Shown here in pieces: positions 1 through 64,000 of a stretch of DNA of 64,000 bases. Position 1 is the first letter of the stretch; each line of letters opens with the position of its first letter. Made by a program: the position numbers and the translations under genes. This DNA comes from a virus, in the IMG/VR virus record IMGVR_UViG_3300027917_000018, positions 62,001 to 126,000 of that record; one strand, given 5' to 3'. The notes under the pieces are model-generated. The model saw only the letters and a list, made by a program, of their open reading frames with translations. It was not told the DNA's origin and made no database searches.

Positions 1-1269
1 GCGGCCTCACCACACAGCTTTGTGGCCTACGGCAGCAACTGCTACGCGCTGAGTGGCAGCGTCGCGGACCTGCGCCCTTACGAGACTGTGGCTTTGGTGG
101 CGGACGTGACTGCCGTAGCGAGCTGCGATGACGTAGCCTGTACGGGCAGCGATGCCTCGGGTGACTCGGCCTGGTACCTCGACCAGCACGGCCAGCGGGT
201 CCAGGTCTACTTCCCGCATTTGAATCAGGGAATTCCCAGCTACGGGGCGGCACAGGAGAGGATGAGCCCCGGCTATGGGAGGACGCCGCCGGGCCGCCTC
301 TACTACAATTCCTGGGCGCAGCCGATCTGGCCCATAATGACGGCGCAGGAGGCCGCCACGGTGGACTTCGTAATGACCCCGCTGGGCTGGACCCGGAAGC
401 TTTACGTGCGCCGTGGCACTACCGTTACCGAGTACTCTTATGGCCTTGGCACGGTGCGCAAACGCATCGATTTGCAAGCCGGGGACCACGTCTTTCTTCA
501 GTTCGGCTCCAGGTCGACCAATCTGGAAGGCTACGTGGACTACGCCAAGCGCGTAACGCTGCCCGCGTATTACGACAGCGCAGTCTTGGACACCGGTACG
601 GCCTCCTCAATCAGGGCTCTTGGCTTCTGCGGCTTCTCCCAGGTCGAGGATTACGTTTTCTTCGGCACGCTGCCGGTAGAAACCGCCATGTCCCTGCCCA
701 ATCCCGACAGTATCGTCACTGTCACTGGAAGCGGAGCGGAGGAGCAGCTTCTCGTCAGAACTTTTGCCTACGGCGATCGGTACTACCCGCTGTCCTGGCC
801 AGCTTACGGCGGCGAGGTCCTCAACATGCCCGTGACCTTCAAATTTTACGCCGGGCGGAACATCGCGGGGCGGCATGGTGAAATGGATGTCTGGCTCGAC
901 CTGGATCAGAGCCTTCCCGGATTCCTCAAAGTCTCGCGCTATCACGTTTTGACCGCCGATGCGGGCCAATATCGCGTCACGGCGCAAATAGGCGACATCA
1001 ACCGGCGCGGTTTGCGAGTTTCCTCCAGCACCGAGGCGAATGAGCTGCTCTTGCCGCGTGTCTACGCAACGACAGAAGGGCAAACGATCGTGGTCGTTGG
1101 CGGTGGCACCGAGATTTACCACGATGGAAATGTTTACGCCGTAGTTGGAACTGACACAGGCATCTCGACCCAAGTCTACACAGCTCAGAGCGTATTTAGT
1201 GGTGGTGCCTGGACCACTGCGGATGGTTCGGCGTGGCTGACATCAGGAACGTTGCCTTGGCTCTCATGA
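1..1269 (+). CDS. Probable virion appendage/tail surface protein (5' end outside window)
   Basis: Reading is open from base 1, so the start lies upstream; 422 residues are visible. The protein is rich in Gly, Thr, Tyr and Ser with beta-type alternation and no enzyme motif, as is usual for tailed-phage appendage proteins. Its last 25 residues contain W-x-T-x-x-G-x-x-W-L units (near GAWTTADGSAWL) that recur in the next gene. It ends in an ATGA overlap with that gene, and another appendage-like gene follows at 1433. A surface or tail-fibre role is inferred from composition and context only. Confidence 0.75.
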   Translation, partial: AASPHSFVAYGSNCYALSGSVADLRPYETVALVADVTAVASCDDVACTGSDASGDSAWYLDQHGQRVQVYFPHLNQGIPSYGAAQERMSPGYGRTPPGRLYYNSWAQPIWPIMTAQEAATVDFVMTPLGWTRKLYVRRGTTVTEYSYGLGTVRKRIDLQAGDHVFLQFGSRSTNLEGYVDYAKRVTLPAYYDSAVLDTGTASSIRALGFCGFSQVEDYVFFGTLPVETAMSLPNPDSIVTVTGSGAEEQLLVRTFAYGDRYYPLSWPAYGGEVLNMPVTFKFYAGRNIAGRHGEMDVWLDLDQSLPGFLKVSRYHVLTADAGQYRVTAQIGDINRRGLRVSSSTEANELLLPRVYATTEGQTIVVVGGGTEIYHDGNVYAVVGTDTGISTQVYTAQSVFSGGAWTTADGSAWLTSGTLPWLS

Positions 1270-1424
1270 AACGACGAAGCTTCTTCCAACTTCTGGCGGC
1301 AGGCTTTGCGCTCCTCGTAAAAGGGTGCGTGATGCCGCCAATTCAGCCCTATAAAAACGCCTGGCTGACCGAGAACGGCGAGCCCTGGCTCACCGAGGAT
1401 GGTAAACCCTGGCTGATTGAATAG
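1266..1424 (+). CDS. 52-residue lipoprotein-like peptide with W-L-T-E repeats
   Basis: The ATG overlaps the stop of the upstream gene (ATGA). Residues 1-20 are MKRR followed by a hydrophobic stretch ending in V-K-G-C, which resembles a lipoprotein signal with Cys21, though Lys at the -2 position is unusual. The C-terminal half repeats a W-L-T-E-x-G-x unit about three times (AWLTENGEPWLTEDGKPW). The same unit closes the preceding protein, suggesting duplication or a shared partner. It could instead be a small virion peptide that assembles with its neighbour rather than a membrane lipoprotein. Confidence 0.55.
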   Translation: MKRRSFFQLLAAGFALLVKGCVMPPIQPYKNAWLTENGEPWLTEDGKPWLIE

Positions 1425-1432
1425 GAAACGCT

Positions 1433-2353
1433 ATGCCAAAAGTCTCTCAATTTGACGTGGTGACCTCTGTGTCACCGATCGACGATTATGTGCCAATCAT
1501 CGAGCTAACCGGCACTGCCCCGGACACCTACCGCCAGCGCAAGGTTCTCAAGGGCAATTTGTACGGATCGGCAGTCACGTACACCAGCACGGGCAATTAC
1601 TACCCGGACGACGGTGTGGGATTCATCAACATCAATCAAGCCACCGGCTCGGACCAGATCGACGTTCACCTTCCTCTAATTCCGCCGGGTAACACGATCG
1701 CGATTTACGTTCAAAACATCACGTTGATCGGCATTGGCTACGTGCGGATTCATGCGCCAAGTGGAAAGAAGATCGACAAGGCGGGCACGACTGCGGTGGG
1801 GCGCGACAGTGTTTTGCTACCCAAGGCTTTGGGCGCTGCCTATGGGCCGGTTGTGCTGATGGCGACTCCCAACCAGGACTACGCCTATGCCTCGGCCAAT
1901 GTCGGCAGTGCCGGGATGAACTTCCTGTTTTTTCATAGTAGTAGCGTCAGTTTGCCGAACGGAACGGGTTGGCAGCCCTGGCCCAATTTGGCGGCGGCAA
2001 CCATTATTTGGGATGACGCCTCGATGTGGAACGCGTCAGCGACGCCAACGCCAGGCTTCAATGTGCTCGGCGTTGACGCCTACATGCTTAACTGGAGCCT
2101 CGGCCAGAATTCTCCTTTGGTCATTCCGGCGGGCGTCTCGCTGGAAATTGGTTTGGGGTTCTGGTCGGTGAGCAGCTACCAGGGAACGGCTTATCAGCAA
2201 ATCGTGGGCGACGGCGTGACCGAGAACAAATTCTACGGTCAGACCAGGTTCACTGGGTTCACATCGGTTGCGATGCACCCTGTTTTCAGGCACAACCACA
2301 CATCTCCCATTGCCGTGGGCCAGCCTTATTGGAGCATCTATCGTTTCACCTAG
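1433..2353 (+). CDS. Probable tail-appendage structural protein
   Basis: 306 residues, ATG preceded by AGGAAAC. The sequence is Gly/Ser/Thr/Tyr-rich with many aromatic residues and predicted beta strands throughout; I see no catalytic motif. The C-terminal part (about 160-306, with W-Q-P-W-P and many Trp) looks like a receptor-binding or head-domain jelly roll. It follows two appendage-like genes and meets a minus-strand gene tail to tail with a 4-base overlap. The function as a fibre or decoration protein is inferred. Confidence 0.7.
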   Translation: MPKVSQFDVVTSVSPIDDYVPIIELTGTAPDTYRQRKVLKGNLYGSAVTYTSTGNYYPDDGVGFININQATGSDQIDVHLPLIPPGNTIAIYVQNITLIGIGYVRIHAPSGKKIDKAGTTAVGRDSVLLPKALGAAYGPVVLMATPNQDYAYASANVGSAGMNFLFFHSSSVSLPNGTGWQPWPNLAAATIIWDDASMWNASATPTPGFNVLGVDAYMLNWSLGQNSPLVIPAGVSLEIGLGFWSVSSYQGTAYQQIVGDGVTENKFYGQTRFTGFTSVAMHPVFRHNHTSPIAVGQPYWSIYRFT

Positions 2354-2904
2354 ACCCAGTCCGGCAGCTGTTCGGGCCGGTAAGGCAATTGCTTCTGCTT
2401 GAGCGCGACGCCCAGGCGATCACCGCGCTCCCTGAGCGAGGCTAGGAAGCCCATAATCGACTTGATGATGTGGGCTTCGGGGTCCTCCAAGCTTTCATCC
2501 AGCGCCACGTAAACGGGCGGCCCACTGGCCTCCTTGCCCACCACGATTTGGATGGCGAACTCGCTTTTGATTTCGTCGGCCAGGCGGTAGATGCAGCCAC
2601 CGTGTTTGGCCTTCCTACCCTGTGCCCCGACGGTCCAGGACGTGACATAGGCGACGTTCTCAGGCCGCTGAACCCGGAAATCGAGCAGAACGCCCGCGTA
2701 GTGCATCGAGACGCTGTGCTCGCACTCGTAATGGGTCTGAAAGCCAAGATCGCGCAGGATGCCCGCCACGCGCTTTATTCCCGCCCTGTAGGCGTCGACG
2801 CGTTCCTCGCGGGACAAGGCTCGGCGCGGCTGCGGCAGCTGATCTGAGCGAACAACAAGGCCGTTGGCGTCCGCGATCCACGTAAGCTGCTTCTGTTCAG
2901 CCAT
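2350..2904 (-). CDS. Unknown protein, 184 residues
   Basis: No family recognised. It is a soluble mixed alpha/beta protein with charged residues throughout and no membrane segment. The start is ATG at 2904, and upstream on the coding strand stand a T-rich terminator hairpin, then GTTCTA, then six bases to the ATG. That motif recurs at other probable early starts (2911, 6036, 24652, 41277, 47376). The placement after a terminator suggests independent transcription from a start very near the ATG. Confidence 0.7.
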   Translation of the reverse strand: MAEQKQLTWIADANGLVVRSDQLPQPRRALSREERVDAYRAGIKRVAGILRDLGFQTHYECEHSVSMHYAGVLLDFRVQRPENVAYVTSWTVGAQGRKAKHGGCIYRLADEIKSEFAIQIVVGKEASGPPVYVALDESLEDPEAHIIKSIMGFLASLRERGDRLGVALKQKQLPYRPEQLPDWV

Positions 2905-2910
2905 ACCCTA

Positions 2911-2916
2911 TAGAAC
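2911..2916 (-). promoter_or_regulatory. GTTCTA start-proximal motif of the 2350-2904 gene
   Basis: GTTCTA on the minus strand ends six bases before the ATG (GTTCTATAGGGTATG). The same word with 6-7 base spacing precedes the genes starting at 6029(-), 24665(+), 41270(-) and 47388(+). It may be a phage-specific promoter or initiation signal; the AGGG after it could also act as a weak ribosome-binding site. Confidence 0.45.
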
Positions 2917-2946
2917 AAAAAGCCGTCTCCCCGGAGGAAGACGGCT
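2916..2946 (-). terminator. Rho-independent terminator after the 2968-3480 gene
   Basis: On the minus strand an 8-bp stem (AGCCGTCT pairing with AGACGGCT, ten-base loop) is followed directly by TTTTTG. It lies between the stop of the gene at 2968 and the start of the gene at 2904, so it should end transcription of the former. Confidence 0.8.
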
Positions 2947-2967
2947 GTGTGAAGACTGCTAACCAGA

Positions 2968-3480
2968 TTACTGGTAGCGCGGATCGGCGGTCGGGTCGAT
3001 GGCACCACTGCCAGAATTGACCGAACCCCACTTCTTCCGCAGCTCGGGCGGCGCAAACGCGTCGTCCACAGTCCAGCCACGGCGTCCGACGGCGACCAGG
3101 TCGATCTGCGCTCCACGGATGTCACCCTTGTTGTGGATGACCGCCGTGATGTTCGCAGTGGTGGACGTGACGTATTTGCTCACTCCACCCACGGTGACCG
3201 TCGCGGCAACGCCGGAGCCGAAAAAGCCGACCCGCCTTGAGAGCAGGTTGTAGCTGATCGTCCGTTTGCCACGGGCAGCGACCGAGTACTGGGCACCAAC
3301 GTTCGCATAGCCGGACGGCGAGGTCGTTCCGTCGTACCGGCGCAGCTGGAAGGCCAGCGCAATATCACCAGTATTCTCGACAAGGAAGTCGACCGCACCG
3401 AGCCGTTCGTTTGCGGCCTGGGCGTAGCCACGCAAGGTGGTTGCGTCATTGCCGAAACCGATTGAGCTTAGTTGGTTCAT
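2968..3480 (-). CDS. Probable small virion structural protein
   Basis: 170 residues from the ATG at 3480, chosen because AGGAACAAAGT places a good Shine-Dalgarno sequence before it; a longer in-frame extension upstream lacks one. The composition is Gly, Thr, Val and Ser-rich with beta alternation through residues 30-125, then a polar C-terminus. It has its own terminator downstream, as expected for a highly expressed gene. A capsid decoration or head-associated role is possible but unproved. Confidence 0.7.
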   Translation of the reverse strand: MNQLSSIGFGNDATTLRGYAQAANERLGAVDFLVENTGDIALAFQLRRYDGTTSPSGYANVGAQYSVAARGKRTISYNLLSRRVGFFGSGVAATVTVGGVSKYVTSTTANITAVIHNKGDIRGAQIDLVAVGRRGWTVDDAFAPPELRKKWGSVNSGSGAIDPTADPRYQ

Positions 3481-3620
3481 ACTTTGTTCCTGTTGGTTTC
3501 TGTTGCCCGCCACTCAGCGAGCTGTTGTTCACGCTAAAAACCTGGTAACGGGCCTCGGTGCTTCCTTCGATTGAACTTCAATTGTTAAAGTTGGCGGCCC
3601 GTAACAGCGAGTGCGATCCG

Positions 3621-4658
3621 TTATTCCGCTTCAACCAGCTCCAAGCCAAGTTCCACTAGCTCCTCGGGCTCGATTTCGATGTTGCGGGTTCCAGGCGGCA
3701 CGCGCTCTGTGTAGCGCCGCATCACGTCCTCCCTGGACCAAAGTTTTTGCGCATCGGCGGCCTTGGCGACTTCGGTCGGAAGCTCGAAGCTGTAGACCGG
3801 TTCGGCGCGGCCCATCAGTGGATGAGCGTAGAACGCTTCCGCCTCGTCCGAATTGGCCAACAGGACCTGGAAGCGGTCTTCGCTTTTATCGCTCGCCTCC
3901 TTGCGCCAGGTATCGAAATCGACCACGCGATAGCGCGGGTAGCCAGGCAGCGGGACCCAGGTGATGTCGAAGGTATCCAGGTCAAAGACGGCCACGCGCT
4001 TGTCTTCGTCGCGTTCCCCGAAGTCCTGCTGGAACGGGCTCCCCACGTAGAAGCCTGATTTGCCGACTTTCTGCGGCTTGTGGATGTGTCCCAGGAATGT
4101 GACGCTGAAAGGCTTGAGCGCTGCCGCTGGAATGCCAGTTACGGCCTGGCCGCTGTTGAGCAAGCTGCCGACGACCTGGAAATGGCCGAGCAGCACGGAA
4201 TCGCGTCCGTGTACTTTGTGCCCGGTGTGCTTCAGCCAGTCGGTAAGGACACCGTCCGTCGACGGAAACGCGGCGCAGGCAATATAGAGGTCGTCAAACT
4301 CAATCAGGTCCGTGCGGTCGACGATCCGAAACGTTTTCCTAAACATTCTGCCGACGTGGACGGTGGTGTCGCGCAGGTACTGCTCGTGGTTGCCGATCAG
4401 CTTGATGTTCAGGTCGTGGGTCGGGAACGGCTCCAGGCCCTCCATGACCGCGTCGATCGCGGGGACGGGCAAGGAACTGCGGTCATCGGTCGTGTCCCCG
4501 AGGTCCCACAGGCAGTCGCAGCGGTGTTCCTCAAAGACGGCGTGGAGGTCCCGGTAGAACTTGCGCACGCGCATCAGCTGGAGCGGCACGTTGGCATCGA
4601 GAAAGGACATTTCATGCCCGTCGGTGGCCTGGAGGTCGGTGTAAATCAGGGCTTTCAT
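3621..4658 (-). CDS. SbcD/Mre11-type metallophosphoesterase (T4 gp47-like recombination nuclease subunit)
   Basis: 345 residues. The calcineurin-like phosphoesterase motifs appear in order: TDLQATDG near residue 7, DLGDTTDD near 53, GNHEQY near 88, LGHFQ near 153 and GHIHKP near 187, followed by YVGSP and a C-terminal capping region. In this family the protein pairs with an SbcC/gp46 ATPase to process DNA ends during phage recombination-dependent replication; no partner lies in this window. The first motif has Gln where Mre11 proteins usually have His (D-x-H), so metal binding may differ. A GTTTAC site lies just before the start codon. Confidence 0.85.
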   Translation of the reverse strand: MKALIYTDLQATDGHEMSFLDANVPLQLMRVRKFYRDLHAVFEEHRCDCLWDLGDTTDDRSSLPVPAIDAVMEGLEPFPTHDLNIKLIGNHEQYLRDTTVHVGRMFRKTFRIVDRTDLIEFDDLYIACAAFPSTDGVLTDWLKHTGHKVHGRDSVLLGHFQVVGSLLNSGQAVTGIPAAALKPFSVTFLGHIHKPQKVGKSGFYVGSPFQQDFGERDEDKRVAVFDLDTFDITWVPLPGYPRYRVVDFDTWRKEASDKSEDRFQVLLANSDEAEAFYAHPLMGRAEPVYSFELPTEVAKAADAQKLWSREDVMRRYTERVPPGTRNIEIEPEELVELGLELVEAE

Positions 4659-4700
4659 GAATTTGGTTTACGGCACGGGCCGCCTGGCTTAAAAAGGAGC

Positions 4701-4850
4701 GTGCCCGCGCTTCGACATAAGAGAAGAACGGCGGAAGCGTTGACGTTGGGCGAATTGATCACGGCGGCTTACTCCCTCTTTCCAGAGCCCATCGCGGCCT
4801 GGCTGTTGCGGGAAATGATGCGCCGTGGCTCCATCAAGCGCCTTGCCTGA
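4701..4850 (+). CDS. Possible small protein, 49 residues
   Basis: Proposed from a GTG at 4701, directly behind AAGGAG (the spacing is short). The product is basic at its N-terminus and continues as an amphipathic helix (LGELITAAYSLFPE) ending in RRGSIKRLA. No family recognised. It fills an otherwise empty gap between a divergent minus-strand gene and a promoter-like sequence. The start is uncertain, with TTG codons further in as alternatives. Confidence 0.35.
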   Translation: MPALRHKRRTAEALTLGELITAAYSLFPEPIAAWLLREMMRRGSIKRLA

Positions 4851-4856
4851 ATACCG

Positions 4857-4885
4857 TTGACGTAATTGACGTACCGTTTTTTAAG
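4857..4885 (+). promoter_or_regulatory. Sigma70-like promoter
   Basis: TTGACG (4857-4862), 17 bases, then TTTAAG (4880-4885, four of six consensus bases). A second TTGACG begins at 4866. It stands about 55 bases upstream of the gene at 4940 and probably serves the 4940-5794 group. Confidence 0.4.
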
Positions 4886-4912
4886 ACGCAAACCCCAGGC
4901 TCCACCGATAGC

Positions 4913-4918
4913 GTTCTA
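4913..4918 (+). promoter_or_regulatory. GTTCTA motif upstream of the 4940 gene
   Basis: GTTCTATAAGG lies 21 bases before the ATG at 4940, further away than in the other five cases (6-7 bases). It may belong to the same signal class or be a chance match. Confidence 0.3.
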
Positions 4919-4939
4919 TAAGGTGCGGAGCTAAGGGTG

Positions 4940-5095
4940 ATGCGACTCTACACGCTTCAAGTCAACAACGAGACCGTGATCCAGGTCGACGCGGAGCTTC
5001 CGAGCTGGTTGCCAAGAAGGCCCCGGCTCAACCTTCGGTGGCTTAGGAACCTGCTGGCGTCGTCTCTGCGTGAGCTGCTCTTGGATGCCGCGTAG
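4940..5095 (+). CDS. Small unknown protein, 51 residues
   Basis: ATG at 4940 preceded by GGAGCTAAGGGTG. The product starts as a short beta segment (MRLYTLQVNNETVIQV) and ends in a Leu/Arg-rich helix (residues 28-50). Its TAG stop lies inside a GTAGTTA motif that precedes the next gene by four bases, so the two genes are probably linked in translation. No family recognised. Confidence 0.6.
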   Translation: MRLYTLQVNNETVIQVDAELPSWLPRRPRLNLRWLRNLLASSLRELLLDAA

Positions 5096-5098
5096 TTA
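5092..5098 (+). promoter_or_regulatory. GTAGTTA start-proximal motif of the 5103 gene
   Basis: GTAGTTAAGGCATG joins the stop of the 51-residue gene to the next ATG. The same word stands before the starts at 6080, 9081, 24620(-), 25770, 29837, 51567 (as TTAGTTA), 56903 and 63878. Confidence 0.5.
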
Positions 5099-5102
5099 AG
5101 GC

Positions 5103-5474
5103 ATGAATCTGAAGCAGCTGGCTCAGCTGTTGATTGAGGGACCGAATGCTGCCGAGCAGGCTCCTGAAATCGACAAGAAGATCGCGGTTTTCCTCAACCG
5201 CGTGCTGCTGCGGCATTGGAATACGCCCAGTTTCCTCTCCTTCCTCAAAGACGTGGCGATGTTCCCGAAGGACGATGAAAGCGGCCAAGTCGTAATCCAA
5301 TTCGTTTACAATCGCCTGCCCGAGGAAGCGATCCCTTCCCTGGCCCGTTTGCTGGCTTCGCCTTCGGACCCCAAGTACTCGCGGTTTGTCGACAACGGCC
5401 AAGCCTATACCGGCGTTGAGCTGTGCGTTAAGCCGGATGACTTCGGCGGCGAGGAATACGACTACGCTTACTGA
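5103..5474 (+). CDS. Unknown protein, 123 residues
   Basis: Mostly helical, acidic, with an N-terminal Leu-rich segment (MNLKQLAQLLIEG) and an acidic Tyr-rich end (GGEEYDYAY). No motif or family recognised. It is introduced by GTAGTTAAGGC and followed closely by the gene at 5486, with a CGTAAACG word in the 11-base gap. Confidence 0.65.
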   Translation: MNLKQLAQLLIEGPNAAEQAPEIDKKIAVFLNRVLLRHWNTPSFLSFLKDVAMFPKDDESGQVVIQFVYNRLPEEAIPSLARLLASPSDPKYSRFVDNGQAYTGVELCVKPDDFGGEEYDYAY

Positions 5475-5485
5475 CGTAAACGAAA

Positions 5486-5794
5486 ATGAGCGCGGTCGCA
5501 AAGAGGATCATGGGCACGTACATCGCGGACGCGGCCCTTCCTATTTCTTCCACACGGGCTTGGCTCCAGACTCAGATGCGGCAAGGCGTCCTGCGGGGCG
5601 TCATCGAGAGGTTTGTCCGGGAGCAGCCCGAGGACTTGGACGCAGGCTTGGTGCTCGTGGAAAAAGTGGATGAATCCGTGGTAGTTGGGCGGATTCCGTG
5701 CTACGCCTACGATCACGAGAATCCGCACCCGTTTCGCACGGAAGTCCGGTTTAGCCTGGACTTGGCCAGGCGCGCCTTCACCCGGCTGGTGTAG
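5486..5794 (+). CDS. Unknown protein, 102 residues
   Basis: ATG at 5486 after CGTAAACGAAA, with no Shine-Dalgarno sequence. Helical N-terminal half, beta-like C-terminal half ending in RRAFTRLV. It overlaps the convergent minus-strand gene at 5778 by 17 bases. No family recognised. Confidence 0.6.
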   Translation: MSAVAKRIMGTYIADAALPISSTRAWLQTQMRQGVLRGVIERFVREQPEDLDAGLVLVEKVDESVVVGRIPCYAYDHENPHPFRTEVRFSLDLARRAFTRLV

Positions 5795-6029
5795 CCACCG
5801 CCGCCTTGGCCACTTCGACTTCGTAGGTGGTCTTTCGGGCTTTCTCAGTTTTCCAGCGGAGTCGCCCCATCGCGTAGTCCATCGCCAATTTGCGGCACAT
5901 GTCGAACGCGCTGCGCACGCCCTGGATGTCCGTTTTGTCCTGGTCGTAGGCTTTCTCGAAGAGGGCGTACTCTTCAGGGGTTAGCCGGAACGCGACCACT
6001 TTGCTCTTGATGACTTTGCCGTTTGCCAT
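5778..6029 (-). CDS. Small ribbon-helix-helix-like protein
   Basis: 83 residues. The N-terminal part (VVAFRLTPEEYALFEKAY) has the strand-helix pattern of ribbon-helix-helix or CopG-type DNA-binding proteins, followed by a basic helix rich in Lys and Arg and an Ala-rich tail. The start lies six bases after GTTCTA, directly opposite the GTAGTTA of the portal gene. A regulatory role is likely from fold and position but the match is short. Confidence 0.55.
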   Translation of the reverse strand: MANGKVIKSKVVAFRLTPEEYALFEKAYDQDKTDIQGVRSAFDMCRKLAMDYAMGRLRWKTEKARKTTYEVEVAKAAVATPAG

Positions 6030-6035
6030 GCTTGG

Positions 6036-6073
6036 TAGAACGGCATTTTCCAGTTCTTATGTCTCGGTAGTTA
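6036..6073. promoter_or_regulatory. Divergent junction: GTTCTA (minus) facing GTAGTTA (plus)
   Basis: In the 50-base gap, GTTCTA (minus strand, complement at 6036-6041) ends six bases before the ATG of the ribbon-helix-helix-like gene. GTAGTTA (6067-6073) ends six bases before the ATG of the portal gene. The space is too small for two ordinary leadered promoters, so these words are the best candidates for the initiation signals of both genes. Confidence 0.5.
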
Positions 6074-6079
6074 AAGCAA

Positions 6080-7999
6080 ATGGCACAGACCATCGGAACC
6101 AATCTTCTGCGCTACTTGGGCATGGTCGGCTCGACTGGCGTAAACACGGGGCGGCTTGTACCTCCTGCGGCCAGCGCCATCGCCAATCAGTTCCTTTTCA
6201 GGGAATTCGAGGAATCGGGCGCGGTGGCCGACCCCGACATCTGGACCAAGTACAACAGCGTCATGAAGCGTCCGACGACCTTCGACGCGATGCTCCAGCT
6301 GTGGGAAGAAATGGCCGATTGGGACCTGATGCACGCCGCTTTGGTCGAGGTCGTGGATGAGGCGACCGCCGTGGATATTACCAGCCCAGGCGCGATTTGG
6401 TACCAGTGCAACGACAAGGCTTTTGAGGACGAGCTGAACAGCCTGCTGGTCAAGGTGGATGCGGAGACCATCATTCGCAGCCAGGTCTGGCACGTTGCCG
6501 CCGTCGGAAACCACTTTGAGAAGATCGAGTACGCCCCGGTGGAGGGCGTGTTGGGGCTGTCCTTCGTTCATCCGATGGACATGCGGCGGTATTGGCTGGA
6601 GCGGAACCGGAAGTGCATCGGCTTTAAGTGGGCTGGGCACCGCCCGGACAAGGAGCCGGTGTTTGTTGGGCCGGACAACCAGACGCCGGTTGAGCGCGTC
6701 GCGCTTTCCACAGGCCAAAACGTTGAGGAATTGTGGTATCCGTGGGATTTCCTGCACATGCGCCGGATGTACCGGCTGCGCATTTCCGAACACGGCGAGC
6801 CCCTCTTCGCCGAGGCCGAGGGCATCTACAAGAAGCTACGGATCGCCATTGACCAGATGGTGGTTCACCGTGCCCAGGTTCAGCCCGACCGCTACGCCAT
6901 CAACATCGACGTTCAGGAGCAGCCTCCGGCAGAGCAGATGCGCACGGTCCAGCGGTGGAAGCAGCAGCTTCGGGCGAAGCTGGCGTTCGGCCAAACTGGA
7001 AACGTAAACAGTTTGAACGCGCCCACGGACTTCAGCAGCTACTACAACGCCTGGGCGCTGGACACCATCCTCTACGTGGCCCAGCCCAAGGGCTTCAATC
7101 ACGTGGTCAACAAGCTTCAGGGCACGCAGCAAGTCCCTGACGTTTACGATATTGAGCTGCTCACCGACCTTTTCTACAGCATCATCGGCATGCCGCGTTC
7201 CTGGTTTGGCGGCCAAAAGGAGGGCCAGACTTCACCGTCGGGCAAGGCGCTCCTGGCCCAGGACATCCGGTTCCTGCGCAAGATCAAGTCCATTCGAGCG
7301 CCCATCATCCAGGCGTACGTGTGGCTGGCCTACTTCCACGCAGTCCTCAAGGGCAAGGACATCCGGGAGCTGGACATCAAGGTCCTCATGCCGCCCATCG
7401 GGAGCTTGGAGGACCAGATGAAGCTGGAGATGCTCAAGCTCCAAACTGAAGTCCTGTCCGAGCTGGCCGACGTGATGCAGAAGTACAACCTGCCGCAGGA
7501 AGCCTGGGTCGAGACGGTTTTCAAGCGCTACATGCACCTGCCGGATGAGGTCGTGAACATGTTCATCACGGCCATGCCGCTGCCGTCGGAATCCTCCGAT
7601 GTGACGGGCGGCCCGGCGGAAGGCCGCAAGCCCGCGCCCAGGGTTGGAAAGCTCATCCAGGAGGCTGAAGCCCTGGCGGACAAGAATCCCAGGCTGCGCC
7701 AACTGCTGGGTCAGATGCGCGAGGCGCAATGGGGTGTCAATGTCACGGATGTCAACCGGGCCGTGCTCCGCCGCTTCAAGACTCGCGACGATGTCGCCCT
7801 TGCGCCGCAGCTTAAGGAGAACGATCTGATCATCAGTTCCTTTGGCAAGCACCCGCTCGAACTCAAACGCGTAAACGGAAATGGTTCGAGCCAGGGGCGT
7901 ATGTCTTTGACCGAGCAGTTGCAGGAAGGCATCACCCAGGGCGAGCCGGTCGCCCAGCCTAATGGCGGTTGGCGGCAATTCTATCCTGAGAAGTTCTGA
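6080..7999 (+). CDS. Portal vertex protein (T4 gp20-like)
   Basis: 639 residues. The portal forms the dodecameric ring through which DNA is packaged and to which the neck and tail attach. The sequence has the family layout: an N-terminal helical region with a WEEMADWDLMHAALVEVV segment, a long central wing, a conserved helix-linked core around residues 250-300 (DQMVVHRAQVQPDRY), and the LLTDLFYSIIGMPRSWFGG segment near residue 355, which corresponds to the partner-binding stretch before the crown. The length is slightly above that of T4 gp20. It is followed with TGATG coupling by the gp25-like gene. Confidence 0.85.
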   Translation: MAQTIGTNLLRYLGMVGSTGVNTGRLVPPAASAIANQFLFREFEESGAVADPDIWTKYNSVMKRPTTFDAMLQLWEEMADWDLMHAALVEVVDEATAVDITSPGAIWYQCNDKAFEDELNSLLVKVDAETIIRSQVWHVAAVGNHFEKIEYAPVEGVLGLSFVHPMDMRRYWLERNRKCIGFKWAGHRPDKEPVFVGPDNQTPVERVALSTGQNVEELWYPWDFLHMRRMYRLRISEHGEPLFAEAEGIYKKLRIAIDQMVVHRAQVQPDRYAINIDVQEQPPAEQMRTVQRWKQQLRAKLAFGQTGNVNSLNAPTDFSSYYNAWALDTILYVAQPKGFNHVVNKLQGTQQVPDVYDIELLTDLFYSIIGMPRSWFGGQKEGQTSPSGKALLAQDIRFLRKIKSIRAPIIQAYVWLAYFHAVLKGKDIRELDIKVLMPPIGSLEDQMKLEMLKLQTEVLSELADVMQKYNLPQEAWVETVFKRYMHLPDEVVNMFITAMPLPSESSDVTGGPAEGRKPAPRVGKLIQEAEALADKNPRLRQLLGQMREAQWGVNVTDVNRAVLRRFKTRDDVALAPQLKENDLIISSFGKHPLELKRVNGNGSSQGRMSLTEQLQEGITQGEPVAQPNGGWRQFYPEKF

Positions 8000-8748
8000 T
8001 GGCCTTGAGGATTTACGACGCGGGCGGCACGGACATTCTGGCCAACAAGCCAGCGGAGGTCACCTTTCGGATTCCGAGCGGCACCTATGCGGTGGCCGTC
8101 TATGCCGAAATCGTGGAGGATGACCTGTGTCTGCCCTACCGGCTGCTCAAGGCAACGTTGGATTGGAATGACGGAACCCAGCCCGTCTCCTTCCCCGAGA
8201 CGAACTATTCGACCTCGCCTTTAATCGTAAACACTTCTCGCCGACTTGGGTTTGGCGCGTACGCGATCACGCTCATCGTGGAGAACAACCGCCTGCCGAT
8301 CCGTGATTCTGAAAAGATCACGTTCTATGTGAACGTAGAGCCGGTCCAGGCGACGACCGAGCAGACCAAACTGTTGCTCGGGCCGATCTTGCCGAAGGAC
8401 ACGGGATTGCCCAATCGGCAGACGTGGATGTTCGACGTGGAAAACGACATCGCGCTCCTGGCCAGCTCCGTGAAAATGCTGCTGTTGACGACCAAGGGTG
8501 AGCGGGTGATGCAGCCCACCTACGGCACGAACCTGCGGCGCATATTGTTCGAGCTGAACATCGAGAGCGTGGAGTCGATCGTGCAACAGGAAATTTCGAC
8601 CGCCCTTGCCGCCTGGGAGCCTCGGGTGGTGATTCAAAGCCTTGGAATCACCCGGTACCCCAATGAGCGCAAAGTCGAGGTCCTAGCGTCCTTCCTGGCG
8701 AGAACTGCGGCCCAGCCTTTCGAGGTTCAGTTGAGCTTTGGCTCCTGA
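7999..8748 (+). CDS. Baseplate wedge protein, gp25/GpW family domain with N-terminal Ig-like extension
   Basis: 249 residues. The C-terminal part (about 130-249) matches the gp25/W family: VENDIALLASSVKMLLLTTKGERVM, then YGTNLRRILFE, a helix and a final beta strand. In contractile tails this protein joins the baseplate wedge to the sheath. Residues 1-120 form a separate beta-sandwich region (VTFRIPSGTYAVAVY ... ITFYVNVEPV) of PKD/Ig type, which is not part of the minimal family and nearly doubles its length. It overlaps its neighbours by TGATG on both sides, so all three genes are coupled. Confidence 0.8.
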   Translation: MALRIYDAGGTDILANKPAEVTFRIPSGTYAVAVYAEIVEDDLCLPYRLLKATLDWNDGTQPVSFPETNYSTSPLIVNTSRRLGFGAYAITLIVENNRLPIRDSEKITFYVNVEPVQATTEQTKLLLGPILPKDTGLPNRQTWMFDVENDIALLASSVKMLLLTTKGERVMQPTYGTNLRRILFELNIESVESIVQQEISTALAAWEPRVVIQSLGITRYPNERKVEVLASFLARTAAQPFEVQLSFGS

Positions 8749-9077
8749 TGGGCAAACGCAACGTAGTCACCCGTCGAGACTTCATCCGCAAGTTCATGGA
8801 CTGCGGATTGACGTTCGACCAGGCGTGCCGCTGCTACACCGGCATGGTCTCGGTGTTCGAGGACGCCGTTGTGCGCGCCGAGAAGATCGGCATTGGCCGC
8901 GTAGGTTGCCTCACGCCCACCATTTGCCCTCCACGAGACGTGGTCATGGGATTTCAGCGCGGAAAAGGCGGCAAGGTCGTTCGGACCAAGCGCCTCTACC
9001 ACTTGGATGAAAGAGTCAAATACCGGTTCACCCTGTACCGGGAATTCAAAACGAAACACGGCCTTCAGGGTAGTTAA
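8748..9077 (+). CDS. Possible HU/IHF-like DNA-binding protein
   Basis: 109 residues. The arrangement resembles HU-family proteins: an N-terminal helix pair (RRDFIRKFMDCGLTFDQA, then GMVSVFEDAVVRAEKIGIG) followed by a beta region with a basic GFQRGKGGKVVRTKRL arm. The family bends and compacts DNA, which would suit head filling or replication. The match is by pattern only, and the arm lacks the usual RNP signature. It sits between the baseplate gene and the tail-fibre gene and ends in GGT AGT TAA, which forms the next GTAGTTA motif. Confidence 0.5.
   Translation: MGKRNVVTRRDFIRKFMDCGLTFDQACRCYTGMVSVFEDAVVRAEKIGIGRVGCLTPTICPPRDVVMGFQRGKGGKVVRTKRLYHLDERVKYRFTLYREFKTKHGLQGS
9070..9076 (+). promoter_or_regulatory. 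GTAGTTA start-proximal motif of the tail-fibre gene
   Basis: GTAGTTA followed by AGAC and the ATG at 9081. It also supplies the Ser codon and stop of the upstream gene, so the sequence serves two purposes. Confidence 0.45.
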
Positions 9078-9080
9078 GAC

Positions 9081-10547
9081 ATGAGCGACATCCGCCCACT
9101 TGATTTGCCGACCGCTGCCGGTATGGACTTCGGCTCGGGAGACGTGCGCCATTTCAGCGAAGACGACGCCGTAAACGTGCCGGGGCTCCAAAACCCGACG
9201 CGGATGCTCGCGGAGCGCGATAATCTGATCGCGGTCAAGCTCAACGAGGTCGTCACGGAGGTCAACAACAAGGAGCAGGTTGTCCCGCTGCCCATTCCGC
9301 GCACCGGTATTCCGTCCTCGACCGAAGAGGTTGTCTTCAATTTCAAAATTCCCGACGGCTTTGAGGCCCGCATTCTGAGCGCCGCCATCGGCAGCAGCCC
9401 CGTCACGACCGACCTGACCCTCAAGATTTACTTCAGCACCGGCTACGGCAACACCACTGGAACTGAGCTGGTCTCGACCACTGGCTCTTTCGACAGTGGC
9501 GTGGCCTTTTACAACACGGGCGAGTTCATCGTCGCCGTGGTCAACGATGGCAGCCAAAGCCTCGACGCCGTGGCCAGCGTGATCCTAACGGTCCGTCCGA
9601 TGGGCTCCGAGGCCAGTCTCCTGGTCGGCAGCATCATTCGGGGTGCTCGCGGCTATACGGGCGGTAGGGGCGACAAGGGCGACAAGGGTGATCCGGGCGT
9701 TGGCGGCGCTGGCACGCCTGGCCTTTCCTGGGCCGGAACTTTCTCCTCCGCAACCAGCTACAATCCTCCCCAGGCGGTTTATTACACACGCGAGAACGGA
9801 TCGACCGAAAGCTACATCGCGATTGCGGCCAATCCGTCCCCGGCCAAGCACCCGACCGACTCGGCTTATTGGGACCCGCTGGCGGCGGGTGCGGCGGCAG
9901 TGCTGACGTGGCGCGGGCCTTGGACCTCGGGGCAAAACTACTATCTGAACGACGCGGTTAAGCACAACGGGTCCTCTTACATCTGCATTCAGACGGTCAT
10001 CAACAGTACCGTCAACCCGGCCACGGATACGACAAATTTTGACCTCCTGGCCGAAGCCGGTACCGATGGCACCGACGGCACTTCAGTCTCCTTTGCCAGC
10101 CAGCCTGTTGGTTTCCCGGCGGCGGACGGCGGCAGCCTCGCCTCCACCGCTCCGGCGGAGGGCGACTACGAGCTGATCAATGTTGGCGGTTTGCCCGGAA
10201 CGATCACCGGCAAAGCCACGGAGTACTGCATCCTGGGCGGGCCGGACGACAGCTACCCTGGCCGTTACGTGATCATGAACGGGGCCTTCCTGGCGAAGTT
10301 CGTGGGCACGCTCAGCATCACCATGCCGGTGTCCTACTACACCCAGCAGCAGTACACCCAAAGCAATGTCCAGGTGACCGCTACCGCTCAGGGCGATCAG
10401 CCCGTGCCGTTCCCTTCACCGGCAGGAACGCACGCGGGCGGGGTGCGGATCGATTGGCCGTCCTCGACGCAGGTCGACATCATTGTGACCGAGACCGTGG
10501 GAGAGCAAAAGGTCGTCGTCAATGCGACGGGATTTCAGATAGCCTGA
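9081..10547 (+). CDS. Tail fibre protein with collagen-like repeat and carbohydrate-binding modules
   Basis: 488 residues. An N-terminal attachment region of about 185 residues is followed by a collagen-like G-x-y stretch (GYTGGRGDKGDKGDPG). Two aromatic modules follow at about 215-275 (W-A-G-T-F-S, YWDPL) and 280-330 (W-R-G-P-W-T-S-G-Q-N-Y, Y-I-C-I-Q), of the kind seen in phage fibres and chitin-binding domains. The C-terminal 150 residues are beta-rich. The role is host-surface recognition. Its start carries GTAGTTAAGAC and its end overlaps a convergent gene by 29 bases. Confidence 0.8.
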   Translation: MSDIRPLDLPTAAGMDFGSGDVRHFSEDDAVNVPGLQNPTRMLAERDNLIAVKLNEVVTEVNNKEQVVPLPIPRTGIPSSTEEVVFNFKIPDGFEARILSAAIGSSPVTTDLTLKIYFSTGYGNTTGTELVSTTGSFDSGVAFYNTGEFIVAVVNDGSQSLDAVASVILTVRPMGSEASLLVGSIIRGARGYTGGRGDKGDKGDPGVGGAGTPGLSWAGTFSSATSYNPPQAVYYTRENGSTESYIAIAANPSPAKHPTDSAYWDPLAAGAAAVLTWRGPWTSGQNYYLNDAVKHNGSSYICIQTVINSTVNPATDTTNFDLLAEAGTDGTDGTSVSFASQPVGFPAADGGSLASTAPAEGDYELINVGGLPGTITGKATEYCILGGPDDSYPGRYVIMNGAFLAKFVGTLSITMPVSYYTQQQYTQSNVQVTATAQGDQPVPFPSPAGTHAGGVRIDWPSSTQVDIIVTETVGEQKVVVNATGFQIA

Positions 10548-11976
10548 GCAACTGTTTGACCCAGCGAACGCCCCAGGCACAGTAGCCCAGCAGTCCGCAG
10601 ATGGGCCGGACCACGTTGAAGATCACGGTTCCGGCTAGGTTGTCTTTCGGATGCACCCCATGCAAATAGGCCATGTGGTAGGTCCACGCCTTGATGGCGG
10701 GCAGCCAAAGAAGCAAAAGCCAGTTGTGTCGGTAGAGCTGCCGCGAGAGCGGGAAAGCCCACAGCGCGTAGCCGTCCTTCACTGCGCGGCTCACGTGGCG
10801 CTGGGTGTAAATCAGGTCGGCCAAATAGATATGCTTCGGGATGTAGCCCCGGTGATAGGCCACGGTGCAGAGCCAGCTGGAGGACCGGTCCTTCATGTGG
10901 TTGTAAAACGCAGGGAAGCTAACGCTTGTGCCACCACTGTCTTCGTTGGTGATGGTTAAGCGCAAGTACCACGCGCCGCTGTCGTCACCGCCCGGTGTTC
11001 TTAGACCACATCTGAGAAAGACTTCGCCCGAAGCGTCCACAGCTTGTGCGATATAATCGTCCCCATCTGGAGGGTTATCGTCAATCTGGCACGGATTAAC
11101 GTCATCGCGGTTGGTCCAGTCAATAGGCGTCAGTCCGCAGCCGTTACCAGTTTGAAAACCTCCGCGAGGCACCCGCGTCCAATTGCCGGTGCCGATCTTG
11201 TACTCCCACAGGTAGCAAAGCGGCCTGGTTCCCTTGATTCCCGTGTACGTGAACCTGACATAACTCGGCCACGGATCGCCGCCGTCCACGTGGTAATAAA
11301 CGGTGTTGTTGCTCGTGTTGTAGTAGAAGGTGCCGTGGATTGGCGGCGCAAAGTAAACGCTCGGAGTAAGGCTACTGGTAAGGCGCGGATTCTGAAACGG
11401 ACCTCCCAGCCGGGTATCCGCCGGGATTTCCCAAACGAAGTTGTTGACCTGGATGCGCACGCGGTTGCGGCCCACGGTGTCCCCATTGCTGTCGAGGACA
11501 CTTGAGCTGAGCGCGCTTAAGGCGAAATGGGCGTTCTGCGACGACTTGCGGGTGTGCTCCAGGAGCAGGCTGTTGGTGTTGACCGCAGCCGCGCTTTCAA
11601 GCGTCACAAATTCGGTGATGAGCGTGGTGCCGATCGGCTCGTCCGAAATTGCGTCAGGCTCGACCAGTGCGCCAGTATCCTCGGGTTGGCCCGCTAAAGC
11701 CGTGTCGAGTGCTGGGGCGTAGTAGGGCTGCCCGTTGATGACGAACCGGATGAAGTTAAAAGCGTTTACGTCCGTGTTCGACCACGTGTCGCCGTTGGAG
11801 TCCTGGTAAATGCGCAGGTCATTGCCGTAGCCATCCACATAGCCCTTGACCAAAGCAACGCCGTGGCCTTTATCGAGCGGGCCATTGATGTGGTAGGCCA
11901 AGTTCTCGGCCAGGAGCGCCAGCGCCTCGTTGAATTCGCCCAGCTCACTTTGGGTTGCCAGTTGCTCGCTGCCCAT
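10519..11976 (-). CDS. Virion-like protein with hydrophobic C-terminal domain
   Basis: 485 residues. Residues 1-360 are beta-rich, Gly/Thr/Tyr-rich and resemble a head-fibre or appendage protein (for example Y-F-N-T-S-N-N type segments and a Cys pair near 285-310). The last 110 residues are different: aromatic, hydrophobic and His-rich (YHRGYIPKHIYLADLIY, then HNWLLLLWLPAIKAW, then VVRPICGLLGYCAWG), possibly membrane-associated. This two-part build suggests a fusion. No homologue recognised. The start overlaps the end of the next upstream gene by one base. Confidence 0.7.
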   Translation of the reverse strand: MGSEQLATQSELGEFNEALALLAENLAYHINGPLDKGHGVALVKGYVDGYGNDLRIYQDSNGDTWSNTDVNAFNFIRFVINGQPYYAPALDTALAGQPEDTGALVEPDAISDEPIGTTLITEFVTLESAAAVNTNSLLLEHTRKSSQNAHFALSALSSSVLDSNGDTVGRNRVRIQVNNFVWEIPADTRLGGPFQNPRLTSSLTPSVYFAPPIHGTFYYNTSNNTVYYHVDGGDPWPSYVRFTYTGIKGTRPLCYLWEYKIGTGNWTRVPRGGFQTGNGCGLTPIDWTNRDDVNPCQIDDNPPDGDDYIAQAVDASGEVFLRCGLRTPGGDDSGAWYLRLTITNEDSGGTSVSFPAFYNHMKDRSSSWLCTVAYHRGYIPKHIYLADLIYTQRHVSRAVKDGYALWAFPLSRQLYRHNWLLLLWLPAIKAWTYHMAYLHGVHPKDNLAGTVIFNVVRPICGLLGYCAWGVRWVKQLLRLSEIPSH

Positions 11977-12500
11977 TATTCCTCCACCGTGACGTACGCC
12001 TCGGCGCTGGTAACCGAGCCGTACTGGTTGGTGATCACGCAGTAATAGGTTGCCTGGTCAGCTTTGACGACGCCCGTGTTCAAATAGAAGTTCGCGGTTG
12101 CCCCGCTGACGGCCTCATCGTCCTTGTACCACTGGTAGGTCATCGGAACCTCGCTGATCGCCACCGTGATGAGCGTCAGCTGATCGCCAACGCCGACCGT
12201 AATGTCAGTAGGCTGAACAACGATCTGTGGCGCGCTGCCAGGTGTAAACGCGGCTCCGTAGGCGATAATGGGCGTGATCACGGCCCGGTCGCCCGAAGTG
12301 TCGGTCAACAGCATGCGCAAGCTGTAGACAGCGCAGGTATGCCCGGCATCGTCCGCGAACTCTTGGTTGTAAACGCGAACGGCATTATGCCGACCCCAGT
12401 CACCGCCGGTATGCGCGGCTACACCGTTGCCAAAGCTGGCCAAAACCAGCTCCGCTGCCGCCTGGGCGGCCTGGGTAACCAGTGCGGTGTTGTCACTCAT
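11976..12500 (-). CDS. Ig-like domain protein
   Basis: 174 residues. Residues 85-174 form a bacterial/phage Ig domain of the I-set type: PQIVVQPTDITVGVGDQ, then YQWYKDDEAV, then DQATYYCVITNQYG with the conserved Trp and Tyr-x-Cys. The N-terminal half is helical (VTQAAQAAAELVLASFG) and may anchor it to the capsid or tail. Such domains decorate virions and bind carbohydrate weakly. The start lies seven bases after GTTCTT, a variant of the GTTCTA motif. Confidence 0.75.
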   Translation of the reverse strand: MSDNTALVTQAAQAAAELVLASFGNGVAAHTGGDWGRHNAVRVYNQEFADDAGHTCAVYSLRMLLTDTSGDRAVITPIIAYGAAFTPGSAPQIVVQPTDITVGVGDQLTLITVAISEVPMTYQWYKDDEAVSGATANFYLNTGVVKADQATYYCVITNQYGSVTSAEAYVTVEE

Positions 12501-12514
12501 TCCTTAGAAGAACG

Positions 12515-12946
12515 CTATTCGGCTGGCGGGGCAGGAAGCCCCTCCGGGCCACCGCGCAGAAGTTCACGCGGCGAGGGCACTTCCTCGGGGCCAATACCAC
12601 CGCCTGGGCCTTCCTCGGGGCCTTCTTCCGGCGGCGCTCCGGGGCCTACCGGCTCCTCGCCGGGCTTGGGAAGCAGGTCATCGGCACTGGGCTTGACGGG
12701 CCGTCCCTCCCCGGCTTCCTTGTCCGCCATGCCGCTTTCCTCGGCATCCTCGGCGGCTTTGATGTCCTCCTCGCTCTCGCCAGGGCCGGGAATGTTGTCC
12801 AAGTACCAGGTAAGCTCGGCGTACAGCTCATCGGCCAACGGATCGGCGTGATCAGCGGCCAGGGCGTTGCGCATGGCTTCGAGCTGCCCGAAGGACATCT
12901 CGACCTGGTAGTCGTTGTAGGTGCCTTTGATCTTCTTAATTTTCAC
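12515..12946 (-). CDS. Unknown acidic, proline-rich protein
   Basis: 143 residues from a GTG start with GAGG six bases upstream. Residues 1-55 are a compact mixed segment (MKIKKIKGTYNDYQVEMSF) with a helix; the rest is low-complexity Glu/Pro/Gly, ending in a PSPRELLRGGPEG stretch that resembles the PRELL sequences in the Nudix protein at 59121. Function unknown; the long disordered acidic tail suggests an interaction protein. Confidence 0.6.
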   Translation of the reverse strand: MKIKKIKGTYNDYQVEMSFGQLEAMRNALAADHADPLADELYAELTWYLDNIPGPGESEEDIKAAEDAEESGMADKEAGEGRPVKPSADDLLPKPGEEPVGPGAPPEEGPEEGPGGGIGPEEVPSPRELLRGGPEGLPAPPAE

Positions 12947-12990
12947 AATGACCTCGTAAAAGCTTTCCCTAAATACTGTTCTTCCAAGGC

Positions 12991-14247
12991 ATGAACATCG
13001 TCACGTTCGCAGAACCTGTCACCGTTGCCTTCAAAAAGTCCGCTGGCGGGTCCACGGCGGTTTTTGAGCCCATGCGCCCGTACATCATCACCGGAGCGCA
13101 GCTAGACCGCATTACCCAGGACGAAAACGTCAGGAACCGGCTTTACAAGTGCTCCCGGCTGGAGCCCCGCCTCGGGCCGTTTCACCCCGGCATGCGCAAT
13201 CCCAATGGCTCCAACCGGCTGCTTTTCTACAACGGCAGCGGCGGCTACGGGGATGCCATGATGAGCTGGCCGCTAACCAAGTGGCTGGCCGAGCAGGGCT
13301 TTGAGGTCCACGTCCTCAGCGATCCGGGCAATCAGGTTTGCTGGTACGGCTTTCCCTGGATCAAAACCATCCAGATGACGCCCATCGCCTACGACGCCTG
13401 GAGGCTGTTTGACTTTCACTTCGTCATGGAGCACGTGAGCAACCTGGACGAGCACCAGGACCAGCTCCATCCGGTCGACGCGATGTTCACGAAGATGGGC
13501 GTTGACCACCGTTCAATCGACGCCAGTCATAAGGTCGTCCACCCAATTTTCACCTGGGCCGAGCAGCAGGGAGCCAGCCAGGACATGCCGAATCGGACCA
13601 AGCTGGGGTTCTACCAGCTATCAAGCGCCAATCCAGTCCGGGCCAGCCTGCCCAACGATTCAGCCTTTCTGTTGTCCCGGATCGCGGAAGCTTTCCCGGA
13701 CATCCACTGGCTGGCTCTTCACGATGAATTCGTGCCCAAGACTTACGTGGAGGCGCTCAAGTGCCGTACCTGCGGCGGTACTGGCACCCTGGGCGTGCCG
13801 GAGCAGGGCACCGTGGCCACGGAAGGCACGGCTGCTCCAGTGGTCCCCGCGCAGCCGTGCCCGGACTGCAAGGGCTGGAAATGGCTGGCCCCTAACGTCG
13901 AACCCTACGTTTCCGGCAGCCTGCGGGCGCTGTGGGCACTGATCTGGCGGCGGGCGACGGTCTGTGTCGGCCCGGACAGCATGATCGTCCACGTGGCCGG
14001 TTCTATGGGCATTCCGTGCGTTGGGTTGTGGGGACCTGTCGCGCCGCCCAACCGGGTTGGCTACTACAAAAATCACATGCCGGTTTGGCACCGAGAAGCC
14101 TGCCCGCACACGCCCTGCTACGCTTATCTGGCCAATTTCCCCAAATACTGCCCGCCTCGGGGCGCGGGAGCACGCACCGTCTGCGAGGTCATGGCCGCCG
14201 TAACCCCGGCAGAAGTCATTGACGCTATCGCCAAGATCAAGCGATAA
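12991..14247 (+). CDS. GT9-like glycosyltransferase with inserted zinc-knuckle
   Basis: 418 residues. The core resembles the ADP-heptose:LPS heptosyltransferase (GT9) fold: an N-terminal GGYGDAMMSWPLTKWLAEQG nucleotide-fold entry near residue 83 and the C-terminal donor-binding segment CVGPDSMIVHVAGSMG near 326, followed by G-L-W-G-P. Between them, at about 258-296, is an unusual insertion with CRTCGGTG and CPDCKGW, the CxxCxGxG pattern of DnaJ-type zinc fingers. It would transfer a sugar to phage DNA, virion protein or a host glycan; which one cannot be told. A GTTCTT motif precedes the start by seven bases. Confidence 0.8.
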   Translation: MNIVTFAEPVTVAFKKSAGGSTAVFEPMRPYIITGAQLDRITQDENVRNRLYKCSRLEPRLGPFHPGMRNPNGSNRLLFYNGSGGYGDAMMSWPLTKWLAEQGFEVHVLSDPGNQVCWYGFPWIKTIQMTPIAYDAWRLFDFHFVMEHVSNLDEHQDQLHPVDAMFTKMGVDHRSIDASHKVVHPIFTWAEQQGASQDMPNRTKLGFYQLSSANPVRASLPNDSAFLLSRIAEAFPDIHWLALHDEFVPKTYVEALKCRTCGGTGTLGVPEQGTVATEGTAAPVVPAQPCPDCKGWKWLAPNVEPYVSGSLRALWALIWRRATVCVGPDSMIVHVAGSMGIPCVGLWGPVAPPNRVGYYKNHMPVWHREACPHTPCYAYLANFPKYCPPRGAGARTVCEVMAAVTPAEVIDAIAKIKR

Positions 14248-14261
14248 TTCGTTTACGAATT
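14246..14261. promoter_or_regulatory. Palindrome centred on GTTTAC between glycosyltransferase and helicase genes
   Basis: The sequence reads AATTCGT-TT-ACGAATT, a perfect 7-bp inverted repeat with the recurring GTTTAC at its centre, ending four bases before the helicase ATG. The position is that of an operator or translational control hairpin. Confidence 0.5.
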
Positions 14262-14264
14262 TGC

Positions 14265-16058
14265 ATGATCAAGCTGATTGAGCGCTCACGCTACATCCAT
14301 CTTGAAGGTGATCAGGAACAGCTGAAGTGGCTGCGTTCCAAGTTGCGCTATCGGCCCAAGAACTATTGGCGCAGTGATGCCTACCGGTGCTACCGGCAGA
14401 CCGACGGCAAGAAAGGCTGGGACGGGTACCGCTACCCATTGAGGTACTACGCCAACCAAGGCTGGGCTGTACTGCGGGGTCGGAAGGATGACATCCTGGA
14501 GCTGTGCGCCGAGGAAGGCATCCGCGTGGACCGCGACGGCCTATTCAAAAGCCCGTTTGCGGAATGGACCCTGGACGACATCCCGGATGACCTGATCCAG
14601 GCCGACTTCGCGCTGGACGACCACCAAAAGGAGGCGGTGCTTCAGTGGCTCCAGAACTGTTTCGGCATCGCCAATATGGCCGTAAACGCCGGGAAGACCG
14701 CGACATTCGCGGCGGCGGCTTCGCTGATCAAGCGCAACTACGGGAAGGCCAGGTTCCTTTACTTCACCTTCTCGGAGCGGCTCGTGCGCCAGGTCTACGC
14801 CGCCATGCGCGAGTTCCTGCCCGGCTGGGAGATTACCCAGTACGGCGGCGGCAAGAAGGACAAGACCGGCCAGGACATGGTGGTGGCGACCCAGGCCATG
14901 CTTAACAAGCACTTCCCGGAGCTTCAGCAGGAAGGCTGGTTTGATTCGTTTACGGGGCTTCTCCTGGACGAAAGCCACCACACCCAGTCGGAGACCGCGC
15001 AGAAGATCATTTTGGCCTCCAAGGCTCTGTTTAGGCTCGGGGCGTCCGACTCCACCAAGGAGGCCGACCCGGACAAATGGAACGCCATACGCGGGCTTTG
15101 CGGCCCGGTAAGGTGCGGTGTGAGCAGCTCCTGGCTGATCGACGAAGGCCGGAGCGCGGCCCCGGTCGTCTACATCGTCGACGTGCCGGAATGGAACAAC
15201 CTGTACGAGGGCGCACCCCATACGGCGGAGCCCAATAGCCCGGCCCGCTGGTTCCGGCATGGCCAGTGGGTGGACGGCGTTTATCGTGGTCCGGTCCTGA
15301 AGCGAGACGACGAAGGCAAGACGGTTTGGCGTAAGCGCCGGATTTGGGACGACGAAGAGGAAACCTGGAAGACGGAAACGGTGGCTGAAACCGAGCCCAG
15401 CCTTCACCGGGTTGAATTCGACGGCAGGATTTGGAGGGCGGACGCCCGCTACGTTCTGCTGGATCGTCGCTACGACGAGGCCATCATCCGCTTCGACCGG
15501 AGGAATCAGATGATCGCGGACTGGGTCCGCTTTTACAGCGGCAAGGGCTGGCCGACCCTGGTGGTCGCCACGCGCACCCCGCACGTTCTGCTGCTGGAGG
15601 AGATGCTCAGGGAGGTTGTGGGCAGCAAGGTGACACTGCTCTTCGGGGAGGACACGAGCGCTCACCGGGACAAGGTCTTCGACTGGTTCAAGCGGACGCC
15701 CGGATCAGTCCTGGTGACGCCGCTGGTCAAGGAGGGCGTGTCGATCAACGAAATCAAAGCCGGGGTCATCGCCGATCCGATCGCGGACATCGAGGTAGCC
15801 CGGCAGATCATCGGGCGATTCATGCGGCGCAAAAAGGACGAAAACGTCTGCCACATCACCTGGTTCCTGGATCGGCAGCACCCGAGGTTTCGGCGCAACG
15901 CCACCGAGATTATCGGGTCCCTGGAAAAACTGAAGGGGTTTACCTTCTACTACCCTTGCGCTGGCCCCGAGACGATCGGCCAGGCTTTGATCCATCGAGG
16001 CGGTTCCCCAGGCCAAAGTGCCACGCCTGGTCGGACGCGAATTCTAAAGCGTTCGTAA
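14265..16058 (+). CDS. SF2 DNA helicase (UvsW-like)
   Basis: 597 residues. An N-terminal region of about 110 residues precedes the helicase core. Motif I is AVNAGKTAT near 139, motif II is DESHH near 235, the second RecA domain carries TLVVATRT and SVLVTPLVKEGVSIN, and motif VI is QIIGRFMRRKK near 514. T4 UvsW unwinds and migrates branched DNA during recombination-dependent replication, and the same role is likely here, together with the SbcD-like protein. About 120 residues of insertion lie between the two RecA domains. The 3' end overlaps the convergent gene at 15940 by 119 bases, so the last residues are less certain. Confidence 0.85.
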   Translation: MIKLIERSRYIHLEGDQEQLKWLRSKLRYRPKNYWRSDAYRCYRQTDGKKGWDGYRYPLRYYANQGWAVLRGRKDDILELCAEEGIRVDRDGLFKSPFAEWTLDDIPDDLIQADFALDDHQKEAVLQWLQNCFGIANMAVNAGKTATFAAAASLIKRNYGKARFLYFTFSERLVRQVYAAMREFLPGWEITQYGGGKKDKTGQDMVVATQAMLNKHFPELQQEGWFDSFTGLLLDESHHTQSETAQKIILASKALFRLGASDSTKEADPDKWNAIRGLCGPVRCGVSSSWLIDEGRSAAPVVYIVDVPEWNNLYEGAPHTAEPNSPARWFRHGQWVDGVYRGPVLKRDDEGKTVWRKRRIWDDEEETWKTETVAETEPSLHRVEFDGRIWRADARYVLLDRRYDEAIIRFDRRNQMIADWVRFYSGKGWPTLVVATRTPHVLLLEEMLREVVGSKVTLLFGEDTSAHRDKVFDWFKRTPGSVLVTPLVKEGVSINEIKAGVIADPIADIEVARQIIGRFMRRKKDENVCHITWFLDRQHPRFRRNATEIIGSLEKLKGFTFYYPCAGPETIGQALIHRGGSPGQSATPGRTRILKRS

Positions 16059-16356
16059 GCTTGGCGACGCGTTCGCCGCGCTCGCGGGTGGCGGGCTTCT
16101 TCATTTCCGCGTCCAGCGCCTTGATGACGGTGCGGCTCATTCCCACCAGATGCTTGAGCCAGCGCCGGACATTTTGGGCGTCCGAGCTGAGGGGCCGCAG
16201 CAGTGCGTAATGGTGCGTGACGCCTGGGAAGCTGTAGATGTCGCCCTGGTCCTGGTTTAGCCGCCACTCAAGCGCTTTGGCCAGCTCGCGATACCGGGCC
16301 TTGGTAACCGGGCCTTCAACAACCAGCCGAATGTGAAACTCGTGCTCCTCTTTCAT
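15940..16356 (-). CDS. Unknown protein, 138 residues
   Basis: Strand-helix start (EFHIRLVVEGPVTKARYREL) and a basic, disordered tail (KPGRSSRGQRKGSRR). No family recognised. It is the last gene of the minus-strand operon and runs 119 bases into the 3' end of the helicase gene; both frames look coding. Confidence 0.6.
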   Translation of the reverse strand: MKEEHEFHIRLVVEGPVTKARYRELAKALEWRLNQDQGDIYSFPGVTHHYALLRPLSSDAQNVRRWLKHLVGMSRTVIKALDAEMKKPATRERGERVAKLTNALEFASDQAWHFGLGNRLDGSKPGRSSRGQRKGSRR

Positions 16357-16667
16357 CGGTCGAAAAAGTGGGTGGGGTCGCTGTCCTCGTAGAAGGGTTT
16401 GGGCGGCAGCTTGGGTTTCGGCCTGGGTTCCTCTGGCCCTAAAACCTCCACATCAACAGGCGTGTCTTCCAGAAAGTCGGTTACAGGCGTCTCCTTGGGC
16501 GCGAACGTAAGCGGCATTTGGTTGTTGAGCATGAGCGGCTGGTTTAGAGCCGGGCACATTGCCCAAAAGACCCAGTGGCTCTCCGGGTCGTGATTGGTCA
16601 GCGGCGCAAACTCAAGGTCCTCGTGCGTGCCGCCGCACCGCTCGCACTGTATCACGGTCACTTTCAT
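16353..16667 (-). CDS. Unknown protein, 104 residues, with one CxxC
   Basis: N-terminal VIQCERCGGTHEDL gives one zinc-knuckle half; a second Cys follows near residue 38, and the C-terminal half is Pro/Glu-rich (EEPRPKPKLPPKPF). ATGA overlap links it to its neighbours. Possibly a small zinc-binding adaptor; no family recognised. Confidence 0.6.
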   Translation of the reverse strand: MKVTVIQCERCGGTHEDLEFAPLTNHDPESHWVFWAMCPALNQPLMLNNQMPLTFAPKETPVTDFLEDTPVDVEVLGPEEPRPKPKLPPKPFYEDSDPTHFFDR

Positions 16668-16996
16668 TCCAGAATGCAGTCAAAATCGATCGGCTTTTCT
16701 TTCGGATCACTCTCGGCGCTGATGATTGCGTGGCAGGACCAGCCGTCGCACATGTCGACGCGGCACATCAGCCGAATCTTCAGCTCCCGGAACCGATGCA
16801 GCCGCCACGTCAGCTCGCGGGGCACGAAGCCAATATGGTGCCTGCCCTTGTAAACGGCGATGGCCCACGGGTCGTGGCCATTCTCCAAATCCCACTGCAA
16901 CGCCAGCAAGTCGCCCGGCTGCAAGTGGGCTGCATCGTAGGTTTTCTGGCGGTACTTGATGCCCGCCACGGCAAAGGAGGTAACGGGTCTGCTCAT
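16664..16996 (-). CDS. Stand-alone HIRAN domain protein
   Basis: 110 residues, nearly all of it one HIRAN domain: an N-terminal FAVAGIKYRQK strand, the L-x-P-G-D turn with LLALQWDLENGHDPWAIAVY, and HIGFVPRELTWRL. HIRAN domains recognise 3'-OH ends of single-stranded DNA in helicases such as HLTF. As a free-standing protein in a replication-type operon, it may act as a DNA-end or stalled-fork sensor. It overlaps the next gene by four bases. Confidence 0.75.
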   Translation of the reverse strand: MSRPVTSFAVAGIKYRQKTYDAAHLQPGDLLALQWDLENGHDPWAIAVYKGRHHIGFVPRELTWRLHRFRELKIRLMCRVDMCDGWSCHAIISAESDPKEKPIDFDCILE

Positions 16997-16998
16997 GA

Positions 16999-17685
16999 TT
17001 ATTCGATCATTTTGGTGGCTCTTTCTTCAAGCTGCTGGGCTACTGCGGCAGCTCCAGCGCTTTGCAAAAGCTGCTTGGTGTACGAAGACAAGTCTGACTT
17101 GGCCTCGTTGAGCATGTCGTCCAGAGCTTCGTTCCATTGGGACGCCATGAAGGGCAGATTCTGGCCGATTTGGCACTTGAGCATCTGGAGCGCCTTGACG
17201 AACTCCACGCGTTCCTTCTTGGGCACTCGGTCGGCCTGGGCCATCGTTTCGGCGGTGGTGATCACTGCGTCGCAAATCTGGTCCAGCTCCTGCATCTTCC
17301 GCCGAAATTCGGCCTCCAGCTCCTGGCGCTCGTTCTTCTCGGGGCAATCGGGCTGTTTCTCAAAGTTGATGGCCTCGATCGTGCAGGGAACGCCGTCCCC
17401 GACGTTCATGTGGCTCAAGAGCTGGCCAAATTGGGCCTCGGTTAAGCTGATTTCGATGATCGGCTTGGACATCATGTACCGATCGGCGTAAAGCTGCCGG
17501 TGCTTCTCGGCGTGCCCAATGCGGATGGTCACGCCCGCATGGTGCCGGATGGACGATCCGAAAAAGTTCTGAGGCGGCGTGCAAGTGTACCGGCTGACGC
17601 CGATCATGCCGTAGCTGGGGTGCTCCTCGATCGTGCTGTCGTGATCGCCTTTACGGATCGTCGGAGGGACTGTGGTTGTTTTCAT
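16999..17685 (-). CDS. Conserved phage-type protein of unknown function
   Basis: 228 residues from the ATG at 17685, one base after the stop of the upstream gene; the longer upstream reading only shadows that gene. Residues 20-85 hold a characteristic segment (HPSYGMIGVSRYTC, then FGSSIRHHAGVTIRI, then the TEAQFGQLLSHMNVGDGVPCT stretch), which I recall from many phage and prophage proteins with no known role. The second half is a long helical region (about 110-225), probably coiled coil. Confidence 0.75.
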   Translation of the reverse strand: MKTTTVPPTIRKGDHDSTIEEHPSYGMIGVSRYTCTPPQNFFGSSIRHHAGVTIRIGHAEKHRQLYADRYMMSKPIIEISLTEAQFGQLLSHMNVGDGVPCTIEAINFEKQPDCPEKNERQELEAEFRRKMQELDQICDAVITTAETMAQADRVPKKERVEFVKALQMLKCQIGQNLPFMASQWNEALDDMLNEAKSDLSSYTKQLLQSAGAAAVAQQLEERATKMIE

Positions 17686-17686
17686 A

Positions 17687-18052
17687 TCAGTTGCTGGCCG
17701 AAGCATCGGCCAAATCGAGCCTGGCAATTGAGCTTCGGCATTCGGCGCAGAAAACCTCAACAAAACCAGCGTTCCATTGGTAGGAAGCCCATACACCCGC
17801 TTTAGAATGGCAGACCGCCTTGATCTGCGTGGCTTGAAGCGGTTCACGCAGTTTAAGAACGACAATCGTTCGGTAGCACTCGCGGCACGAGATGGTCGCG
17901 ACCTGGCCCTTGATGTCGATTTGGGTCGGTTCATCCAGGTGGCACTTGCCGTGAAGAAAGACCTCCTTGGTATGGTTCTGGTGGTCACAGCCTGGCATCG
18001 TGCAGCCCCTGACCGCGATATTGTCCATTTGCTCTTTGCCTAGAGGGTTCAT
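17687..18052 (-). CDS. Cys-rich protein, likely zinc-binding
   Basis: 121 residues from the ATG at 18052. Cysteines occur in CTMPGCDHQNH, ISCRECYR, and VFCAECRS, giving three CxxC or Cx4C groups and nearby His residues, consistent with two zinc sites. It overlaps its neighbours by four bases or less. No family recognised; a DNA- or RNA-binding adaptor is possible. Confidence 0.65.
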   Translation of the reverse strand: MNPLGKEQMDNIAVRGCTMPGCDHQNHTKEVFLHGKCHLDEPTQIDIKGQVATISCRECYRTIVVLKLREPLQATQIKAVCHSKAGVWASYQWNAGFVEVFCAECRSSIARLDLADASASN

Positions 18053-18453
18053 GCCTTGAGTTTCTGAAAAGCTTCGCGCCATTTGGGGTCCACCCGGATG
18101 GCCGTCAGCATCTGGTAGATGACGCCGGGGCTGAAGAGCGCCTTGGCCATCTTGTCGGCGGGGCACAGGTTGGTGTCCACGATGAAGCGCGGCAGCGTGT
18201 CCCCGAGGTCGGTGATGAGCGGGTAAAGCTGGCATTCCAGCGGTTTGCGTTCCTGGACTTTGCACATGCCGCCCTCGTAGTAGACGCACTGGCCGTCCGG
18301 CTTCTTGGCGACGGTCTGAAATTCGACTCCCTCGAACGAGCGGGACTCGGTCTGGTAGCCCTTGTTCAGCTCGTGCGGAAACAGCACTGGGATCAGGTTT
18401 GGGTTGACGCAGCACTTGCCGCAGTCCATGCAGTTGATGATGACAGGAGTCAT
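18049..18453 (-). CDS. YkgJ-family cysteine cluster protein
   Basis: 134 residues. The pattern CMDCGKCC near residue 8, followed by QCVYYEGGMCKVQERKPLEC, is the YkgJ/Fe-Zn-chelating signature (CxxCxxCC, then Cx7C and Cx8C). Members bind metal; their reactions are mostly unknown. A longer upstream reading was rejected because it merely mirrors the next gene. ATGA overlaps on both sides place it firmly in the operon. Confidence 0.8.
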   Translation of the reverse strand: MTPVIINCMDCGKCCVNPNLIPVLFPHELNKGYQTESRSFEGVEFQTVAKKPDGQCVYYEGGMCKVQERKPLECQLYPLITDLGDTLPRFIVDTNLCPADKMAKALFSPGVIYQMLTAIRVDPKWREAFQKLKA

Positions 18454-18656
18454 TGTCGGTAGAGCAAGTGGCGGATGATTTTTCCTTCGTGGTCGATGAA
18501 GCAGACGTGGCCTTCGCGCCCGCAAATGCAGCGGATGTCCCACTGTAACGGATCGCTGTAACGGCAGGAGCCGGGCACTTCCCAGGCGCGCCCACAGGGA
18601 CATGGGTGTTGGGCCATGTAATCTCGCATGCGTTGCAGCTCTTCTTCCTGGGTCAT
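18450..18656 (-). CDS. Small zinc-ribbon-like protein, 68 residues
   Basis: An N-terminal charged helix precedes CPCGRAWEVPGSC and IRCICGREGHVC, two CxCG-type knuckles about 20 residues apart. The size suits a zinc-ribbon adaptor. Four-base overlap with the YkgJ-like gene. Function unknown. Confidence 0.65.
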   Translation of the reverse strand: MTQEEELQRMRDYMAQHPCPCGRAWEVPGSCRYSDPLQWDIRCICGREGHVCFIDHEGKIIRHLLYRQ

Positions 18657-19177
18657 AAATCCATGCGCCCTTTTCCAATGAAGTGGTCGAAAATTTCCGT
18701 GGTGAGGTAGATGCGCCTAACGAACAAGGGCAAAGGCTGCCTGGCTTGCCTCGCTTGCCTCATTTCGGCGTCGGTGGGCCGCCGAACAAGCCATCCGGTA
18801 AGCTCGCCAGGTTTTGGCGGCATGTCCCGAGGGTCAATCGGAGGAGACTGTAACGGAAAAGCGGTATTCACGGGCGACTGGCTGTAAGCCGCGAGCAGGT
18901 CTGTGAAACCGGCGTCCGTAACCGCCCAGGTTTCGTCGTGCATCAGCAAACTCAAAAAGTCATGCAACGACACGGTGGTCCAGGAATTCGGACTGACGTT
19001 CCGAAGGCTTTCCAGCTCAGTGCTGTTGACGAGAAGTGTCGCCCCGTTCCCGTCAGGGATGTTGACAGTGCGCAGCACGGTGTCTCCTTCGGCAGGAGCA
19101 CAACCGACTGTCAGCCCTTTGGCCTTTAGCACTTCAGCATCGATCATTTCATTGATATTGGCTTGTTCCGGGCTCAT
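18653..19177 (-). CDS. Unknown protein, 174 residues
   Basis: Mixed alpha/beta, with an acidic N-terminus, a middle helical segment (TVSLHDFLSLLMHDE) and a basic C-terminal third containing RQARQARQ. No domain recognised. Coupled by ATGA overlaps to the TOPRIM gene upstream and the zinc-ribbon-like gene downstream. Confidence 0.65.
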   Translation of the reverse strand: MSPEQANINEMIDAEVLKAKGLTVGCAPAEGDTVLRTVNIPDGNGATLLVNSTELESLRNVSPNSWTTVSLHDFLSLLMHDETWAVTDAGFTDLLAAYSQSPVNTAFPLQSPPIDPRDMPPKPGELTGWLVRRPTDAEMRQARQARQPLPLFVRRIYLTTEIFDHFIGKGRMDL

Positions 19178-20070
19178 AGGTCTTCGCTCAGTTCATTCCA
19201 TTGTTCGGACACCGCCTGGAGCTTTTTACGGGCCGCCTCTTCGGCCTCGTCGCGCTCCGCCCAAAGGTCAGCGTCCCGTACAGAGAACACGGCGTCGCGG
19301 ATCAGGTCGGCAATAACTTGAGGTTCGAGTGCGTCCAGCTCCCAGCTGTCGTTGCCGAATTGGGCAATGTAGGCGGCGGCCCGTGAATCCGTGATCTTGG
19401 CCGGATTGGGCGGCGGCTGGAACTGGTCGATCTGGTCCATGTTGAGCGCCAGCCGCTTGATTTCGATGTCGCGGCCCGCAAACTCGGAGAGCCGGTCCAC
19501 GATGTCGCGGGTCATGTCCTTGCCGGAGGGGTCGTGGTCGCCCAAATGGAACACGAGCGGCGTCTGCCCCTGCCGGGCAAACTTGGCCAGGCGCTGCGCG
19601 GCGCTCCACATCTCCGATTGGCTGGTGTAGCCCCGGCAGGAGAAGTAGGGCACGTCGAGGTCGTTGCACACGCCCTCGATGACACCCACCAGCGCATCCT
19701 TCTCGATCCAGACCTCGACGTGGTAGGGCTGGTCATTCCATTTGTCGAAGCGGAACTGGTTCGCGCAGGCCCGAATGATGTCCGAGGGCGATTCCCAGTG
19801 GGCTAGGCTGCGCAAGTTCCGGGTCCGGTCGACGATGGCCTCCCAGTCAATCAGCCCCGCCAACCGGGCATCGCTGATGATGTCGCCGAGGTTCTTGTAG
19901 TCCTTCTGCGTATTGGGGATCAGGTCGCGGCTGACGAACTGGTAGTAGAGCTGGCGCAGTGTCAGGGTGAATCCCTGCTGCGCGTATTCCGCGATGATCT
20001 GGTTCGCGGTCTCGATCAGCGCCTGGCGGGCCGCGCTGAACCTCTTCTCTCGGTAGCAAATCTTTGGCAT
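19174..20070 (-). CDS. TOPRIM protein resembling the topoisomerase VI A/Spo11 family
   Basis: 298 residues. The N-terminal half has a winged-helix-like LTLRQLYYQFVSRDLIPNT segment, then DIISDARLAGLIDWEAIVDRTR. The second half carries TOPRIM residues: WIEKDAL near residue 122 (metal-binding Glu) and HLGDHDPSGKDMTRD near 177 (the D-x-D motif). I recall similar proteins in many phages; they lack the catalytic Tyr context of Spo11, so nuclease or structural roles remain open. It opens the minus-strand operon that runs to 15940. Confidence 0.8.
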   Translation of the reverse strand: MPKICYREKRFSAARQALIETANQIIAEYAQQGFTLTLRQLYYQFVSRDLIPNTQKDYKNLGDIISDARLAGLIDWEAIVDRTRNLRSLAHWESPSDIIRACANQFRFDKWNDQPYHVEVWIEKDALVGVIEGVCNDLDVPYFSCRGYTSQSEMWSAAQRLAKFARQGQTPLVFHLGDHDPSGKDMTRDIVDRLSEFAGRDIEIKRLALNMDQIDQFQPPPNPAKITDSRAAAYIAQFGNDSWELDALEPQVIADLIRDAVFSVRDADLWAERDEAEEAARKKLQAVSEQWNELSEDL

Positions 20071-20117
20071 GGTACTATCCTTATACCCAAATCTCGGCAG
20101 TTTTTAACCCTTGGCCC

Positions 20118-20426
20118 TTAAGGTTGAGGAAGATTGCCGCTTCCAACGGTGTCGTCCTGAATGGGCTTGTCCGACTCGTCGCGCACTGTCCAGCCCGCCA
20201 GGGGCAGGAGCGATTCGGTGGATTCGTCGCCGGGGCCGGTGCGCCAGAGGATACAATGCTTTTTGTCGACGCGGTAGATGGTCAGCGACCTGGGTATAGC
20301 CCAGGTTCCGCCGTCGTTTATGCGCCCCAGGTGCGCGAGAAGCCACGTCAGCGCCGGGGCAATGTCCTCCCGGCGGGCAAGACTCAGCTGGCCCTTACGA
20401 AGGCGCTCTAAAGCTTGCTTATTCAT
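20118..20426 (-). CDS. Unknown protein, 102 residues
   Basis: The ATG at 20426 was chosen because it overlaps the stop of the 30-residue membrane peptide (ATGA). The product has a helical N-terminus (MNKQALERLRKGQLS), a beta middle with two Trp residues and an acidic tail. No family recognised. Confidence 0.6.
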   Translation of the reverse strand: MNKQALERLRKGQLSLARREDIAPALTWLLAHLGRINDGGTWAIPRSLTIYRVDKKHCILWRTGPGDESTESLLPLAGWTVRDESDKPIQDDTVGSGNLPQP

Positions 20427-20515
20427 AGTAGCGTGCTGGTGAAAGCCCAAACCAGAGCAACAAGCGCCGCCACGAGCAAAATAACGGCGGCGCAGCCAAG
20501 GTCTTCGCGGCTCAT
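20423..20515 (-). CDS. Single-span membrane peptide, 30 residues
   Basis: MSRED followed by one hydrophobic segment (GCAAVILLVAALVALVWAF) and a short tail. ATGA overlaps on both sides with larger genes show that the reading frame is used. It could be an anchor or a small inhibitor; its length is too short to assign. Confidence 0.5.
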   Translation of the reverse strand: MSREDLGCAAVILLVAALVALVWAFTSTLL

Positions 20516-21702
20516 AGGTCCCTCTGAGAACAGGTCATGTAGTGTCCGGCGCTGGGTTCCGCGCTGCATTCGGGGCACGCAACTGGCAACGTTGCCAGTT
20601 CCTCTTCCACCTTGTCGGGAATGTCGGCGATAGCGATTTCAGGATGCTGCATGGCGTAGGCAATCCACGGAGCGGCCTCGGCCATCGTCTTTCCACGGCG
20701 GATGGCTTCGTCCTGAAGTGCGTTCCACCGGTCGAGCTTGGACTGGAACTGGGGCTCGGCGAGCACTGGGTTGGCCTTGGCGATGGCCTCCTCGTCGACC
20801 GCCAGCTTGAGGATGCGGAAGTTGGCGGGGCGCTTCCAAAAGCCGAATAACGGATCGCCTTCCTTGGGCTCGACCGTGGCCTTGAATTCGACCGTGTCGC
20901 CGACCTTGAGAATGTCGGACACGTAGGCGTCGTGCCCAGGCTTCTGCCAGTCGTGGCCCCGCGAGATGTTCACGTCGTCAAAAACCGTGCGCTCCGGGCA
21001 GCTGCCCCACAGCTTCACACCGTTGCCGAGGTCAACCAGGACCTTGGCCGTGTAAGTCGTCAGGGCCGAATAGCGCGACCGCTCGCGCTCCTCCAGGCGA
21101 ATCTTGCGGACGATGCCACGGATGACCTGCCGCCCGGCCTTGGCGGTCCCGGTCGCCTTGGCCCGACGGTCAATGTCGTCCTGGCGAACCTTCTCCAGCA
21201 GCGCGAGCTGCTTCTCGGAGATGTTGCCGTACCGGCGCAGCTTCTCGCAGATGTCCCGCGAAATGCGCGGAGCGTTGGGGCGCTTGGACCACTGGATGAC
21301 GCCGATCGCGTCGGGATTGGCGGCGAGGAAATCAGCCTCGCGCTTGTCGCACGCGATGCGCTGTGCCAGGGCCACCGTCGCGCCCTTGATAATGTCGCTG
21401 TAGCCCGCGAGCGCCTTGACGGTCTTGGCGCAGTCGCGGCCAATCCAGTAACCGTTGCCGGTGGGCCTGTGGGTGACGGCGCAGGCGATCTTCAGGCCGT
21501 GCCCGCACAGGGCGCACCGATTGGCCTCCTCCTTGGGCGCATTGAACTTCTCCCAGTCGGCCTCGTTAAGGACCTCCATCTCGACCACTGGAAGCTGCCG
21601 TCCCGTCTCCTCGTCCTCGTAAACGTCGGTGATTGACGCCACCGCCGTTATCGAAAGCTCGTTGAGGGGCAGGCCCTTGATGCTGTCGGCGCGGGGTGTC
21701 AT
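20512..21702 (-). CDS. Phage protein with Cys4 finger and OB-like region
   Basis: 396 residues from the ATG at 21702; the reading further upstream mirrors the next gene. Near residue 60 is NRCALCGHGLKIACAV, with GYWIGRDCAKT after it, forming a four-Cys site. Residues 225-310 are OB-fold-like (LVDLGNGVKLWGSC, then GDTVEFKATVEPKEGD, then FGFWKRP). The C-terminus has CPECSAEPSAGHYMTC, a second zinc site. The layout suits a nucleic-acid-binding replication accessory; the exact role is unknown. Confidence 0.75.
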   Translation of the reverse strand: MTPRADSIKGLPLNELSITAVASITDVYEDEETGRQLPVVEMEVLNEADWEKFNAPKEEANRCALCGHGLKIACAVTHRPTGNGYWIGRDCAKTVKALAGYSDIIKGATVALAQRIACDKREADFLAANPDAIGVIQWSKRPNAPRISRDICEKLRRYGNISEKQLALLEKVRQDDIDRRAKATGTAKAGRQVIRGIVRKIRLEERERSRYSALTTYTAKVLVDLGNGVKLWGSCPERTVFDDVNISRGHDWQKPGHDAYVSDILKVGDTVEFKATVEPKEGDPLFGFWKRPANFRILKLAVDEEAIAKANPVLAEPQFQSKLDRWNALQDEAIRRGKTMAEAAPWIAYAMQHPEIAIADIPDKVEEELATLPVACPECSAEPSAGHYMTCSQRDL

Positions 21703-21704
21703 GG

Positions 21705-22073
21705 CTATTTCCTTCCGGCAAGGGTTTCGATGGCGGCGACGGCGGCGGCCATCTCGCGGCTGCGAGCGGCGGCGTTTTCGGCCTCGATGGCGGCGACGAA
21801 CTGCCCCACGGTGCGGTGCTTGCCCGCTTCGGCGGCGAAGCGCTCGGCGCGCTGGCCGTGCGTCTCGTCCTTGCGCAGCGCAGACCACTTGCTGACGAGC
21901 TGAAGCTGGCGCTTGGACTCGGTCGGGTCGTTGCTACCGGCCACCAAAACGGTGTCGCTGTAGCGGTTGATGCGCAGCTCCACGGAGCCGCCGCTGGGGT
22001 ACTGAACCTTCACCACGAGGCGGTCGTAAGAATCCCGTCGGGTGACCTTGGTTTCGGTAATTCGCTTTGTCAT
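21705..22073 (-). CDS. Unknown basic protein, 122 residues
   Basis: Beta-rich first half (RLVVKVQYPSGGSVELRINRY), helical Ala/Glu-rich second half. It heads the transcription unit that continues through 20118, with an extended -10 promoter-like sequence nine bases before the start. No family recognised. Confidence 0.65.
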   Translation of the reverse strand: MTKRITETKVTRRDSYDRLVVKVQYPSGGSVELRINRYSDTVLVAGSNDPTESKRQLQLVSKWSALRKDETHGQRAERFAAEAGKHRTVGQFVAAIEAENAAARSREMAAAVAAIETLAGRK

Positions 22074-22082
22074 AGCACCACC

Positions 22083-22111
22083 AATATGGCAGCAGCCACG
22101 ACCCAGCGCAA
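22083..22111 (-). promoter_or_regulatory. Extended -10 promoter upstream of the 21705-22073 gene
   Basis: On the minus strand: TTGCGC, 17 bases, then TGC-CATATT, followed nine bases later by the ATG. The TGCCATATT block and its nine-base distance to the start are identical to those at 36423-36441 on the other strand. Confidence 0.5.
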
Positions 22112-22147
22112 GAACAAATTAAAGATTTTTGGATACGTCTAACTGGC

Positions 22148-24337
22148 TCATGTGAGCGTATCTACGCCCCACCAACCCGCCGGGCGAGCGGCTATGACCA
22201 TCCAGCCCGTTGCCGCTACTGAAGTCCAGTCTCGCAGGTCGTAGGACGCGTCGTTGAAAAGCGTGTATGGGAAGCCGTTTGGCCCCAAAAGGTCCCTGAG
22301 CTGCGTGTGCAATGCGACCGCCTCGTCCCTGAGCCCGGCACCGACCCAGGCGTGAACCACGCCCGCCGTGCCCTCAATCCAGAGGCCGCCGGATGCGCCC
22401 GGATACCCGTAGTCCGGGCTGTAGGGCGTGTAGCCAACGAAGGTGCCGGACTGGGTGCCGTAGTAGGTGCCGCTGAACTCGCCGACCGGGGCAAAACTGC
22501 CGAAAAACGTGCCGTTGCTGTAAATGCCTCGGGTTTGGTAGTCGGGAATGATGTCCAGGACCACGGTGCCGTGCGGAGCGCCCACGTCCCGGACCACGCT
22601 GGAGTACCAACTGGCCACGTCCAGGGCGTGCGCCGTGTCCGGGCTGCTGTTGTTGGTCATGCCCTGGTAGGCCCGTGGCGGGCTGTAGGTGCCTTGCCAG
22701 AAGGTGGTGTTGAGGACCTGGCCGATGCGCGTGCCGTAGTCGTGCCACGCCTGGCTGCCGGTCATGGCGTAGTATTCCTTGGCAAACCAATAGGCGTCGG
22801 TATTGTGCTCGGTCGAGACCCACGGAACCTGGTAGGTGCCGTTGAATTCCCACACCGGAAGCTGATAGCGGCCCCTGCCGCCCCGGAAGGTGGAGACCTG
22901 CTTGTCATCGCTATCGACCCAGTACTCCGTGACCATCGTTCCGGCGAACTCGCCCAGGACGTGCTCGATCGAGCTTTGCAGGTCGGGCGGCACGGTCGGG
23001 GCCTTGTTCAGGTACCAGGCCAGGGCCGAGGCGCACCAGAAGTTGGCCCCGGTTCGGTAATACGGATCGGGAGGAACGGCGGAGACCGTGTTTACCGAGA
23101 AAGCCCACTGGCGATCCAGCGGGGTCCACGCGGCGACGAGGCCCCGCGACCAGCGCTCGGCGGTCTCCCAGTCCTCCATGCCCACGGCGGCCACAATTGA
23201 GAGAGCCTGATCGTAGGTGTAGGTGCGCTTGTAGAGGTAGGGCCACGACGGATCGCTCTGGTCCATGCCGTAGGAGCGGAGCAAGCCCTGACCCCAGTAA
23301 TGCTCGGCGATGAGGTTCTCCTCGGGAACCTTGACCAGTTTCAGGGTCTTGTAGCCAGGGGTGCCGAACGGGATTGAAAACCCGCCCAGCACCGCCCCGG
23401 ATTGCCCGACCGTGGTGCCATACGCGTTGGCCACCAAATCTGCGCGCTTGATGCCTGAATCGGTCTCCGCCACGAATCCGTAAACGAACGGCGCATAGGT
23501 GTGGCCGAAGATGCCACCGTCGCTTTTGCGGATGAGCTTGGCGATCTTGGTGCCCGTAAACGCTTGGGCCGCCGCCCAAGTGCCGTCGCCTTGGATCGTG
23601 CCGGTGGACTGGTAGTAATCCTGGTCGGTCTTGCTAAAGACCTGAATTTCATAGTCAGCGTACTGGCCGGGGTCCAGGCCCTCCACGCGGCCCACGATGG
23701 GGCCGAAGCTGCCTGAATACGGGTAGGGCTCGCTGAAAAGCACGGCTCCCGTAAACAGATTCGAGCGGGAAATCAGGTAGGGGATGTCGCTGACCGCGTA
23801 GATGTCCACGCGGAGGTCAGTGCCTGTGAAGTCGGACGGAAAGGCGGTGGCGCGACCAGCGGCACTTCCAGTATAGCCGTAGTCGTAGGTGCCCGTCTGG
23901 CTGTAGTCGAAGGTGCCGTCCGGGTTCGTTCCGTAGAAAACCAGTTCAGCCCGGTTGGGCGTGGCGCTCCCGACGAAGTAATCAACGTCGCTGGTGTTGT
24001 ATCCCCGGATCGAGTACTCGGTGTAAGCGTCGGTGCCGATGCCGGTGACGATGCCCGACACTTCGCCAACGTAGCTGGGCGCGTACGATCCTGTAAACGA
24101 AAGGCCGCTGGTGCCGTTGTAGAAGGTCGGCGGGTTCTCCAGCGTTTTGAGGACGGCGAAGGTTTCGTTTACGAAGTCGGCATCAAAATAGGCAAGCGGT
24201 GGCGTGGGAGGCGTGGGCGGAGCTGGATTGACCGGCCCGCTGCCATCGCTGCGGCCCGTGCGGCTGGTGTTCCAATAGGACGGAGCTGGCCATTTGTCCC
24301 CGGTCCTATCGAACGGGCGGATGACAAACGGAGGCAT
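22148..24337 (-). CDS. Large virion-type protein with glycosidase-like (alpha/alpha)6 domain
   Basis: 729 residues. The first 300 are Gly/Thr/Tyr-rich beta repeats typical of an appendage stalk, with many short G-T-Y or Y-T-G units. From about 330 to 725 the protein becomes helical, with paired hairpins (TYDQALSIVAAVGMEDWETA, ANFWCASALAWYLN, AYWFAKEYYAMTGSQAWHDY, IEGTAGVVHAWVGAGL), the layout of six-hairpin glycosidases and polysaccharide lyases. A capsule- or LPS-degrading tailspike is therefore likely, but I cannot identify catalytic residues. It faces the downstream plus-strand block. Confidence 0.65.
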   Translation of the reverse strand: MPPFVIRPFDRTGDKWPAPSYWNTSRTGRSDGSGPVNPAPPTPPTPPLAYFDADFVNETFAVLKTLENPPTFYNGTSGLSFTGSYAPSYVGEVSGIVTGIGTDAYTEYSIRGYNTSDVDYFVGSATPNRAELVFYGTNPDGTFDYSQTGTYDYGYTGSAAGRATAFPSDFTGTDLRVDIYAVSDIPYLISRSNLFTGAVLFSEPYPYSGSFGPIVGRVEGLDPGQYADYEIQVFSKTDQDYYQSTGTIQGDGTWAAAQAFTGTKIAKLIRKSDGGIFGHTYAPFVYGFVAETDSGIKRADLVANAYGTTVGQSGAVLGGFSIPFGTPGYKTLKLVKVPEENLIAEHYWGQGLLRSYGMDQSDPSWPYLYKRTYTYDQALSIVAAVGMEDWETAERWSRGLVAAWTPLDRQWAFSVNTVSAVPPDPYYRTGANFWCASALAWYLNKAPTVPPDLQSSIEHVLGEFAGTMVTEYWVDSDDKQVSTFRGGRGRYQLPVWEFNGTYQVPWVSTEHNTDAYWFAKEYYAMTGSQAWHDYGTRIGQVLNTTFWQGTYSPPRAYQGMTNNSSPDTAHALDVASWYSSVVRDVGAPHGTVVLDIIPDYQTRGIYSNGTFFGSFAPVGEFSGTYYGTQSGTFVGYTPYSPDYGYPGASGGLWIEGTAGVVHAWVGAGLRDEAVALHTQLRDLLGPNGFPYTLFNDASYDLRDWTSVAATGWMVIAARPAGWWGVDTLT

Positions 24338-24344
24338 GGACCAG

Positions 24345-24620
24345 CTACTTCTTCCTCATCACCTTGCCGGGCGGCTTCGCAATGACGTTGAGCATCTTTT
24401 TGGATCGTGCCTCGGCCACTGGCATTTCCACATCTTCCTGCCGGTAGCTGACCTTGCCCGGTGACTTGGCCACCGGAGCCGTGCCGCTGCTGGACGCGCC
24501 CTTTTGCTTGGCCTTCTTCATGGCCTTGGGCACGCCCATCTTAGCTTCGGGCATTTCGATCTTCTCGCCGCTCAAGAGTCGTTGCGCTACGCGCTCGGCT
24601 GTTTCGCGAATGTCGTTCAT
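24345..24620 (-). CDS. Small basic protein with the recurring LA-x-x-LL helix
   Basis: 91 residues. Residues 5-18 (RETAERVAQRLLSGEK) match the short helix shared by several proteins of the window. The rest is Lys/Pro-rich and disordered (AMKKAKQKGASSSG, KPPGKVMRKK), as in internal head or DNA-binding peptides. The start follows GTAGTTAGGAACGT. Together these suggest a late, virion-associated gene. Confidence 0.6.
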   Translation of the reverse strand: MNDIRETAERVAQRLLSGEKIEMPEAKMGVPKAMKKAKQKGASSSGTAPVAKSPGKVSYRQEDVEMPVAEARSKKMLNVIAKPPGKVMRKK

Positions 24621-24627
24621 ACGTTCC

Positions 24628-24657
24628 TAACTACGGCGTCCAGGTTAACGCGTTCTA
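24628..24657. promoter_or_regulatory. Divergent junction: GTAGTTA (minus) facing GTTCTA (plus)
   Basis: In a 44-base gap, GTAGTTA on the minus strand (complement at 24628-24634) lies seven bases before the gene starting at 24620. GTTCTA (24652-24657) lies seven bases before the ATG at 24665. This mirrors 6036-6073: the structural-type gene has GTAGTTA, the regulator/replication-type gene has GTTCTA. Confidence 0.5.
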
Positions 24658-24664
24658 TCTGGCC

Positions 24665-25765
24665 ATGCAGCAAATTCTCATTCACCGAAAACAGCGGGAC
24701 CCATTCAATCGGATTCCGAAAACGATCGCCGAAAATCCAGAGCTGACCCTGGCGCAAAAAGGGCTCTTCACCTACCTCCTGGGCAAACCGGAGGGCTGGC
24801 GCATCATCACCAACGACGTGGTCAAGCAAACCAAGGACACCGAGTACAAAGTCCGCAAGGTCATGAACGAGCTGAGAGCGCTGGGTTACATGGCCCTGGT
24901 TAAGGCACGAGAGGGCAGTCAGATCACGGCCTGGATTTGGCTCATCAGCGACGAGCCTATCTTCGCTACGCTTGAAGAGCTGGAAACCCTGGACCGGCAA
25001 TACGAGCTGGCTAATGTGGAATACTCACGCCTGGAACGGCTTAGGAAGAAAAGAGGCCCCAACGGCTCCGCTTCGAGCCAACTTCCTAAAAATCGAGAAG
25101 TTGTCGATTATGATGAGAATTTTCAACATGGGCCGGATCGCCACCATAGTAAGAAAGAGAGTAAGCAAGAACCAAATAAAGCAAGAACCACCACCACTAC
25201 CGCCGCTGGCGCGGGCGGTCCAGCCGCTGGCGCGGCTGGTGGTGGTAGTAGTGTCGCCCTATCGGGCGGGGAGGAGCAGGCTGCAAGCCCGCAGGCCGCA
25301 GGCGAGGAACCCAGCCGCAGGGGCAGGCCAGGTGGCAAGCCCAAACACAAAGAGCTGACCTTGCAGGAGCAGGAGGCAGGCGTCTTCCTGGCTCATTACA
25401 CCACCAAGCTGGGAAGGATGACCCGGAACTTCCAGATTCGGATTTCCCAGGAAACTGTGATCGAAGCCGGGAAGTTCTTCGAGGCGCATGGGCGGTGGGC
25501 AGGTTTGGACATAGTCCTGGTCTGCGCCCTGGCATGGGCCTGTGCCTACCAGAACCGCGCTCCGGGAAAGGGTAATTTCGACCGGTACTTCTACTCCAGG
25601 CGGTATGCCACCCGTCCAGAGAAGCTGTTCCAGGAAATGAACGGCCAAACCGTCATTGAACACATGGCCCACGAGGTCCGCTACGACTTCACCCAAACGT
25701 ACGATCAAGCCTGGGCCACCCTGGAGAGCTTGGTGGCCGAGGTTTCCAAGGGCTGGGGTAGTTAA
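24665..25765 (+). CDS. Replication-initiator-like winged-helix protein
   Basis: 366 residues. Residues 15-80 form a helix-turn-helix of the type found in phage/plasmid replication initiators and DnaD-like proteins: PKTIAENPELTLAQKGLFTYL, then NDVVKQTKDTEYKVRKVMNEL, then LGYM. A long Ala/Gly/Thr-rich linker (about 165-215) leads to a helical C-terminal domain (about 235-366) rich in Trp and Tyr. It starts after GTTCTA and leads a plus-strand group, and its GGT AGT TAA end forms the GTAGTTA of the next gene. Confidence 0.7.
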   Translation: MQQILIHRKQRDPFNRIPKTIAENPELTLAQKGLFTYLLGKPEGWRIITNDVVKQTKDTEYKVRKVMNELRALGYMALVKAREGSQITAWIWLISDEPIFATLEELETLDRQYELANVEYSRLERLRKKRGPNGSASSQLPKNREVVDYDENFQHGPDRHHSKKESKQEPNKARTTTTTAAGAGGPAAGAAGGGSSVALSGGEEQAASPQAAGEEPSRRGRPGGKPKHKELTLQEQEAGVFLAHYTTKLGRMTRNFQIRISQETVIEAGKFFEAHGRWAGLDIVLVCALAWACAYQNRAPGKGNFDRYFYSRRYATRPEKLFQEMNGQTVIEHMAHEVRYDFTQTYDQAWATLESLVAEVSKGWGS

Positions 25766-25769
25766 GGCA

Positions 25770-26633
25770 ATGGCAGACAAACCAAATCGCCCCGTGCGCG
25801 ACTGGCTCAAGAAGGTGGAGACCACCGGGCCGCTCACCACGCGATTACGGGCCGCCAAAATCAAGGACCCGACGCTGTACGTGGGCGCGGCAATCCGTGA
25901 AAACGGCAGGTACCCGCACTTCGGGGCTTTTGAGCCACAGGTAGAAGTCACCAGTGAGACCCAGGAGTCGGGCGACGAGTTCTATGACGCGATTCACAGC
26001 ACCCTGGTTGAGTGGCTGGCCGAAGAGGTTCAAAGCTTAAACCGCGAGTTTTTCAAAATTCTGGAGACCGAGTACGACTACCAGGTGAGCGATGAGGGCG
26101 TGGCCGACAGCCTGGACGCAAACGAAATGCACTTTGATGCTGATGGCCAGCCCGCCGACCTGAGCCACTACTACCACATCGATCAGTTGCCCAAACCGGT
26201 GGCGGTCAAGGTCATCGGCCTGTACTCGCGGATGTTTGGTAAAACGGAAGAGGAGGTTGCCGAGGCGCTCCTGGCCAACAAGATCAAGTTCGACAAGCGG
26301 GGCAACCGCGTGGACACCGACGAGTTCAAGCGCGTCAGCGAGCTGCCGCCCGAAGTTCGCAAAAAGGTCCTCGAAAAGCATCGTTACTGGAACGTTGAGG
26401 ACAACGACTGGGCGCACTGGCTTCAGGAAAACTTCGCCGAGGAACGCTTGCAGGGCTGGCGGAACCCACAGTTTGAGTGGGAACTTTACGGATCGGTCCA
26501 CGCTGCCCGAATTCTGACGGACAACGTCGACCTGGACACTTTCATTCCCGAGGCGGAAAAGCACCGGCAGAGCCAGTCAAGAAAGCAAACGAGCGAGGCC
26601 CGGCAGGTGGCACAAAGGGTTCTCGTAACATGA
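25770..26633 (+). CDS. Unknown protein, 287 residues, with C-terminal tag-like helix
   Basis: Start at 25770, after GTAGTTAAGGCA; a longer upstream reading only shadows the previous gene. It is acidic and mostly helical, with Trp-rich stretches near 220-255. The last residues (SEARQVAQRVLVT) resemble the LA-x-x-VL helix found in other proteins of this window. No domain recognised. ATGA overlap with the next gene. Confidence 0.65.
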   Translation: MADKPNRPVRDWLKKVETTGPLTTRLRAAKIKDPTLYVGAAIRENGRYPHFGAFEPQVEVTSETQESGDEFYDAIHSTLVEWLAEEVQSLNREFFKILETEYDYQVSDEGVADSLDANEMHFDADGQPADLSHYYHIDQLPKPVAVKVIGLYSRMFGKTEEEVAEALLANKIKFDKRGNRVDTDEFKRVSELPPEVRKKVLEKHRYWNVEDNDWAHWLQENFAEERLQGWRNPQFEWELYGSVHAARILTDNVDLDTFIPEAEKHRQSQSRKQTSEARQVAQRVLVT

Positions 26634-27073
26634 AACTCGACGCGGAAACCCATGACTACATCGCCCAACGAGCGCAGTGGTACTTCGACGTTTACCCGGC
26701 GGGCTACCCATACTCGGTTGAGAATTTCGTTCTCACCGGGGACGGCGTGGACGATCTTGATTTCGCCATCACGCGGATCGAGGCGTACGGAACCATCCGC
26801 CCGCCTCGCATTGTCTGCGAGGTCGGCACGAGCGGCACGGTCATGCTCGGGAACGCCTTTCCCAAATATCTTCCCTGCGACGTTGAAGATGTTAGAGCAA
26901 TTCGTGAAGCGTTTATCGCATGGTATGGGACGGTCAACAGGCCGGACATCTACGCGACCGGGACCGGTGCGTCTATGGAGACACCCTGCCAGCCACAAGC
27001 TGTTTGCGTGTGGTGTACCACCGGGTCCCTCACCGGGACTTACGCGGGTACGGTCTTTCCGGGACAATGCTGA
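26630..27073 (+). CDS. Unknown protein, 147 residues
   Basis: ATG at 26630 within ATGA. Mixed alpha/beta, with VENFVLTGDGVDDLDFAI and a Cys-rich end (ETPCQPQAVCVWC). The last 30 residues contain CxxC but no full zinc site. No family recognised. Coupled to the next gene by TGATG. Confidence 0.6.
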   Translation: MKLDAETHDYIAQRAQWYFDVYPAGYPYSVENFVLTGDGVDDLDFAITRIEAYGTIRPPRIVCEVGTSGTVMLGNAFPKYLPCDVEDVRAIREAFIAWYGTVNRPDIYATGTGASMETPCQPQAVCVWCTTGSLTGTYAGTVFPGQC

Positions 27074-29103
27074 TGAAGAAGGTTACGGAAGCGGACGGCG
27101 GAGCTGAGCGCGCCCGGCGCGACTTCAAAGCCATGATTCAGGCCCAGCGCGACGCTGAGGCCGCCAAGGCGCGTGCCCGCGAGGCGGAACGGGCCACGGC
27201 CCGCCACCAAAAGGTCTTGGATAACGGGCCGCCGCTGCGGGACGGCGAGGAGGATAACCCGAAGATGATGTGGTTTCGGGAGAACCTGGAATGGGAGCCG
27301 CACCCGGAACTGTGGTGCCCGCCGAGTACTGGCTACAGCGACGGCAGCGGCAGCTTCGTCGAGCGCTCCAACGCCAAGTGGTTCACCGAAAACATGGGTG
27401 AAATCTTCAGCCAGGTCGGCGGCGGCTACGGCACGGTATGGACCGGCATTACCGATGAGGACCGGTGGGTCATCACCGACGAGCAGTTTGAGCAGCTCAA
27501 GGATGTGGTCGAGGGCCTGGAGGGCTACCCCATCATCGACGAGCAGCTCTACAGCGAAATGGAGTACGACGCCTACAACGAGTACTACCAGGGCGAAGGG
27601 CGCAAGGACCTGCGCCAGGCGCTCCTGCAAAGGTTCTCCGGCGACCCCGAGGCGCAGATGGCCGTGCGCTTCAGCTCGGTCGACGCGTTCGACCACCTGG
27701 CCTGGAATAGCGACATCAGCCAGGCTTTTGAGACAGAAACGGGCGGCGGCGTTTACTTTCGGGCCAACGCGGCTGCCGAAGGCTTCAACCGGGACGAGGT
27801 CGTGGACCTGGTCAGCGAGGAGGAGGCCCGCACGGCAATGGCCAGCGCGTGGGCCGAGCGTATTCAGCCTGGGTGGATCGACACGCTGGCTGAGGTTCGA
27901 CGCGACGATGAACGGCTGGTCAACACGGTCGCGGAGCTGGAGCCCTCGTCAGGCTTCAATTTGTTTACGAAATTGATGGTTAAGGTTGGAGCCGACTGGG
28001 AATGGGATCAGCGGGAGGATGAGGCCAGGGACGCGTTCGACATCGATAGTGATTCTATGAAGGAAATGGCGCAGGCACTGGAGCCGGGCATGCTGAGCGG
28101 TCTTCGCCCCGAGGACCCGCGCCAGCTGCGCTTGGCCATCGAGCAGATTCTCAATGGCGAGCCGACCTTCACGCTCTTCGAGGGGTTTAAGGAGAAGAAG
28201 CAGCTTTTCGTCAGCCAAGGCGCGAGCCCCGAGGAAGTCGACGCACTCCTTACCCAGTTCAAGCGCCTGAAGCAACGCGGCCTGCTCCAGGGTGAGGAGG
28301 CCGACATCGACCGGTACACTGACTTGGATTCGCTGCGGCAGGCGGTCGAAGCCGCGTCGCAGAAACAGAGCAAAACGGGGCGCAAGCGGGAGGTTCGGCA
28401 CAAAGAGGCTATCGTGCTCCGGGATGACGAGGAGATGCAGATTGTCGTTCCGAAAACCTGGGCCGCCGCGAAAGCCTACGGCAAGGGGACCAAGTGGTGC
28501 ATCAGCATGAAGGAGTACCCGAGCCACTGGACCGAGTACCACAAGAAGCTCGCCAAGCATTACATGATCTGGAACAAGCGGCTGCCCGCGCCCACGATGG
28601 GCACCCACGGCGAGCCGATCGGCGGCAGCCCGCTCTACAAGATTGCCGTTACGATTTACCCGGACGGCCATTCATCGATCTACAATGCGCAGGACCAGGC
28701 CATCACCGAGCAGGACCTGAAACGAGCCACCGGTTTCAGCCTTTCGGATTTCAAGTCTTGGGAGGAGCACGAGCTTGCGGGCCGCGACCTGTTCCGCCTG
28801 ATGGGCGCGAAGAACGTGCCGTTCCGCGAGCGTGTGGAGCGGATCGGGGCCGAGGGCTGGGCCGAGATGGGCAAGAATGTGGCCATGCGCGAACTGTGGT
28901 CCAGTGACCAGGCCGAGGACCTGAAGGGCAAAAGCAAAGAGGAGGTCGACGCGGCCTGGGACGAGTTCTGGCAGAAGGCCCGGCAGGAGCTGCTGGACTA
29001 CCCGGACGACGAGGACTACGAAAAGAGCCTGAAGTTCTACGTCGAGTCGCTGCGGCTGCCGCCCGGCAAACAGCTGGCACTGCTGGAGGACGCCGATGAA
29101 TAG
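27073..29103 (+). CDS. Large unknown protein with K-G-T-K-W-C motif
   Basis: 676 residues from the ATG at 27073 (27067 is an alternative two codons earlier). A charged N-terminal coiled coil (about 15-45) is followed by an acidic helical region. At about 450-545 is a conserved-looking block: QIVVPKTWAAAKAYGKGTKWC, then WTEYHKKLAKHYMIWNK, then YKIAVTIYPDGHSSIY. I recall this W-C block in other phage proteins without a known function. The C-terminus is helical and acidic. It overlaps the 2H phosphoesterase gene by eight bases. Confidence 0.7.
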   Translation: MKKVTEADGGAERARRDFKAMIQAQRDAEAAKARAREAERATARHQKVLDNGPPLRDGEEDNPKMMWFRENLEWEPHPELWCPPSTGYSDGSGSFVERSNAKWFTENMGEIFSQVGGGYGTVWTGITDEDRWVITDEQFEQLKDVVEGLEGYPIIDEQLYSEMEYDAYNEYYQGEGRKDLRQALLQRFSGDPEAQMAVRFSSVDAFDHLAWNSDISQAFETETGGGVYFRANAAAEGFNRDEVVDLVSEEEARTAMASAWAERIQPGWIDTLAEVRRDDERLVNTVAELEPSSGFNLFTKLMVKVGADWEWDQREDEARDAFDIDSDSMKEMAQALEPGMLSGLRPEDPRQLRLAIEQILNGEPTFTLFEGFKEKKQLFVSQGASPEEVDALLTQFKRLKQRGLLQGEEADIDRYTDLDSLRQAVEAASQKQSKTGRKREVRHKEAIVLRDDEEMQIVVPKTWAAAKAYGKGTKWCISMKEYPSHWTEYHKKLAKHYMIWNKRLPAPTMGTHGEPIGGSPLYKIAVTIYPDGHSSIYNAQDQAITEQDLKRATGFSLSDFKSWEEHELAGRDLFRLMGAKNVPFRERVERIGAEGWAEMGKNVAMRELWSSDQAEDLKGKSKEEVDAAWDEFWQKARQELLDYPDDEDYEKSLKFYVESLRLPPGKQLALLEDADE

Positions 29104-29803
29104 CCAGGCCCTCCGTCTCGCCCGATGCCTGCTGGAGCAGAAGTTCAGCTACAGCACAACGCAGATCAATCTGCCGTCGCCGCTCGACGATTTCGTCGTG
29201 AAGTGGGGCCGGATGCACGTGCAGGACCAGGACCTCTACTACTTTGACGATGGCGGCGGTGGCCGTGAAACCGAACCTCATATCACGGTGCTTTACGGGC
29301 TGCTGGAACCCGAGCCCAGCGATGCGCTCCGGCAAATCGTCCGCCGGACTTCGCCCTTCTGGATTCGGTTGGGGCCGACGAGCCTCTTCGAGAACGAGGA
29401 CTTTGACGTGCTCAAGTTTTCCGTGGTGAGCCCCGACTTGGAGGCGCTCAGCGGTGCGATCCGCCAGGCGTGCCCAAACGAGAACAAGTACCCGAAGTAC
29501 ATCCCGCACGCCACAATAGCCTACGTGAAAAAGGGCCGCGCCAAGCACTTGAACGGGCTGTACCCGTTCGAGGGTTATCCGCCCGTTCCCAGCGAGTTCG
29601 AGGCTAACACGTTGATTTTCAGCGCTGCCGGGGATGACGACGACCCGAAGCGCCGAACAGTGAGGCTTCCATTCAACCGGACGAGGAACGAAAGTCTCAA
29701 TCAGGACAGCCCATTCCAGGGTTTATGGTTCCCGGCAGACGCGTCCGAGCTGGCCAGCAAGATTCTCGGACTCAAGAAACAAGACCCAAAGCAGGTTGTT
29801 TAG
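29096..29803 (+). CDS. 2H phosphoesterase (2'-5' RNA ligase/LigT-like)
   Basis: 235 residues. The two catalytic motifs are clear: PHITVLYGL with His62-x-Thr and PHATIAYV with His138-x-Thr, about 75 residues apart as the family requires. Such enzymes hydrolyse cyclic phosphates, including 2'-5' oligoadenylates and cyclic dinucleotides, so an anti-defence or RNA-repair role is possible. The N-terminus (SQALRLARCLLEQ) and C-terminus (ASELASKILGLKK) both carry the tag-like helix. No later LigT domain is present, so the enzyme is compact. Confidence 0.8.
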   Translation: MNSQALRLARCLLEQKFSYSTTQINLPSPLDDFVVKWGRMHVQDQDLYYFDDGGGGRETEPHITVLYGLLEPEPSDALRQIVRRTSPFWIRLGPTSLFENEDFDVLKFSVVSPDLEALSGAIRQACPNENKYPKYIPHATIAYVKKGRAKHLNGLYPFEGYPPVPSEFEANTLIFSAAGDDDDPKRRTVRLPFNRTRNESLNQDSPFQGLWFPADASELASKILGLKKQDPKQVV

Positions 29804-29821
29804 CACTCATCCTGCGAAGGG

Positions 29822-29828
29822 GTAGTTA
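29822..29828 (+). promoter_or_regulatory. GTAGTTA motif upstream of the 1762-residue tail gene
   Basis: GTAGTTAGAGCAGGC stands in the 33-base gap before the ATG at 29837; here it is intergenic and not part of any stop codon, so its conservation is not due to protein coding. Confidence 0.5.
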
Positions 29829-29836
29829 GAGCAGGC

Positions 29837-32800
29837 ATGAGCTTAATCAACCTGACCGAAGATTTCCTCTACGACCGGCTGCCCGAGGGGCTGATCCAGC
29901 TGGACGAGAGGGGTCTGATCCAGGCTGTCCTCGGTGGGTTTCAGGACCGCATCGAGGATTTGCGCTTCTACGCCAAGCGCTTCCAAAGCTTCTACACGCC
30001 GATCCCCGAGGCGCTTTATCGCCCAAACGTCGTGCTGGTCACTTATCGCACCGATCAGGGGCGCGACATCACGCGGAGCATTGACCTGGAGACCGAAACG
30101 CCGCAGGACGGGACGAGCGACCTGCTGGTATGGGCCGCCACGCAGCTGAATGTCGATACGGACCGAGTCTCCAACGCCCGCTATGGCGTGGACCCGCTGC
30201 GAGACATCGAACCCAGCCTGCTCGATTACCTGGCCACCAACGTCGGGGCCGTCCTCTACGCCAGCGCGATCCTCAAGGAGAGCCCGTCGGTTACGACCAG
30301 CACGGGCACACTGACCGCCGCCAATTACGCCTACAGTAAGCTCTTGGAGACGTACTTCCCTCGGCTCAAGTTCAAGGGCACGGCCAAGAGCTTCGAGGCG
30401 CTTGGCAAACTGCTGGGATGGGATGACGTGCGGGTCACGCCGCTTTGGGGCCGGGTGAGCCCACGGCTGCCAAACGATCCAGGCAGCGACGTGAACGACC
30501 CGGACTTCTCGGAGATGCCGGAATTCTGGCCGCAGCAAACGATCGGGCCTTTTTACGACCCGCTCGACCAGGCCGATGGGCCTTTTTACGACTGGACCGG
30601 GACCGCGTCGGCGGGCACTGCGTCAACGAAGTTTTACAGCCAGGTCGTAAACGGATTTCAGCCGTACGTGGAGGTTCTCGTGACCGGGACCGCCTCCGGC
30701 ACGGTCATCCAGCACCCGTCCAGCGGCAGTTACGTGCTGGCCGACGGAGCGCCGCACCAAAAGGCGATGGTCGACGCCGGGGACATTCAGTTCCGGGCGC
30801 TGGGCGAGGGCGAAAGCTACAACGGCGTCACGGTCACCGTCTTCGACGTGGTGGACGCGGACTTGCGGGGCGTCAACGTGGATGGACGCCTTTCCTCGAT
30901 CAAGTACCGGACCAGCTTCTACAACCTGGGTCTGACCATCACATCGGAGAAGGCGCAAGCGGTTTTCGGAACCCTGACGGCCAAGGCCAACAAGGACCTG
31001 GCGGTCGCGCCCCACGAGTACCAGAGCTTTGTCGGCAACCTCACGGCGGTCAGCCCCTACCGGCCATTCACCAGCGGCACCGTGGCCCTGGACACGCTGA
31101 CCACGGACTGGCTGACGCCGTTTACCGGGACGATTTCAACCTACACCGAGCGTCGGGAAGCCGGGTTGGGCGATCGGCAGGAGAATTGGGACGACCTGTC
31201 CCGCGCCGGAGCCCAGGCCACGCAGGCGCTGGAGGAAGTGCGGGCCGCCACCCGGCGTCCTCGCGTCAGCTCCTTCGGCTATCTGCAAAAGGACCAGGTG
31301 GGCTACGCGCCCTATCCGGCGCAGGACTGCCTGTTTACACTTTACGGTTCGATCGTCGCGGGGACGTATCACGGCACGTTCAGCACTTACCCGCTGCCGC
31401 CCTATTACGCCGACGTAGGCTATGTGAGCGGTGGCTTTGTGACCGTTTTCGACGCGGGGACCAATCCGGCCTTTCCAGGCATCGTCACCTATCAAAATTG
31501 CGCGGACGGCGGGACGATCGCGGGTACGATCGGCTACACCGGCACAGGCACGAACTCCTATTTGTTTACGGCGACGGGCACGTGGCCTCAATGGGGTACT
31601 GTTTGTGCGCTGTTCACGGTGACCGACACTGAAGTTGTCCGGCCAGAGCCCTTCAGTTGGTCGACCGGCACGACGGTCCTGGCTGCCTTGGCGGATTACG
31701 GCCTGGCGGGCACGAACCACGATGAGGTCGCCGCGCTCATCAACAGCTGGAGCCCGCAGGCGGTCGTGGCGATGGGCGACAACAACTACCCGGACGGACA
31801 GGCGGCCACGATTGCGGCCAATAACGTCGGGTACGAGAGCTACATTGTCAGCGACCGTTTCTTCCCGGCGATCGGCAACCACGATTACTGCTGCTCCTCG
31901 ACCGGGACCGACCTCACGCCGCACCTGACCTATTTCTTTGACGGCACCGCTCCAGGCGAAGGTGGTCGCTACTACAGCCGCCGGATCGGCAACGTCGAAA
32001 TCTTCTGCCTCAACGCGGGCTGGAACAGCAGCCAGGCAGCGGCAGCCGTCGGCGACCCTTATTACGTGACCACGCAGGAGCCCAGCGGGAACAGCCTGAC
32101 CAGCACCCAGGCGCTCTGGCTCAAGCAGGCCCTCCAGGAATCGACGGCGACGTGGAAAATCGTTTACAGCCATTACCCGCCCTACGCGTCGGAGACCACA
32201 ACGAACAACTATGCGCCCGGTTACCCAAGGCTGCGCTGGCCGTTCAAGGCGTGGGGTGCTGATCTGTACCTGGCCGGGCACGTTCACGCCTACGAGCGGC
32301 TGGAGGTCGATGGCCTGACCTACATTACGTGCGGCGTGGGCGGGGCGGGAAATCGCGTCTTCGACGGTTACGTGTCTCCAGGGAGCGTGGTCCGCTATGC
32401 GCCCTTGGGCGCAACGACCGAGCATGGGGCGCTCCGCATCTTCGCGACCGGCCAAGGGCTCCAGATTGATTTCATTCTCGACACCGGCCAGGTCATCGAC
32501 CGCGTGTTCTTGGACGCCACCAAGAAGTATCTGGCGCGGCCCGAGGACGAGATTGACGACGATGAGGTCTACGGCACCGCCGACATGTACCCGTGGCGGC
32601 GCGACATCGTGGGCAACGGCGAGCTGGTCGAGCAGGACTACTACACGGCTGGCACCAACAACCTGGCCGTCTCGATCCTGGAGAAGACCATGACCGTGCC
32701 GGACCAGACCGGTGCGGAATACGACGTTTACGCGATTAAAGGCCAGGAGCCTTACCGTCTGGTGGCGGCGCTTCGCGCCACGAGTCCGGCCTCGGATTAC

Positions 32801-35125
32801 GTGCCCGGCCAGCCCAGCGTGGCCTTCAGCGGCACGTTCCGGGATCAGGCTGGCCTCGGGGCCGACGACCTCAATCCGTACGTCAACCCACACGACCCGG
32901 ACAATTTCCGAACCCAATTCAGCCGGATTGACTACGACACGGTTTTCAATCCCGGCTGGGCGATTTACAACGCGGGCCTGGTTCAGGGCGTTTTGGTCGC
33001 CGACCCGGACAAGTTCGGCGGGGCCTACCACACCGAGAACCTGGTGGGCTGGCTGCCGTTTAACGAGCACCCGCTTGATGACCTCACTGTCACGGATCAC
33101 GCCCGCACGCTGGCTGTGAGCCAGTTTCTGAACGCAGCACCCGAGGACCGCGTTTGGGACGACACCTTTGGGTGGGTCCTCTACATGCGGCCCGGTGCCA
33201 CACTTCAGGTTTTCGCCGACCGGGAGATGACGACCGAGGGGCTGATGACCTTCTGGATCAACGTGGACTCGACCACAACCGGCCCCACACAGGAAATCAT
33301 CTTTGAGTTCGGCCCGATGCGCTGGACGTTGGACGCCGGGGCCAACCAGATCACGTCCTGGGGCAATGTTCCTGGGGTTGGCTGGACGGTTAGCTCCAAC
33401 TACCCTGTGACGCCCGGCCAATGGCATCTGTTCGGTATGGGATTCACCACGACCGCCGACGTGTTCCTCGATGGCGACCTGTCATCGTTCAACTATTCGG
33501 CGCTCGGCGGAGGCGGCCTGGTGGCCACAACCGACGACACGGTTCTGTCGCTGTCCGGCAAGTCGCGGCGCTACAAGATTCACGACCTGCGCATTTGGAC
33601 CGAGGTCAAGACCTACGGTCAGATGGAGCTGGTCCACAACTACCAGCCGAGGCCGACGCAAACCCTTTACAGCCTGGGCCACATTCTGGCCGCCAACGAT
33701 GGCGACCGGTTTGGGCTGAAAGTGCTGCCCCGTGGCTGGCTGGTTCCAGCACAGCTTCCGGCCTGGGTTCGCACGCCCAAGTACGCCCGCGTGGAGCGCT
33801 ACGACGGCGGCGGGGAATACCAGGGCGAGGCGCGTTTTAAGGAGGTCGGGCTCGGCGGCGGACAGATGCCTCCCTACAATTGGCAATTGGGCACGCAGGG
33901 GCCGACTTTGACCGGCGCTGGGACTGTGGTGGTAAGCACGCAGATCGGCGCGTACCCCGGCACGAACGCCTACTGGGGCAAAGATTCGATTCCCGGCACC
34001 TATATCGAGTTGAGCGGTTCGACGGCGAGCGGGTCGATCGCCGTGGTTCAGACGTGGGGAAGCGGTGGACTGCCGTGGCCGCACCACATGGAGGCGACCA
34101 ATCCCTGCTTTGACGCGGTGTGGGTGCCGGACCAAACTGGCCACGTTTACAAAGTCACGCTGGAGGCTGGCTCGGATTACACCGCCAGGTTTGTGGCGAC
34201 TCCGGGCACCTACGGTAACCAGGAGGAGACCGGCGCGCACGTGGGTTTGAGTGGCACGACGGCGGCGAACTACCTGGTCGTGACCGGCTACGGATCGGTT
34301 GTTCAGCAGCCCTACGCGGGGACACTTACCACGCCTCCGCTTTACATGTACCTCCATGACGTGCTGCTGGAGGATGTGGGCGGCTCCACGACCTACAACC
34401 GGTGGACTGATCCGAACGTGGATGGGCAGTCCATTGGCTACCCGACCATCGATCAAGCTGGTGAAATCTCGCTGACCAACAGCACCAGCCTGCGGGCCGG
34501 AACCTACCGGCTCAAGGTGACCAGCGGCAACTTGGGCAAGGTTGACGAGGCGTTCGACGGATTCAGGGTGCTCATTACCGTTGGTGACGCCACCATCGAC
34601 CGGACACTGCTGGCAGGCTACGGCGGCAACAACTTCACCGGCACGGATGAATTTGAGTTCAGCCTGGACCACGACATCGACGGTGAGTGGTTGCTCACTT
34701 TCGACTGGACCAATCCCTATGAGGACGTGACACGGGGCACGATCCGCCAACTGGTCATTTACGGCTACCAGCTCCGGCGGCTGGAGACCAACATTTACAA
34801 GGTTGACGTTCAGGTCGCCGGGACGGAGCCCGACGTGGAACGCATGGCTATCTTTGGTGAGACGGGCGACGGCGGCGTGACGCCCGGCGGCTGGATGGCC
34901 CAGTACAACGACTACGGCACGGTCGCGACTTGGCGGCACGAGGGCACGGTTTACCCCTCCAACGACACGCTGACCAGCCGGTACCCGTTGGCGAATTTGC
35001 TCACCGGGATGACCGGGGACAAGCGGGAGGACGTTCTATTCACTGTCTACGGCACCCGTAGCTGGTTTGTCCTGCCGACGGCCTCGACAACCACCTTGAG
35101 CGGGACCTCGACCATTGTGACATGA
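29837..35125 (+). CDS. Giant tail protein with embedded metallophosphatase and LamG-like domains
   Basis: 1762 residues. The N-terminus (about 1-230) resembles a baseplate or tail-tip protein. At about 620-880 lies a complete purple-acid-phosphatase/calcineurin domain: GDNNYPDG near 647, IGNHDYC near 679, YSHYPPY near 777 and GHVHAYER near 814, with the metal ligands in place. A concanavalin/LamG-like region follows near 1115-1275, with further beta modules rich in Gly-Thr to the end. The role is probably host-surface contact with a phosphate-releasing activity. ATGA overlap with the next virion gene. Confidence 0.8.
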   Translation: MSLINLTEDFLYDRLPEGLIQLDERGLIQAVLGGFQDRIEDLRFYAKRFQSFYTPIPEALYRPNVVLVTYRTDQGRDITRSIDLETETPQDGTSDLLVWAATQLNVDTDRVSNARYGVDPLRDIEPSLLDYLATNVGAVLYASAILKESPSVTTSTGTLTAANYAYSKLLETYFPRLKFKGTAKSFEALGKLLGWDDVRVTPLWGRVSPRLPNDPGSDVNDPDFSEMPEFWPQQTIGPFYDPLDQADGPFYDWTGTASAGTASTKFYSQVVNGFQPYVEVLVTGTASGTVIQHPSSGSYVLADGAPHQKAMVDAGDIQFRALGEGESYNGVTVTVFDVVDADLRGVNVDGRLSSIKYRTSFYNLGLTITSEKAQAVFGTLTAKANKDLAVAPHEYQSFVGNLTAVSPYRPFTSGTVALDTLTTDWLTPFTGTISTYTERREAGLGDRQENWDDLSRAGAQATQALEEVRAATRRPRVSSFGYLQKDQVGYAPYPAQDCLFTLYGSIVAGTYHGTFSTYPLPPYYADVGYVSGGFVTVFDAGTNPAFPGIVTYQNCADGGTIAGTIGYTGTGTNSYLFTATGTWPQWGTVCALFTVTDTEVVRPEPFSWSTGTTVLAALADYGLAGTNHDEVAALINSWSPQAVVAMGDNNYPDGQAATIAANNVGYESYIVSDRFFPAIGNHDYCCSSTGTDLTPHLTYFFDGTAPGEGGRYYSRRIGNVEIFCLNAGWNSSQAAAAVGDPYYVTTQEPSGNSLTSTQALWLKQALQESTATWKIVYSHYPPYASETTTNNYAPGYPRLRWPFKAWGADLYLAGHVHAYERLEVDGLTYITCGVGGAGNRVFDGYVSPGSVVRYAPLGATTEHGALRIFATGQGLQIDFILDTGQVIDRVFLDATKKYLARPEDEIDDDEVYGTADMYPWRRDIVGNGELVEQDYYTAGTNNLAVSILEKTMTVPDQTGAEYDVYAIKGQEPYRLVAALRATSPASDYVPGQPSVAFSGTFRDQAGLGADDLNPYVNPHDPDNFRTQFSRIDYDTVFNPGWAIYNAGLVQGVLVADPDKFGGAYHTENLVGWLPFNEHPLDDLTVTDHARTLAVSQFLNAAPEDRVWDDTFGWVLYMRPGATLQVFADREMTTEGLMTFWINVDSTTTGPTQEIIFEFGPMRWTLDAGANQITSWGNVPGVGWTVSSNYPVTPGQWHLFGMGFTTTADVFLDGDLSSFNYSALGGGGLVATTDDTVLSLSGKSRRYKIHDLRIWTEVKTYGQMELVHNYQPRPTQTLYSLGHILAANDGDRFGLKVLPRGWLVPAQLPAWVRTPKYARVERYDGGGEYQGEARFKEVGLGGGQMPPYNWQLGTQGPTLTGAGTVVVSTQIGAYPGTNAYWGKDSIPGTYIELSGSTASGSIAVVQTWGSGGLPWPHHMEATNPCFDAVWVPDQTGHVYKVTLEAGSDYTARFVATPGTYGNQEETGAHVGLSGTTAANYLVVTGYGSVVQQPYAGTLTTPPLYMYLHDVLLEDVGGSTTYNRWTDPNVDGQSIGYPTIDQAGEISLTNSTSLRAGTYRLKVTSGNLGKVDEAFDGFRVLITVGDATIDRTLLAGYGGNNFTGTDEFEFSLDHDIDGEWLLTFDWTNPYEDVTRGTIRQLVIYGYQLRRLETNIYKVDVQVAGTEPDVERMAIFGETGDGGVTPGGWMAQYNDYGTVATWRHEGTVYPSNDTLTSRYPLANLLTGMTGDKREDVLFTVYGTRSWFVLPTASTTTLSGTSTIVT

Positions 35126-36393
35126 ATCAGGTAGGCGACGACAAGACGTTTTACGTGGCGGCCCACACCAGCGGTGCCCGCTACGTCTGGAAGTACTGGG
35201 ACGGGGCCACGGCGGTCTCGGCGCAGAGCGCTGGCAGCAACGTCAAGCGCCTCAACCTGGGCGGCAATCCGGCGGAGGGTTTCACCGTGCCGGTGCGGTG
35301 CGAGGTCGTCGACCCGATCAAAGGCGAAACCGTTTACATCACGACGGGCCGCCTCCCGGTCAACAACCAGCCGACGCTTTACGGCAGCCCGACGGTCAGC
35401 AACAACGACGCGGCTTTCCCCTACCAGACCACCATCGCGATCCGGGCTTATGACTTGGAGGACGCCGGAATTCAGTTCCTGTGGTACTCCGGCAGCAACC
35501 CGGTTAGCGGGTTGGACACGACTTCGGCGAGCATCAGCGTTGAGGGCACCTACTACGGCACGCTGACGGGCCTGACCCGCCAAACCTACCTCAACCAGTT
35601 TAGCACGACGATTTACGGATCGGGCACGACGATGACCTGCAAGATCATCGACGGGGACGCCGGGACGCGCAGGCTGAATTTCGACTTCCGGGGCTACGAT
35701 CCGGCGGCCCCGTCCTTCTCGGTGGCCGCCACGCCCGACGCGCTGACCGCGCAAGCTACCGCCCTGACGACTCAGTTCATCGCGCCGGGCCAGGTGGCCA
35801 ACTTGAGCGCCTACGCCTATGATCCGGTGCCCGGCCAGTTGGTGTTTACGTGGGACCTGAACGGCACCAACGGCTGGAGCGCCCCGGACATTCCCTTCAT
35901 CTACGCCAACGACGGCACGTCGGTCGAGCAGGGCTACAAGAGCGAGTGGCAGCGGCAGTTGGAGGACGAGACGGTCGGTGGCCGAAAGCGGGTGATTGTT
36001 TGGGTGACCAATCCGACCACGAACAAAACCACCAGCACCTATTTCGACATCAACACGGCCATTAACCAGGCCCCGAGCTTCAGCAGCGTCGACATGTACG
36101 ACCCCATTAGCGGGGAGCAGATCACCAGCATCACCAAGGCGGCCTTGCCCACCAGGACCCTCGTCCGGTTTTCCGGCACGGCCAGCGATCCCAACTCGGA
36201 CGTGGTGACCTACAAGTGGGATTTCACGGTTCCGGTTTCGCCCAGCACCTACACACTTTATGGGCGCGATGCGTTCGTCGATGTCAGCGATTGGCCGTCC
36301 GGGGCCTACAGCACTTTGGGTATCGTCACGGCCTACGACCGGTTCGAGCAGGCCAGCAGCCCGGCCAACATTCCCAGTCTGACGGTGACTTAA
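35122..36393 (+). CDS. Ig/PKD-like virion protein
   Basis: 423 residues of repeated beta-sandwich modules: early YVAAHTSGARYVWKYWDG, a middle segment with TTIAIRAYDLEDAGIQFLWY, a third with YAYDPVPGQLVFTWDLNG, and a last with FSGTASDPNSDVVTYKWDF, the D-x-D/Y-x-W pattern of PKD domains. It is probably a tail or appendage stalk. Coupled by ATGA to the large tail gene upstream. Confidence 0.75.
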   Translation: MNQVGDDKTFYVAAHTSGARYVWKYWDGATAVSAQSAGSNVKRLNLGGNPAEGFTVPVRCEVVDPIKGETVYITTGRLPVNNQPTLYGSPTVSNNDAAFPYQTTIAIRAYDLEDAGIQFLWYSGSNPVSGLDTTSASISVEGTYYGTLTGLTRQTYLNQFSTTIYGSGTTMTCKIIDGDAGTRRLNFDFRGYDPAAPSFSVAATPDALTAQATALTTQFIAPGQVANLSAYAYDPVPGQLVFTWDLNGTNGWSAPDIPFIYANDGTSVEQGYKSEWQRQLEDETVGGRKRVIVWVTNPTTNKTTSTYFDINTAINQAPSFSSVDMYDPISGEQITSITKAALPTRTLVRFSGTASDPNSDVVTYKWDFTVPVSPSTYTLYGRDAFVDVSDWPSGAYSTLGIVTAYDRFEQASSPANIPSLTVT

Positions 36394-36402
36394 AGATTAT
36401 TG

Positions 36403-36431
36403 TTGACGGCTAGTTGCTTCAGTGCCATATT
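36403..36431 (+). promoter_or_regulatory. Promoter with extended -10 (TTGACG, TGC-CATATT)
   Basis: TTGACG (36403-36408), 17 bases, then CATATT (36426-36431) preceded by TGC. The ATG at 36441 begins nine bases later. Closely related sequences stand at 48702 and 62946 with the same spacing. Confidence 0.6.
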
Positions 36432-36440
36432 ACTCCCGCT

Positions 36441-37094
36441 ATGGCACTAAAACGTCTTAAAGTCAAAACGGTCCCGGCCTCTGCGAAGCCGGGAGAAATT
36501 CCTGAAATCTCCATCGAGGGCGACCTCGTTCGGCAGTACAACAAGGCCAGCGATGCGGCCAAGCAGGCGGAGGCCACGATGAAGGAGCTGAAGCCCGATG
36601 TCCTGGAAATTGGGCAGGGCGAGGTCCTCACGCGCTCCGTTGCCGACCCCATTCACCCGACCTTCACGGTCAAGCTGGTCGACGAGACTGGCGAGGCGCT
36701 GCGGGTCCAGTTCACCAAGCGCTATGGGCAGATTGCCGACGTGGACGCCTTGGAGCAGCTCTTCGAGGAAGCCGACGTGGACATCAACCAGCACGTTCAG
36801 GAGAAAGTGGTTGGTGTTTTCGATTCCAAGGTTTTCCTCGACGACAAGGGCGAGTTCAGCCGTAAGAAGTACGATGCCTACCTCAAGGCGGTACAGGCGG
36901 TCGCGGCCAAGTTCGGCGACAGCTGCCCGTTGTCCACCGACAAGCAGATCACGCCCAAGGATACGTGGCACGACAAGCGGTGGTCGGTCTTCACGAGCGT
37001 TGAATCCCAGGCCGAGCTGGTGCGTCTGATGCCCAATACGACTCAGATTGTGCCGGTCCGGGCCAAGAACGGCGACAAATTGCCTGCTGAGTAG
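36441..37094 (+). CDS. Unknown protein, 217 residues
   Basis: Start at 36441, behind the promoter; no Shine-Dalgarno sequence is evident, so the message may have a very short leader. Basic N-terminus (MALKRLKVKTVPASAKPG), an Ala-rich helix near 40, a beta region (FTVKLVDETGEALRVQFTKR) near 75 and a helical C-terminal third. It is a well-expressed-looking single-gene unit with its own promoter and terminator. No family recognised; a DNA-binding or scaffolding-type role cannot be excluded. Confidence 0.7.
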   Translation: MALKRLKVKTVPASAKPGEIPEISIEGDLVRQYNKASDAAKQAEATMKELKPDVLEIGQGEVLTRSVADPIHPTFTVKLVDETGEALRVQFTKRYGQIADVDALEQLFEEADVDINQHVQEKVVGVFDSKVFLDDKGEFSRKKYDAYLKAVQAVAAKFGDSCPLSTDKQITPKDTWHDKRWSVFTSVESQAELVRLMPNTTQIVPVRAKNGDKLPAE

Positions 37095-37120
37095 TCCCTA
37101 AGTCCCAGCCCAACCCCAGG

Positions 37121-37151
37121 CGGGCCACCAGCAATGGTGGCCCGTTCTTTT
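37121..37151 (+). terminator. Rho-independent terminator after the 36441-37094 gene
   Basis: A 9-bp stem (CGGGCCACC with GGTGGCCCG, six-base loop) is followed by TTCTTTT. It closes the single-gene unit that begins with the promoter at 36403. Confidence 0.85.
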
Positions 37152-37466
37152 ATGGTGATGAAGAACAACGGCAGACCCAAGCATCAGACAAAGCCAGAAC
37201 GTTTACGCGAGCGACTTCGGGGCCGACCAGACAACGACTTCAAAGTCGCTATGATTCAAGCCATTCAGAAGGTGGAAATAGTGAGCCATCCCAGCCAGCA
37301 GGAAGCCTTTGACCTGTTGGGCATGGCGATCACATTCTACGACCGCAAGGACGCGCTTCGGGCGCAACTGGCCATGTTTTTCGCCGGGGCCATCGCGGAT
37401 GACCGGGTGGCCGAAAAGGTCCGTGCCCTGGTGTTCTCCCATACGACCGTCCCCAAGCGGAATTGA
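37152..37466 (+). CDS. Unknown protein, 104 residues
   Basis: ATG at 37152 lies directly on the T-run of the terminator; 37158 is an alternative. A basic N-terminus (NGRPKHQTKPERLRERLRGR) precedes a helical body with SQQEAFDLLGMAITFYDRKD. No family recognised. How it is transcribed is unclear, since the preceding signal should stop most messages; read-through or a start near the ATG is implied. Confidence 0.55.
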   Translation: MVMKNNGRPKHQTKPERLRERLRGRPDNDFKVAMIQAIQKVEIVSHPSQQEAFDLLGMAITFYDRKDALRAQLAMFFAGAIADDRVAEKVRALVFSHTTVPKRN

Positions 37467-37472
37467 AAATTA

Positions 37473-37501
37473 TTGATTACCTGTAGCAGATCGTTTACAT
37501 T
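37473..37501 (+). promoter_or_regulatory. Sigma70-like promoter overlapping a GTTTAC word
   Basis: TTGATT (37473-37478), 17 bases, TACATT (37496-37501). The GTTTAC at 37493-37498 overlaps the -10 region, the arrangement expected if a GTTTAC-binding protein represses or activates here. Confidence 0.4.
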
Positions 37502-37564
37502 AGGTGTGTGCCTCATTACTGGTGGTTTTATGAGCCAGCACACCGGCAGCGCGGTCGGCATTCT

Positions 37565-38110
37565 ATGCAACCTGAATCAGTCAAAGAGAAAGCAGTCGAG
37601 GATTTCCGCCGTGGTGACCCCTTAAAGGACATTGCGATCCGTTACGGCGTATCCGAAGGATCGGTCAGTCTATGGGCCAAGGCGGCGGGCTTGCGCCGCA
37701 GCCGAGGTTGTCGGCCCAAGCTGCGGCCTAGCCGCACGGACTGGGAAATCGTCGAAGCCGTGCGCTCCGTGACCAACGGCCACCCGACGCTCAAGGAGAT
37801 TGGCGAGCAGTTCGGCGGCATGTCGCGGGCCGGGGTTCATCGCATCTACAAGAAATGGCGGCACTGGAAACCCAAGATGCCATTCCCGAAGGGCTCGGTG
37901 ATTCGGTACGGCAAGCACGACTACGAGGTCGTCGAGCCGGGACTTTTTGCCGGGCTGGTTCGTGGAATCGATACGGGCCGGACCCGCGAGGTTGAATGGG
38001 TGACCACAACCACACAGGCGGTCCTTCTCAAGGGCCGCCGCCGTTCAAAGACTCTTTCGTATGAGGAGCCTGTTTCAAACCATCGGAAGATGGCTCGACG
38101 GCTGGAATGA
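37565..38110 (+). CDS. Helix-turn-helix DNA-binding protein
   Basis: 181 residues from the ATG at 37565; a GTG at 37508, only seven bases after the promoter -10, would add 19 residues. Residues 1-45 form a homeodomain-like HTH (EDFRRGDPLKDIAIRYGVSEGSVSLW split over two helices), and a second helical segment (TLKEIGEQFGGMSRAGVHRIY) repeats the pattern at 75-97, so it may bind DNA through two HTH units as transposase-type or ParB-type regulators do. The remaining third is beta-rich and basic. A transcription regulator is likely. Confidence 0.7.
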   Translation: MQPESVKEKAVEDFRRGDPLKDIAIRYGVSEGSVSLWAKAAGLRRSRGCRPKLRPSRTDWEIVEAVRSVTNGHPTLKEIGEQFGGMSRAGVHRIYKKWRHWKPKMPFPKGSVIRYGKHDYEVVEPGLFAGLVRGIDTGRTREVEWVTTTTQAVLLKGRRRSKTLSYEEPVSNHRKMARRLE

Positions 38111-38198
38111 GCATCCGAGCCATATTATCACCCTTGGCGTCGTCGCCCTGATCCTGGGCGGGTTGGCCATAACCTTTGCGTTATTGGCCACCCCATGA
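38061..38198 (+). CDS. Small single-span membrane protein, 45 residues
   Basis: ATG at 38061 in another frame inside the 3' end of the HTH gene; the stop overlaps the next start as ATGA. An N-terminal polar part (SLFQTIGRWLDGWNEHP) leads into one hydrophobic segment (IITLGVVALILGGLAITFALL). Pairing with another membrane protein directly downstream suggests a two-gene membrane unit. Confidence 0.55.
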   Translation: MRSLFQTIGRWLDGWNEHPSHIITLGVVALILGGLAITFALLATP

Positions 38199-38743
38199 GG
38201 ATTCGACTCAACCCAAACCGGGGCCGCCTGGCCTTAACCCTCGGAGGACTGATTGTCGGCATCATGCTTTTGATCGTCGGCTTCGCCGTCGTTTTCCTGC
38301 TCTTGCGTTTGGCCAAGATCAAGCCGCGTGAGCTTCCCGACGACGTTCAGGAGGAGATGGAGCGGGAGTACCCAGGCTACGAGACCAACCACAGCGCTCA
38401 GGCGTGGCCGGTACACTACGTTCCAGCGGCCCTGGACTTGGTAACGCCCGAACCCAACGCGCCGATTTACGAGAAGGTCCTCATCGACAACGACTTTCTG
38501 GTTCAAAAGTGCATCGACGGGACGCTGACCAACTGGCTGACCGAGTTCCACTGGATCATCAGCGGGTACTCCTTCGACATGGCTGAGGACGAGAACGGCG
38601 TGCCGTGGGTTTCCGGCTTTGCTGCGTTTACGAACGAGGGTGTCTCGTATCGAATGAAGGAGGACTACTCGGGCTTCGACATCCAAGTCGCGCCCGAGGT
38701 CATGGCCACCAACCGGGCGATGTTCTGGAGGACGACCAAGTAG
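38195..38743 (+). CDS. Membrane-anchored protein, 182 residues
   Basis: Basic N-terminus (MRIRLNPNRGR), then one long hydrophobic span at about 13-40 (LGGLIVGIMLLIVGFAVVF), then a soluble mixed domain of 140 residues with several Trp and Tyr. The topology is probably N-in with the domain outside the membrane. No family recognised; superinfection or envelope modification is possible. Confidence 0.65.
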   Translation: MRIRLNPNRGRLALTLGGLIVGIMLLIVGFAVVFLLLRLAKIKPRELPDDVQEEMEREYPGYETNHSAQAWPVHYVPAALDLVTPEPNAPIYEKVLIDNDFLVQKCIDGTLTNWLTEFHWIISGYSFDMAEDENGVPWVSGFAAFTNEGVSYRMKEDYSGFDIQVAPEVMATNRAMFWRTTK

Positions 38744-38765
38744 TTCCGCGCCCTGTAATTAGGGT

Positions 38766-39278
38766 GTGATCTATCGGTTCCGCAGTCCCGCCTTCGTCGG
38801 TGCGCTCGGTGGACGGCCCAACGACCAAATCGAGGGCTATACCGCCGGGCCGTACGACACCTTCGAGGGGTACACGCCTGCCGACCCCGTCACCAAGACT
38901 CTGAACTACGGCTACGGCTGGACTGGCCCGTGGGTTCTAGCCTCAAGCGAGTTTGGGGCGACGGCTGAGGATTCGTACGAGAGCTATCCGACACAAGACC
39001 CAATTGGCACGCTGAACCAGGGCACTGGCTGGCAGGGCCAATGGATCGCGTCAGACAGTGCTTACGGCCTTCAGTCCACAGAGACGTTTGAAGATTACGG
39101 CACCGGCCAGGTCACGGAAGTTTTGCAAGGCGGTACCAACTGGACCGGCACAGCTTCGTTCTTCCTGAACTACCTTGGCACCGAAACCTTTGAGTATGGA
39201 ACCGGGACAGCCGTTCCGTCGGCGATGATCGACGGCCTTGGATGGAACGGCACGACGAGCATCGAAACCAACGTTTAG
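38766..39278 (+). CDS. Tandem-repeat virion protein (four E-T-F-E repeats)
   Basis: 170 residues from a GTG after TAATTAGGGT. Four degenerate repeats of 31-38 residues begin with DTFEGY, DSYESY, ETFEDY and ETFEYG and carry a G-x-G-W-x-G motif 15-25 residues later. The repeats decay towards the C-terminus. Repeats with Trp and Tyr of this kind fit a fibre shaft or glycan-binding surface. It is followed within three bases by two appendage-like paralogues. Confidence 0.65.
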   Translation: MIYRFRSPAFVGALGGRPNDQIEGYTAGPYDTFEGYTPADPVTKTLNYGYGWTGPWVLASSEFGATAEDSYESYPTQDPIGTLNQGTGWQGQWIASDSAYGLQSTETFEDYGTGQVTEVLQGGTNWTGTASFFLNYLGTETFEYGTGTAVPSAMIDGLGWNGTTSIETNV

Positions 39279-39280
39279 CT

Positions 39281-40015
39281 ATGGCACTGATTGGCCTGAC
39301 AACCTTCGGAGACGGCGACCACAAATACCTCCAGCTTGGCAACGAGGAATGGGGCCGCGAGTACTCAATGGGCACCAACTGGACCTTGCTGCGGGTTGTG
39401 GCGCTCGTAAACGTCGTGCCCAGCGGCACCAGCAACATCCCCAACGGCCATCTGCGCTTGGGCGTTTCAGCTGCCAGGGATGATCACCTTGGCAGTGGGA
39501 GCGCGGGATTATGGTACGGCTCAATCGCTTGTGGGAACAACACATCCGCTTCGTTGGTAGGTGGCGTTTGGACGTACAACGCGGGCGGCGGCGAGCCTTA
39601 TTTCAGCAGCTCCAGCCACTATCGCATGCGGTCTGTCGGCGGTGTGCTGAGCGGCAGCTCCAACGCGGGCGGCCATTACATTCCGACCACAGAAGGAACG
39701 CCGCGCCGGGGTATCCTGGCCACCGAATGCTACAAGAGCGGCCTGAACATGATTGTCGGGGCCAACTACGTTACGGCCTCGACAGTCGACTTCACGCTCA
39801 GTAATGCGATCGAGTTGGCTGAAACCGGGTTCACCAAAGTTTTGGGTGCAGGCTTCAGTGTAGCCGGTCAAACGGTCAACGGCGGGAGCACCACCTTTGG
39901 CGCTCACGACACGAACGCCGCGCTCTACGGGGACTCAATCGCCGCCCACATTTCCTGGAGTTCAACCGTCTATCCCCTACGTGTTTACGCCGTAGCCGTA
40001 GCCCGGATCGCCTAG
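39281..40015 (+). CDS. Appendage protein, paralogue 1
   Basis: 244 residues, beta-rich. It shares with the next gene an opening block around G-T-N-W-x-x-L-R (residues 31-38 here), a middle region of similar Gly/Ser/Asn composition and the same length, so the two arose by duplication. No enzyme motif. Probably a tail-fibre tip or capsid decoration protein. Confidence 0.65.
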   Translation: MALIGLTTFGDGDHKYLQLGNEEWGREYSMGTNWTLLRVVALVNVVPSGTSNIPNGHLRLGVSAARDDHLGSGSAGLWYGSIACGNNTSASLVGGVWTYNAGGGEPYFSSSSHYRMRSVGGVLSGSSNAGGHYIPTTEGTPRRGILATECYKSGLNMIVGANYVTASTVDFTLSNAIELAETGFTKVLGAGFSVAGQTVNGGSTTFGAHDTNAALYGDSIAAHISWSSTVYPLRVYAVAVARIA

Positions 40016-40018
40016 CTT

Positions 40019-40768
40019 ATGTCTGCGTCAATCATCATTCGTGACTTCGAGGCCGCCGATCAAAAGCGGATCGTGCTCAGCAATTCCGAGATGGCCAGGA
40101 TTTTCGACATTGGCACGAATTGGAATCAGCTCAGAATCGGTGTCCACTACATCCTGACCGACCCAGGCCACGACCTGTACACACCCAGGAATTACTACGG
40201 CGTGATTGCCAGCCCCAACGGCAGCAACGGCGTGCTTACCTCCTCCACGAGCCATTTCCTGGGTTGTCGTAACAATCCCTCAATCGCAATGGTTCGGATC
40301 GGGATCGTTGGGGACACGCCCGGCCAGTCCTACTTCCGGGCGAACAACACCAGCAGCCACCAGGTTGTCAAGCGCATCGGTTCAACCGATACGGCAGTTG
40401 CCGTTGCGACTGGCAACCAGTCCTTGGTTGGAACGCCGACGACCCGGCGCAGCGTGCTCCTGGTGGAAATCACCAAGGGTAGCCCAAACTTCACGGTTCA
40501 GGCTGCCGCTTTGCGCGGCGACCAGGCCCTTACGACTACCGGCGTGCTGGATACGACCACCGCAAATTTGACGGCGGCAATGGAGGCTGCCGACATGACT
40601 GGAGCGGTAACGGCGCTCAACCTGGGCATCAGCTATCTGCTGCGGACTGCGAGCACCATCGCCGTAAACGAGGCCGCCGACGGCTATTTCAATGCTGTCT
40701 GTATCGGCTGGGGCCATACGACGCACTTGATGGAGGTCAGCAACCTGCTGGTCTCGAAGGTCAGCTAG
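40019..40768 (+). CDS. Appendage protein, paralogue 2
   Basis: 249 residues, with the same G-T-N-W-x-x-L-R block (near residue 32) and overall layout as the preceding gene but low identity elsewhere, as expected for a diverging receptor-binding pair. It meets the convergent minus-strand gene with an 8-base overlap. Confidence 0.65.
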   Translation: MSASIIIRDFEAADQKRIVLSNSEMARIFDIGTNWNQLRIGVHYILTDPGHDLYTPRNYYGVIASPNGSNGVLTSSTSHFLGCRNNPSIAMVRIGIVGDTPGQSYFRANNTSSHQVVKRIGSTDTAVAVATGNQSLVGTPTTRRSVLLVEITKGSPNFTVQAAALRGDQALTTTGVLDTTTANLTAAMEAADMTGAVTALNLGISYLLRTASTIAVNEAADGYFNAVCIGWGHTTHLMEVSNLLVSKVS

Positions 40769-41270
40769 TCAGGAAGCGGTCGTCGGTGACCTGGATCGGC
40801 ACGCCCTTCAGGTCGATGGGGAACCAAAGATTGACGGCTTCCTTGGCCGGACCCATTGGCTCCATCTCCACCGCCTCGGACTCGCGCACGAGTTTTTGGA
40901 TGCCAAAGAGGTTGAGGATGCGCTGGACGCTGCCGATGTCCGGGTAAAGGCGGGGCAGGCTGCTGCTGACCTGGAAATGGGCTTTCCAGCCGTCGGTATG
41001 CTGCTCGATGACGAAAACGACCCGGCAGGCGTTCTTGCTGCGCTGTGCCGTGTCCGGTTCCGGGCTGCTGGAGGGCCGCTGTACCGGCTCCAGGGCGTCG
41101 AGCATCAAGACATGGTTCGGATCAGCGCCGGGCGGCTTGGTGCCCGCAGCGAGCCGTTTACGCATGTCCGTGAGGCTGTAGCGGTGGGCCAGGGCAAATT
41201 CGCGCACCTGGGCGGCCCGCTGCTTGGCTTCCTCGTCGATGATGTAGGTCCGCAAATCGGTGTTGGCCAT
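40761..41270 (-). CDS. Unknown protein, 169 residues
   Basis: The ATG at 41270 was chosen because GTTCTA stands six bases upstream; the longer upstream reading is compositionally odd. Helical N-terminus (EEAKQRAAQVREFALA), then a beta half with WKAHFQVSSSLPRLYPD. No family recognised. It is the last gene of the minus-strand block. Confidence 0.6.
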   Translation of the reverse strand: MANTDLRTYIIDEEAKQRAAQVREFALAHRYSLTDMRKRLAAGTKPPGADPNHVLMLDALEPVQRPSSSPEPDTAQRSKNACRVVFVIEQHTDGWKAHFQVSSSLPRLYPDIGSVQRILNLFGIQKLVRESEAVEMEPMGPAKEAVNLWFPIDLKGVPIQVTDDRFLTS

Positions 41271-41276
41271 ATCTCC

Positions 41277-41282
41277 TAGAAC
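41277..41282 (-). promoter_or_regulatory. GTTCTA start-proximal motif of the 40761-41270 gene
   Basis: GTTCTAGGAGATATG on the minus strand: six bases between motif and ATG, with a GGAG Shine-Dalgarno between. The same spacing occurs at 2911, 6036 and 47376. Confidence 0.45.
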
Positions 41283-41284
41283 GG

Positions 41285-41584
41285 TTAATTGATGGCGGCG
41301 GCAAAGCCCCGGACCGTTTCCCGCCACCATCCCAGGACGACCGGATCGGCTTTGAGGACATCCGCCAGCGCGTCGTACGGCTGCTCGAAGGTTTCCGCCA
41401 CGAACGTCTGGTGGGGCAGGAGCGTCAGGTCCACGGGCTCGAAGAGCACCACGTCGCAGGTGGTTGTGTCCGGGTCCCATTTCCACATGAACCCGATGAT
41501 CTGGTCCCCGTTGAAGATGGCCTGACCTGGCCGGACATCCAGCGAGTGATCCCGCATCTGCATTTGATAGTGCTGAACTCTCAT
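41285..41584 (-). CDS. Unknown protein, 99 residues
   Basis: N-terminal RVQHYQMQMRDHSLDV, then a beta region with W-K-W and a helical C-terminus. Directly upstream is a palindromic GTTTAC site (ATTTGTTTACAAAT), two bases before the ATG. No family recognised. Confidence 0.6.
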   Translation of the reverse strand: MRVQHYQMQMRDHSLDVRPGQAIFNGDQIIGFMWKWDPDTTTCDVVLFEPVDLTLLPHQTFVAETFEQPYDALADVLKADPVVLGWWRETVRGFAAAIN

Positions 41585-41594
41585 TTGTTTACAA
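41585..41594. promoter_or_regulatory. Palindromic GTTTAC site at a gene junction
   Basis: ATTTGT-TT-ACAAAT (41583-41596) is a perfect inverted repeat centred on GTTTAC. It touches the ATG of the 41285-41584 gene and supplies, as GTAAAC on the minus strand, the TAA stop of the 41589-41879 gene. Confidence 0.5.
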
Positions 41595-41879
41595 ATCTAT
41601 CAAGGCCGCTTCACGCTTGTTCTCTTGTAGAACGGCTTCGCCTTTGTCCCGGTCAGCATCCAGGAGCGTGAGCTGCTTTTCGTGGTACCACGCGGTAACG
41701 TGCCAGCCATCCGGCTCGTGGACCAGCAGGTTGTAATCGTGATGGTTGTTGCCGCCGTAGGCATCGCTGTAGCTGTGGACGACGATCGCCTCAAGCCCCG
41801 CTGGAAAGTGGGTCATTGCCGGGCCAAGATTGTCAGCGATCCTGACGCGGTGTCCCCGAAAGAATTTCTGCTTTTTCAT
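41589..41879 (-). CDS. Unknown protein, 96 residues
   Basis: ATG at 41879 in ATGA overlap with the upstream gene. KKQKFFRGHRVRIADNL begins like a small beta-barrel (KOW or hypervariable-loop type), followed by His/Tyr/Asn-rich NNHHDYN and WHVTAWYHEKQL. No family assigned. Confidence 0.6.
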   Translation of the reverse strand: MKKQKFFRGHRVRIADNLGPAMTHFPAGLEAIVVHSYSDAYGGNNHHDYNLLVHEPDGWHVTAWYHEKQLTLLDADRDKGEAVLQENKREAALIDL

Positions 41880-42394
41880 AATGCGACGTGCCCGTAGAAG
41901 ACCCGCTCGGCCCGGTAGTTGAAGTTGGAGCCGGTGACCGCCGCGATGAAGCTGACGCGGTTGTTCTTGTCCCAGCCGTCCAGTTCGCACTGGCCGTGCC
42001 ACATGCCGTGAGCCAGCAGGTAGCAGTTGCACCTGAACTTGGCCCATATCATCCGTATTCGGCTGGGCGGGCTCTTGCAGGATTCCACCAGCTCCACCTT
42101 GGCCGTCGGGCTCAAGGTGATGCTGAAAGCGTGGTCGCCGGTCAGGAACCGGTAATCGCCCTGGAGCAGGTCGCCGTAGCCGAAGGGCTTGCGATCCCCG
42201 CACCGGATGCACTCATCCCATTGGTTGCCCGTGATGTCCCGGTTGCCGTGATAGTCGCAGGGCGTGGCCACGCATTGGGTGACCCAGCGCTCCCTGGGGT
42301 GATAGGGATTGCCGATCACGTGCGGCCCGGCGTGGCCCTCGGCCATCGTGCATGGGCTGCCGGTATCGGGGTTGGTGCTGGGGCACGGCTTCAT
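41876..42394 (-). CDS. Cys/His-rich protein, 172 residues
   Basis: N-terminal PCPSTNPDTGSPCTMAEGH is a Cys/His set often seen in phage zinc proteins; DECIRCGDRK adds a CxxC near residue 62. The remainder is beta-rich with many aromatics. A zinc-binding fold is likely; function unknown. Coupled by ATGA to the gene at 41589. Confidence 0.6.
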   Translation of the reverse strand: MKPCPSTNPDTGSPCTMAEGHAGPHVIGNPYHPRERWVTQCVATPCDYHGNRDITGNQWDECIRCGDRKPFGYGDLLQGDYRFLTGDHAFSITLSPTAKVELVESCKSPPSRIRMIWAKFRCNCYLLAHGMWHGQCELDGWDKNNRVSFIAAVTGSNFNYRAERVFYGHVAL

Positions 42395-42420
42395 AAGGAA
42401 GTGAGGAGGCCGCAGGTGGA

Positions 42421-42777
42421 CTACTTGCTCGCGTGTGTCGCAGGTTCCGTTCTAGCGCCACGCCCTTTCTTGCGAGGGCGGCTCCGGCGCGGCTTTGATC
42501 CGGGAGGCGCGGCCTCCTCAAAGGCTTTCTTGACGATCGACTGGTCCAAGGGCGCGAACTTCTTGCTGAAGTGAACGGTCTCCCGGAGCATCCGGCTCAC
42601 GATTTCCAGCCGGAGCGCGGTCAGCTCGTGGGCCACCTGGTCGAATTCGTCCCGGAAGTAGAGGATGACCTCCACCAGCTCGGCCTTGGTGGTCTTGGGC
42701 GAGAGCATGTCCTCCGAGATGTCGTTGCTGATCTGGAGGATTCGGTCGATTGGAATGCGATAATGTTTACGCTTCAT
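42421..42777 (-). CDS. Unknown helical protein with basic tail, 118 residues
   Basis: ATG at 42777, just inside the end of the upstream gene. It is strongly helical (PIDRILQISNDISEDM, then VEVILYFRDEFDQVAHE) and ends in an Arg/Lys-rich tail (KPRRSRPRKKGRG) fit for nucleic-acid contact. Its CGT-AAA-CAT codons form part of a GTAAAC site. Confidence 0.6.
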   Translation of the reverse strand: MKRKHYRIPIDRILQISNDISEDMLSPKTTKAELVEVILYFRDEFDQVAHELTALRLEIVSRMLRETVHFSKKFAPLDQSIVKKAFEEAAPPGSKPRRSRPRKKGRGARTEPATHASK

Positions 42778-43144
42778 AAAGTCGAATTGCGGTTCGTTCC
42801 CAGTAGGCTTGCCGCTCCCGCTTACCGTCAAACACCCAGCTGGCGTGCTGGACGACGTTGTCGGTCGCGTCGTCCGTAAACACCCACCCGCCCTCGGTTG
42901 CCAAGAGAATCGTGCCGTCCCGGCGCGGCCCGACCGCCACCAGGCAGAACGGCCACCGAAGATACTCGAAGTTGTGGCACCACAGCTCTTTGGCGACCAC
43001 GTAAACGGCTGCCGCGTCGATCCGCCTGGCCACGTGAATCAGCTTCTCGGGCAGCTGGAACCGGATGAAAGGCACGGCTTCGTCGGGCGTGTGGATGGCC
43101 TCGGTCGCCTTGATCGCCCGCAAAGCTCGTTCCTTCAGGTTCAT
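42767..43144 (-). CDS. Unknown protein, 125 residues
   Basis: N-terminal helix (MNLKERALRAIKATEA), then a beta half with FCLVAVGPRRDGTILLATEGG. The TAA stop is supplied by the GTAAAC word at 42765-42770, and the end overlaps the next start by 11 bases. No family recognised. Confidence 0.6.
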   Translation of the reverse strand: MNLKERALRAIKATEAIHTPDEAVPFIRFQLPEKLIHVARRIDAAAVYVVAKELWCHNFEYLRWPFCLVAVGPRRDGTILLATEGGWVFTDDATDNVVQHASWVFDGKRERQAYWERTAIRLYEA

Positions 43145-43419
43145 CGCGCCATCTTCAAAAGCCGCTCCGCATGCTCCTTGCGCAGGACTTCGGCCATTTT
43201 GATCAGCGCCTCGCCCATGACCTGGTTCATTTCGTTGGTTTCGATGCCTTGCAGGGCGTGGCCGTAGCTTTCCAGCACTGCCGCCTCGTAAAGGGGCTTC
43301 TGCTTGAGCCAGTCGATCTGCTCCTGGTACTGCTGCGGCGTCGGGCATTTGTGCAGCAGCATGACCGTGAGCAACGTCGCGCACACGGCGGACCAGAGCA
43401 CTCGTTCTTTGTTTCTCAT
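43141..43419 (-). CDS. Small membrane- or secretion-targeted helical protein, 92 residues
   Basis: MRNKER followed by a hydrophobic segment (VLWSAVCATLLTVMLLH), then a charged helix to the end (QQYQEQIDWLKQKP, EALIKMAEVLRKEHAERLL). It may be a one-span inner-membrane protein of the spanin or holin-accessory type, but no lysis gene is near. ATGA overlaps on both sides. Confidence 0.6.
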   Translation of the reverse strand: MRNKERVLWSAVCATLLTVMLLHKCPTPQQYQEQIDWLKQKPLYEAAVLESYGHALQGIETNEMNQVMGEALIKMAEVLRKEHAERLLKMAR

Positions 43420-43862
43420 GACGTGCGGTTCAACAGAATTCGGGTCAAAGCGACCGATCTTTGGGTATAGAACAGCAATTCGTCGCCGTAGTGGTAGCCC
43501 GTCATGTTCATGAGCCAGTGGAGCACGTCGCCAATTTGCTCCTCGCCCGCGCCTTCCAGGACACAAGCCAGCTCGAACGCCTTGGCGTGCTTGTCTGATC
43601 CGCCGCACTTCTTGAAGGTCGCCGACAGGATGTCAGGCCGGTCGAACCATTCCCGCAGCTCCGGGGTGATCTTCACGTTTTTGATCTGGAAGGCGACCCG
43701 CTTGCTCAAGTGGTCGCTGTAGCGGGCAAAGAACAGCGGCTCGCCAAAGTGCTCCCGGAGCGCCTTGCCCGTCTCCAACGCCCACCGGCAGTAGTCCTCG
43801 TGGGACATGTCCGTGTCCAGTTCCACGGTGACCATCGTCCACTTCCTGGCAAACAAGCCCAT
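43416..43862 (-). CDS. Unknown protein, 148 residues
   Basis: Alpha/beta protein with MVTVELDTDMSHEDYCRWALE near the start and FDRPDILSATFKKCGGSDKHAKAF in the middle. No motif recognised. Start TGATATG, the same junction as the gene at 44079. Confidence 0.6.
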   Translation of the reverse strand: MGLFARKWTMVTVELDTDMSHEDYCRWALETGKALREHFGEPLFFARYSDHLSKRVAFQIKNVKITPELREWFDRPDILSATFKKCGGSDKHAKAFELACVLEGAGEEQIGDVLHWLMNMTGYHYGDELLFYTQRSVALTRILLNRTS

Positions 43863-43863
43863 A

Positions 43864-44079
43864 TCAGCCCTTTTTCGACCGGCGCTTCTTCTCTTTTTCA
43901 CGCTGTTCCTTCCAATGACGTTCCATAGATTCCAGCTCAGCCCGGAGAACCGCGACAAAGCCTGGGTTGTCTGCGTAGAGGCGGATGCGCTCCTGAAGCT
44001 TGGCCCTTTGTTTGTAGTAGCGGTTGCGCAAATAATTGCGCTGCGTTTCCTCCATCGCGGCTTGTTGCATCGATCCCAT
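43864..44079 (-). CDS. Small basic coiled-coil protein, 71 residues
   Basis: Almost entirely charged helix (RNYLRNRYYKQRAKLQERIR, then EREKEKKRRSKKG at the end). The ATG at 44079 is used because it follows the upstream stop by one base; a GTG at 44100 is an alternative. A nucleic-acid-binding or scaffold peptide is plausible. Confidence 0.55.
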   Translation of the reverse strand: MGSMQQAAMEETQRNYLRNRYYKQRAKLQERIRLYADNPGFVAVLRAELESMERHWKEQREKEKKRRSKKG

Positions 44080-44080
44080 A

Positions 44081-44452
44081 TCAGCTTTCCTCCGGCTCAC
44101 GGCTCTCGATGGACGACGGCAACGGCGGCAAGGGCACGGCCAGGATGTCGGGGTGCTTGGGCGCGGTCATGATCTTGCGGGCGGCGCAGAAGCGCTTGCT
44201 GTAGGCCAACAGAGCGTCGCGTTCCCTTTCCGGCACGCTGTTCAATTCGTCCTCGGTAGCCCGTCGCACTTCCAGGTCCTCGCCAAAGCGCATGATGCAC
44301 CCGCACATGGCGCACACTGACCAGTCTCCAGGCTCAGGCATGCGGCCCGTAGGACTGGAGGCAGCGTCCATCTTCTCGTGGCAGTCCGGGCAATACCCCG
44401 CCTCGGGCACCCGCCGCCGTTTCAAGCCTGCTGGAATGATGATTCGTGACAT
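44081..44452 (-). CDS. Zinc-binding protein, 123 residues
   Basis: Two knuckles, YCPDCHEK near residue 20 and VCAMCGCIM near 47, form a zinc ribbon with a 25-residue spacer; a Pro-rich tail follows. Small phage proteins with this layout often act as polymerase or nuclease accessories. No specific family assigned. Confidence 0.65.
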   Translation of the reverse strand: MSRIIIPAGLKRRRVPEAGYCPDCHEKMDAASSPTGRMPEPGDWSVCAMCGCIMRFGEDLEVRRATEDELNSVPERERDALLAYSKRFCAARKIMTAPKHPDILAVPLPPLPSSIESREPEES

Positions 44453-44455
44453 AAT

Positions 44456-44848
44456 TCAAGCGCCGTGGTTCTTGCACACGGCCATCAACGTCTGTAGAAC
44501 GTGGTTGTAATCCCCGCTCATGGCCTCGTCGGTCAGCTCCTTGATGCGGGCGTCCGGCCACCCAGCCTTTCGAGCGCCCCGGCGAACCTGTGCGATCAAG
44601 TTCATGGCATTGCCGTCAAGGCCGACGAGCCGCACAGGCACCTTGGGCAGGTCGGCGAATCGGGCTTCGAGGGAGCCTGCGGCATTCCATTGTTGGCTGT
44701 ACTTCTCCACAGCGGCACGAGCCTCATCCATGCTGATGTCACCGGGGACGCAGGCGTAGGTCGCCTGGGCGAATTCGGCGGGTGTGCCGTGCTTTTTGGC
44801 CAGCTTCCTTTGAGCGGGCGTCAGGGTGTCAGTGAGCTTGGGTGGCAT
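44456..44848 (-). CDS. Conserved phage-type protein, 130 residues
   Basis: The second half (LVGLDGNAMNLIAQVRRGARKAGWPDARIKEL split here by eye) and AMSGDYNHVLQTLMAV form a pattern I recall from many phage and prophage proteins of unknown role, always small and in accessory blocks. It starts the minus-strand group 44848-40761. The start has ATG with no clear Shine-Dalgarno sequence. Confidence 0.65.
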   Translation of the reverse strand: MPPKLTDTLTPAQRKLAKKHGTPAEFAQATYACVPGDISMDEARAAVEKYSQQWNAAGSLEARFADLPKVPVRLVGLDGNAMNLIAQVRRGARKAGWPDARIKELTDEAMSGDYNHVLQTLMAVCKNHGA

Positions 44849-44864
44849 GGATTAAAGAATTACA

Positions 44865-44893
44865 TTGACCAGTAAGTCATGCAAGCGTAATCT
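44865..44893 (+). promoter_or_regulatory. Sigma70-like promoter for the 45033 gene group
   Basis: TTGACC (44865-44870), 17 bases, TAATCT (44888-44893). It would give a leader of about 130 bases containing the GTTTAC word and the tandem ACGGATCG repeats, so both could control the gene after transcription starts. Confidence 0.45.
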
Positions 44894-45001
44894 GTTCGGG
44901 CATTTCTGCTAAATCGCACGCGCCGAGTTAAAAACGTTTGACGGGAAAGCGCTCACGGTTTACGCCAGCGATGCGTAGTCAGCCGGTTTATGCAACGAGC
45001 A

Positions 45002-45031
45002 AAATAACGGATCGCCAAATAACGGATCGCC
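45002..45031 (+). repeat. Two tandem 15-bp repeats (AAATAACGGATCGCC) at the start of the 45033 gene
   Basis: Two exact copies, 45002-45016 and 45017-45031, end one base before the ATG. Each contains ACGGATCGCC, which recurs in inverted orientation three times at the 3' end of the same gene. Confidence 0.9.
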
Positions 45032-45032
45032 C

Positions 45033-45848
45033 ATGAAGGAACCAAGAAACGCTGCTGACCCCAAAGCGCTCCAGCGGTTTGTCGATAGGGTGCGCAGGCA
45101 AGCTCACCGCCAGTTCGGCGAGGACATCTTCGTTGATGTTTACGACAGCGCCGTGGCCCAGCGGCTTCAGCTGCTGGCAGTGCCCCACTACCATCTTTGC
45201 GAAACCAACGAGGAATTGCTGCGCGGAGCGGAGCTGGCGATTGCCAACTTGAGGCACGTCTGCGACTACACTGACGCGTGGCTGCGGCATATTGAGTTGG
45301 CGCACCGCGACGACCGCGAAATGCGCGAGCTGGAGGCGCTGGCCAAAAAGCTGTGGCCAGGATTCCCCGTTGCTTTTTCGACAAGCTACTCGGGTTTTGA
45401 CCGGCGCTCGGACGAGGTCATTCGGCGGCCCAAGCAGCTTGCAAGCTTGCGCACGGACAGTGATTCGCGTGCTGGGCTTCACAAAGAGCGCCTGGCCTAC
45501 CTTCATCTGGCGGCTAAGGAAATGGCCAAGCCTACGTGGCGGCGCGGCATCACGATCAAGGAAATCCTGGTCACGATGACGAGCTATTCCATGAGCGTGT
45601 ACGCCAGGACCAACATCACGCAGGAAGAGCTGCGGCGTGCGGCGGCGTACCGGGAAACGATGCGTGACGCCGACAAGGCGGTGGCTGAATGGGCAGCGGC
45701 GCACGGCCTTGAAAAAGAAGGTATTTCCCGTCGAGAGCTGACGCGAATGATTGAGTTCTTTGCTAAGCAGACGCTGAAGGCTTACGCCAAGAAGCGGCGA
45801 TCCGTAACACGGCGATCCGTAACACGGCGATCCGTAAAACGAGGATAG
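45033..45848 (+). CDS. Unknown protein, 271 residues, bracketed by inverted iteron-like repeats
   Basis: Helical, basic-to-neutral protein with no recognisable catalytic or DNA-binding family motif. The C-terminal 20 residues are encoded by the repeats and read as R-R-S-V-T three times, giving a strongly basic tail. The combination of a repeat-rich 5' leader, a repeat-encoded basic C-terminus and an upstream promoter resembles a replication initiator with its iterons, or a small selfish module, but no HUH, DDE or recombinase signature was seen. TAG stop three bases before the next gene. Confidence 0.65.
   Translation: MKEPRNAADPKALQRFVDRVRRQAHRQFGEDIFVDVYDSAVAQRLQLLAVPHYHLCETNEELLRGAELAIANLRHVCDYTDAWLRHIELAHRDDREMRELEALAKKLWPGFPVAFSTSYSGFDRRSDEVIRRPKQLASLRTDSDSRAGLHKERLAYLHLAAKEMAKPTWRRGITIKEILVTMTSYSMSVYARTNITQEELRRAAAYRETMRDADKAVAEWAAAHGLEKEGISRRELTRMIEFFAKQTLKAYAKKRRSVTRRSVTRRSVKRG
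45796..45840 (-). repeat. Three tandem 15-bp repeats (inverted relative to 45002-45031)
   Basis: GGCGATCCGTAACAC twice (45796-45810, 45811-45825), then GGCGATCCGTAAAAC (45826-45840). The reverse complement shares T-x-ACGGATCGCC with the 5' copies. In frame they encode RRSVT units. Confidence 0.9.
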
Positions 45849-45851
45849 GAT

Positions 45852-46130
45852 ATGAGCGCAGAAAGTGAGCAGCTGAAGGCTTTGGCCAAGGCGGTAGAGG
45901 GTTTGGCCAAAGAAGCAGGCTCAATCGGCATGCTCAGCATGTCGCTTGACGATCTGAAGGATAAAGTTTCCGCCAACCAGGAGTACACTATCGCGCATCT
46001 GCTTGGTGAGATTTCTCTTTCAGGTTACAGGATAGCTGACGGCCTTGTGCTGGTCGCTCACGCAATCAATCCTGATCTGATCACCAAGGAAGACGTGGAG
46101 GGTTTGATGGCTAGGCATCCACGAGCATAG
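45852..46130 (+). CDS. Small helical protein, 92 residues
   Basis: ATG at 45852 after AGGATAGGAT. Ala/Leu/Glu-rich heptads (LKALAKAVEGLAKEAG, then LDDLKDKVSANQEY) suggest a coiled coil. The protein at 47008 has a similar size and composition. No family recognised. Confidence 0.6.
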   Translation: MSAESEQLKALAKAVEGLAKEAGSIGMLSMSLDDLKDKVSANQEYTIAHLLGEISLSGYRIADGLVLVAHAINPDLITKEDVEGLMARHPRA

Positions 46131-46150
46131 AATGAGCAAAGCAACGATTT

Positions 46151-46206
46151 GGGGAGCCGCCCAACGGGTGACGACTGGAGGCGCTGAGTGGCGTCTTCGG
46201 GCTCCC
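46151..46206 (+). ncRNA. Candidate structured RNA element between genes
   Basis: In the 101-base gap, GGGGAGCC (46151-46158) pairs exactly with GGCTCCCC (46199-46206). Inside, GACG-ACT pairs with AGT-GG-CGTC around a ten-base loop, giving a two-stem extended hairpin. An ACGGATCG complement follows at 46216-46223, then the ATG at 46232. It could be an untranslated-leader regulator, an attenuator without a T-run, or a small RNA. Its size and shape match no class I can name. Confidence 0.45.
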
Positions 46207-46231
46207 CTTAACATCCGATCCGTAATACCAC

Positions 46232-46696
46232 ATGGAATCCAAACTCAAGCTCGGACAGACGGTCACGGACAAAATCACCGGCCTGACCGGCGTCATTACC
46301 TGCATCGCCGAATTCATGCACTCGCCGCCCCGCGTCTGCGTGACGCCGCGCAAGAAGCCCAAGGACGCGGAGAAAGAGAGCGACCACTGGCTGGACGAGG
46401 CCAGGCTCAAACCAGGCAAGATCGCGCTGAAGGTGGAACGGAAGCCCGCCACGGTTCCTTTTGGCCAGAAGGTCAAGGACCCGATCAGCGGTTTCAGCGG
46501 CGTGGCCACCGCCCGGTTCTTCCACATCAACGGGTGTATCCAAATCGAGGTCACCCCGGACAAGCTCAAGGCGGACGGCAGCATCATCAAACCGTGGGCC
46601 TTTGACGAGCAGCGCCTGGAATGGAAAGGCAAAACCGAGAGTAAGGCAGGTCCGGGCGGCCCGTCGATCGAATGCCCAGGTTTACCGACATGCTAG
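46232..46696 (+). CDS. Unknown protein with two similar beta units, 154 residues
   Basis: The protein has two related parts: KLGQTVTDKITGLTGVITCIAEFM near 5-28 and PFGQKVKDPISGFSGVATARFF near 75-96, an internal duplication of a GQ-V-x-D-x-I-x-G motif. Such units recall small SH3-like or KOW-type barrels found in phage proteins. Function unknown. The gene opens a run of small plus-strand genes. Confidence 0.65.
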   Translation: MESKLKLGQTVTDKITGLTGVITCIAEFMHSPPRVCVTPRKKPKDAEKESDHWLDEARLKPGKIALKVERKPATVPFGQKVKDPISGFSGVATARFFHINGCIQIEVTPDKLKADGSIIKPWAFDEQRLEWKGKTESKAGPGGPSIECPGLPTC

Positions 46697-46953
46697 CAAA
46701 ACTTGCCAGACTGACAGTTTGTGACTGTGGTTTTCCGACGCTCGATGAGCGCATTCCGCTGGGCACGGAGTACGAGATTGATCCCGACAAGCGAAAGCAG
46801 GCCACGATGTTTTGTGGAGGTTGCGGCAAGCCAATAGAACTTGTGGTGGTGTACGCCGCCCCGCGCCTGTTTGGGCAAACGGGCGGTTTTTTGCCGGAAT
46901 GTTTGTTCGACAATTTGCCCCGGCGGGCGTCGGCGGAGGCACAGCCGGACTGA
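46672..46953 (+). CDS. Small zinc-binding protein, 93 residues
   Basis: Near residue 17 is VCDCGFP, and FCGGCGKP near 47 gives a second knuckle, so a zinc ribbon is likely. The ATG at 46690 is an alternative start that would reduce the overlap with the upstream gene from 25 to 7 bases. No family recognised. Confidence 0.55.
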   Translation: MPRFTDMLAKLARLTVCDCGFPTLDERIPLGTEYEIDPDKRKQATMFCGGCGKPIELVVVYAAPRLFGQTGGFLPECLFDNLPRRASAEAQPD

Positions 46954-47007
46954 AAATCCGTCGAGTGAGACCGTCCGGTCGCCGGGGCACCTATTACAGG
47001 AGTAGCT

Positions 47008-47295
47008 ATGACGAAGGAACAAGCGGAAAGACTGATCGTAGTGCTTGAGACCTTGGTAAACGGAGGATTGTCTGACGCGGCTGCCGCAGCCTGCGCGGGC
47101 GCTGTCAGCGACAATGTTGAGTCAATAGCCACGAGTTTAGCTGACGTGGCCAACTCAATTTCTGACGGCAGGTTGCCCTCTCTTAGGCCAGCTAGTCCAG
47201 AGCCGTCGTTGTCAGAAGCGGTAAAAGGAGCTGGGCAGAATATCCGCAAAGGTCTGGAAACCTTAGCCGACGCCATTCTGGCAGGCAAGTCCTGA
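47008..47295 (+). CDS. Small helical protein, 95 residues
   Basis: ATG at 47008 after AGGAGTAGCT, the clearest Shine-Dalgarno site of the region. Ala-rich helices (GLSDAAAAACAGAVSDN, then IATSLADVANSIS) continue nearly to the end. Like the 45852 gene product it may form a coiled coil or helical bundle. Function unknown. Confidence 0.6.
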   Translation: MTKEQAERLIVVLETLVNGGLSDAAAAACAGAVSDNVESIATSLADVANSISDGRLPSLRPASPEPSLSEAVKGAGQNIRKGLETLADAILAGKS

Positions 47296-47302
47296 TGATT
47301 TG

Positions 47303-47370
47303 CGCTGGGTGGCCCCAGTGCGGCGGCGGGCGCGCCTCTGTGAGGCTTAAACGGGTTGTAGCCCGCCGCC
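47303..47370 (+). terminator. Structured element with 10-bp stem, terminator-like
   Basis: CTGGG-TGGC-CCCAG is followed by an exact 10-bp stem, GGCGGCGGGC (47322-47331) with GCCCGCCGCC (47361-47370). Inside it GCCTC-tgt-GAGGC makes a third hairpin. Only TTT follows the stem, so it is weak as a terminator and may be a regulatory structure. GTTCTA and the ATG at 47388 come directly after. Confidence 0.5.
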
Positions 47371-47375
47371 TTTCC

Positions 47376-47381
47376 GTTCTA
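47376..47381 (+). promoter_or_regulatory. GTTCTA start-proximal motif of the 47388 gene
   Basis: GTTCTATTGGGTATG: six bases between motif and ATG, directly after a strong stem-loop. At 2911 a terminator hairpin likewise precedes GTTCTA, which supports a new initiation signal placed behind a stop of transcription. Confidence 0.45.
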
Positions 47382-47387
47382 TTGGGT

Positions 47388-47711
47388 ATGAGCGCACAAT
47401 CGTTTACATCCAATCATTGGACCACCCCGGACGGCGTGCCAGCTGGTGGCTGCTCCTTCGGCACGGGCTTCTGCATCTCCTGGCAAAACGGGCCGCTCGG
47501 TCGCGGCGAGGATCGCTTGCCGCACAACGGGGCGTTTGTCGAAACTTTGCTGGAGGTCGTGGCCGACCGGCTGGTGTACTACCAGAACAGCCGGTTCGCG
47601 TGCGACGAGAACACCGACGCCCTTGAGCACATCGGCAAGGCGCTGGAAACACTGCGTTCCAGGACGGCCAAGCGGGAGGCCCGCCAGGTGGAGGGTACTG
47701 CGGAGGTTTAA
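47388..47711 (+). CDS. Unknown protein, 107 residues
   Basis: ATG at 47388. The first codons carry a GTTTAC site. The N-terminal half is Gly/Ser/Thr-rich, the second half helical (LEVVADRLVYYQNSRF, then LEHIGKALETLRS). No family recognised. Confidence 0.6.
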   Translation: MSAQSFTSNHWTTPDGVPAGGCSFGTGFCISWQNGPLGRGEDRLPHNGAFVETLLEVVADRLVYYQNSRFACDENTDALEHIGKALETLRSRTAKREARQVEGTAEV

Positions 47712-47713
47712 CA

Positions 47714-48202
47714 ATGCCACGCGATACCAGTGCGGAGGCGTACGCAGCTATCAGGGAGTCCGGCTACTTGGGGCAAACACTGTGGGCTGTTTACGATTGC
47801 CTTTACAGGTTCGGTGGGCGCTACGGTGACGGCCAGGGGCTTTCTCAGACCGAATGCTACCACACCGCAATCGATAAGGGGCTTGTTGAGGCCGACAAAA
47901 AGGACTCATTAGGCCCGCGCTTTGCGCCGCTGGAGCGAATGGGCATCATACAGCGCGTGGCCAAACGTCAGTGCCACTATACCGAACGAACGGTTTGGTG
48001 CTACGATGCGACAAGCTTTGTGCCTACTTCCGAGCAAGTCGCGGAGGCGCTTCGACGCCCGAGGACATTTTGGGCCGTGTTGGGTAAAGGCGAGCGGGCT
48101 GGCGTTCTTTGGCTGGACAAGAAGGAGGCCAAGGAAGACTTGCGACAAACAAGCGCCGAGCTGCCCGGCAGCGAGATGTTTGAGGTTACGGAGAGGGTAT
48201 GA
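47714..48202 (+). CDS. Winged-helix-like protein, 162 residues
   Basis: Helical N-terminal domain (SGYLGQTLWAVYDCLYRFGG, then LSQTECYHTAIDKGLV) followed by PLERMGIIQRVAKRQ and a beta wing, then an acidic helical tail. The pattern fits a winged helix that reads DNA. ATGA overlap with the methyltransferase-like gene. Confidence 0.6.
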   Translation: MPRDTSAEAYAAIRESGYLGQTLWAVYDCLYRFGGRYGDGQGLSQTECYHTAIDKGLVEADKKDSLGPRFAPLERMGIIQRVAKRQCHYTERTVWCYDATSFVPTSEQVAEALRRPRTFWAVLGKGERAGVLWLDKKEAKEDLRQTSAELPGSEMFEVTERV

Positions 48203-48684
48203 GGTCGACGGGCACTCACATTCCCTTCACAGTGCTGGCGGCGACGCTTTGCCCAAGCTTGCCGATGGCGGAGCTGGGCATGGGCCATTACAGCACGCCC
48301 ATCTTCAATGCCTTGGCCCGCCTGGGCCGCCGGGTGCTGAGCTACGAGACGAACGAGACCTGGCTCAAGGTTTTCCAGCCCTTAGCCCACCCCAACCACC
48401 AGATGCTGCTGGTCAAGGACGGCTGGGAGAACGAGCGGCTGGAGCAAAAGTGGGGCTTCGTCCTGGTAGACATGGAGCCGCCCGAGGCCAGGGCTCCGGT
48501 GATTCGGCGCTTATCGGACTGGGCGCAAGTCCTCGTTCTCCACGACACCCAGGACCCGATCTACGGCTACGCGCCCATTTGGCCGCTGTTCAAGTACCGA
48601 GCGGACTATACGTTTTGGCCGACAACAACGGCAGTCGTGAGCAATGCCATTGACGTGCGGAAGTTCTTTCCGGGACCAGAATGA
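48199..48684 (+). CDS. SAM-dependent methyltransferase-like protein
   Basis: 161 residues. AELGMGHYSTPIF near residue 24 fits SAM-binding motif I (E-x-G-x-G), the second strand ends in LSYETNE, and FVLVDMEPP and VLVLHDTQ occupy later core strands. The protein is short for the class and has no target-recognition domain, so it may act on a small molecule or sugar rather than DNA. It lies in an operon with an HTH-type protein upstream. Confidence 0.65.
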   Translation: MRSTGTHIPFTVLAATLCPSLPMAELGMGHYSTPIFNALARLGRRVLSYETNETWLKVFQPLAHPNHQMLLVKDGWENERLEQKWGFVLVDMEPPEARAPVIRRLSDWAQVLVLHDTQDPIYGYAPIWPLFKYRADYTFWPTTTAVVSNAIDVRKFFPGPE

Positions 48685-48701
48685 GAATTATGGAAATTTC
48701 A

Positions 48702-48730
48702 TTGACGGCTATCTTATGCCGTGAGAACGT
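48702..48730 (+). promoter_or_regulatory. Promoter-like element (TTGACG, 13 bases, GTGA-GAACGT)
   Basis: TTGACGGCTA (from 48702) is followed 13 bases after TTGACG by GTGAGAACGT; the ATG at 48737 comes soon after. At 62946 the same arrangement reads TTGACGG, 13 bases, GTGA-AACGT. At 36403 it reads TTGACGG, 13 bases, GTGC-CATATT. Confidence 0.45.
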
Positions 48731-48736
48731 GTAAGC

Positions 48737-49321
48737 ATGAAGCTTTCTCCAGAACTGGCTGACAGCCTGCCCAAAGCCGAGACCCCGGCCAGGCTGGTGG
48801 GCTCGCCTCGGCAAATCGGATGGGCTGAAACCATCCGGCAGCAGATGCTCGACAAGGTTTCCAGGGCCACCGCCGGGCTTGGCGAGGGATGGGCCGGGCA
48901 GGTCGAGGTCTACAGCGTCTTGCTTGCCGCCGACGACGCCTCTTGGTTCATCGCCAACAAGGACAAGGAATTTTGGGAAATGAACTGGGACTGGCTCGGG
49001 CTGACGCCGGAACAGCGGCAGGAGCGGAAGCAGGCGCACTATCGAGCGAGTGGCAGGCCCAGCGGGCGCACCAAAGGCATTCAGGAAGACACTGAAGATA
49101 CCCCGGCACCCCAGGCCAAAAGGCGCGAGCAGGCACAAGCTTACCTGGTTTCTTTCCGTCAGTCCATTAACGGCAAAGTCAAAATCGCAAATGCGCTGAC
49201 CACACGGAATCCGGTCGACTGGCTGACCGGCGTGCTGGAGCGCGGGGACGATGTGGCGCTTGTAAACGCGTGGGCCATCTCGCCGGAGCAGTACACCGCC
49301 CTTGCCCGGAAGCTTCCGTAA
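48737..49321 (+). CDS. Unknown protein, 194 residues
   Basis: N-terminal ARLVGSPRQIGWAETIRQQM is a segment I recall from several phage proteins and begins a helical domain. A charged linker (about 115-130) leads to a helical C-terminal domain with NPVDWLTGVLERGDD. No catalytic motif; function unknown. Confidence 0.65.
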   Translation: MKLSPELADSLPKAETPARLVGSPRQIGWAETIRQQMLDKVSRATAGLGEGWAGQVEVYSVLLAADDASWFIANKDKEFWEMNWDWLGLTPEQRQERKQAHYRASGRPSGRTKGIQEDTEDTPAPQAKRREQAQAYLVSFRQSINGKVKIANALTTRNPVDWLTGVLERGDDVALVNAWAISPEQYTALARKLP

Positions 49322-49326
49322 CGCGT

Positions 49327-49893
49327 ATGAGTATTTGGGACCGAGACTTTTCCATCAGGCTGACGAGCAGCCGGGTCATTGGCAAAACCCGCAAGCTCAA
49401 GACCCGCTGGAGGGTTGAGGAGGGGCAAGACCTTCAAGCTTTCCATTCTGCCGACGCCGAGGACGCGTTGGCCGTTGAACTGGGATACGAACCGCCACCC
49501 GGAGTAAGCACCATGAGACAAATCCACATCAACAAGACCGAACTGCTCGCGATCGTGCGGAAGAACCGCGCCGAGCACCGCGACATCTTCCTGAAGTCGC
49601 AGAAGAAGTACCGCCAGGTCGCCATCAAGGCCCTGGACGCCCAGCTCAAGGCGGCCCGTAACGGCAGACCGTTCCAGCTTGCCAGCCTGATCCAGCTCGA
49701 AGCGCCCGAGGACCACACCGAGGAATACGACCGAGCGATCAAGATGCTGGAGATGAGCACCGACGAGACCATCCTGATCACCAACGACGAATTCAAGTGC
49801 TACGTCGAGGACAAGTGGCACTGGAGCCGCGAGTGGGCGGTCAGCAACATGCGCTACACCAAATCCGCCAAGCTGTCCGCCTTGGCAAGATGA
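49327..49893 (+). CDS. Two-part phage protein, 188 residues
   Basis: Residues 1-57 form a basic beta segment (SIWDRDFSIRLTSSRVIG). Residues 58-188 start at an internal ATG and match a protein type I recall from many phages as stand-alone (MRQIHINKTELLAIVRKN, then RDIFLKSQKKYR, YDRAIKMLEMSTDE), with no known function. The two parts probably fused, or the internal ATG is used as a second start. Confidence 0.65.
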   Translation: MSIWDRDFSIRLTSSRVIGKTRKLKTRWRVEEGQDLQAFHSADAEDALAVELGYEPPPGVSTMRQIHINKTELLAIVRKNRAEHRDIFLKSQKKYRQVAIKALDAQLKAARNGRPFQLASLIQLEAPEDHTEEYDRAIKMLEMSTDETILITNDEFKCYVEDKWHWSREWAVSNMRYTKSAKLSALAR

Positions 49894-49894
49894 C

Positions 49895-50296
49895 GTGGAG
49901 GCCCCGTATCCAGCCCACATGCCGTACGCGCCGGAGCCGGTGGAGAGCGCCCGCAAGCGCATGCCCGCCGCGCTCCACGACGTTTACGATCCGCTAGAGG
50001 TTGAGGCTGGCAAGCAAACCAGGCCAGGGCTGCTGCGCAAGCATGTCTTTGACTTTGAGGACGGGATGCGCATGATCGTTTCCCGAGAGACAATGGACGG
50101 CAAGCTCTGGATTCATGCCAGCTTCAGTTGGTTTGCGCCACCGCCGGTTCTGGAGATTGCGGAATCAAGGATCGAGGAACGGCTGCGACAGGCGGTTGGC
50201 TACACCGGCTTCATGCAGTTGGTGATGCGGTTTGCCACGCCCAAGGGAATTCTGCATCTCCTCATGGACCCGGACCGGGTCGACTCGTCACCGTGA
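49895..50296 (+). CDS. Unknown protein, 133 residues
   Basis: GTG start two bases after the upstream stop (an ATG at 49919 is an alternative). Alpha/beta protein with FDFEDGMRMIVSRETMDGKLW in the middle and Trp-rich FSWFAPPP. No family recognised. The next gene starts four bases before its stop. Confidence 0.6.
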   Translation: MEAPYPAHMPYAPEPVESARKRMPAALHDVYDPLEVEAGKQTRPGLLRKHVFDFEDGMRMIVSRETMDGKLWIHASFSWFAPPPVLEIAESRIEERLRQAVGYTGFMQLVMRFATPKGILHLLMDPDRVDSSP

Positions 50297-51189
50297 AAAA
50301 CAAGCCCGAAAAAACCCACGTTTGTCCGCACTGCGCGGAAAAGTTTGAATACCCAGCTTGGTTGAAAAGGCACATCAAGAGGCATCATGCGACCGCCCAA
50401 ACGGACCGCTTCCAAATCCTTGGCGCACTGGCGCAGAAAGGTCCCGAGTCGTCCGTGGAGGACATGCTTGGCCAGGCCCACGCGGCGCTGAACCGGCGGC
50501 TGGTAAATCTCGCCGAGGAGCGGGCAAGCCTTAACAAGCAAGCCGACCAGCTCAACGAGAAAGCCGACAGGGTTGTCCGCCGGATCAGGGAAGTTGAGGA
50601 GGAGATACGGCGGCTGGAGGCGGAGCGCCAAAAGGCTGAGGCGGCTCTCAACGCGATTCCCAGCCTCCCGGACTTGCCGCAGCCTCAGCTTCCGGCTCAA
50701 AGCCCGCTTGCCGCTGAGAGCGAAATGCAGGAGGTCCCAGTAGAAAGGCGACGGCGCAGGCTTAACGAAAAGCTGGGCAAGGTCGTGGTTCAACAGGGCG
50801 TAAGAGTCTCCGTGAACGACAATCCAAGGTTTTTGCGCTTTCGCCGCATGCTGGAGCTGATGTTTAGAGGCGACCCGGCCTGGAACAGGCAGATGATCAA
50901 CTCGGCTTACAAGGCGTACGTCATCACGAGCCTGAAGCTGTATCCGGCAAACGACCCTGTGCGCGTCAAGTGCGGCAAGGGCAGTAAACTCAGCAATACC
51001 AAGGTCGACATCGATTGGCTGGCTTCGCAGCTGGCCAACCGGTGCCCGAAGTACGGCCAGAAGCCTGATGAGGTTGCCAAAGCAATCGCCGATGCCGAGC
51101 GCGACGCAGCGGCGTTGAACAGGGCATGGCGTGACCGATGCCTCGAACAGCGCGACAAGCTCAGGGGTCACGCCGATGAAGACGCATGA
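50293..51189 (+). CDS. C2H2 zinc-finger coiled-coil protein
   Basis: 298 residues from a GTG. Residues 11-31 form a classical C2H2 finger (CPHC, 12 residues, H-x3-H: Cys11, Cys14, His27, His31). About 60-125 is a long coiled coil (ASLNKQADQLNEKADRVV, EEEIRRLEAERQKAE). Residues 165-298 form a separate helical domain with Trp and Lys clusters. Single C2H2 fingers are uncommon in phages and usually bind DNA or RNA; a homo-oligomer held by the coiled coil is likely. Confidence 0.75.
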   Translation: MKNKPEKTHVCPHCAEKFEYPAWLKRHIKRHHATAQTDRFQILGALAQKGPESSVEDMLGQAHAALNRRLVNLAEERASLNKQADQLNEKADRVVRRIREVEEEIRRLEAERQKAEAALNAIPSLPDLPQPQLPAQSPLAAESEMQEVPVERRRRRLNEKLGKVVVQQGVRVSVNDNPRFLRFRRMLELMFRGDPAWNRQMINSAYKAYVITSLKLYPANDPVRVKCGKGSKLSNTKVDIDWLASQLANRCPKYGQKPDEVAKAIADAERDAAALNRAWRDRCLEQRDKLRGHADEDA

Positions 51190-51559
51190 GGAGAAGGTCC
51201 GCACCGCCGAGGCCAGCCTGATTAGGTTGAGCCGGACCCGCCGTATTGGCTTTGTGATCTTCGGTTTTGGCGTGCCCATGCAGTTTCTTCAGGTGGCGGC
51301 GTGGGCGCTCTCCTTGAGCCTGGGGTTCGACTGGCTGGAGGTCATTCCGCTGGTGATCAACACGGTCATCCTGTTTTGGTGGGCGCTTCTAGCACGCAAC
51401 AACTACCTGGAGTGGAAAGAGGTTGAGGCGATCCGTAAGCTTTGGGCGCAGTTGAAGCAGCCCCTGCCGCACGGCTACTTGCTCCATGTTCAGGACCAGA
51501 TCGAGGCGTTTTGCGAGCGCGTGGCCAAACGGCCATCTCTGTGGACGGGCCGTTGTTAG
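51176..51559 (+). CDS. Two-span membrane protein, 127 residues
   Basis: ATG at 51176, inside the end of the previous gene. A basic N-terminal region precedes two hydrophobic segments (about 24-46, FVIFGFGVPMQFLQVAAWAL, and 53-72, VIPLVINTVILFWWALLA), then a soluble helical tail. The stop lies in TTAGTTA before the next gene. Function unknown. Confidence 0.65.
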   Translation: MKTHEEKVRTAEASLIRLSRTRRIGFVIFGFGVPMQFLQVAAWALSLSLGFDWLEVIPLVINTVILFWWALLARNNYLEWKEVEAIRKLWAQLKQPLPHGYLLHVQDQIEAFCERVAKRPSLWTGRC

Positions 51560-51566
51560 TTAAAGC

Positions 51567-52001
51567 ATGGTAGCATCGAAGATCGATTCGACGTTTTGGA
51601 TCGGCACCAGCCAGGCTCCCGGCTATTTGGTCGATGGCGGCAAAATCAAGGGTGTCATGAACTGCGCGTTCGACCTGGACATCCAGGTGCCTGACGGCGT
51701 GCTCTACGCGAAGGTGCCCTTGGTCGATGGCCCCGGCAATGCGCTCCACGCGCTCATCGGCGCGGCCCTTTGCCTGCGGCAAATCGTGGAGCTGGGCAAA
51801 GTGCCGGTGCTGGTCCATTGTCACAGCGGGTCTTCTCGTAGCGTGGTGGTTTTAGCAACGTACCTGGCATGGCAAAAGAAATGGACAGTGCAAAAGGCCC
51901 TGGCCCTGATTCAGAGCCAGCGCGAGATTGCCGCCCCGAAGCCGGAGCTGGTGGAGCTGGCCAGCCGCAGTGTCGACCTGCTGAGCGTCCTGCTCTGGTA
52001 A
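51567..52001 (+). CDS. Dual-specificity-type protein phosphatase
   Basis: 144 residues. The P-loop VHCHSGSSRSVVVLATYLA carries the HC-x5-R signature (Cys85, Arg91), and a DIQVPDGVLYAKVPLVDGPG segment before it has the family layout with the general-acid Asp. The enzyme is about the minimal size of atypical dual-specificity phosphatases. A phage enzyme of this type may remove host protein phosphates or act on RNA or phosphoinositide-like substrates; the target is unknown. It starts after TTAGTTAAAGC, a variant of GTAGTTA. Confidence 0.8.
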   Translation: MVASKIDSTFWIGTSQAPGYLVDGGKIKGVMNCAFDLDIQVPDGVLYAKVPLVDGPGNALHALIGAALCLRQIVELGKVPVLVHCHSGSSRSVVVLATYLAWQKKWTVQKALALIQSQREIAAPKPELVELASRSVDLLSVLLW

Positions 52002-52042
52002 TCAAGGACCATGCCTGTCGAGCGCTTGCCGAGCCGCTGACT

Positions 52043-52315
52043 GTGTGGGTGCCGCTCCGGCTTCCTCAAGGTCCGATCGGAACAGCTCTTTCCGCGCAGT
52101 TGATCGGGCTTGCCGAACAAGGCATACCCATTTCCACTGGCGGGCGCATCGCGCATCCGCTGTTCCAGTGTGACTTCGACTTAGAGCATAGGCGCGTGCT
52201 CGTGCCGAAATTACGGATCGGCGAAATAGTTAACGTTTCTGTGCGGTGGGGCATTGGTCGTGACGGCGAGCCCGAGGTTCTCGGCATGGACCTTTGCCGT
52301 TCTTCAAAGTCATGA
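52043..52315 (+). CDS. Unknown beta-rich protein, about 90 residues
   Basis: The frame is convincing (TVWVPLRLPQG, VLVPKLRIGEIVNVSVRW) but no good start is visible after the phosphatase stop; GTG at 52043 is proposed. A start within the phosphatase gene would be needed for a longer product, and that upstream part looks like the shadow of the phosphatase. ATGA overlap with the next gene. Confidence 0.45.
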   Translation: MWVPLRLPQGPIGTALSAQLIGLAEQGIPISTGGRIAHPLFQCDFDLEHRRVLVPKLRIGEIVNVSVRWGIGRDGEPEVLGMDLCRSSKS

Positions 52316-52773
52316 GAGCCACCGTGAGCATCAGCACTGCCGCTGAGGCCATCGACGAAATCAAGAGCTACAAGCGCATTCGTCGTTCCAACGACCCAAG
52401 CAAGAAGTTCCGAGACTGGCACTTCTCACTTGGGCACGGACTGCCTTCGATGGACATTGATTTTGTCGAGTACCGCCCGAACAGGGAAGGCGAGCTTATC
52501 CCGGTGGCGATGTACGAGCTGACCTGCTCTGAAGTGGTGCCGATACCGCCGCGCTACCTCGACCAGGTTTGGACCCGGCTATTTCACGACAAGCCCCAGG
52601 CGCGGGTGATGCGCTACATTGCCAGGATCATCAATGTGCCCGCGTTGATCGTGCTTCACACCGAGGACTTGACCGACATTTGGGTCTACAACGTGCTGAA
52701 GATGGGCCGCTGGTACCACACGACCCTGGAAGATTTAGGTGAGTGGATTGACGGCCTGAGAGTACGCGAATGA
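52312..52773 (+). CDS. Unknown protein, 153 residues
   Basis: ATG at 52312 in ATGA. Helical start (EAIDEIKSYKRIRR), a middle beta sheet (WHFSLGHGLPSMDIDFVEY) and a helical C-terminus with WVYNVLKMGRWYHTTLEDLG. The middle has charged residues but no recognised catalytic set. Coupled to the PP-loop gene by four bases. Confidence 0.6.
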   Translation: MRATVSISTAAEAIDEIKSYKRIRRSNDPSKKFRDWHFSLGHGLPSMDIDFVEYRPNREGELIPVAMYELTCSEVVPIPPRYLDQVWTRLFHDKPQARVMRYIARIINVPALIVLHTEDLTDIWVYNVLKMGRWYHTTLEDLGEWIDGLRVRE

Positions 52774-53549
52774 TCGAACATGTGGTCCAGTACAGTGGTG
52801 GGGCCTGCTCGTTTTGGGCGGCCAAACGGGTGATTGACCGTTACGGATCGGACACGGTGGTCCTGCTCTTCGCCGACACGAAGATGGAGGACGAGGACCT
52901 CTACCGGTTCCTGGACGAGACCAGCCAGTTCCTGCGCGTGCCCATCACCAAAATCGAGGACGGGCGGACCCCGTGGCAGGTGTTCTTCGACGAGCGTTTC
53001 CTGGGCAATACCCGCGTCGATCCGTGCTCCAAGATTCTCAAGCGGGAGCTGCTTTGGAAGTGGATGACTGAGCACGCCCCGAAGGCCACGGTCCACGTGG
53101 GTCTGGATTGGACCGAGGACCATCGCCTGGAGCGCCTGCGCACTTATCGGCCTGAATTCAAGATTGAAGCACCGATGATGTGGGACCCGCTGGTGGACAA
53201 GCCAGACATGCTCATCGAGCTGAAGAAGCTTGGGTTCGAGCTGCCTCGGCTCTACAAGCTCGGGTTCGCCCACAATAACTGCGGCGGCTTTTGCATCAAG
53301 TCAGGCCAGGCGCAGTTTCGTTTACTGCTCACCGAAATGCCCGAGCGCTACGCGTTCCACGAGGAACAGGAGCGCAAGCTGCGGGCCTTCCTGGACAAGG
53401 ACGTGGCCGTGCTGCGGGACCGGCGCGGTGGAAAAACCAGGCCGATGACGCTTGAAGAATTTCGTAAACGCCTTCAAGCTGACGGTGATGAGCCCTCTGA
53501 CTGGTATGCAAGGGACGAATTTGGAGGTTGTGGTTGCGCCATAGACTGA
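52770..53549 (+). CDS. PAPS-reductase-like PP-loop protein
   Basis: 259 residues. VVQYSGGACSFWAAKRV near residue 5 is the SGGxxS PP-loop of N-type ATP pyrophosphatases; VLLFADTKMEDEDL with a conserved D-T follows. Near 170 are HNNCGGFCIKSG and at the C-terminus FGGCGCAID, giving Cys pairs that may hold an iron-sulfur cluster or disulfide. The family includes PAPS reductase and DndC-like sulfur-transfer proteins, so sulfur transfer to DNA or tRNA, or sulfate use, is possible. No DndD/E partner is visible. Confidence 0.75.
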   Translation: MIEHVVQYSGGACSFWAAKRVIDRYGSDTVVLLFADTKMEDEDLYRFLDETSQFLRVPITKIEDGRTPWQVFFDERFLGNTRVDPCSKILKRELLWKWMTEHAPKATVHVGLDWTEDHRLERLRTYRPEFKIEAPMMWDPLVDKPDMLIELKKLGFELPRLYKLGFAHNNCGGFCIKSGQAQFRLLLTEMPERYAFHEEQERKLRAFLDKDVAVLRDRRGGKTRPMTLEEFRKRLQADGDEPSDWYARDEFGGCGCAID

Positions 53550-53767
53550 TGAGACTTGCACGAGGCATCCAGTTCACCGTTGGCCAATCTTTGGCGGAGA
53601 CAGTGGAGCCGAGGTCAGGCGGATGGTGGGTGTGCATCGTAGAGGATCATGCGTACGACGTGCGCATTCACGAATTCGCCATCGCTGAGGCGCTTGCCAG
53701 GGAGGCGTCACGATCAAGAGACCATGAAGAAGGAATCAAATCCACCGCCGGTACTGCCGCGCCCTAA
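53549..53767 (+). CDS. Small unknown protein, 72 residues
   Basis: Start overlaps the stop of the PP-loop gene (TGATG). Beta-type N-terminal half (RLARGIQFTVGQSLAETV) with W-W, then a helical polar tail. The 3' part overlaps the next gene by 44 bases. No family recognised. Confidence 0.5.
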   Translation: MRLARGIQFTVGQSLAETVEPRSGGWWVCIVEDHAYDVRIHEFAIAEALAREASRSRDHEEGIKSTAGTAAP

Positions 53768-54113
53768 TCCGCCGCCCGCGCCGCCCGCTTCGGACGGATA
53801 CCGCAAGCTGGGCAGCCTCTTCGTCCCGGAATCGGTGACGGAGACGCAACCGATCGTCAACTGGTTCGCGACCGAGATGGAGCGCCAACTGGCCGCCGCC
53901 AAGCACAAGGACAGTCCGGCCCACTGGCGGTCGACCGACGTTTTCAGTCTCAAGAAGCGGCTTTGGGACTGTCGAGCCAACCTTAATGCCGCCACCAACG
54001 AAAACCCAACCCAGGTCCTCCAGGAGGCCGCCGCGATGGCCAACGTGCTGTTGATGATCGCGGACTGGTACGAGAGCCGACTGGTGATCCTGGACATCGA
54101 CGGAACAGAATAG
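53724..54113 (+). CDS. Unknown helical protein, 129 residues
   Basis: Pro-rich N-terminus (NPPPVLPRPNPPPAPPA), then helices (ATEMERQLAAAKHK, QVLQEAAAMANVLLMIADWYE). The second half resembles the helical dATP/dGTP-pyrophosphohydrolase-like phage proteins of unknown specificity, but the metal-binding EXXE motif is absent. Function unknown. Confidence 0.55.
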   Translation: MKKESNPPPVLPRPNPPPAPPASDGYRKLGSLFVPESVTETQPIVNWFATEMERQLAAAKHKDSPAHWRSTDVFSLKKRLWDCRANLNAATNENPTQVLQEAAAMANVLLMIADWYESRLVILDIDGTE

Positions 54114-54133
54114 CCTAACCTAGAGGATTACCT

Positions 54134-54766
54134 ATGTGGCACCAATGCTTGGACGATTTGGAAGACCCTTGTTTGGTCATCACAGACGCCGGGAGCTTGC
54201 AGTACCTGATGAACCGTTTCGTTGAACACCTGTGCGCCGATTTGGAAGACCGCGACTTTAAGCCAAAAAAGGCGTGGCTGGCTTTACGCAAGAAAGTCTT
54301 TGACGTGCCAGAAGACGAAGACCTGCCTTATGACAGTGACGTGAGTCAGGATGACTTGGACAAAATCTTCCAACTTTGGCTCTCGGACTGTTCAGCACAA
54401 CACGTTGAAGATGAAACTTACAGCGTGGCTGCCAAATTAAGATATGGGCTCGCTGCGGGAGCTGTGTGGTTCACCGCTTTAGAATGCTACAAGTTTTGGG
54501 AGGGCGTGGCTTGGTCTGAGAACAGTCCGGCTGAATTCTATGACGTTGACGATGGAGATGATGAACATGCCAGAGAGGTCGCGCTGTGGGGTGCGCTGCT
54601 GAATATATGCCAGCCGTCAGATGCAGAAGACGGTGAGATGGACGCGGAGGACGCGGGCCTCGAAGAGGAAGCGGCTGAAAGCCTGCAAAATCAACGGAAT
54701 CTTTTTGAGAAGTTCGGAATAGAGATTAAGTGCCGCAAGCTTAGCCGTGGTGACACAGATGAGTAG
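54134..54766 (+). CDS. Acidic helical protein, 210 residues
   Basis: Strongly acidic (CLDDLEDPCLV, then VPEDEDLPYDSDVSQDDLDK, and DAEDGEMDAEDAGLEEEAAES), mostly helical. Codon use looks visibly less GC-rich than in the neighbours (many TTG, GAA, CCT), so it may be a recent arrival. No motif recognised; a DNA-mimic or anti-defence role is conceivable for such an acidic protein. Confidence 0.6.
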   Translation: MWHQCLDDLEDPCLVITDAGSLQYLMNRFVEHLCADLEDRDFKPKKAWLALRKKVFDVPEDEDLPYDSDVSQDDLDKIFQLWLSDCSAQHVEDETYSVAAKLRYGLAAGAVWFTALECYKFWEGVAWSENSPAEFYDVDDGDDEHAREVALWGALLNICQPSDAEDGEMDAEDAGLEEEAAESLQNQRNLFEKFGIEIKCRKLSRGDTDE

Positions 54767-55055
54767 CCCGCCCGGACCTGATGCCGGTGCGCCCCGCCGT
54801 TTTCATCAGGCGGCGGGGACGGCCACTTTCAAACCGAGGCGCAGGAGCATGATTCGGGTCCTGCGCGAGAAATGGCCGCAGCTGACCTGGACGGCGCACC
54901 GGGTCGGTTTCGGATCGTGGCTCTACGAAGCCTCCAACGGCTGGATGGGCTGGTGGACCGCGTCGATGGATGAGGACGCCGATCCGTTGTGGCACCGCTT
55001 CTACGTTTACAAGTCCTCGACCAACGAACCGCCCGAGCAAGTTTTCCTATCGTGA
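54759..55055 (+). CDS. Unknown protein, 98 residues
   Basis: ATG at 54759, inside the end of the previous gene. Basic N-terminal half (RRFHQAAGTATFKPRRRS), then a beta segment rich in Trp (WLYEASNGWMGWWTAS). No family recognised. Confidence 0.55.
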   Translation: MSSPPGPDAGAPRRFHQAAGTATFKPRRRSMIRVLREKWPQLTWTAHRVGFGSWLYEASNGWMGWWTASMDEDADPLWHRFYVYKSSTNEPPEQVFLS

Positions 55056-55067
55056 TATAGTTTGGTC

Positions 55068-55298
55068 ATGAACTACGCGAGCGCCTACGAGCTGGTGATG
55101 GCCGGGTTTGTCCGGCACCACCGGAGGAAACCAACACAAATGGAGGCCAGGATGCTGATGAAGTGCCTCAAGTCGCGCCAGTTTCACCAGCACCTGGAGC
55201 AGGTCACCGCAGCCCATCCTGGCGCTGAATACGTCGTGACTTTCGACGGTGAATTCCTTTCCATCACGCCCACGGACGAGCAGGCTTTCTCCGCATGA
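55068..55298 (+). CDS. Unknown protein, 76 residues
   Basis: ATG at 55068 after GATATAGTTTGGTC. Helical start (YASAYELVMAGFVRHHRR), Met/Lys-rich middle, beta end with VVTFDGEFLSI. No family recognised. ATGA overlap with the next gene. Confidence 0.55.
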   Translation: MNYASAYELVMAGFVRHHRRKPTQMEARMLMKCLKSRQFHQHLEQVTAAHPGAEYVVTFDGEFLSITPTDEQAFSA

Positions 55299-55513
55299 GC
55301 CAGGTATTCTGGAAATCCTCGATGGGTGAGTGGCACTGTTACGGATCGGACGGTTGGAGCCTGTGCGGCTTCTTTCAGCTCAAAGCGCAGCGCAAAGGGC
55401 CGCAGAAGGAGCCAAAGTTCCAGGAAGCCTTTGACCGCATTGAAGCCTGCCAGCGCTGCTGGAACGAATACCAGCGAATAAAGGCTTCCACCAATGGCGG
55501 ATCACGTTCTTGA
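55295..55513 (+). CDS. Cys/Trp-rich small protein, 72 residues
   Basis: WHCYGSDGWSLCGFF and EACQRCW provide four Cys with Trp around them, as in a small zinc finger. Lys/Gln-rich in between. No family recognised. An ACGGATCG word lies within the first part of the gene. Confidence 0.55.
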   Translation: MSQVFWKSSMGEWHCYGSDGWSLCGFFQLKAQRKGPQKEPKFQEAFDRIEACQRCWNEYQRIKASTNGGSRS

Positions 55514-55718
55514 TCGCATGAACGATCGAGAACGCCTGGAGTTTTTGAAGGCGCTGGACAAGGCGGATTTTGAGGTTTCCGATTGGGAAGCCCAGTTTAT
55601 CGAGAGCCAGCTGCGGCGCGAGCAGGAGTACGGCGATTTTGAAGAGATTTCGTTTACGCCGAAGCAGCGCCAGTGTATTGATGACCTGGTTTCCAAGTAC
55701 GACCAGCGACTGAAATAA
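55494..55718 (+). CDS. Small acidic helical protein, 74 residues
   Basis: Two helices (NDRERLEFLKALDKADFE, then WEAQFIESQLRREQEYGD) and a C-terminal PKQRQCIDDLVSKYDQRL. I recall similar short proteins near phage replication genes, without known role. Overlaps the upstream gene by 20 bases. Confidence 0.55.
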   Translation: MADHVLDRMNDRERLEFLKALDKADFEVSDWEAQFIESQLRREQEYGDFEEISFTPKQRQCIDDLVSKYDQRLK

Positions 55719-55722
55719 GCTT

Positions 55723-56145
55723 ATGAGCACCTGGTTTGAAGTCTATCACGAAAAGCTGCCGCTGAAGGTCACCGTGCCCACCGAAGAGGATGCGAGGAAG
55801 CTTGCGGAATCCTTCGATGGGCTGGCAGCCAACGGTGTGTGGAGGTACCGACGCGTCGGCGTAAACGATTGCCCGAGGCCGCCACAGGCACCAGAGCCAA
55901 CGCACCCAACCGTCGAGGAGCTGCTTCAGCTCATGCTCCAGCACGGCCAGGACGTGGCGGTATTGTTTGTATGGAACAGCAAGACAGGCCCCACCGTTTT
56001 GACAGCAGGGCACCAGGAGCAGGACTCACTCGCGGCCATCGAGGCTGGCCAGAAGCTTCGTGTGGCCTTGGGCTTGGGCGACGATATGACGGAAATCGAA
56101 AACCGAACCGACGAACACGGACCATGTGGGACGCCGTCAAACTGA
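55723..56145 (+). CDS. Unknown protein, 140 residues
   Basis: Beta N-terminus (FEVYHEKLPLKVTVPTEED), Pro-rich middle, a helix with EELLQLMLQHGQDVAVL, then an acidic tail. No family recognised. Its end overlaps the start of the membrane peptide gene by 22 bases. Confidence 0.55.
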   Translation: MSTWFEVYHEKLPLKVTVPTEEDARKLAESFDGLAANGVWRYRRVGVNDCPRPPQAPEPTHPTVEELLQLMLQHGQDVAVLFVWNSKTGPTVLTAGHQEQDSLAAIEAGQKLRVALGLGDDMTEIENRTDEHGPCGTPSN

Positions 56146-56336
56146 CTGGCTTTTGGATAGTCGCGGCGATCCTGGCCGTTCCAGCGATCGTTGGTGCGGT
56201 TGTTGCCGTCGTTCTGGCCGTGGTTGCGCTGGGAATTGCGGCCATCGGCATCATTCCGGTGCTCATCTGGCTTATCCTGGCTGATGCCCGCTACTGGAAA
56301 AATCTCGCTACCCGAGGGGTTGAGCACCGCAATTAA
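56124..56336 (+). CDS. Two-span membrane peptide, 70 residues
   Basis: ATG at 56124. MWDAVKLTGF is followed by two long hydrophobic segments (IVAAILAVPAIVGAVVAVVLA and VALGIAAIGIIPVLIWLIL), with a short polar tail. The arrangement fits a holin-like or membrane-remodelling peptide, but no endolysin is nearby. Confidence 0.6.
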   Translation: MWDAVKLTGFWIVAAILAVPAIVGAVVAVVLAVVALGIAAIGIIPVLIWLILADARYWKNLATRGVEHRN

Positions 56337-56526
56337 GCGGCGGGCACTAGAGGTCTTGACCACAGCCTGTCACTGGTGCGGTGCTCCGGGTGCCACGCGT
56401 CAGCCCTGCCGGACGGCCTACGCGGATGACCGGCTCAATGAGGTCCATGCGCTATGCCCTGAGTGCGCGGAGGAATACCACGCCTACTGGGACGCAATGT
56501 GGGCCGAATATCACGCATCGCGATGA
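56320..56526 (+). CDS. Small Cys-rich protein, 68 residues
   Basis: TTG start at 56320 behind GAGGGG, overlapping the end of the membrane peptide. ACHWCGAPG and ALCPECAEEYH make a zinc-knuckle pair; the rest is polar. No family recognised. The start codon is uncertain. Confidence 0.5.
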   Translation: MSTAIKRRALEVLTTACHWCGAPGATRQPCRTAYADDRLNEVHALCPECAEEYHAYWDAMWAEYHASR

Positions 56527-56753
56527 ACGAAGAAGAAAAAGCCAAGCTGTGGAAGCTGGTGGCCCGGTGGCATAAGGACGCCGACCAGTACGCCAAGCAG
56601 GTGGAGGAGGCGCGAGCTGCTGGAACACCGTACGAGCAAATGCTGGCGGCCAAGACCTTTCTGCGCCAGTGCGGCAAGGATTTGGAAGCAGTCGTTCATG
56701 AAATCACGGCCCCGAAAGAACAGCCGAAGCCCGAAAAGTCAGCTGAAGGCTAA
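56523..56753 (+). CDS. Small charged helical protein, 76 residues
   Basis: Lys/Glu-rich helix (NEEEKAKLWKLVARWHKDAD) with a C-terminal disordered KEQPKPEKSAEG. ATGA overlap upstream. No family recognised. Confidence 0.55.
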   Translation: MNEEEKAKLWKLVARWHKDADQYAKQVEEARAAGTPYEQMLAAKTFLRQCGKDLEAVVHEITAPKEQPKPEKSAEG

Positions 56754-56895
56754 GCTGGCGAGACTGGCACTTGAGTACGCTCACTGCATTGCCCGCAAGA
56801 ACTACTGGGCGCAGCGGGCGGAAAACGTCGCCATCCGCAAGACGCTCCTGAGTAATCCCACGATGACCCTCCAGGAGCTTCGCCCGCGTAGTTAA
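56698..56895 (+). CDS. Small basic protein, 65 residues
   Basis: Starts within the previous gene (56-base overlap). Arg/Lys-rich start (KSRPRKNSRSPKSQLKAK) and a helical body. Its CGT AGT TAA ending forms the GTAGTTA motif before the large gene at 56903, so translation is probably coupled. Confidence 0.5.
   Translation: MKSRPRKNSRSPKSQLKAKLARLALEYAHCIARKNYWAQRAENVAIRKTLLSNPTMTLQELRPRS
56888..56894 (+). promoter_or_regulatory. GTAGTTA motif before the 56903-61705 gene group
   Basis: GTAGTTAAAGGCAAG leads into the ATG at 56903 and also supplies the last Ser codon and stop of the preceding gene. The following group of large acidic proteins appears to be one unit. Confidence 0.5.
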
Positions 56896-56902
56896 AGGCA
56901 AG

Positions 56903-57934
56903 ATGCCAAAGTATGCAGTCGTGCCAAGCCACCTGATGGGCGGCCCGGAGAATCCCGGCATGCGCTGGGATGCCGCCTATTTGATGATCCTGGCCGACCT
57001 GCTCAATCCCCAGCTGTCGATCGAGGAGGCTACCGATCTTTTGGAGAAGCACCTGGAGGAGAAGAAAATCCGGGTAGGCGACCTGTGGCGGCTTTCCGGG
57101 ACCCCATCCGCCGTCAAGGAGCTGGGCAAGAAGTTTGGTCTCGAAGTTACGGATCGCGTTCGCCCGCGATTCACGGCGGTCTTCATGGAGCTGCTCCGGC
57201 GGCACAAGGACCGGCTCCGGCACCAGGCCAAGAGCATCGAGCAGCAACTGGACGACCTTGACCAGCGTTTCCAGGCTGAAGCCCTCGCCGCCAGCGTGCT
57301 CGAAGGCTACAGGGAGACGGATGATTACAGCGCCGAGTACGCCAAGTTCAACGATCTATCCAAATGGCCAATTTCTGCAAAAAGAGGCGCTTTCTTGGAC
57401 TATGGACTGGCCAAGGAATGGGCTCGGTATTTGGCAAACGGAACCTACACACTTGATTGGTGGGGCACGCGGCTGGAGGACATTCCTTGGGCTGCCGAAA
57501 GCATAGCCAGGTTTTTTGGGTCCAAATGGGAACGGAAAGAAGACAGGGAAGCCGTTCAAACTCTCAATAATGCAGCGGCTCAAGTCATTGACGTTGAGAC
57601 GATCCACGAGCCACTAGCGCTCCCGCCTCCGCGCACGACCGGCGAATCCTTGGCCGCCAGCGTGCTCGAAGGCGTCGTATTGGAGGGTGAGGGCATCGAG
57701 GCCCGCCTCAAGGCTGCCGCCAAGAAGATCAAGCATTCCGGGGATTACGGGATGCTTTACTACCATCCCGAGAAGCACGAGGTCCACTGGACGGCGGCGG
57801 ATTCGGACGGTGAGCCGGAGCACACGGGCGGCCCCGAAATCATCAAGCTGCTGAAGCTGGATGGCATCAAGCACGTCGAGGTCGGTGACGAGTGGTCCCC
57901 GGACGAGGACGAAGGCTGGAAACGCCTGATATGA
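56903..57934 (+). CDS. Acidic protein with two LAASVLEG repeats, 343 residues
   Basis: Helical N-terminal third (EATDLLEKHLEEKKIRVGDL, then FMELLRRHKDRLRHQAK). The sequence LAASVLEG occurs twice, at about 128 (AEALAASVLEGYRE) and about 250 (GESLAASVLEGVVL), dividing the protein into parts. The C-terminal part is beta-like and acidic. The repeats match the helix shared by other genes here and may mark processing or targeting sites. No enzyme motif. Confidence 0.65.
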   Translation: MPKYAVVPSHLMGGPENPGMRWDAAYLMILADLLNPQLSIEEATDLLEKHLEEKKIRVGDLWRLSGTPSAVKELGKKFGLEVTDRVRPRFTAVFMELLRRHKDRLRHQAKSIEQQLDDLDQRFQAEALAASVLEGYRETDDYSAEYAKFNDLSKWPISAKRGAFLDYGLAKEWARYLANGTYTLDWWGTRLEDIPWAAESIARFFGSKWERKEDREAVQTLNNAAAQVIDVETIHEPLALPPPRTTGESLAASVLEGVVLEGEGIEARLKAAAKKIKHSGDYGMLYYHPEKHEVHWTAADSDGEPEHTGGPEIIKLLKLDGIKHVEVGDEWSPDEDEGWKRLI

Positions 57935-59124
57935 CGCCCAATCAGCAAGATCGCGCTCTGAAGAATGCCAGCCGGTGGCTGCACAAGTACCGGCGGGCCG
58001 CCCGGCAGACCCTTGGCCCGGAGCGCGCCAAGTATCAGCAAGCCGCCCGGAATTATCGTGGATGGATTTCAACGCTGCGCCGGGACATTGCGAACCGGCC
58101 CACAGAAGAAGGAATTGAGATGAGCAAACTGCACGAAGCTTACGGCTGGGTGGTCAGCTATGACGCCCCAGGTGGCACGAAATGGTACTGGGGCCAGAAA
58201 GGCTGGGTTCAGGACCGGCATCAGGCCAAAGCCTCGATGAAGAAGGCCGATATGATCAGCCTGGCGCAAAGCTTGGTGCGCAACGCCCCGGCCTTGCAGG
58301 ACCGCATCGGCGTTCAGGTGAACGCACCGAAGTTGGAGGGCATTCCTGCAAACACGGGCGAAGATGAAGGGTTCCGTCGGATGAAGCGCCTGGCCGCCAG
58401 ACCGGACAGCGAGCTTGGACCAAGCGCACGCCGCGCCAAAGCGCGGTTCCTGGCGAACAACAAGAAGGCCGATGCCATGTTCAAATGGGCTAAGGGCGTC
58501 AAGGAGGACGTGCCTTTTGCCCAGCCTGCCGGTGGGCCGGACGACCCGTGGCGGCAAAGCATAGTGAAGGTGCCTTACGACCAGTTCGATTTCAGCGGCA
58601 AGCGCGGCAAAGAAGACGTGGAGGACGAGGACGACGAGGAAAAAGAGACCGAGAAGCCCAAGGCCAAAAGCCGTTTTGACCTCAAGTTCGATGAGTCCGA
58701 GACGCTCGCCTCCAGGGTCCTGGAGACTGGCGAACGCAGCAAGCGCGACATCTACAATGAGCTGGAGCGCTTGTGGGCGGAGCGCGACGAGATGCAGCGG
58801 CTCCAGCGGTTCATGGCCAAGTGGGCGCTCATCAAGGACGAGCTGGGCATCAGCGACGCGGACATCCAGGCCCTGGACATCGAAACCAAGGGCGACGGCA
58901 GCAAATGGGCGGTGGGCATCTACCTCAAGGAGCCGCGCTATGACCTGAAGATGCAGCGGGCCGACGCCCGCCGTAAACGTTTGGATCGTGAGTGGGCCGA
59001 GAAGAATCCTCATTTGCACCGCAGTCAGAAGCCGTCGTGGTCGCCGGGTCACCGGCATTCCAGCTCCAGCTACATCGCTTTGGAGCAGCCGCTTTATCTG
59101 CCCAAAGCCTACTTCAAGAAATGA
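57931..59124 (+). CDS. Large acidic-basic protein with SETLASRVLE helix, 397 residues
   Basis: The N-terminal 70 residues are basic (WLHKYRRAARQTLGPERAKY), then a region with WYWGQKGWVQDRHQAKAS, a highly acidic stretch (KEDVEDEDDEEKETEKPK at about 230-247) and SETLASRVLETGER near 264. The C-terminal part is helical and ends in a Ser/Tyr-rich tail. No enzyme motif recognised. Its layout suits a structural or internal virion protein; the ATGA-coupled neighbours carry the same helix. Confidence 0.65.
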   Translation: MTPNQQDRALKNASRWLHKYRRAARQTLGPERAKYQQAARNYRGWISTLRRDIANRPTEEGIEMSKLHEAYGWVVSYDAPGGTKWYWGQKGWVQDRHQAKASMKKADMISLAQSLVRNAPALQDRIGVQVNAPKLEGIPANTGEDEGFRRMKRLAARPDSELGPSARRAKARFLANNKKADAMFKWAKGVKEDVPFAQPAGGPDDPWRQSIVKVPYDQFDFSGKRGKEDVEDEDDEEKETEKPKAKSRFDLKFDESETLASRVLETGERSKRDIYNELERLWAERDEMQRLQRFMAKWALIKDELGISDADIQALDIETKGDGSKWAVGIYLKEPRYDLKMQRADARRKRLDREWAEKNPHLHRSQKPSWSPGHRHSSSSYIALEQPLYLPKAYFKK

Positions 59125-61262
59125 AGGTTGCCGGGCACGAGGTTGAGACCGTCACCCATCCGCATCACGGCGGCTGGATGGCGATAGCCTACCTCGAAGG
59201 CGGCAAGCAAGTGGCCGGAGCGCCGTGCGACACCAAAGAGCTGGCCGAGAAAGACCTTCACGACAAGCTCTACGACATGCTGCGGCCCAAGTTCGATCCG
59301 AAGAAAACCTACGAGCAATCCGAGGAATACCAGCAGCGCGTGATTGCGAGAGCAGAAACGTTTACGCCTTTCAAGCGAGCGATGTGGGACCTCGATGTGG
59401 CACTGACTGACCGCGCCTTCGAGGCCGCCAGCCAGTACCACCACTACCCGGATACGCCGGATAAGTGGTTTGCCCAGGGCGGCGAATGGTACCTGAGCGA
59501 TGGAGGTTACAGCCGCGTCGTTTACAGCGAGGAGACCGGGAGGCTGTTCCTGACCAGCAACAGCCGCGACCAGGTCAAGGCGCGGTGGGACGAGGCGCTG
59601 CCCCAGCGGGCCAAGGCCGAGGCCATCATTAACGACTACATGCGCCAGGAGCTGGGCGAGGCCAAGACCAAGTTTGCCGCCGTGGTGCTGCTGAAGGACA
59701 AGGACGACCCCAAGGCTCTGATCATCAAGCGGGATGACGAGCCCGAGGCGGGCAAGTGGGCCTGTCCTGGTGGCCACTGCGATCCGGGCGAGGACGACGA
59801 GGCGGCAGCCCACCGGGAGCTGAAGGAGGAGACGCGCTTGTCCGCCGAGAGCCTGGTTCCGCTGGGCAAGACCGCCGATGGCACGGCCATGTTCTGCGGC
59901 TGGGCCAAGACCGAGGACGCCAAAGGCACAGCCACCGACGACGCCGAGGGCCTCAAGTGGGTCTCGGTCGACAACCTGCCGGAGCTGGCATTTGGCAACG
60001 AAAAGCATATCCGCCAGGCCGTTCGCAAGCTCAAGGCCAAGGAGGAGGCACTCCAGCTCGCCCGCGAGGTTCTTAATGAGGTCACGCCTCGGGAGCTTTT
60101 AAGTCGGCACCCCGGAGAGGCAGAGCCGTACGTTTTCTTTCAGCCGTCGGGCATAGAATCGTTCAAGCTACCCCTCCAAAAAGTGGCTTCGACTTACGGT
60201 TGGGATTACACACAGGCTGAGCTTAGCCAGGAACAGCTAAACTGGCTCGACCTCCACGGTGAGTCTGTTTTTATAGCCTTGAACGACTACGGAGCAATCA
60301 ATAGCGACATTCTGGACGCAAACGACGAAACTGCGGGTACTTTCAGCGTCGTTGGTAACCTCGATAGCGCTACAGAAGTCAACAGTCTCGAACGTCTCAC
60401 GCCGCCGTGGCGCACGGAAGGCAAGATCGGCAGTCCGCGCCAGAACCGTTGGAACCCGATGGGGCTTCACCGCAATCACCGGGGCCAGCTCGTGGACAAG
60501 TACGGGCGCGTCATGGACGTGGACTGGGATGAGTTTGAGCGCAAGCGCCTGAAGCCCGGCGAGGAATTGAAGAGCCCGAAGGTGCTCAATCCGCTTCACC
60601 AGGCGGCCAAGGCCACCGGCCAGGTCGAGGCGCGGGAGCCAGAAAAACCGGGAAAGCCGATCAGTCCCCGCGAGCTGCTCAGGAAGTACCCGCGTGAACA
60701 GCCCTATCTGCTCAAGGGCGAGATTGAAGACACCCAGCGCCTGGTCAAGGTCCTGGACCGGTTCGACAACGAGGAGCACATCTACGATGACGGCTACGGG
60801 CCGCTGTGGGTCATGCGGGAAAGCCTGGGCATCACCGGCATTGCCCGAGCCCGTTCGTGGGAGGATGCCTATAGCATCGCCGAGGACGAGTTCTTCCATG
60901 AGGCGGATGAAACGGTCGAAGAGCTTCAGAAGGAGTACGGCTTTCGGCGCGAGCACGTCAAGATCGTGCGCGATCCGAAAACCGGCGAGGAGCGAGATGT
61001 TCAGCAGGGCGACTATCCGTTTGCGGAAACCGGCGTCGAGTTCGTGCGTTGGGAGACTAGGGAAACCCCTGACCCGGACGGCTGGATTGACAACGAGCTG
61101 TTCCAGGAGGCGTACGGCTTCAGGCCAAACGGCCCCAATGCCCGCGACACGCACCAGCACGGTATTTACCAAAAGGACCTCAACGGCGAGGTCTTGGACG
61201 AGCTGACGCCAGCCCTGGCCGAAGAGCTTCAGTTGAGAATCTACGTGGAGGACGAAGAATGA
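59121..61262 (+). CDS. Large Nudix hydrolase-containing protein, 713 residues
   Basis: A complete Nudix box, GGHCDPGEDDEAAAHRELKEET, spans about 217-238 (G-x5-E-x7-R-E-U-x-E-E) inside a domain at about 183-312. Nudix enzymes hydrolyse nucleoside diphosphates linked to other groups, such as NAD, caps or ADP-ribose. Downstream are EEALQLAREVLNEVTPRELLSRHP near 312 and SPRELLRKYPRE near 515, two related helix-plus-PRELL units, then further acidic domains. The enzyme is embedded in a much larger protein that may be virion-associated. N-terminal function unknown. Confidence 0.75.
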   Translation: MKVAGHEVETVTHPHHGGWMAIAYLEGGKQVAGAPCDTKELAEKDLHDKLYDMLRPKFDPKKTYEQSEEYQQRVIARAETFTPFKRAMWDLDVALTDRAFEAASQYHHYPDTPDKWFAQGGEWYLSDGGYSRVVYSEETGRLFLTSNSRDQVKARWDEALPQRAKAEAIINDYMRQELGEAKTKFAAVVLLKDKDDPKALIIKRDDEPEAGKWACPGGHCDPGEDDEAAAHRELKEETRLSAESLVPLGKTADGTAMFCGWAKTEDAKGTATDDAEGLKWVSVDNLPELAFGNEKHIRQAVRKLKAKEEALQLAREVLNEVTPRELLSRHPGEAEPYVFFQPSGIESFKLPLQKVASTYGWDYTQAELSQEQLNWLDLHGESVFIALNDYGAINSDILDANDETAGTFSVVGNLDSATEVNSLERLTPPWRTEGKIGSPRQNRWNPMGLHRNHRGQLVDKYGRVMDVDWDEFERKRLKPGEELKSPKVLNPLHQAAKATGQVEAREPEKPGKPISPRELLRKYPREQPYLLKGEIEDTQRLVKVLDRFDNEEHIYDDGYGPLWVMRESLGITGIARARSWEDAYSIAEDEFFHEADETVEELQKEYGFRREHVKIVRDPKTGEERDVQQGDYPFAETGVEFVRWETRETPDPDGWIDNELFQEAYGFRPNGPNARDTHQHGIYQKDLNGEVLDELTPALAEELQLRIYVEDEE

Positions 61263-61705
61263 GCGACGTTGTCAGGCGCATGTTAGGTGAGAGCGTGTGG
61301 GACCCGCCCAAGGGCATGGTTCAGTGTCCGGCTTGCGAGGCAATGGGCTACGTCGATGAGGAAGGCAATCCCCACGGTCCCGACACGCCCGGCGCGGAGC
61401 CTTGCTACTTGTGCCACGGCAAGCGCTTTGTGAAACCCGAGGTTGCCAAGGACCATGAGGGCAGGACCAAGGCCAAGATGCGGGAGTACGGCATGGAGTC
61501 TCGGGATGAAGTGCGAGCCGTTATCGAGGACACGCGGCCCGTGAAGTTTTACCGGTGCCCGCACTGCAACGAGGAGATTTTCGAGAAGCACGACTACGTT
61601 GACGAGTCCGGCGTGACCCGCCACCGGGGCTGTGGCGGAGCGTTTAAGTGGCCACCGCCGAGCCCGGAACAAAAGGCGTGGCTGGACAAACTACTGAGCA
61701 GGTAA
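61259..61705 (+). CDS. Zinc-finger protein with tag-like N-terminus, 148 residues
   Basis: MSDVVRRMLGESV at the N-terminus resembles the shared helix. CPACEAMGYV and CYLCHGKRF (CxxCxxxGxx) make a DnaJ-type zinc pair, and RCPHCNEEIF with HRGCGG completes a second site. Zinc-ribbon proteins of this kind bind DNA or RNA or act as chaperone adaptors. ATGA overlap with the Nudix gene. Confidence 0.7.
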   Translation: MSDVVRRMLGESVWDPPKGMVQCPACEAMGYVDEEGNPHGPDTPGAEPCYLCHGKRFVKPEVAKDHEGRTKAKMREYGMESRDEVRAVIEDTRPVKFYRCPHCNEEIFEKHDYVDESGVTRHRGCGGAFKWPPPSPEQKAWLDKLLSR

Positions 61706-61708
61706 GCT

Positions 61709-62278
61709 ATGCCAATTGTCAAAAACTTCACCCGGCAGGCCAGCAGTGCTGGCGGCGACCTCGTGCCCGTGCTCAAGAGCCTGGGCGGCGACCAGTTTGA
61801 TGAGCGCACGATGGAGCTGCGCAATTTCTTTGGCATCAAACTGACGACCACGGACGTTAATCGCAGCGGCGCGTCTACTCCGGTGGACGACCAGTTCACG
61901 GTGGCGCTCACGCAAGGTGTTCAGGTCATGCTGGAATATCGAATTGCCTGGACGCTTCCGGCGTCTCCGACTGCTACAGGCATTGAGTTTGGCTGGAATT
62001 TTCCGCTCTCTCCAGCCTTCACGGACGGCTACCAAATCAACTGGTATGAGTCGATCGCCGCAGGTGCCAGCACTATTGTAGGTCTTGTTTCCAATGGCGA
62101 GGGAGCGCCTGTGCCCATCTTTGCCAACACCACTGCCATTCGGAACAACGGCAGGTGGCACGTCGAGGGCTTCTTTGTTGTGACACCCACGTCGAGCGGC
62201 AACGCCGAATTCTTTTGGGGCAATTGCACGGATGTTACCCGCAGCGCGGGCAGCCACGTGCGCGTCACACCTGTATGA
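61709..62278 (+). CDS. Probable virion appendage protein, 189 residues
   Basis: Beta-rich (YRIAWTLPASPTATGIEFGW, then YQINWYESIAAGASTIVG, WHVEGFFVVTPTSSGN) with a helical start. The layout suits a single jelly-roll head domain or tail-fibre tip, with no enzyme motif. It sits in the run of tag-bearing genes and overlaps the next by four bases. Confidence 0.6.
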   Translation: MPIVKNFTRQASSAGGDLVPVLKSLGGDQFDERTMELRNFFGIKLTTTDVNRSGASTPVDDQFTVALTQGVQVMLEYRIAWTLPASPTATGIEFGWNFPLSPAFTDGYQINWYESIAAGASTIVGLVSNGEGAPVPIFANTTAIRNNGRWHVEGFFVVTPTSSGNAEFFWGNCTDVTRSAGSHVRVTPV

Positions 62279-62610
62279 GTCGAGCCCGCGCCATCTTGGA
62301 AGCGGAGACGCCCAAGAGCGTTATGGCGGAGCTGCCATCGGATGAAATTGAAATCCGTTGTCACCTTCAGGACAATCGGCTTCACAGCGGGCGGGAGGTT
62401 TCCGATCCTGGCAGTCACTTTGACCGCGTGGTTGTTTCGGGCCGCGATTGGCCAAAGGTCGAGCAGCTTGGGCTTTGGCTGGAGCCCGACCCGGACGAGC
62501 GTGGCGTTTACTGGTGCGGCGACCTTTACGTCACCGAGCTGCAAGGTGCGCTTGACGATGCCGGGATCAAGCATGACTGGTGGGAAAGCGATCCCCTGGA
62601 GGACGAATGA
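62275..62610 (+). CDS. Small protein with N-terminal SRARAILEAE tag, 111 residues
   Basis: The first eleven residues, MSRARAILEAE, are identical to those of the next gene, although the rest differs completely; the body here is acidic with WLEPDPDERGVYWCGDLY. An N-terminal sequence kept identical between unrelated proteins looks like a targeting or processing signal. Function of the body unknown. Confidence 0.65.
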   Translation: MSRARAILEAETPKSVMAELPSDEIEIRCHLQDNRLHSGREVSDPGSHFDRVVVSGRDWPKVEQLGLWLEPDPDERGVYWCGDLYVTELQGALDDAGIKHDWWESDPLEDE

Positions 62611-62945
62611 GCCGCGCCCGAGCCATCCTGGAGGCTGAGCCTCGCGACCTGATGCGCCGCGCCGCCCAGCGTGAGAAGGCCGAGGCAGGCAAGTGGCCGG
62701 TTCAACCCGGCGACAAGGGCTTCCTTTTCATTCTCGGCGAGAATCCGAACCTTTCTTTGAACGTCTACGCGCCGACCACCGCCCTGGCCGTCGAACGCTG
62801 CAATCAGGTTCTTAAGGAGCTGTTCCCCGACGGCTTGATGCACCGGAATGACCGCTGGGACACGACCTTTCATTTTGATTGGACGAAATTGGAGGCCAGG
62901 GACTCGGACATCTACGATGAGTGGGCGCTGGATGCTGAGCGGTGA
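62607..62945 (+). CDS. Small protein with N-terminal SRARAILEAE tag, 112 residues
   Basis: Same opening MSRARAILEAE as the preceding gene, then a different body: helical DLMRRAAQREKAEAGKW, a beta stretch (GFLFILGENPNLSLNVYAP) and an acidic C-terminus. No family recognised. ATGA overlap with the preceding gene. Confidence 0.65.
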   Translation: MSRARAILEAEPRDLMRRAAQREKAEAGKWPVQPGDKGFLFILGENPNLSLNVYAPTTALAVERCNQVLKELFPDGLMHRNDRWDTTFHFDWTKLEARDSDIYDEWALDAER

Positions 62946-62974
62946 TTGACGGACAGCTACTAAAGTGAAACGTT
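62946..62974 (+). promoter_or_regulatory. Promoter-like element (TTGACG, 13 bases, GTGA-AACGT)
   Basis: TTGACGG (from 62946) with the same 13-base spacing to GTGA-AACGT as the 48702 element. It stands in the 36-base gap before the ATG at 62982. Confidence 0.45.
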
Positions 62975-62981
62975 TTAGCAG

Positions 62982-63143
62982 ATGGTTAGTATCAAACAGC
63001 GCGCCCTGGTGGCGTTGGTGCTGTTCGCCCGCCGCGAGAAGGCGCGGGCGCTTCGGGCCAAACATGCTTTGGCTCAGCAGGTAACGCGTGCATACGCCAG
63101 AAAAAAGATCAGGAAGTCATGGTACGTCCGTATCCGTGTTTGA
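62982..63143 (+). CDS. Small very basic protein, 53 residues
   Basis: MVSIKQRALVALVLFARREKARA begins a hydrophobic-basic helix, and RAYARKKIRKSWYVRIRV ends it; about a third of residues are Arg or Lys. It resembles DNA- or RNA-binding peptides or small antimicrobial-like peptides. Directly behind a promoter-like element. Overlaps the next gene by 25 bases. Confidence 0.5.
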   Translation: MVSIKQRALVALVLFARREKARALRAKHALAQQVTRAYARKKIRKSWYVRIRV

Positions 63144-63307
63144 GAAAGCGGATGAAGCTGCGGCAGCTTGCCATTCTGCGTCAGCAGCGGGCGGAGACGG
63201 CTATCCTCGAAAATCTTCCCAACTTCACCCGTGAAGAGATTGAAAGCCTGCGCGGTTTCTGTGTCCCTGTGGAAAAGCTGCGCAAGCTGTTGCTGGAGCA
63301 TTCTTGA
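63119..63307 (+). CDS. Small basic helical protein, 62 residues
   Basis: VRPYPCLRKRMKLRQLAILRQQ followed by an acidic helix (NFTREEIESLRGFC) and EKLRKLLLEHS. No family recognised. The start overlaps the preceding gene. Confidence 0.5.
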   Translation: MVRPYPCLRKRMKLRQLAILRQQRAETAILENLPNFTREEIESLRGFCVPVEKLRKLLLEHS

Positions 63308-63315
63308 AGAATTTT

Positions 63316-63352
63316 GTTTACGACATAAGCGTGCGGGCTTAAATTCGTTTAC
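63316..63352. promoter_or_regulatory. Two GTTTAC sites 31 bases apart, the second touching a start codon
   Basis: GTTTAC at 63316-63321 and 63347-63352, the latter directly followed by the ATG at 63353; around it ATTC and GAAT make a short inverted repeat. No Shine-Dalgarno sequence is present. The arrangement looks like a paired operator controlling the 63353 gene. Confidence 0.45.
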
Positions 63353-63664
63353 ATGAATCGAGTCCGCATCACCCTCGAAGTCGACAGTAGTTTCCTCAAT
63401 CTTCTCCGGGCCAAATGTACGCTCAAAGGCTGGACCCGCTGGTCGCCCAACTACAAAGGTGAAGAGCTTCCTCCAGAGCTTGATCCGGCAGGCGTGCTGG
63501 CCATTCTGGTTCTTGGGGAAGGATTGGGCCAGGTCTCTGAGGTAATCGACGCGACGGTGCCGCCGACGTGGCGGCCCCACGTGGATGTGATCCACGACGA
63601 ACGCCGCGTTTACAGCGAAGGAAAGCAGATCGGCGGACCGAAGTATGAGGTACCCACCAGTTAA
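63353..63664 (+). CDS. Unknown protein, 103 residues
   Basis: Helical start (RVRITLEVDSSFLNLLRAK), then W-T-R-W-S and a beta C-terminus. No motif recognised. ATG directly after GTTTAC, without ribosome-binding site, and a 20-base overlap with the next gene. Confidence 0.55.
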   Translation: MNRVRITLEVDSSFLNLLRAKCTLKGWTRWSPNYKGEELPPELDPAGVLAILVLGEGLGQVSEVIDATVPPTWRPHVDVIHDERRVYSEGKQIGGPKYEVPTS

Positions 63665-63851
63665 GATCATCGAGGCTGTCCTGCGGGGCAGCATAGACCA
63701 TCGCGTGCGGCGCTCCGTAACGCATTTCAGGCACTTCTTCCGGGCGTACGACGCCAACGGGGAGATAACCTCCGAGCCGGACCAGGTCGTCCGGGTAGAA
63801 CCCACCCAGCGGTGCCTGGAGTACCAGGAAAGCCTCTCGGCTACAGCCTAA
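63645..63851 (+). CDS. Unknown basic protein, 68 residues
   Basis: ATG at 63645, within the end of the previous gene. KIIEAVLRGSIDHRVRRSV begins a basic helical part, followed by HFRHFFRAYDANGE and an acidic end. No family recognised. Confidence 0.5.
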   Translation: MRYPPVKIIEAVLRGSIDHRVRRSVTHFRHFFRAYDANGEITSEPDQVVRVEPTQRCLEYQESLSATA

Positions 63852-63866
63852 CCGCCCGCCCGGCGG

Positions 63867-63873
63867 GTAGTTA
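63867..63873 (+). promoter_or_regulatory. GTAGTTA motif before the partial gene at 63878
   Basis: GTAGTTAGAGA precedes a GTG start by four bases and is intergenic, after a short GC-rich inverted repeat (CCCGCC-C-GGCGGG, 63855-63867). Confidence 0.45.
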
Positions 63874-63877
63874 GAGA

Positions 63878-64000
63878 GTGAAGAAACCGGCCACAGACCA
63901 GGTCTTTGCGGGTCTGGCAGCCCTCTCGTTTCTGGCGGGAATCGTTTTGATCTTCTATGGGGAAAAGGCCATTGGGTCCGCCTGTGTCTGCCTGGGAACA
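63878..64000 (+). CDS. Membrane protein, 3' end outside window
   Basis: GTG start at 63878, open to the end of the window (41 residues). After VKKPATDQ comes a hydrophobic stretch (VFAGLAALSFLAGIVLIFYG) and then a small Cys pair (ACVC). Probably a one- or two-span membrane peptide; the rest cannot be seen. Confidence 0.5.
   Translation, partial: MKKPATDQVFAGLAALSFLAGIVLIFYGEKAIGSACVCLGT

What the first reader, a model, noticed from the sequence alone, without database searches (positions are those of the whole stretch)
24345..62945. A short LA-x-x-[VIL]-L-[EG] helix is shared by at least nine unrelated proteins
The genes at 62275 and 62607 begin with identical MSRARAILEAE but differ elsewhere. 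Similar helices occur at ERVAQRLLSGE (24345), RQVAQRVL at the end of the 25770 gene product, ALRLARCLLEQ and ELASKILG (29096), EALAASVLEG and ESLAASVLEG (56903), ETLASRVLETG (57931), ALQLAREVLNE (59121) and VVRRMLGE (61259). Many match the [LI]-x-E form at which T4-type prohead proteases cut, and T4 internal head proteins have N-terminal targeting peptides of this type. So these proteins, including a Nudix enzyme and a 2H phosphoesterase, may be packaged in the head and delivered into the host.
Basis: partly seen in the sequence, partly recalled or inferred. Interest (0 to 1): 0.75.

Follow-up and report, generated by a model that had tools for sequence, protein, structure and literature searches.

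The report
Head-packaging tags on phage cargo proteins
A giant environmental phage marks dozens of unrelated proteins, and separates the parts of multi-part proteins, with a short peptide that looks like a ticket into the phage head followed by a cut site, so they could be packed, trimmed and injected into the host; this extends a trick known from a few phage T4 proteins to whole arsenals.

Summary
The helix is real and part of something larger. The window lies in a 203-kb T4-related phage. It is one form of a genome-wide tag, typically MSRARAILEAE-SPRDFLKK, on about 27 proteins with unrelated cargo. Many copies are N-terminal; others sit between domains of multidomain proteins, where stand-alone families begin. 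Recurrence is at protein level: codons vary and upstream DNA is unrelated. Each of seven related phages has its own tag, nearly always around [LI]xE; one cargo family can carry a different tag in each phage. The same genome encodes a T4 gp21-type prohead protease beside a gp23-type capsid protein; their termini, and the head-core proteins, carry matching [LI]xE sites. Tagged genes are accessory and include Nudix and an Acb1-like 2H phosphoesterase. Best reading: capsid-targeting peptides with built-in protease sites, as on T4 Alt and internal proteins, but far more numerous and also used as linkers in head polyproteins. Packaging, cutting and injection are inferred, not shown; no virion data exist.

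The parts
24570..24605 (-). N-terminal helix ETAERVAQRLLS of the 24345-24620 gene (residues 6-17)
   Evidence: profile score 22.9, threshold 13.7
26592..26627 (+). C-terminal helix SEARQVAQRVLV of the 25770-26633 gene; no Glu cut site
   Evidence: profile score 22.6
29102..29143 (+). N-terminal tag SQALRLARCLLEQK of the 2H phosphoesterase gene
   Evidence: profile score 26.2; homologue G005_248 carries MTPFGLARSLLEAEY in the same place
29264..29536 (+). 2H phosphoesterase domain (residues 57-147), two H-x-T motifs; nearest solved relatives are Acb1 anti-CBASS proteins
   Evidence: PF13563 5.7e-13; PDB 9q2g Acb1 2.4e-4 by profile; Pfam Acb1 in 4 of 4 homologues, best 2.9e-5
29747..29770 (+). 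C-terminal helix ELASKILG of the same protein; no cut site
57269..57304 (+). internal tag FQAEALAASVLE of the 56903 gene
   Evidence: profile score 25.7
57635..57670 (+). internal tag TTGESLAASVLE of the 56903 gene
   Evidence: profile score 22.4
58690..58725 (+). internal tag DESETLASRVLE of the 57931 gene
   Evidence: profile score 25.4
59676..60005 (+). Nudix domain (residues 186-295 of the 59121 protein); stretch AIINDYMRQELGEA precedes it
   Evidence: PF00293 2.3e-17; tagged Nudix homologue G002_161 in a relative
60042..60110 (+). internal tag EEALQLAREVLNE-VTPRELLSRH between modules of the Nudix protein
   Evidence: both halves score above threshold: 25.3 and 23.1
60660..60689 (+). second internal separator ISPRELLRKY; the module after it exists as a stand-alone untagged protein in contig L011
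   Evidence: profile score 20.6; L011 homologue 56% identical from residue 531
61262..61291 (+). N-terminal tag SDVVRRMLGE (LGE-S)
   Evidence: same form as the lineage tag of relative G003 (VEKLLxE); homologous cargo in G003_204
62275..62334 (+). N-terminal two-part tag MSRARAILEAE-TPKSVMAEL
   Evidence: profile scores 27.8 and 17.5
62607..62639 (+). N-terminal tag MSRARAILEAE, followed by PRDLMRR; same first 11 residues as the 62275 gene but different codons
   Evidence: profile score 27.8; codons compared
6080..7999 (+). portal protein (context: head gene inside the window)
   Evidence: PHROG 213, 1.3e-8

Best explanation
The peptides are capsid-targeting sequences with a built-in prohead-protease site. 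A short amphipathic helix, seen also at the termini of the protease-scaffold protein and of the small head-core proteins, docks the tagged protein into the assembling prohead core. The gp21-type protease then cuts after the Glu of [LI]-x-E, mostly before a small residue or Asp, and frees the cargo inside the head. Cargo is carried into the next host with the DNA. Internal copies act as cleavable linkers, so long multi-module proteins are diced into separate domains inside the head. Cargo enzymes (Nudix, 2H/Acb1-like and others) would act at once against host defence or for host takeover. Shown here by computation: the tag, its recurrence on unrelated cargo, lineage-specific replacement around the [LI]xE core, the protease, matching sites in head proteins, and module boundaries. 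Inferred: docking, cutting, packaging, injection and cargo function.
For: Recurrence far above shuffles. No G000 cargo module matches another G000 protein at E <= 1e-4. Codons vary and upstream DNA is unrelated, so not a DNA repeat. A gp21-type protease with the HP and SRG motifs lies next to a gp23-type capsid protein. Protease N-termini in relatives read MARQYLAEG, MRQYLIEG, LLLED, QLLYE: 31 of 38 complete ones have LxE and 7 have LVD (my reading, checked in part); the C-terminus mostly keeps [LIV]xE[SA]. The capsid protein propeptide ends in [LM]xE in the loci read, near where T4 gp23 is cut. Core proteins just upstream of the protease start IVAKLLGEA, LKKLLGES, IKRILGEA, as T4 gp22, gp24, gp67 and gp68 start with [LI]xE. 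Seven relatives each carry their own tag. Tagged N-termini have [LI]xE in 72 of 88 against 436 of 1729 untagged, and Ala/Gly/Ser/Asp follows it in 47 of 83 against 1321 of 4313 elsewhere. One cargo family carries different tags, and is internal in one phage and stand-alone in another. PHROG families 1915 and 6246 begin just after internal tags. Tagged genes are accessory: 3 of 107 are core against 331 of 1710. T4 precedent.
Against: No virion proteomics: the phages are known only from metagenomes. In G004 the tag is mostly [LV]-I-D; only 8 of 15 have [LI]xE nearby, and Asp at P1 blocks cutting in T4 IPIII although it still allows targeting. Some cargo homologues have no tag: the HAD proteins of G003, G005 and G006 and the module in L011. 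A profile of the G000 tag finds almost nothing in relatives, so only the plan of the tag is conserved. C-terminal helices without Glu (25770, 29096) do not fit a cut site. Within one genome the tags are not independent, so pooled p-values overstate significance.
Confidence: 0.72

Rival explanations
1. The tag is a docking helix for another phage machine (replisome, transcription complex, nucleus-like compartment or tail) and the LxE is incidental.
For: The tags are amphipathic helices, several copies lack a strict [LI]xE, and tagged genes lie in accessory clusters away from the head genes.
Against: The recurring element across eight genomes is the LxE-like core, which also stands at the termini of the protease, the capsid propeptide and the head-core proteins. 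Small residues and Asp are enriched after it. Internal copies lie at module boundaries.
Confidence: 0.15
2. Head-targeting tags as above, but internal copies are not cut: the proteins stay whole as multidomain injected polyvalent proteins.
For: Multidomain phage proteins predicted to be injected are known. A few internal copies lack the Glu (ISPRELL at 60660).
Against: Most internal copies keep E-A or E-S directly before the conserved stretch, in G000 (VVEAETPR, LVEAVSPR, LAEAAETPR) and in G001 (LPESVEDDF, LVESVEDEDD).
Confidence: 0.25
3. Recent duplication of a 5' gene end (DNA-level repeat) produced shared N-termini without function.
For: The genes at 62275 and 62607 are adjacent and share 11 identical residues.
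Against: Codons differ at synonymous positions and the 40 bases upstream show no similarity. Tags also occur inside proteins and have lineage-specific forms in eight genomes.
Confidence: 0.03
4. Chance similarity among helical proteins.
For: The pattern is short, and about one match is expected by chance.
Against: 14 hits against 1.0 +/- 1.0 in shuffles and 0-4 in relatives. In G000 to G005, N-terminal windows give more strong pairs than internal windows, though not clearly in G006, and in G004, G006 and G007 the C-terminal windows give at least as many.
Confidence: 0.02

Closest known systems
T4 capsid-targeting sequences of IPI, IPII, IPIII and Alt (Mullaney and Black; reviewed in PMC9026906)
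   Same: Short N-terminal peptide shared by otherwise unrelated, non-essential proteins; ends in a [LI]xE site of a gp21-type protease; cargo injected with the DNA and acting against host defence (Ip1-3 against GmrSD, PMC12373910) or on host enzymes (Alt).
   Different: Different sequence; two-part with a conserved SPRxxLK stretch after the cut site; 6-27 tagged proteins per genome; a different tag in each lineage; internal copies as module separators; gp21-type protease apparently fused to the scaffold. Packaging untested here.
SPN3US / phiKZ propeptides and ejection proteins (PMC5694885, PMC10052503)
   Same: Giant phages with many head-packaged proteins cut by a gp21-related prohead protease, some at several sites.
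   Different: Cut at A-x-E or S-x-E, often with propeptides over 100 residues; S80-type protease; no short tag shared by dozens of proteins reported in the passages read.
Polyvalent proteins of phages and conjugative elements (PMC5512222)
   Same: Multidomain accessory proteins with enzymatic modules, predicted to be injected.
   Different: Processing there was predicted by metallopeptidase domains within the protein; here by repeated sites for the head protease.
T4 gp67, gp68, gp22 and gp24
   Same: Head-core and vertex proteins with [LI]xE within the first 10 residues, as in the core proteins upstream of the protease here.
   Different: Structural, not accessory cargo.
Acb1 anti-CBASS nuclease
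   Same: 2H fold; nearest solved relatives of the tagged 2H module (E 2.4e-4).
   Different: Below Pfam's curated cut-off for Acb1; activity and substrate unknown.

Membership tests
T4-type capsid-targeting sequence (CTS) | N-terminal peptide of about 7-20 residues shared by otherwise unrelated proteins | tested here: met
   MSRARAILEAE family and lineage-specific equivalents on unrelated cargo
T4-type capsid-targeting sequence (CTS) | ends in a gp21 cut site [LI]xE | tested here: met
   72 of 88 N-terminal tags; weaker in G004, 8 of 15, and G000, 14 of 21
T4-type capsid-targeting sequence (CTS) | sequence related to the T4 CTS | tested here: inconclusive
   no close sequence match by eye; resemblance limited to a helix plus [LI]xE; no alignment test was run
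T4-type capsid-targeting sequence (CTS) | directs proteins into the prohead and is removed | not testable with these tools
   needs virion proteomics or reporter packaging
gp21 (S77) prohead protease | sequence homology and conserved His and Ser motifs | tested here: met
   PHROG 207 6.4e-13; PDB 5jbl 1.8e-9 with the LLEHP and SSRGFG stretches aligned to the T4 active-site regions
gp21 (S77) prohead protease | cuts after [LI]xE | not testable with these tools
   inferred from conserved [LI]xE at its own termini and in the capsid propeptide
gp23-type major capsid protein with cleaved propeptide | homology and an N-terminal propeptide ending in [LI]xE | tested here: met
   PHROG 138 3.8e-23; about 83 residues ending in [LM]xE in the loci read; cleavage itself untested
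Acb1 (anti-CBASS) | reaches the Acb1 family threshold | tested here: not met
   best Pfam Acb1 E 2.9e-5 among four homologues; the window protein scores 14.2 bits against a cut-off of 27
2H phosphoesterase superfamily | domain profile match and two HxT/S motifs | tested here: met
   PF13563 5.7e-13; HITV and HATI conserved among homologues

The most novel reading that the evidence does not exclude
This phage family carries an open-ended, injectable arsenal: tens of separate host-acting domains, many strung together as head polyproteins (up to about seven modules, e.g. 1145 aa in G001), packed by short lineage-specific tags, diced by the gp21-type protease inside the prohead and injected as a cocktail, with domains moving between fused and stand-alone forms and taking on the local tag.
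Probability: 0.45. Interest if true: 0.82.

Novelty: new variant of a known kind. Interest (0 to 1): 0.66.

Why it matters
A tag that can be read from sequence would list the injected proteins of uncultured giant phages without growing them, a direct route to early counter-defence and takeover enzymes. The internal, module-separating copies suggest that phages use the head protease the way RNA viruses use polyprotein proteases. The change of tag around an unchanged cut-site core offers a natural system for studying how cargo, scaffold and protease evolve together.

Tried and rejected
An alignment of the G000 tags was too degenerate for a viral-contig scan and found almost nothing in relatives; per-genome searches for recurring N-terminal peptides solved this. 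Megablast of the window found no named phage; relatives came from the capsid protein. DNA duplication was rejected by codon comparison. Profile hits g066, g080, g113, g257 and the ribonucleotide reductase G004_248 are treated as chance. A PADLOC search of the 2H family found nothing. An ADP-ribosyltransferase-like stretch in G001_127 found no Pfam or PDB support. The phage-nucleus signal idea was considered but not tested directly. AlphaFold was not used, because most cargo has too few homologues.

Full report
What was checked. The window is bases 62001-126000 of a 202,975-base virus record. I took the record in pieces, called 261 genes with my own caller and read the proteins. All quoted peptides exist where stated. 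The strict pattern LA..[VIL]L[EG] occurs 14 times in 12 proteins, against 1.03 +/- 1.01 in shuffles (maximum 5) and 0-4 in each of seven relatives.

What the feature is. It is a two-part tag. The first half is a short helix ending in a cut-site-like core: MSRARAILEAE, or E-x-LAxxVLEG. The second half is [ST]P[RK]xx[LI][KR]. Profiles grown against shuffled controls (0.5 false hits expected) give 13 copies of the RARxILEAE half, 26 of the SPRxxLK half and 17 of the LAxxVL helix. Together they mark about 27 proteins. Of these, the 703-residue protein at genome 134514 has six copies, the 336-residue protein at 150058 three, and the 251-residue protein at 149306 two. No G000 cargo module resembles another G000 protein at E <= 1e-4. 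The DNA of identical tags differs in synonymous codons and upstream sequence.

The head genes. At genome 17334-18998 lies a protein matching the head maturation protease family and T4 gp21 (5jbl, 1.8e-9); my caller had missed its true start. It continues into a long charged tail ending DESVDMVRRLSASAK, so protease and scaffold appear fused; that is an inference. Next to it is a gp23-type capsid protein. Among 38 complete protease N-termini of relatives, 31 have LxE and 7 have LVD (my reading). The capsid protein really starts about 58 residues upstream of the called start, and its N-terminal 83 residues end in a conserved [LM]xE, similar in position to the LTE-65 of T4 gp23 (sequence; removal of a 65-residue gp23 propeptide by gp21). 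Small proteins just upstream of the protease begin IVAKLLGEA, LKKLLGES or IKRILGEA. T4 gp22, gp24, gp67, gp68 and gp21 likewise have [LI]xE within ten residues.

Relatives. The capsid protein found 57 loci. I took seven large records and looked for recurring N-terminal peptides. Each has its own tag: KHLLEDDEEDFDLKDL (G001, 28 profile hits in 15 proteins), VNRLLEVGPDEVDPRQYVR (G002), LVEKLLxE (G003), KARQLIDE (G004), IVNRLLExD (G005), RARQILE (G006 and G007, near-identical in the tagged genes). G001 has long proteins with internal separators, six profile hits plus an N-terminal copy in one of 1145 residues. Tagged N-termini contain [LI]xE in 72 of 88 cases against 436 of 1729 untagged, and the next residue is Ala, Gly, Ser or Asp in 47 of 83 against 1321 of 4313. 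Counts within a genome are not independent; the stronger point is that the same core returns in each lineage, with G004 the weakest.

Cargo and modules. The domain after the internal tag VVEAETPREFLKK in G000 is stand-alone behind VNRLLEVGPDEVDPRQYVR in G002 and behind KAAQILEALVED in G006. The third module of the protein at 150058 is a stand-alone tagged protein in G005. The stand-alone protein at 175783 is the second module of a G001 protein. A HAD-like domain carries three different tags in G000, G001 and G002 but none in G003, G005 and G006. PHROG families of 141 and 113 residues begin directly after internal tags. The last module of the Nudix protein is a stand-alone untagged protein in an otherwise different contig. 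Tagged genes are accessory: 3 of 107 have full-length homologues in at least four of six relatives, against 331 of 1710 untagged. Recognisable cargo: Nudix, 2H phosphoesterases, phage lysozyme and Nudix-thymidylate kinase. The 2H family's nearest solved structures are Acb1 anti-CBASS proteins (2.4e-4), below Pfam's cut-off for membership.

Mechanism. T4 internal proteins share only an N-terminal targeting peptide; its first part directs packaging and its [LI]xE end directs cutting by gp21, and T4 Ip1-3 are injected and inhibit GmrSD restriction enzymes. The features found here match that plan. I therefore propose docking to the head core, cutting by the gp21-type protease, packaging and injection, with internal tags turning long proteins into head polyproteins. 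The tag, the protease and the matching sites rest on sequence; docking, cutting, packaging, injection and function are inferred.

Limits. Genes and starts come from a simple caller. No virion data exist. No phage lacking a head protease was run as a control; internal and C-terminal windows of the same proteomes were the controls, and in G004, G006 and G007 C-terminal windows gave at least as many strong pairs as N-terminal ones. The tag of G004 and some copies in G000 deviate from [LI]xE. The literature search covers open-access text only; I found no report of such genome-wide, lineage-specific tags or internal copies, but absence from that library is not proof of novelty.

Noticed in passing
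relative G002, contig 192.5-198.1 kb (L118): A second recurring N-terminal peptide, about IxE-x-G-[ST]-K-x-E-F-K-R-x-V-L, on about nine small proteins, several of them cysteine-rich; unlike the main tag of that genome.
   Followed up: no
window 29837-35125: A 1762-residue protein contains a calcineurin/purple-acid-phosphatase-like stretch (GDNNYPDG, GNHDYCC, YSHYPPY, GHVHAYERL).
   Followed up: no
relative G001, L074:12251-15823 (minus): A multi-tag 1190-residue protein has an ADP-ribosyltransferase-like stretch (YHGTS...ILSEGL...GIYVTTS) and a HELTH metallopeptidase-like motif; no family match. If real, an analogue of head-packaged T4 Alt.
   Followed up: partly
genome 17334-18998 and relatives: The gp21-type protease and a scaffold-like tail seem fused in one gene of about 520-650 residues with a conserved C-terminus near DPRGLNESVEMVRRLS; in T4 these are two genes.
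   Followed up: partly
G000 178239-179647 and homologues in relatives: Conserved proteins starting KNLLNFLFAES / KFLNYIFGES sit in the same cluster as tagged genes; they may be conserved internal head proteins.
   Followed up: partly
genome 200331-201603: A 43-residue protein and a 379-residue conserved protein next to DNA polymerase both carry the helix, the latter at its C-terminus (EEALRIAKRLLGG), resembling the protease-scaffold C-terminus of relatives (ESIAIARRLSTSG).
   Followed up: partly
relative G005, L137:9515-10867: A tagged protein carries a phage lysozyme domain, suggesting a packaged or virion lysozyme.
   Followed up: no
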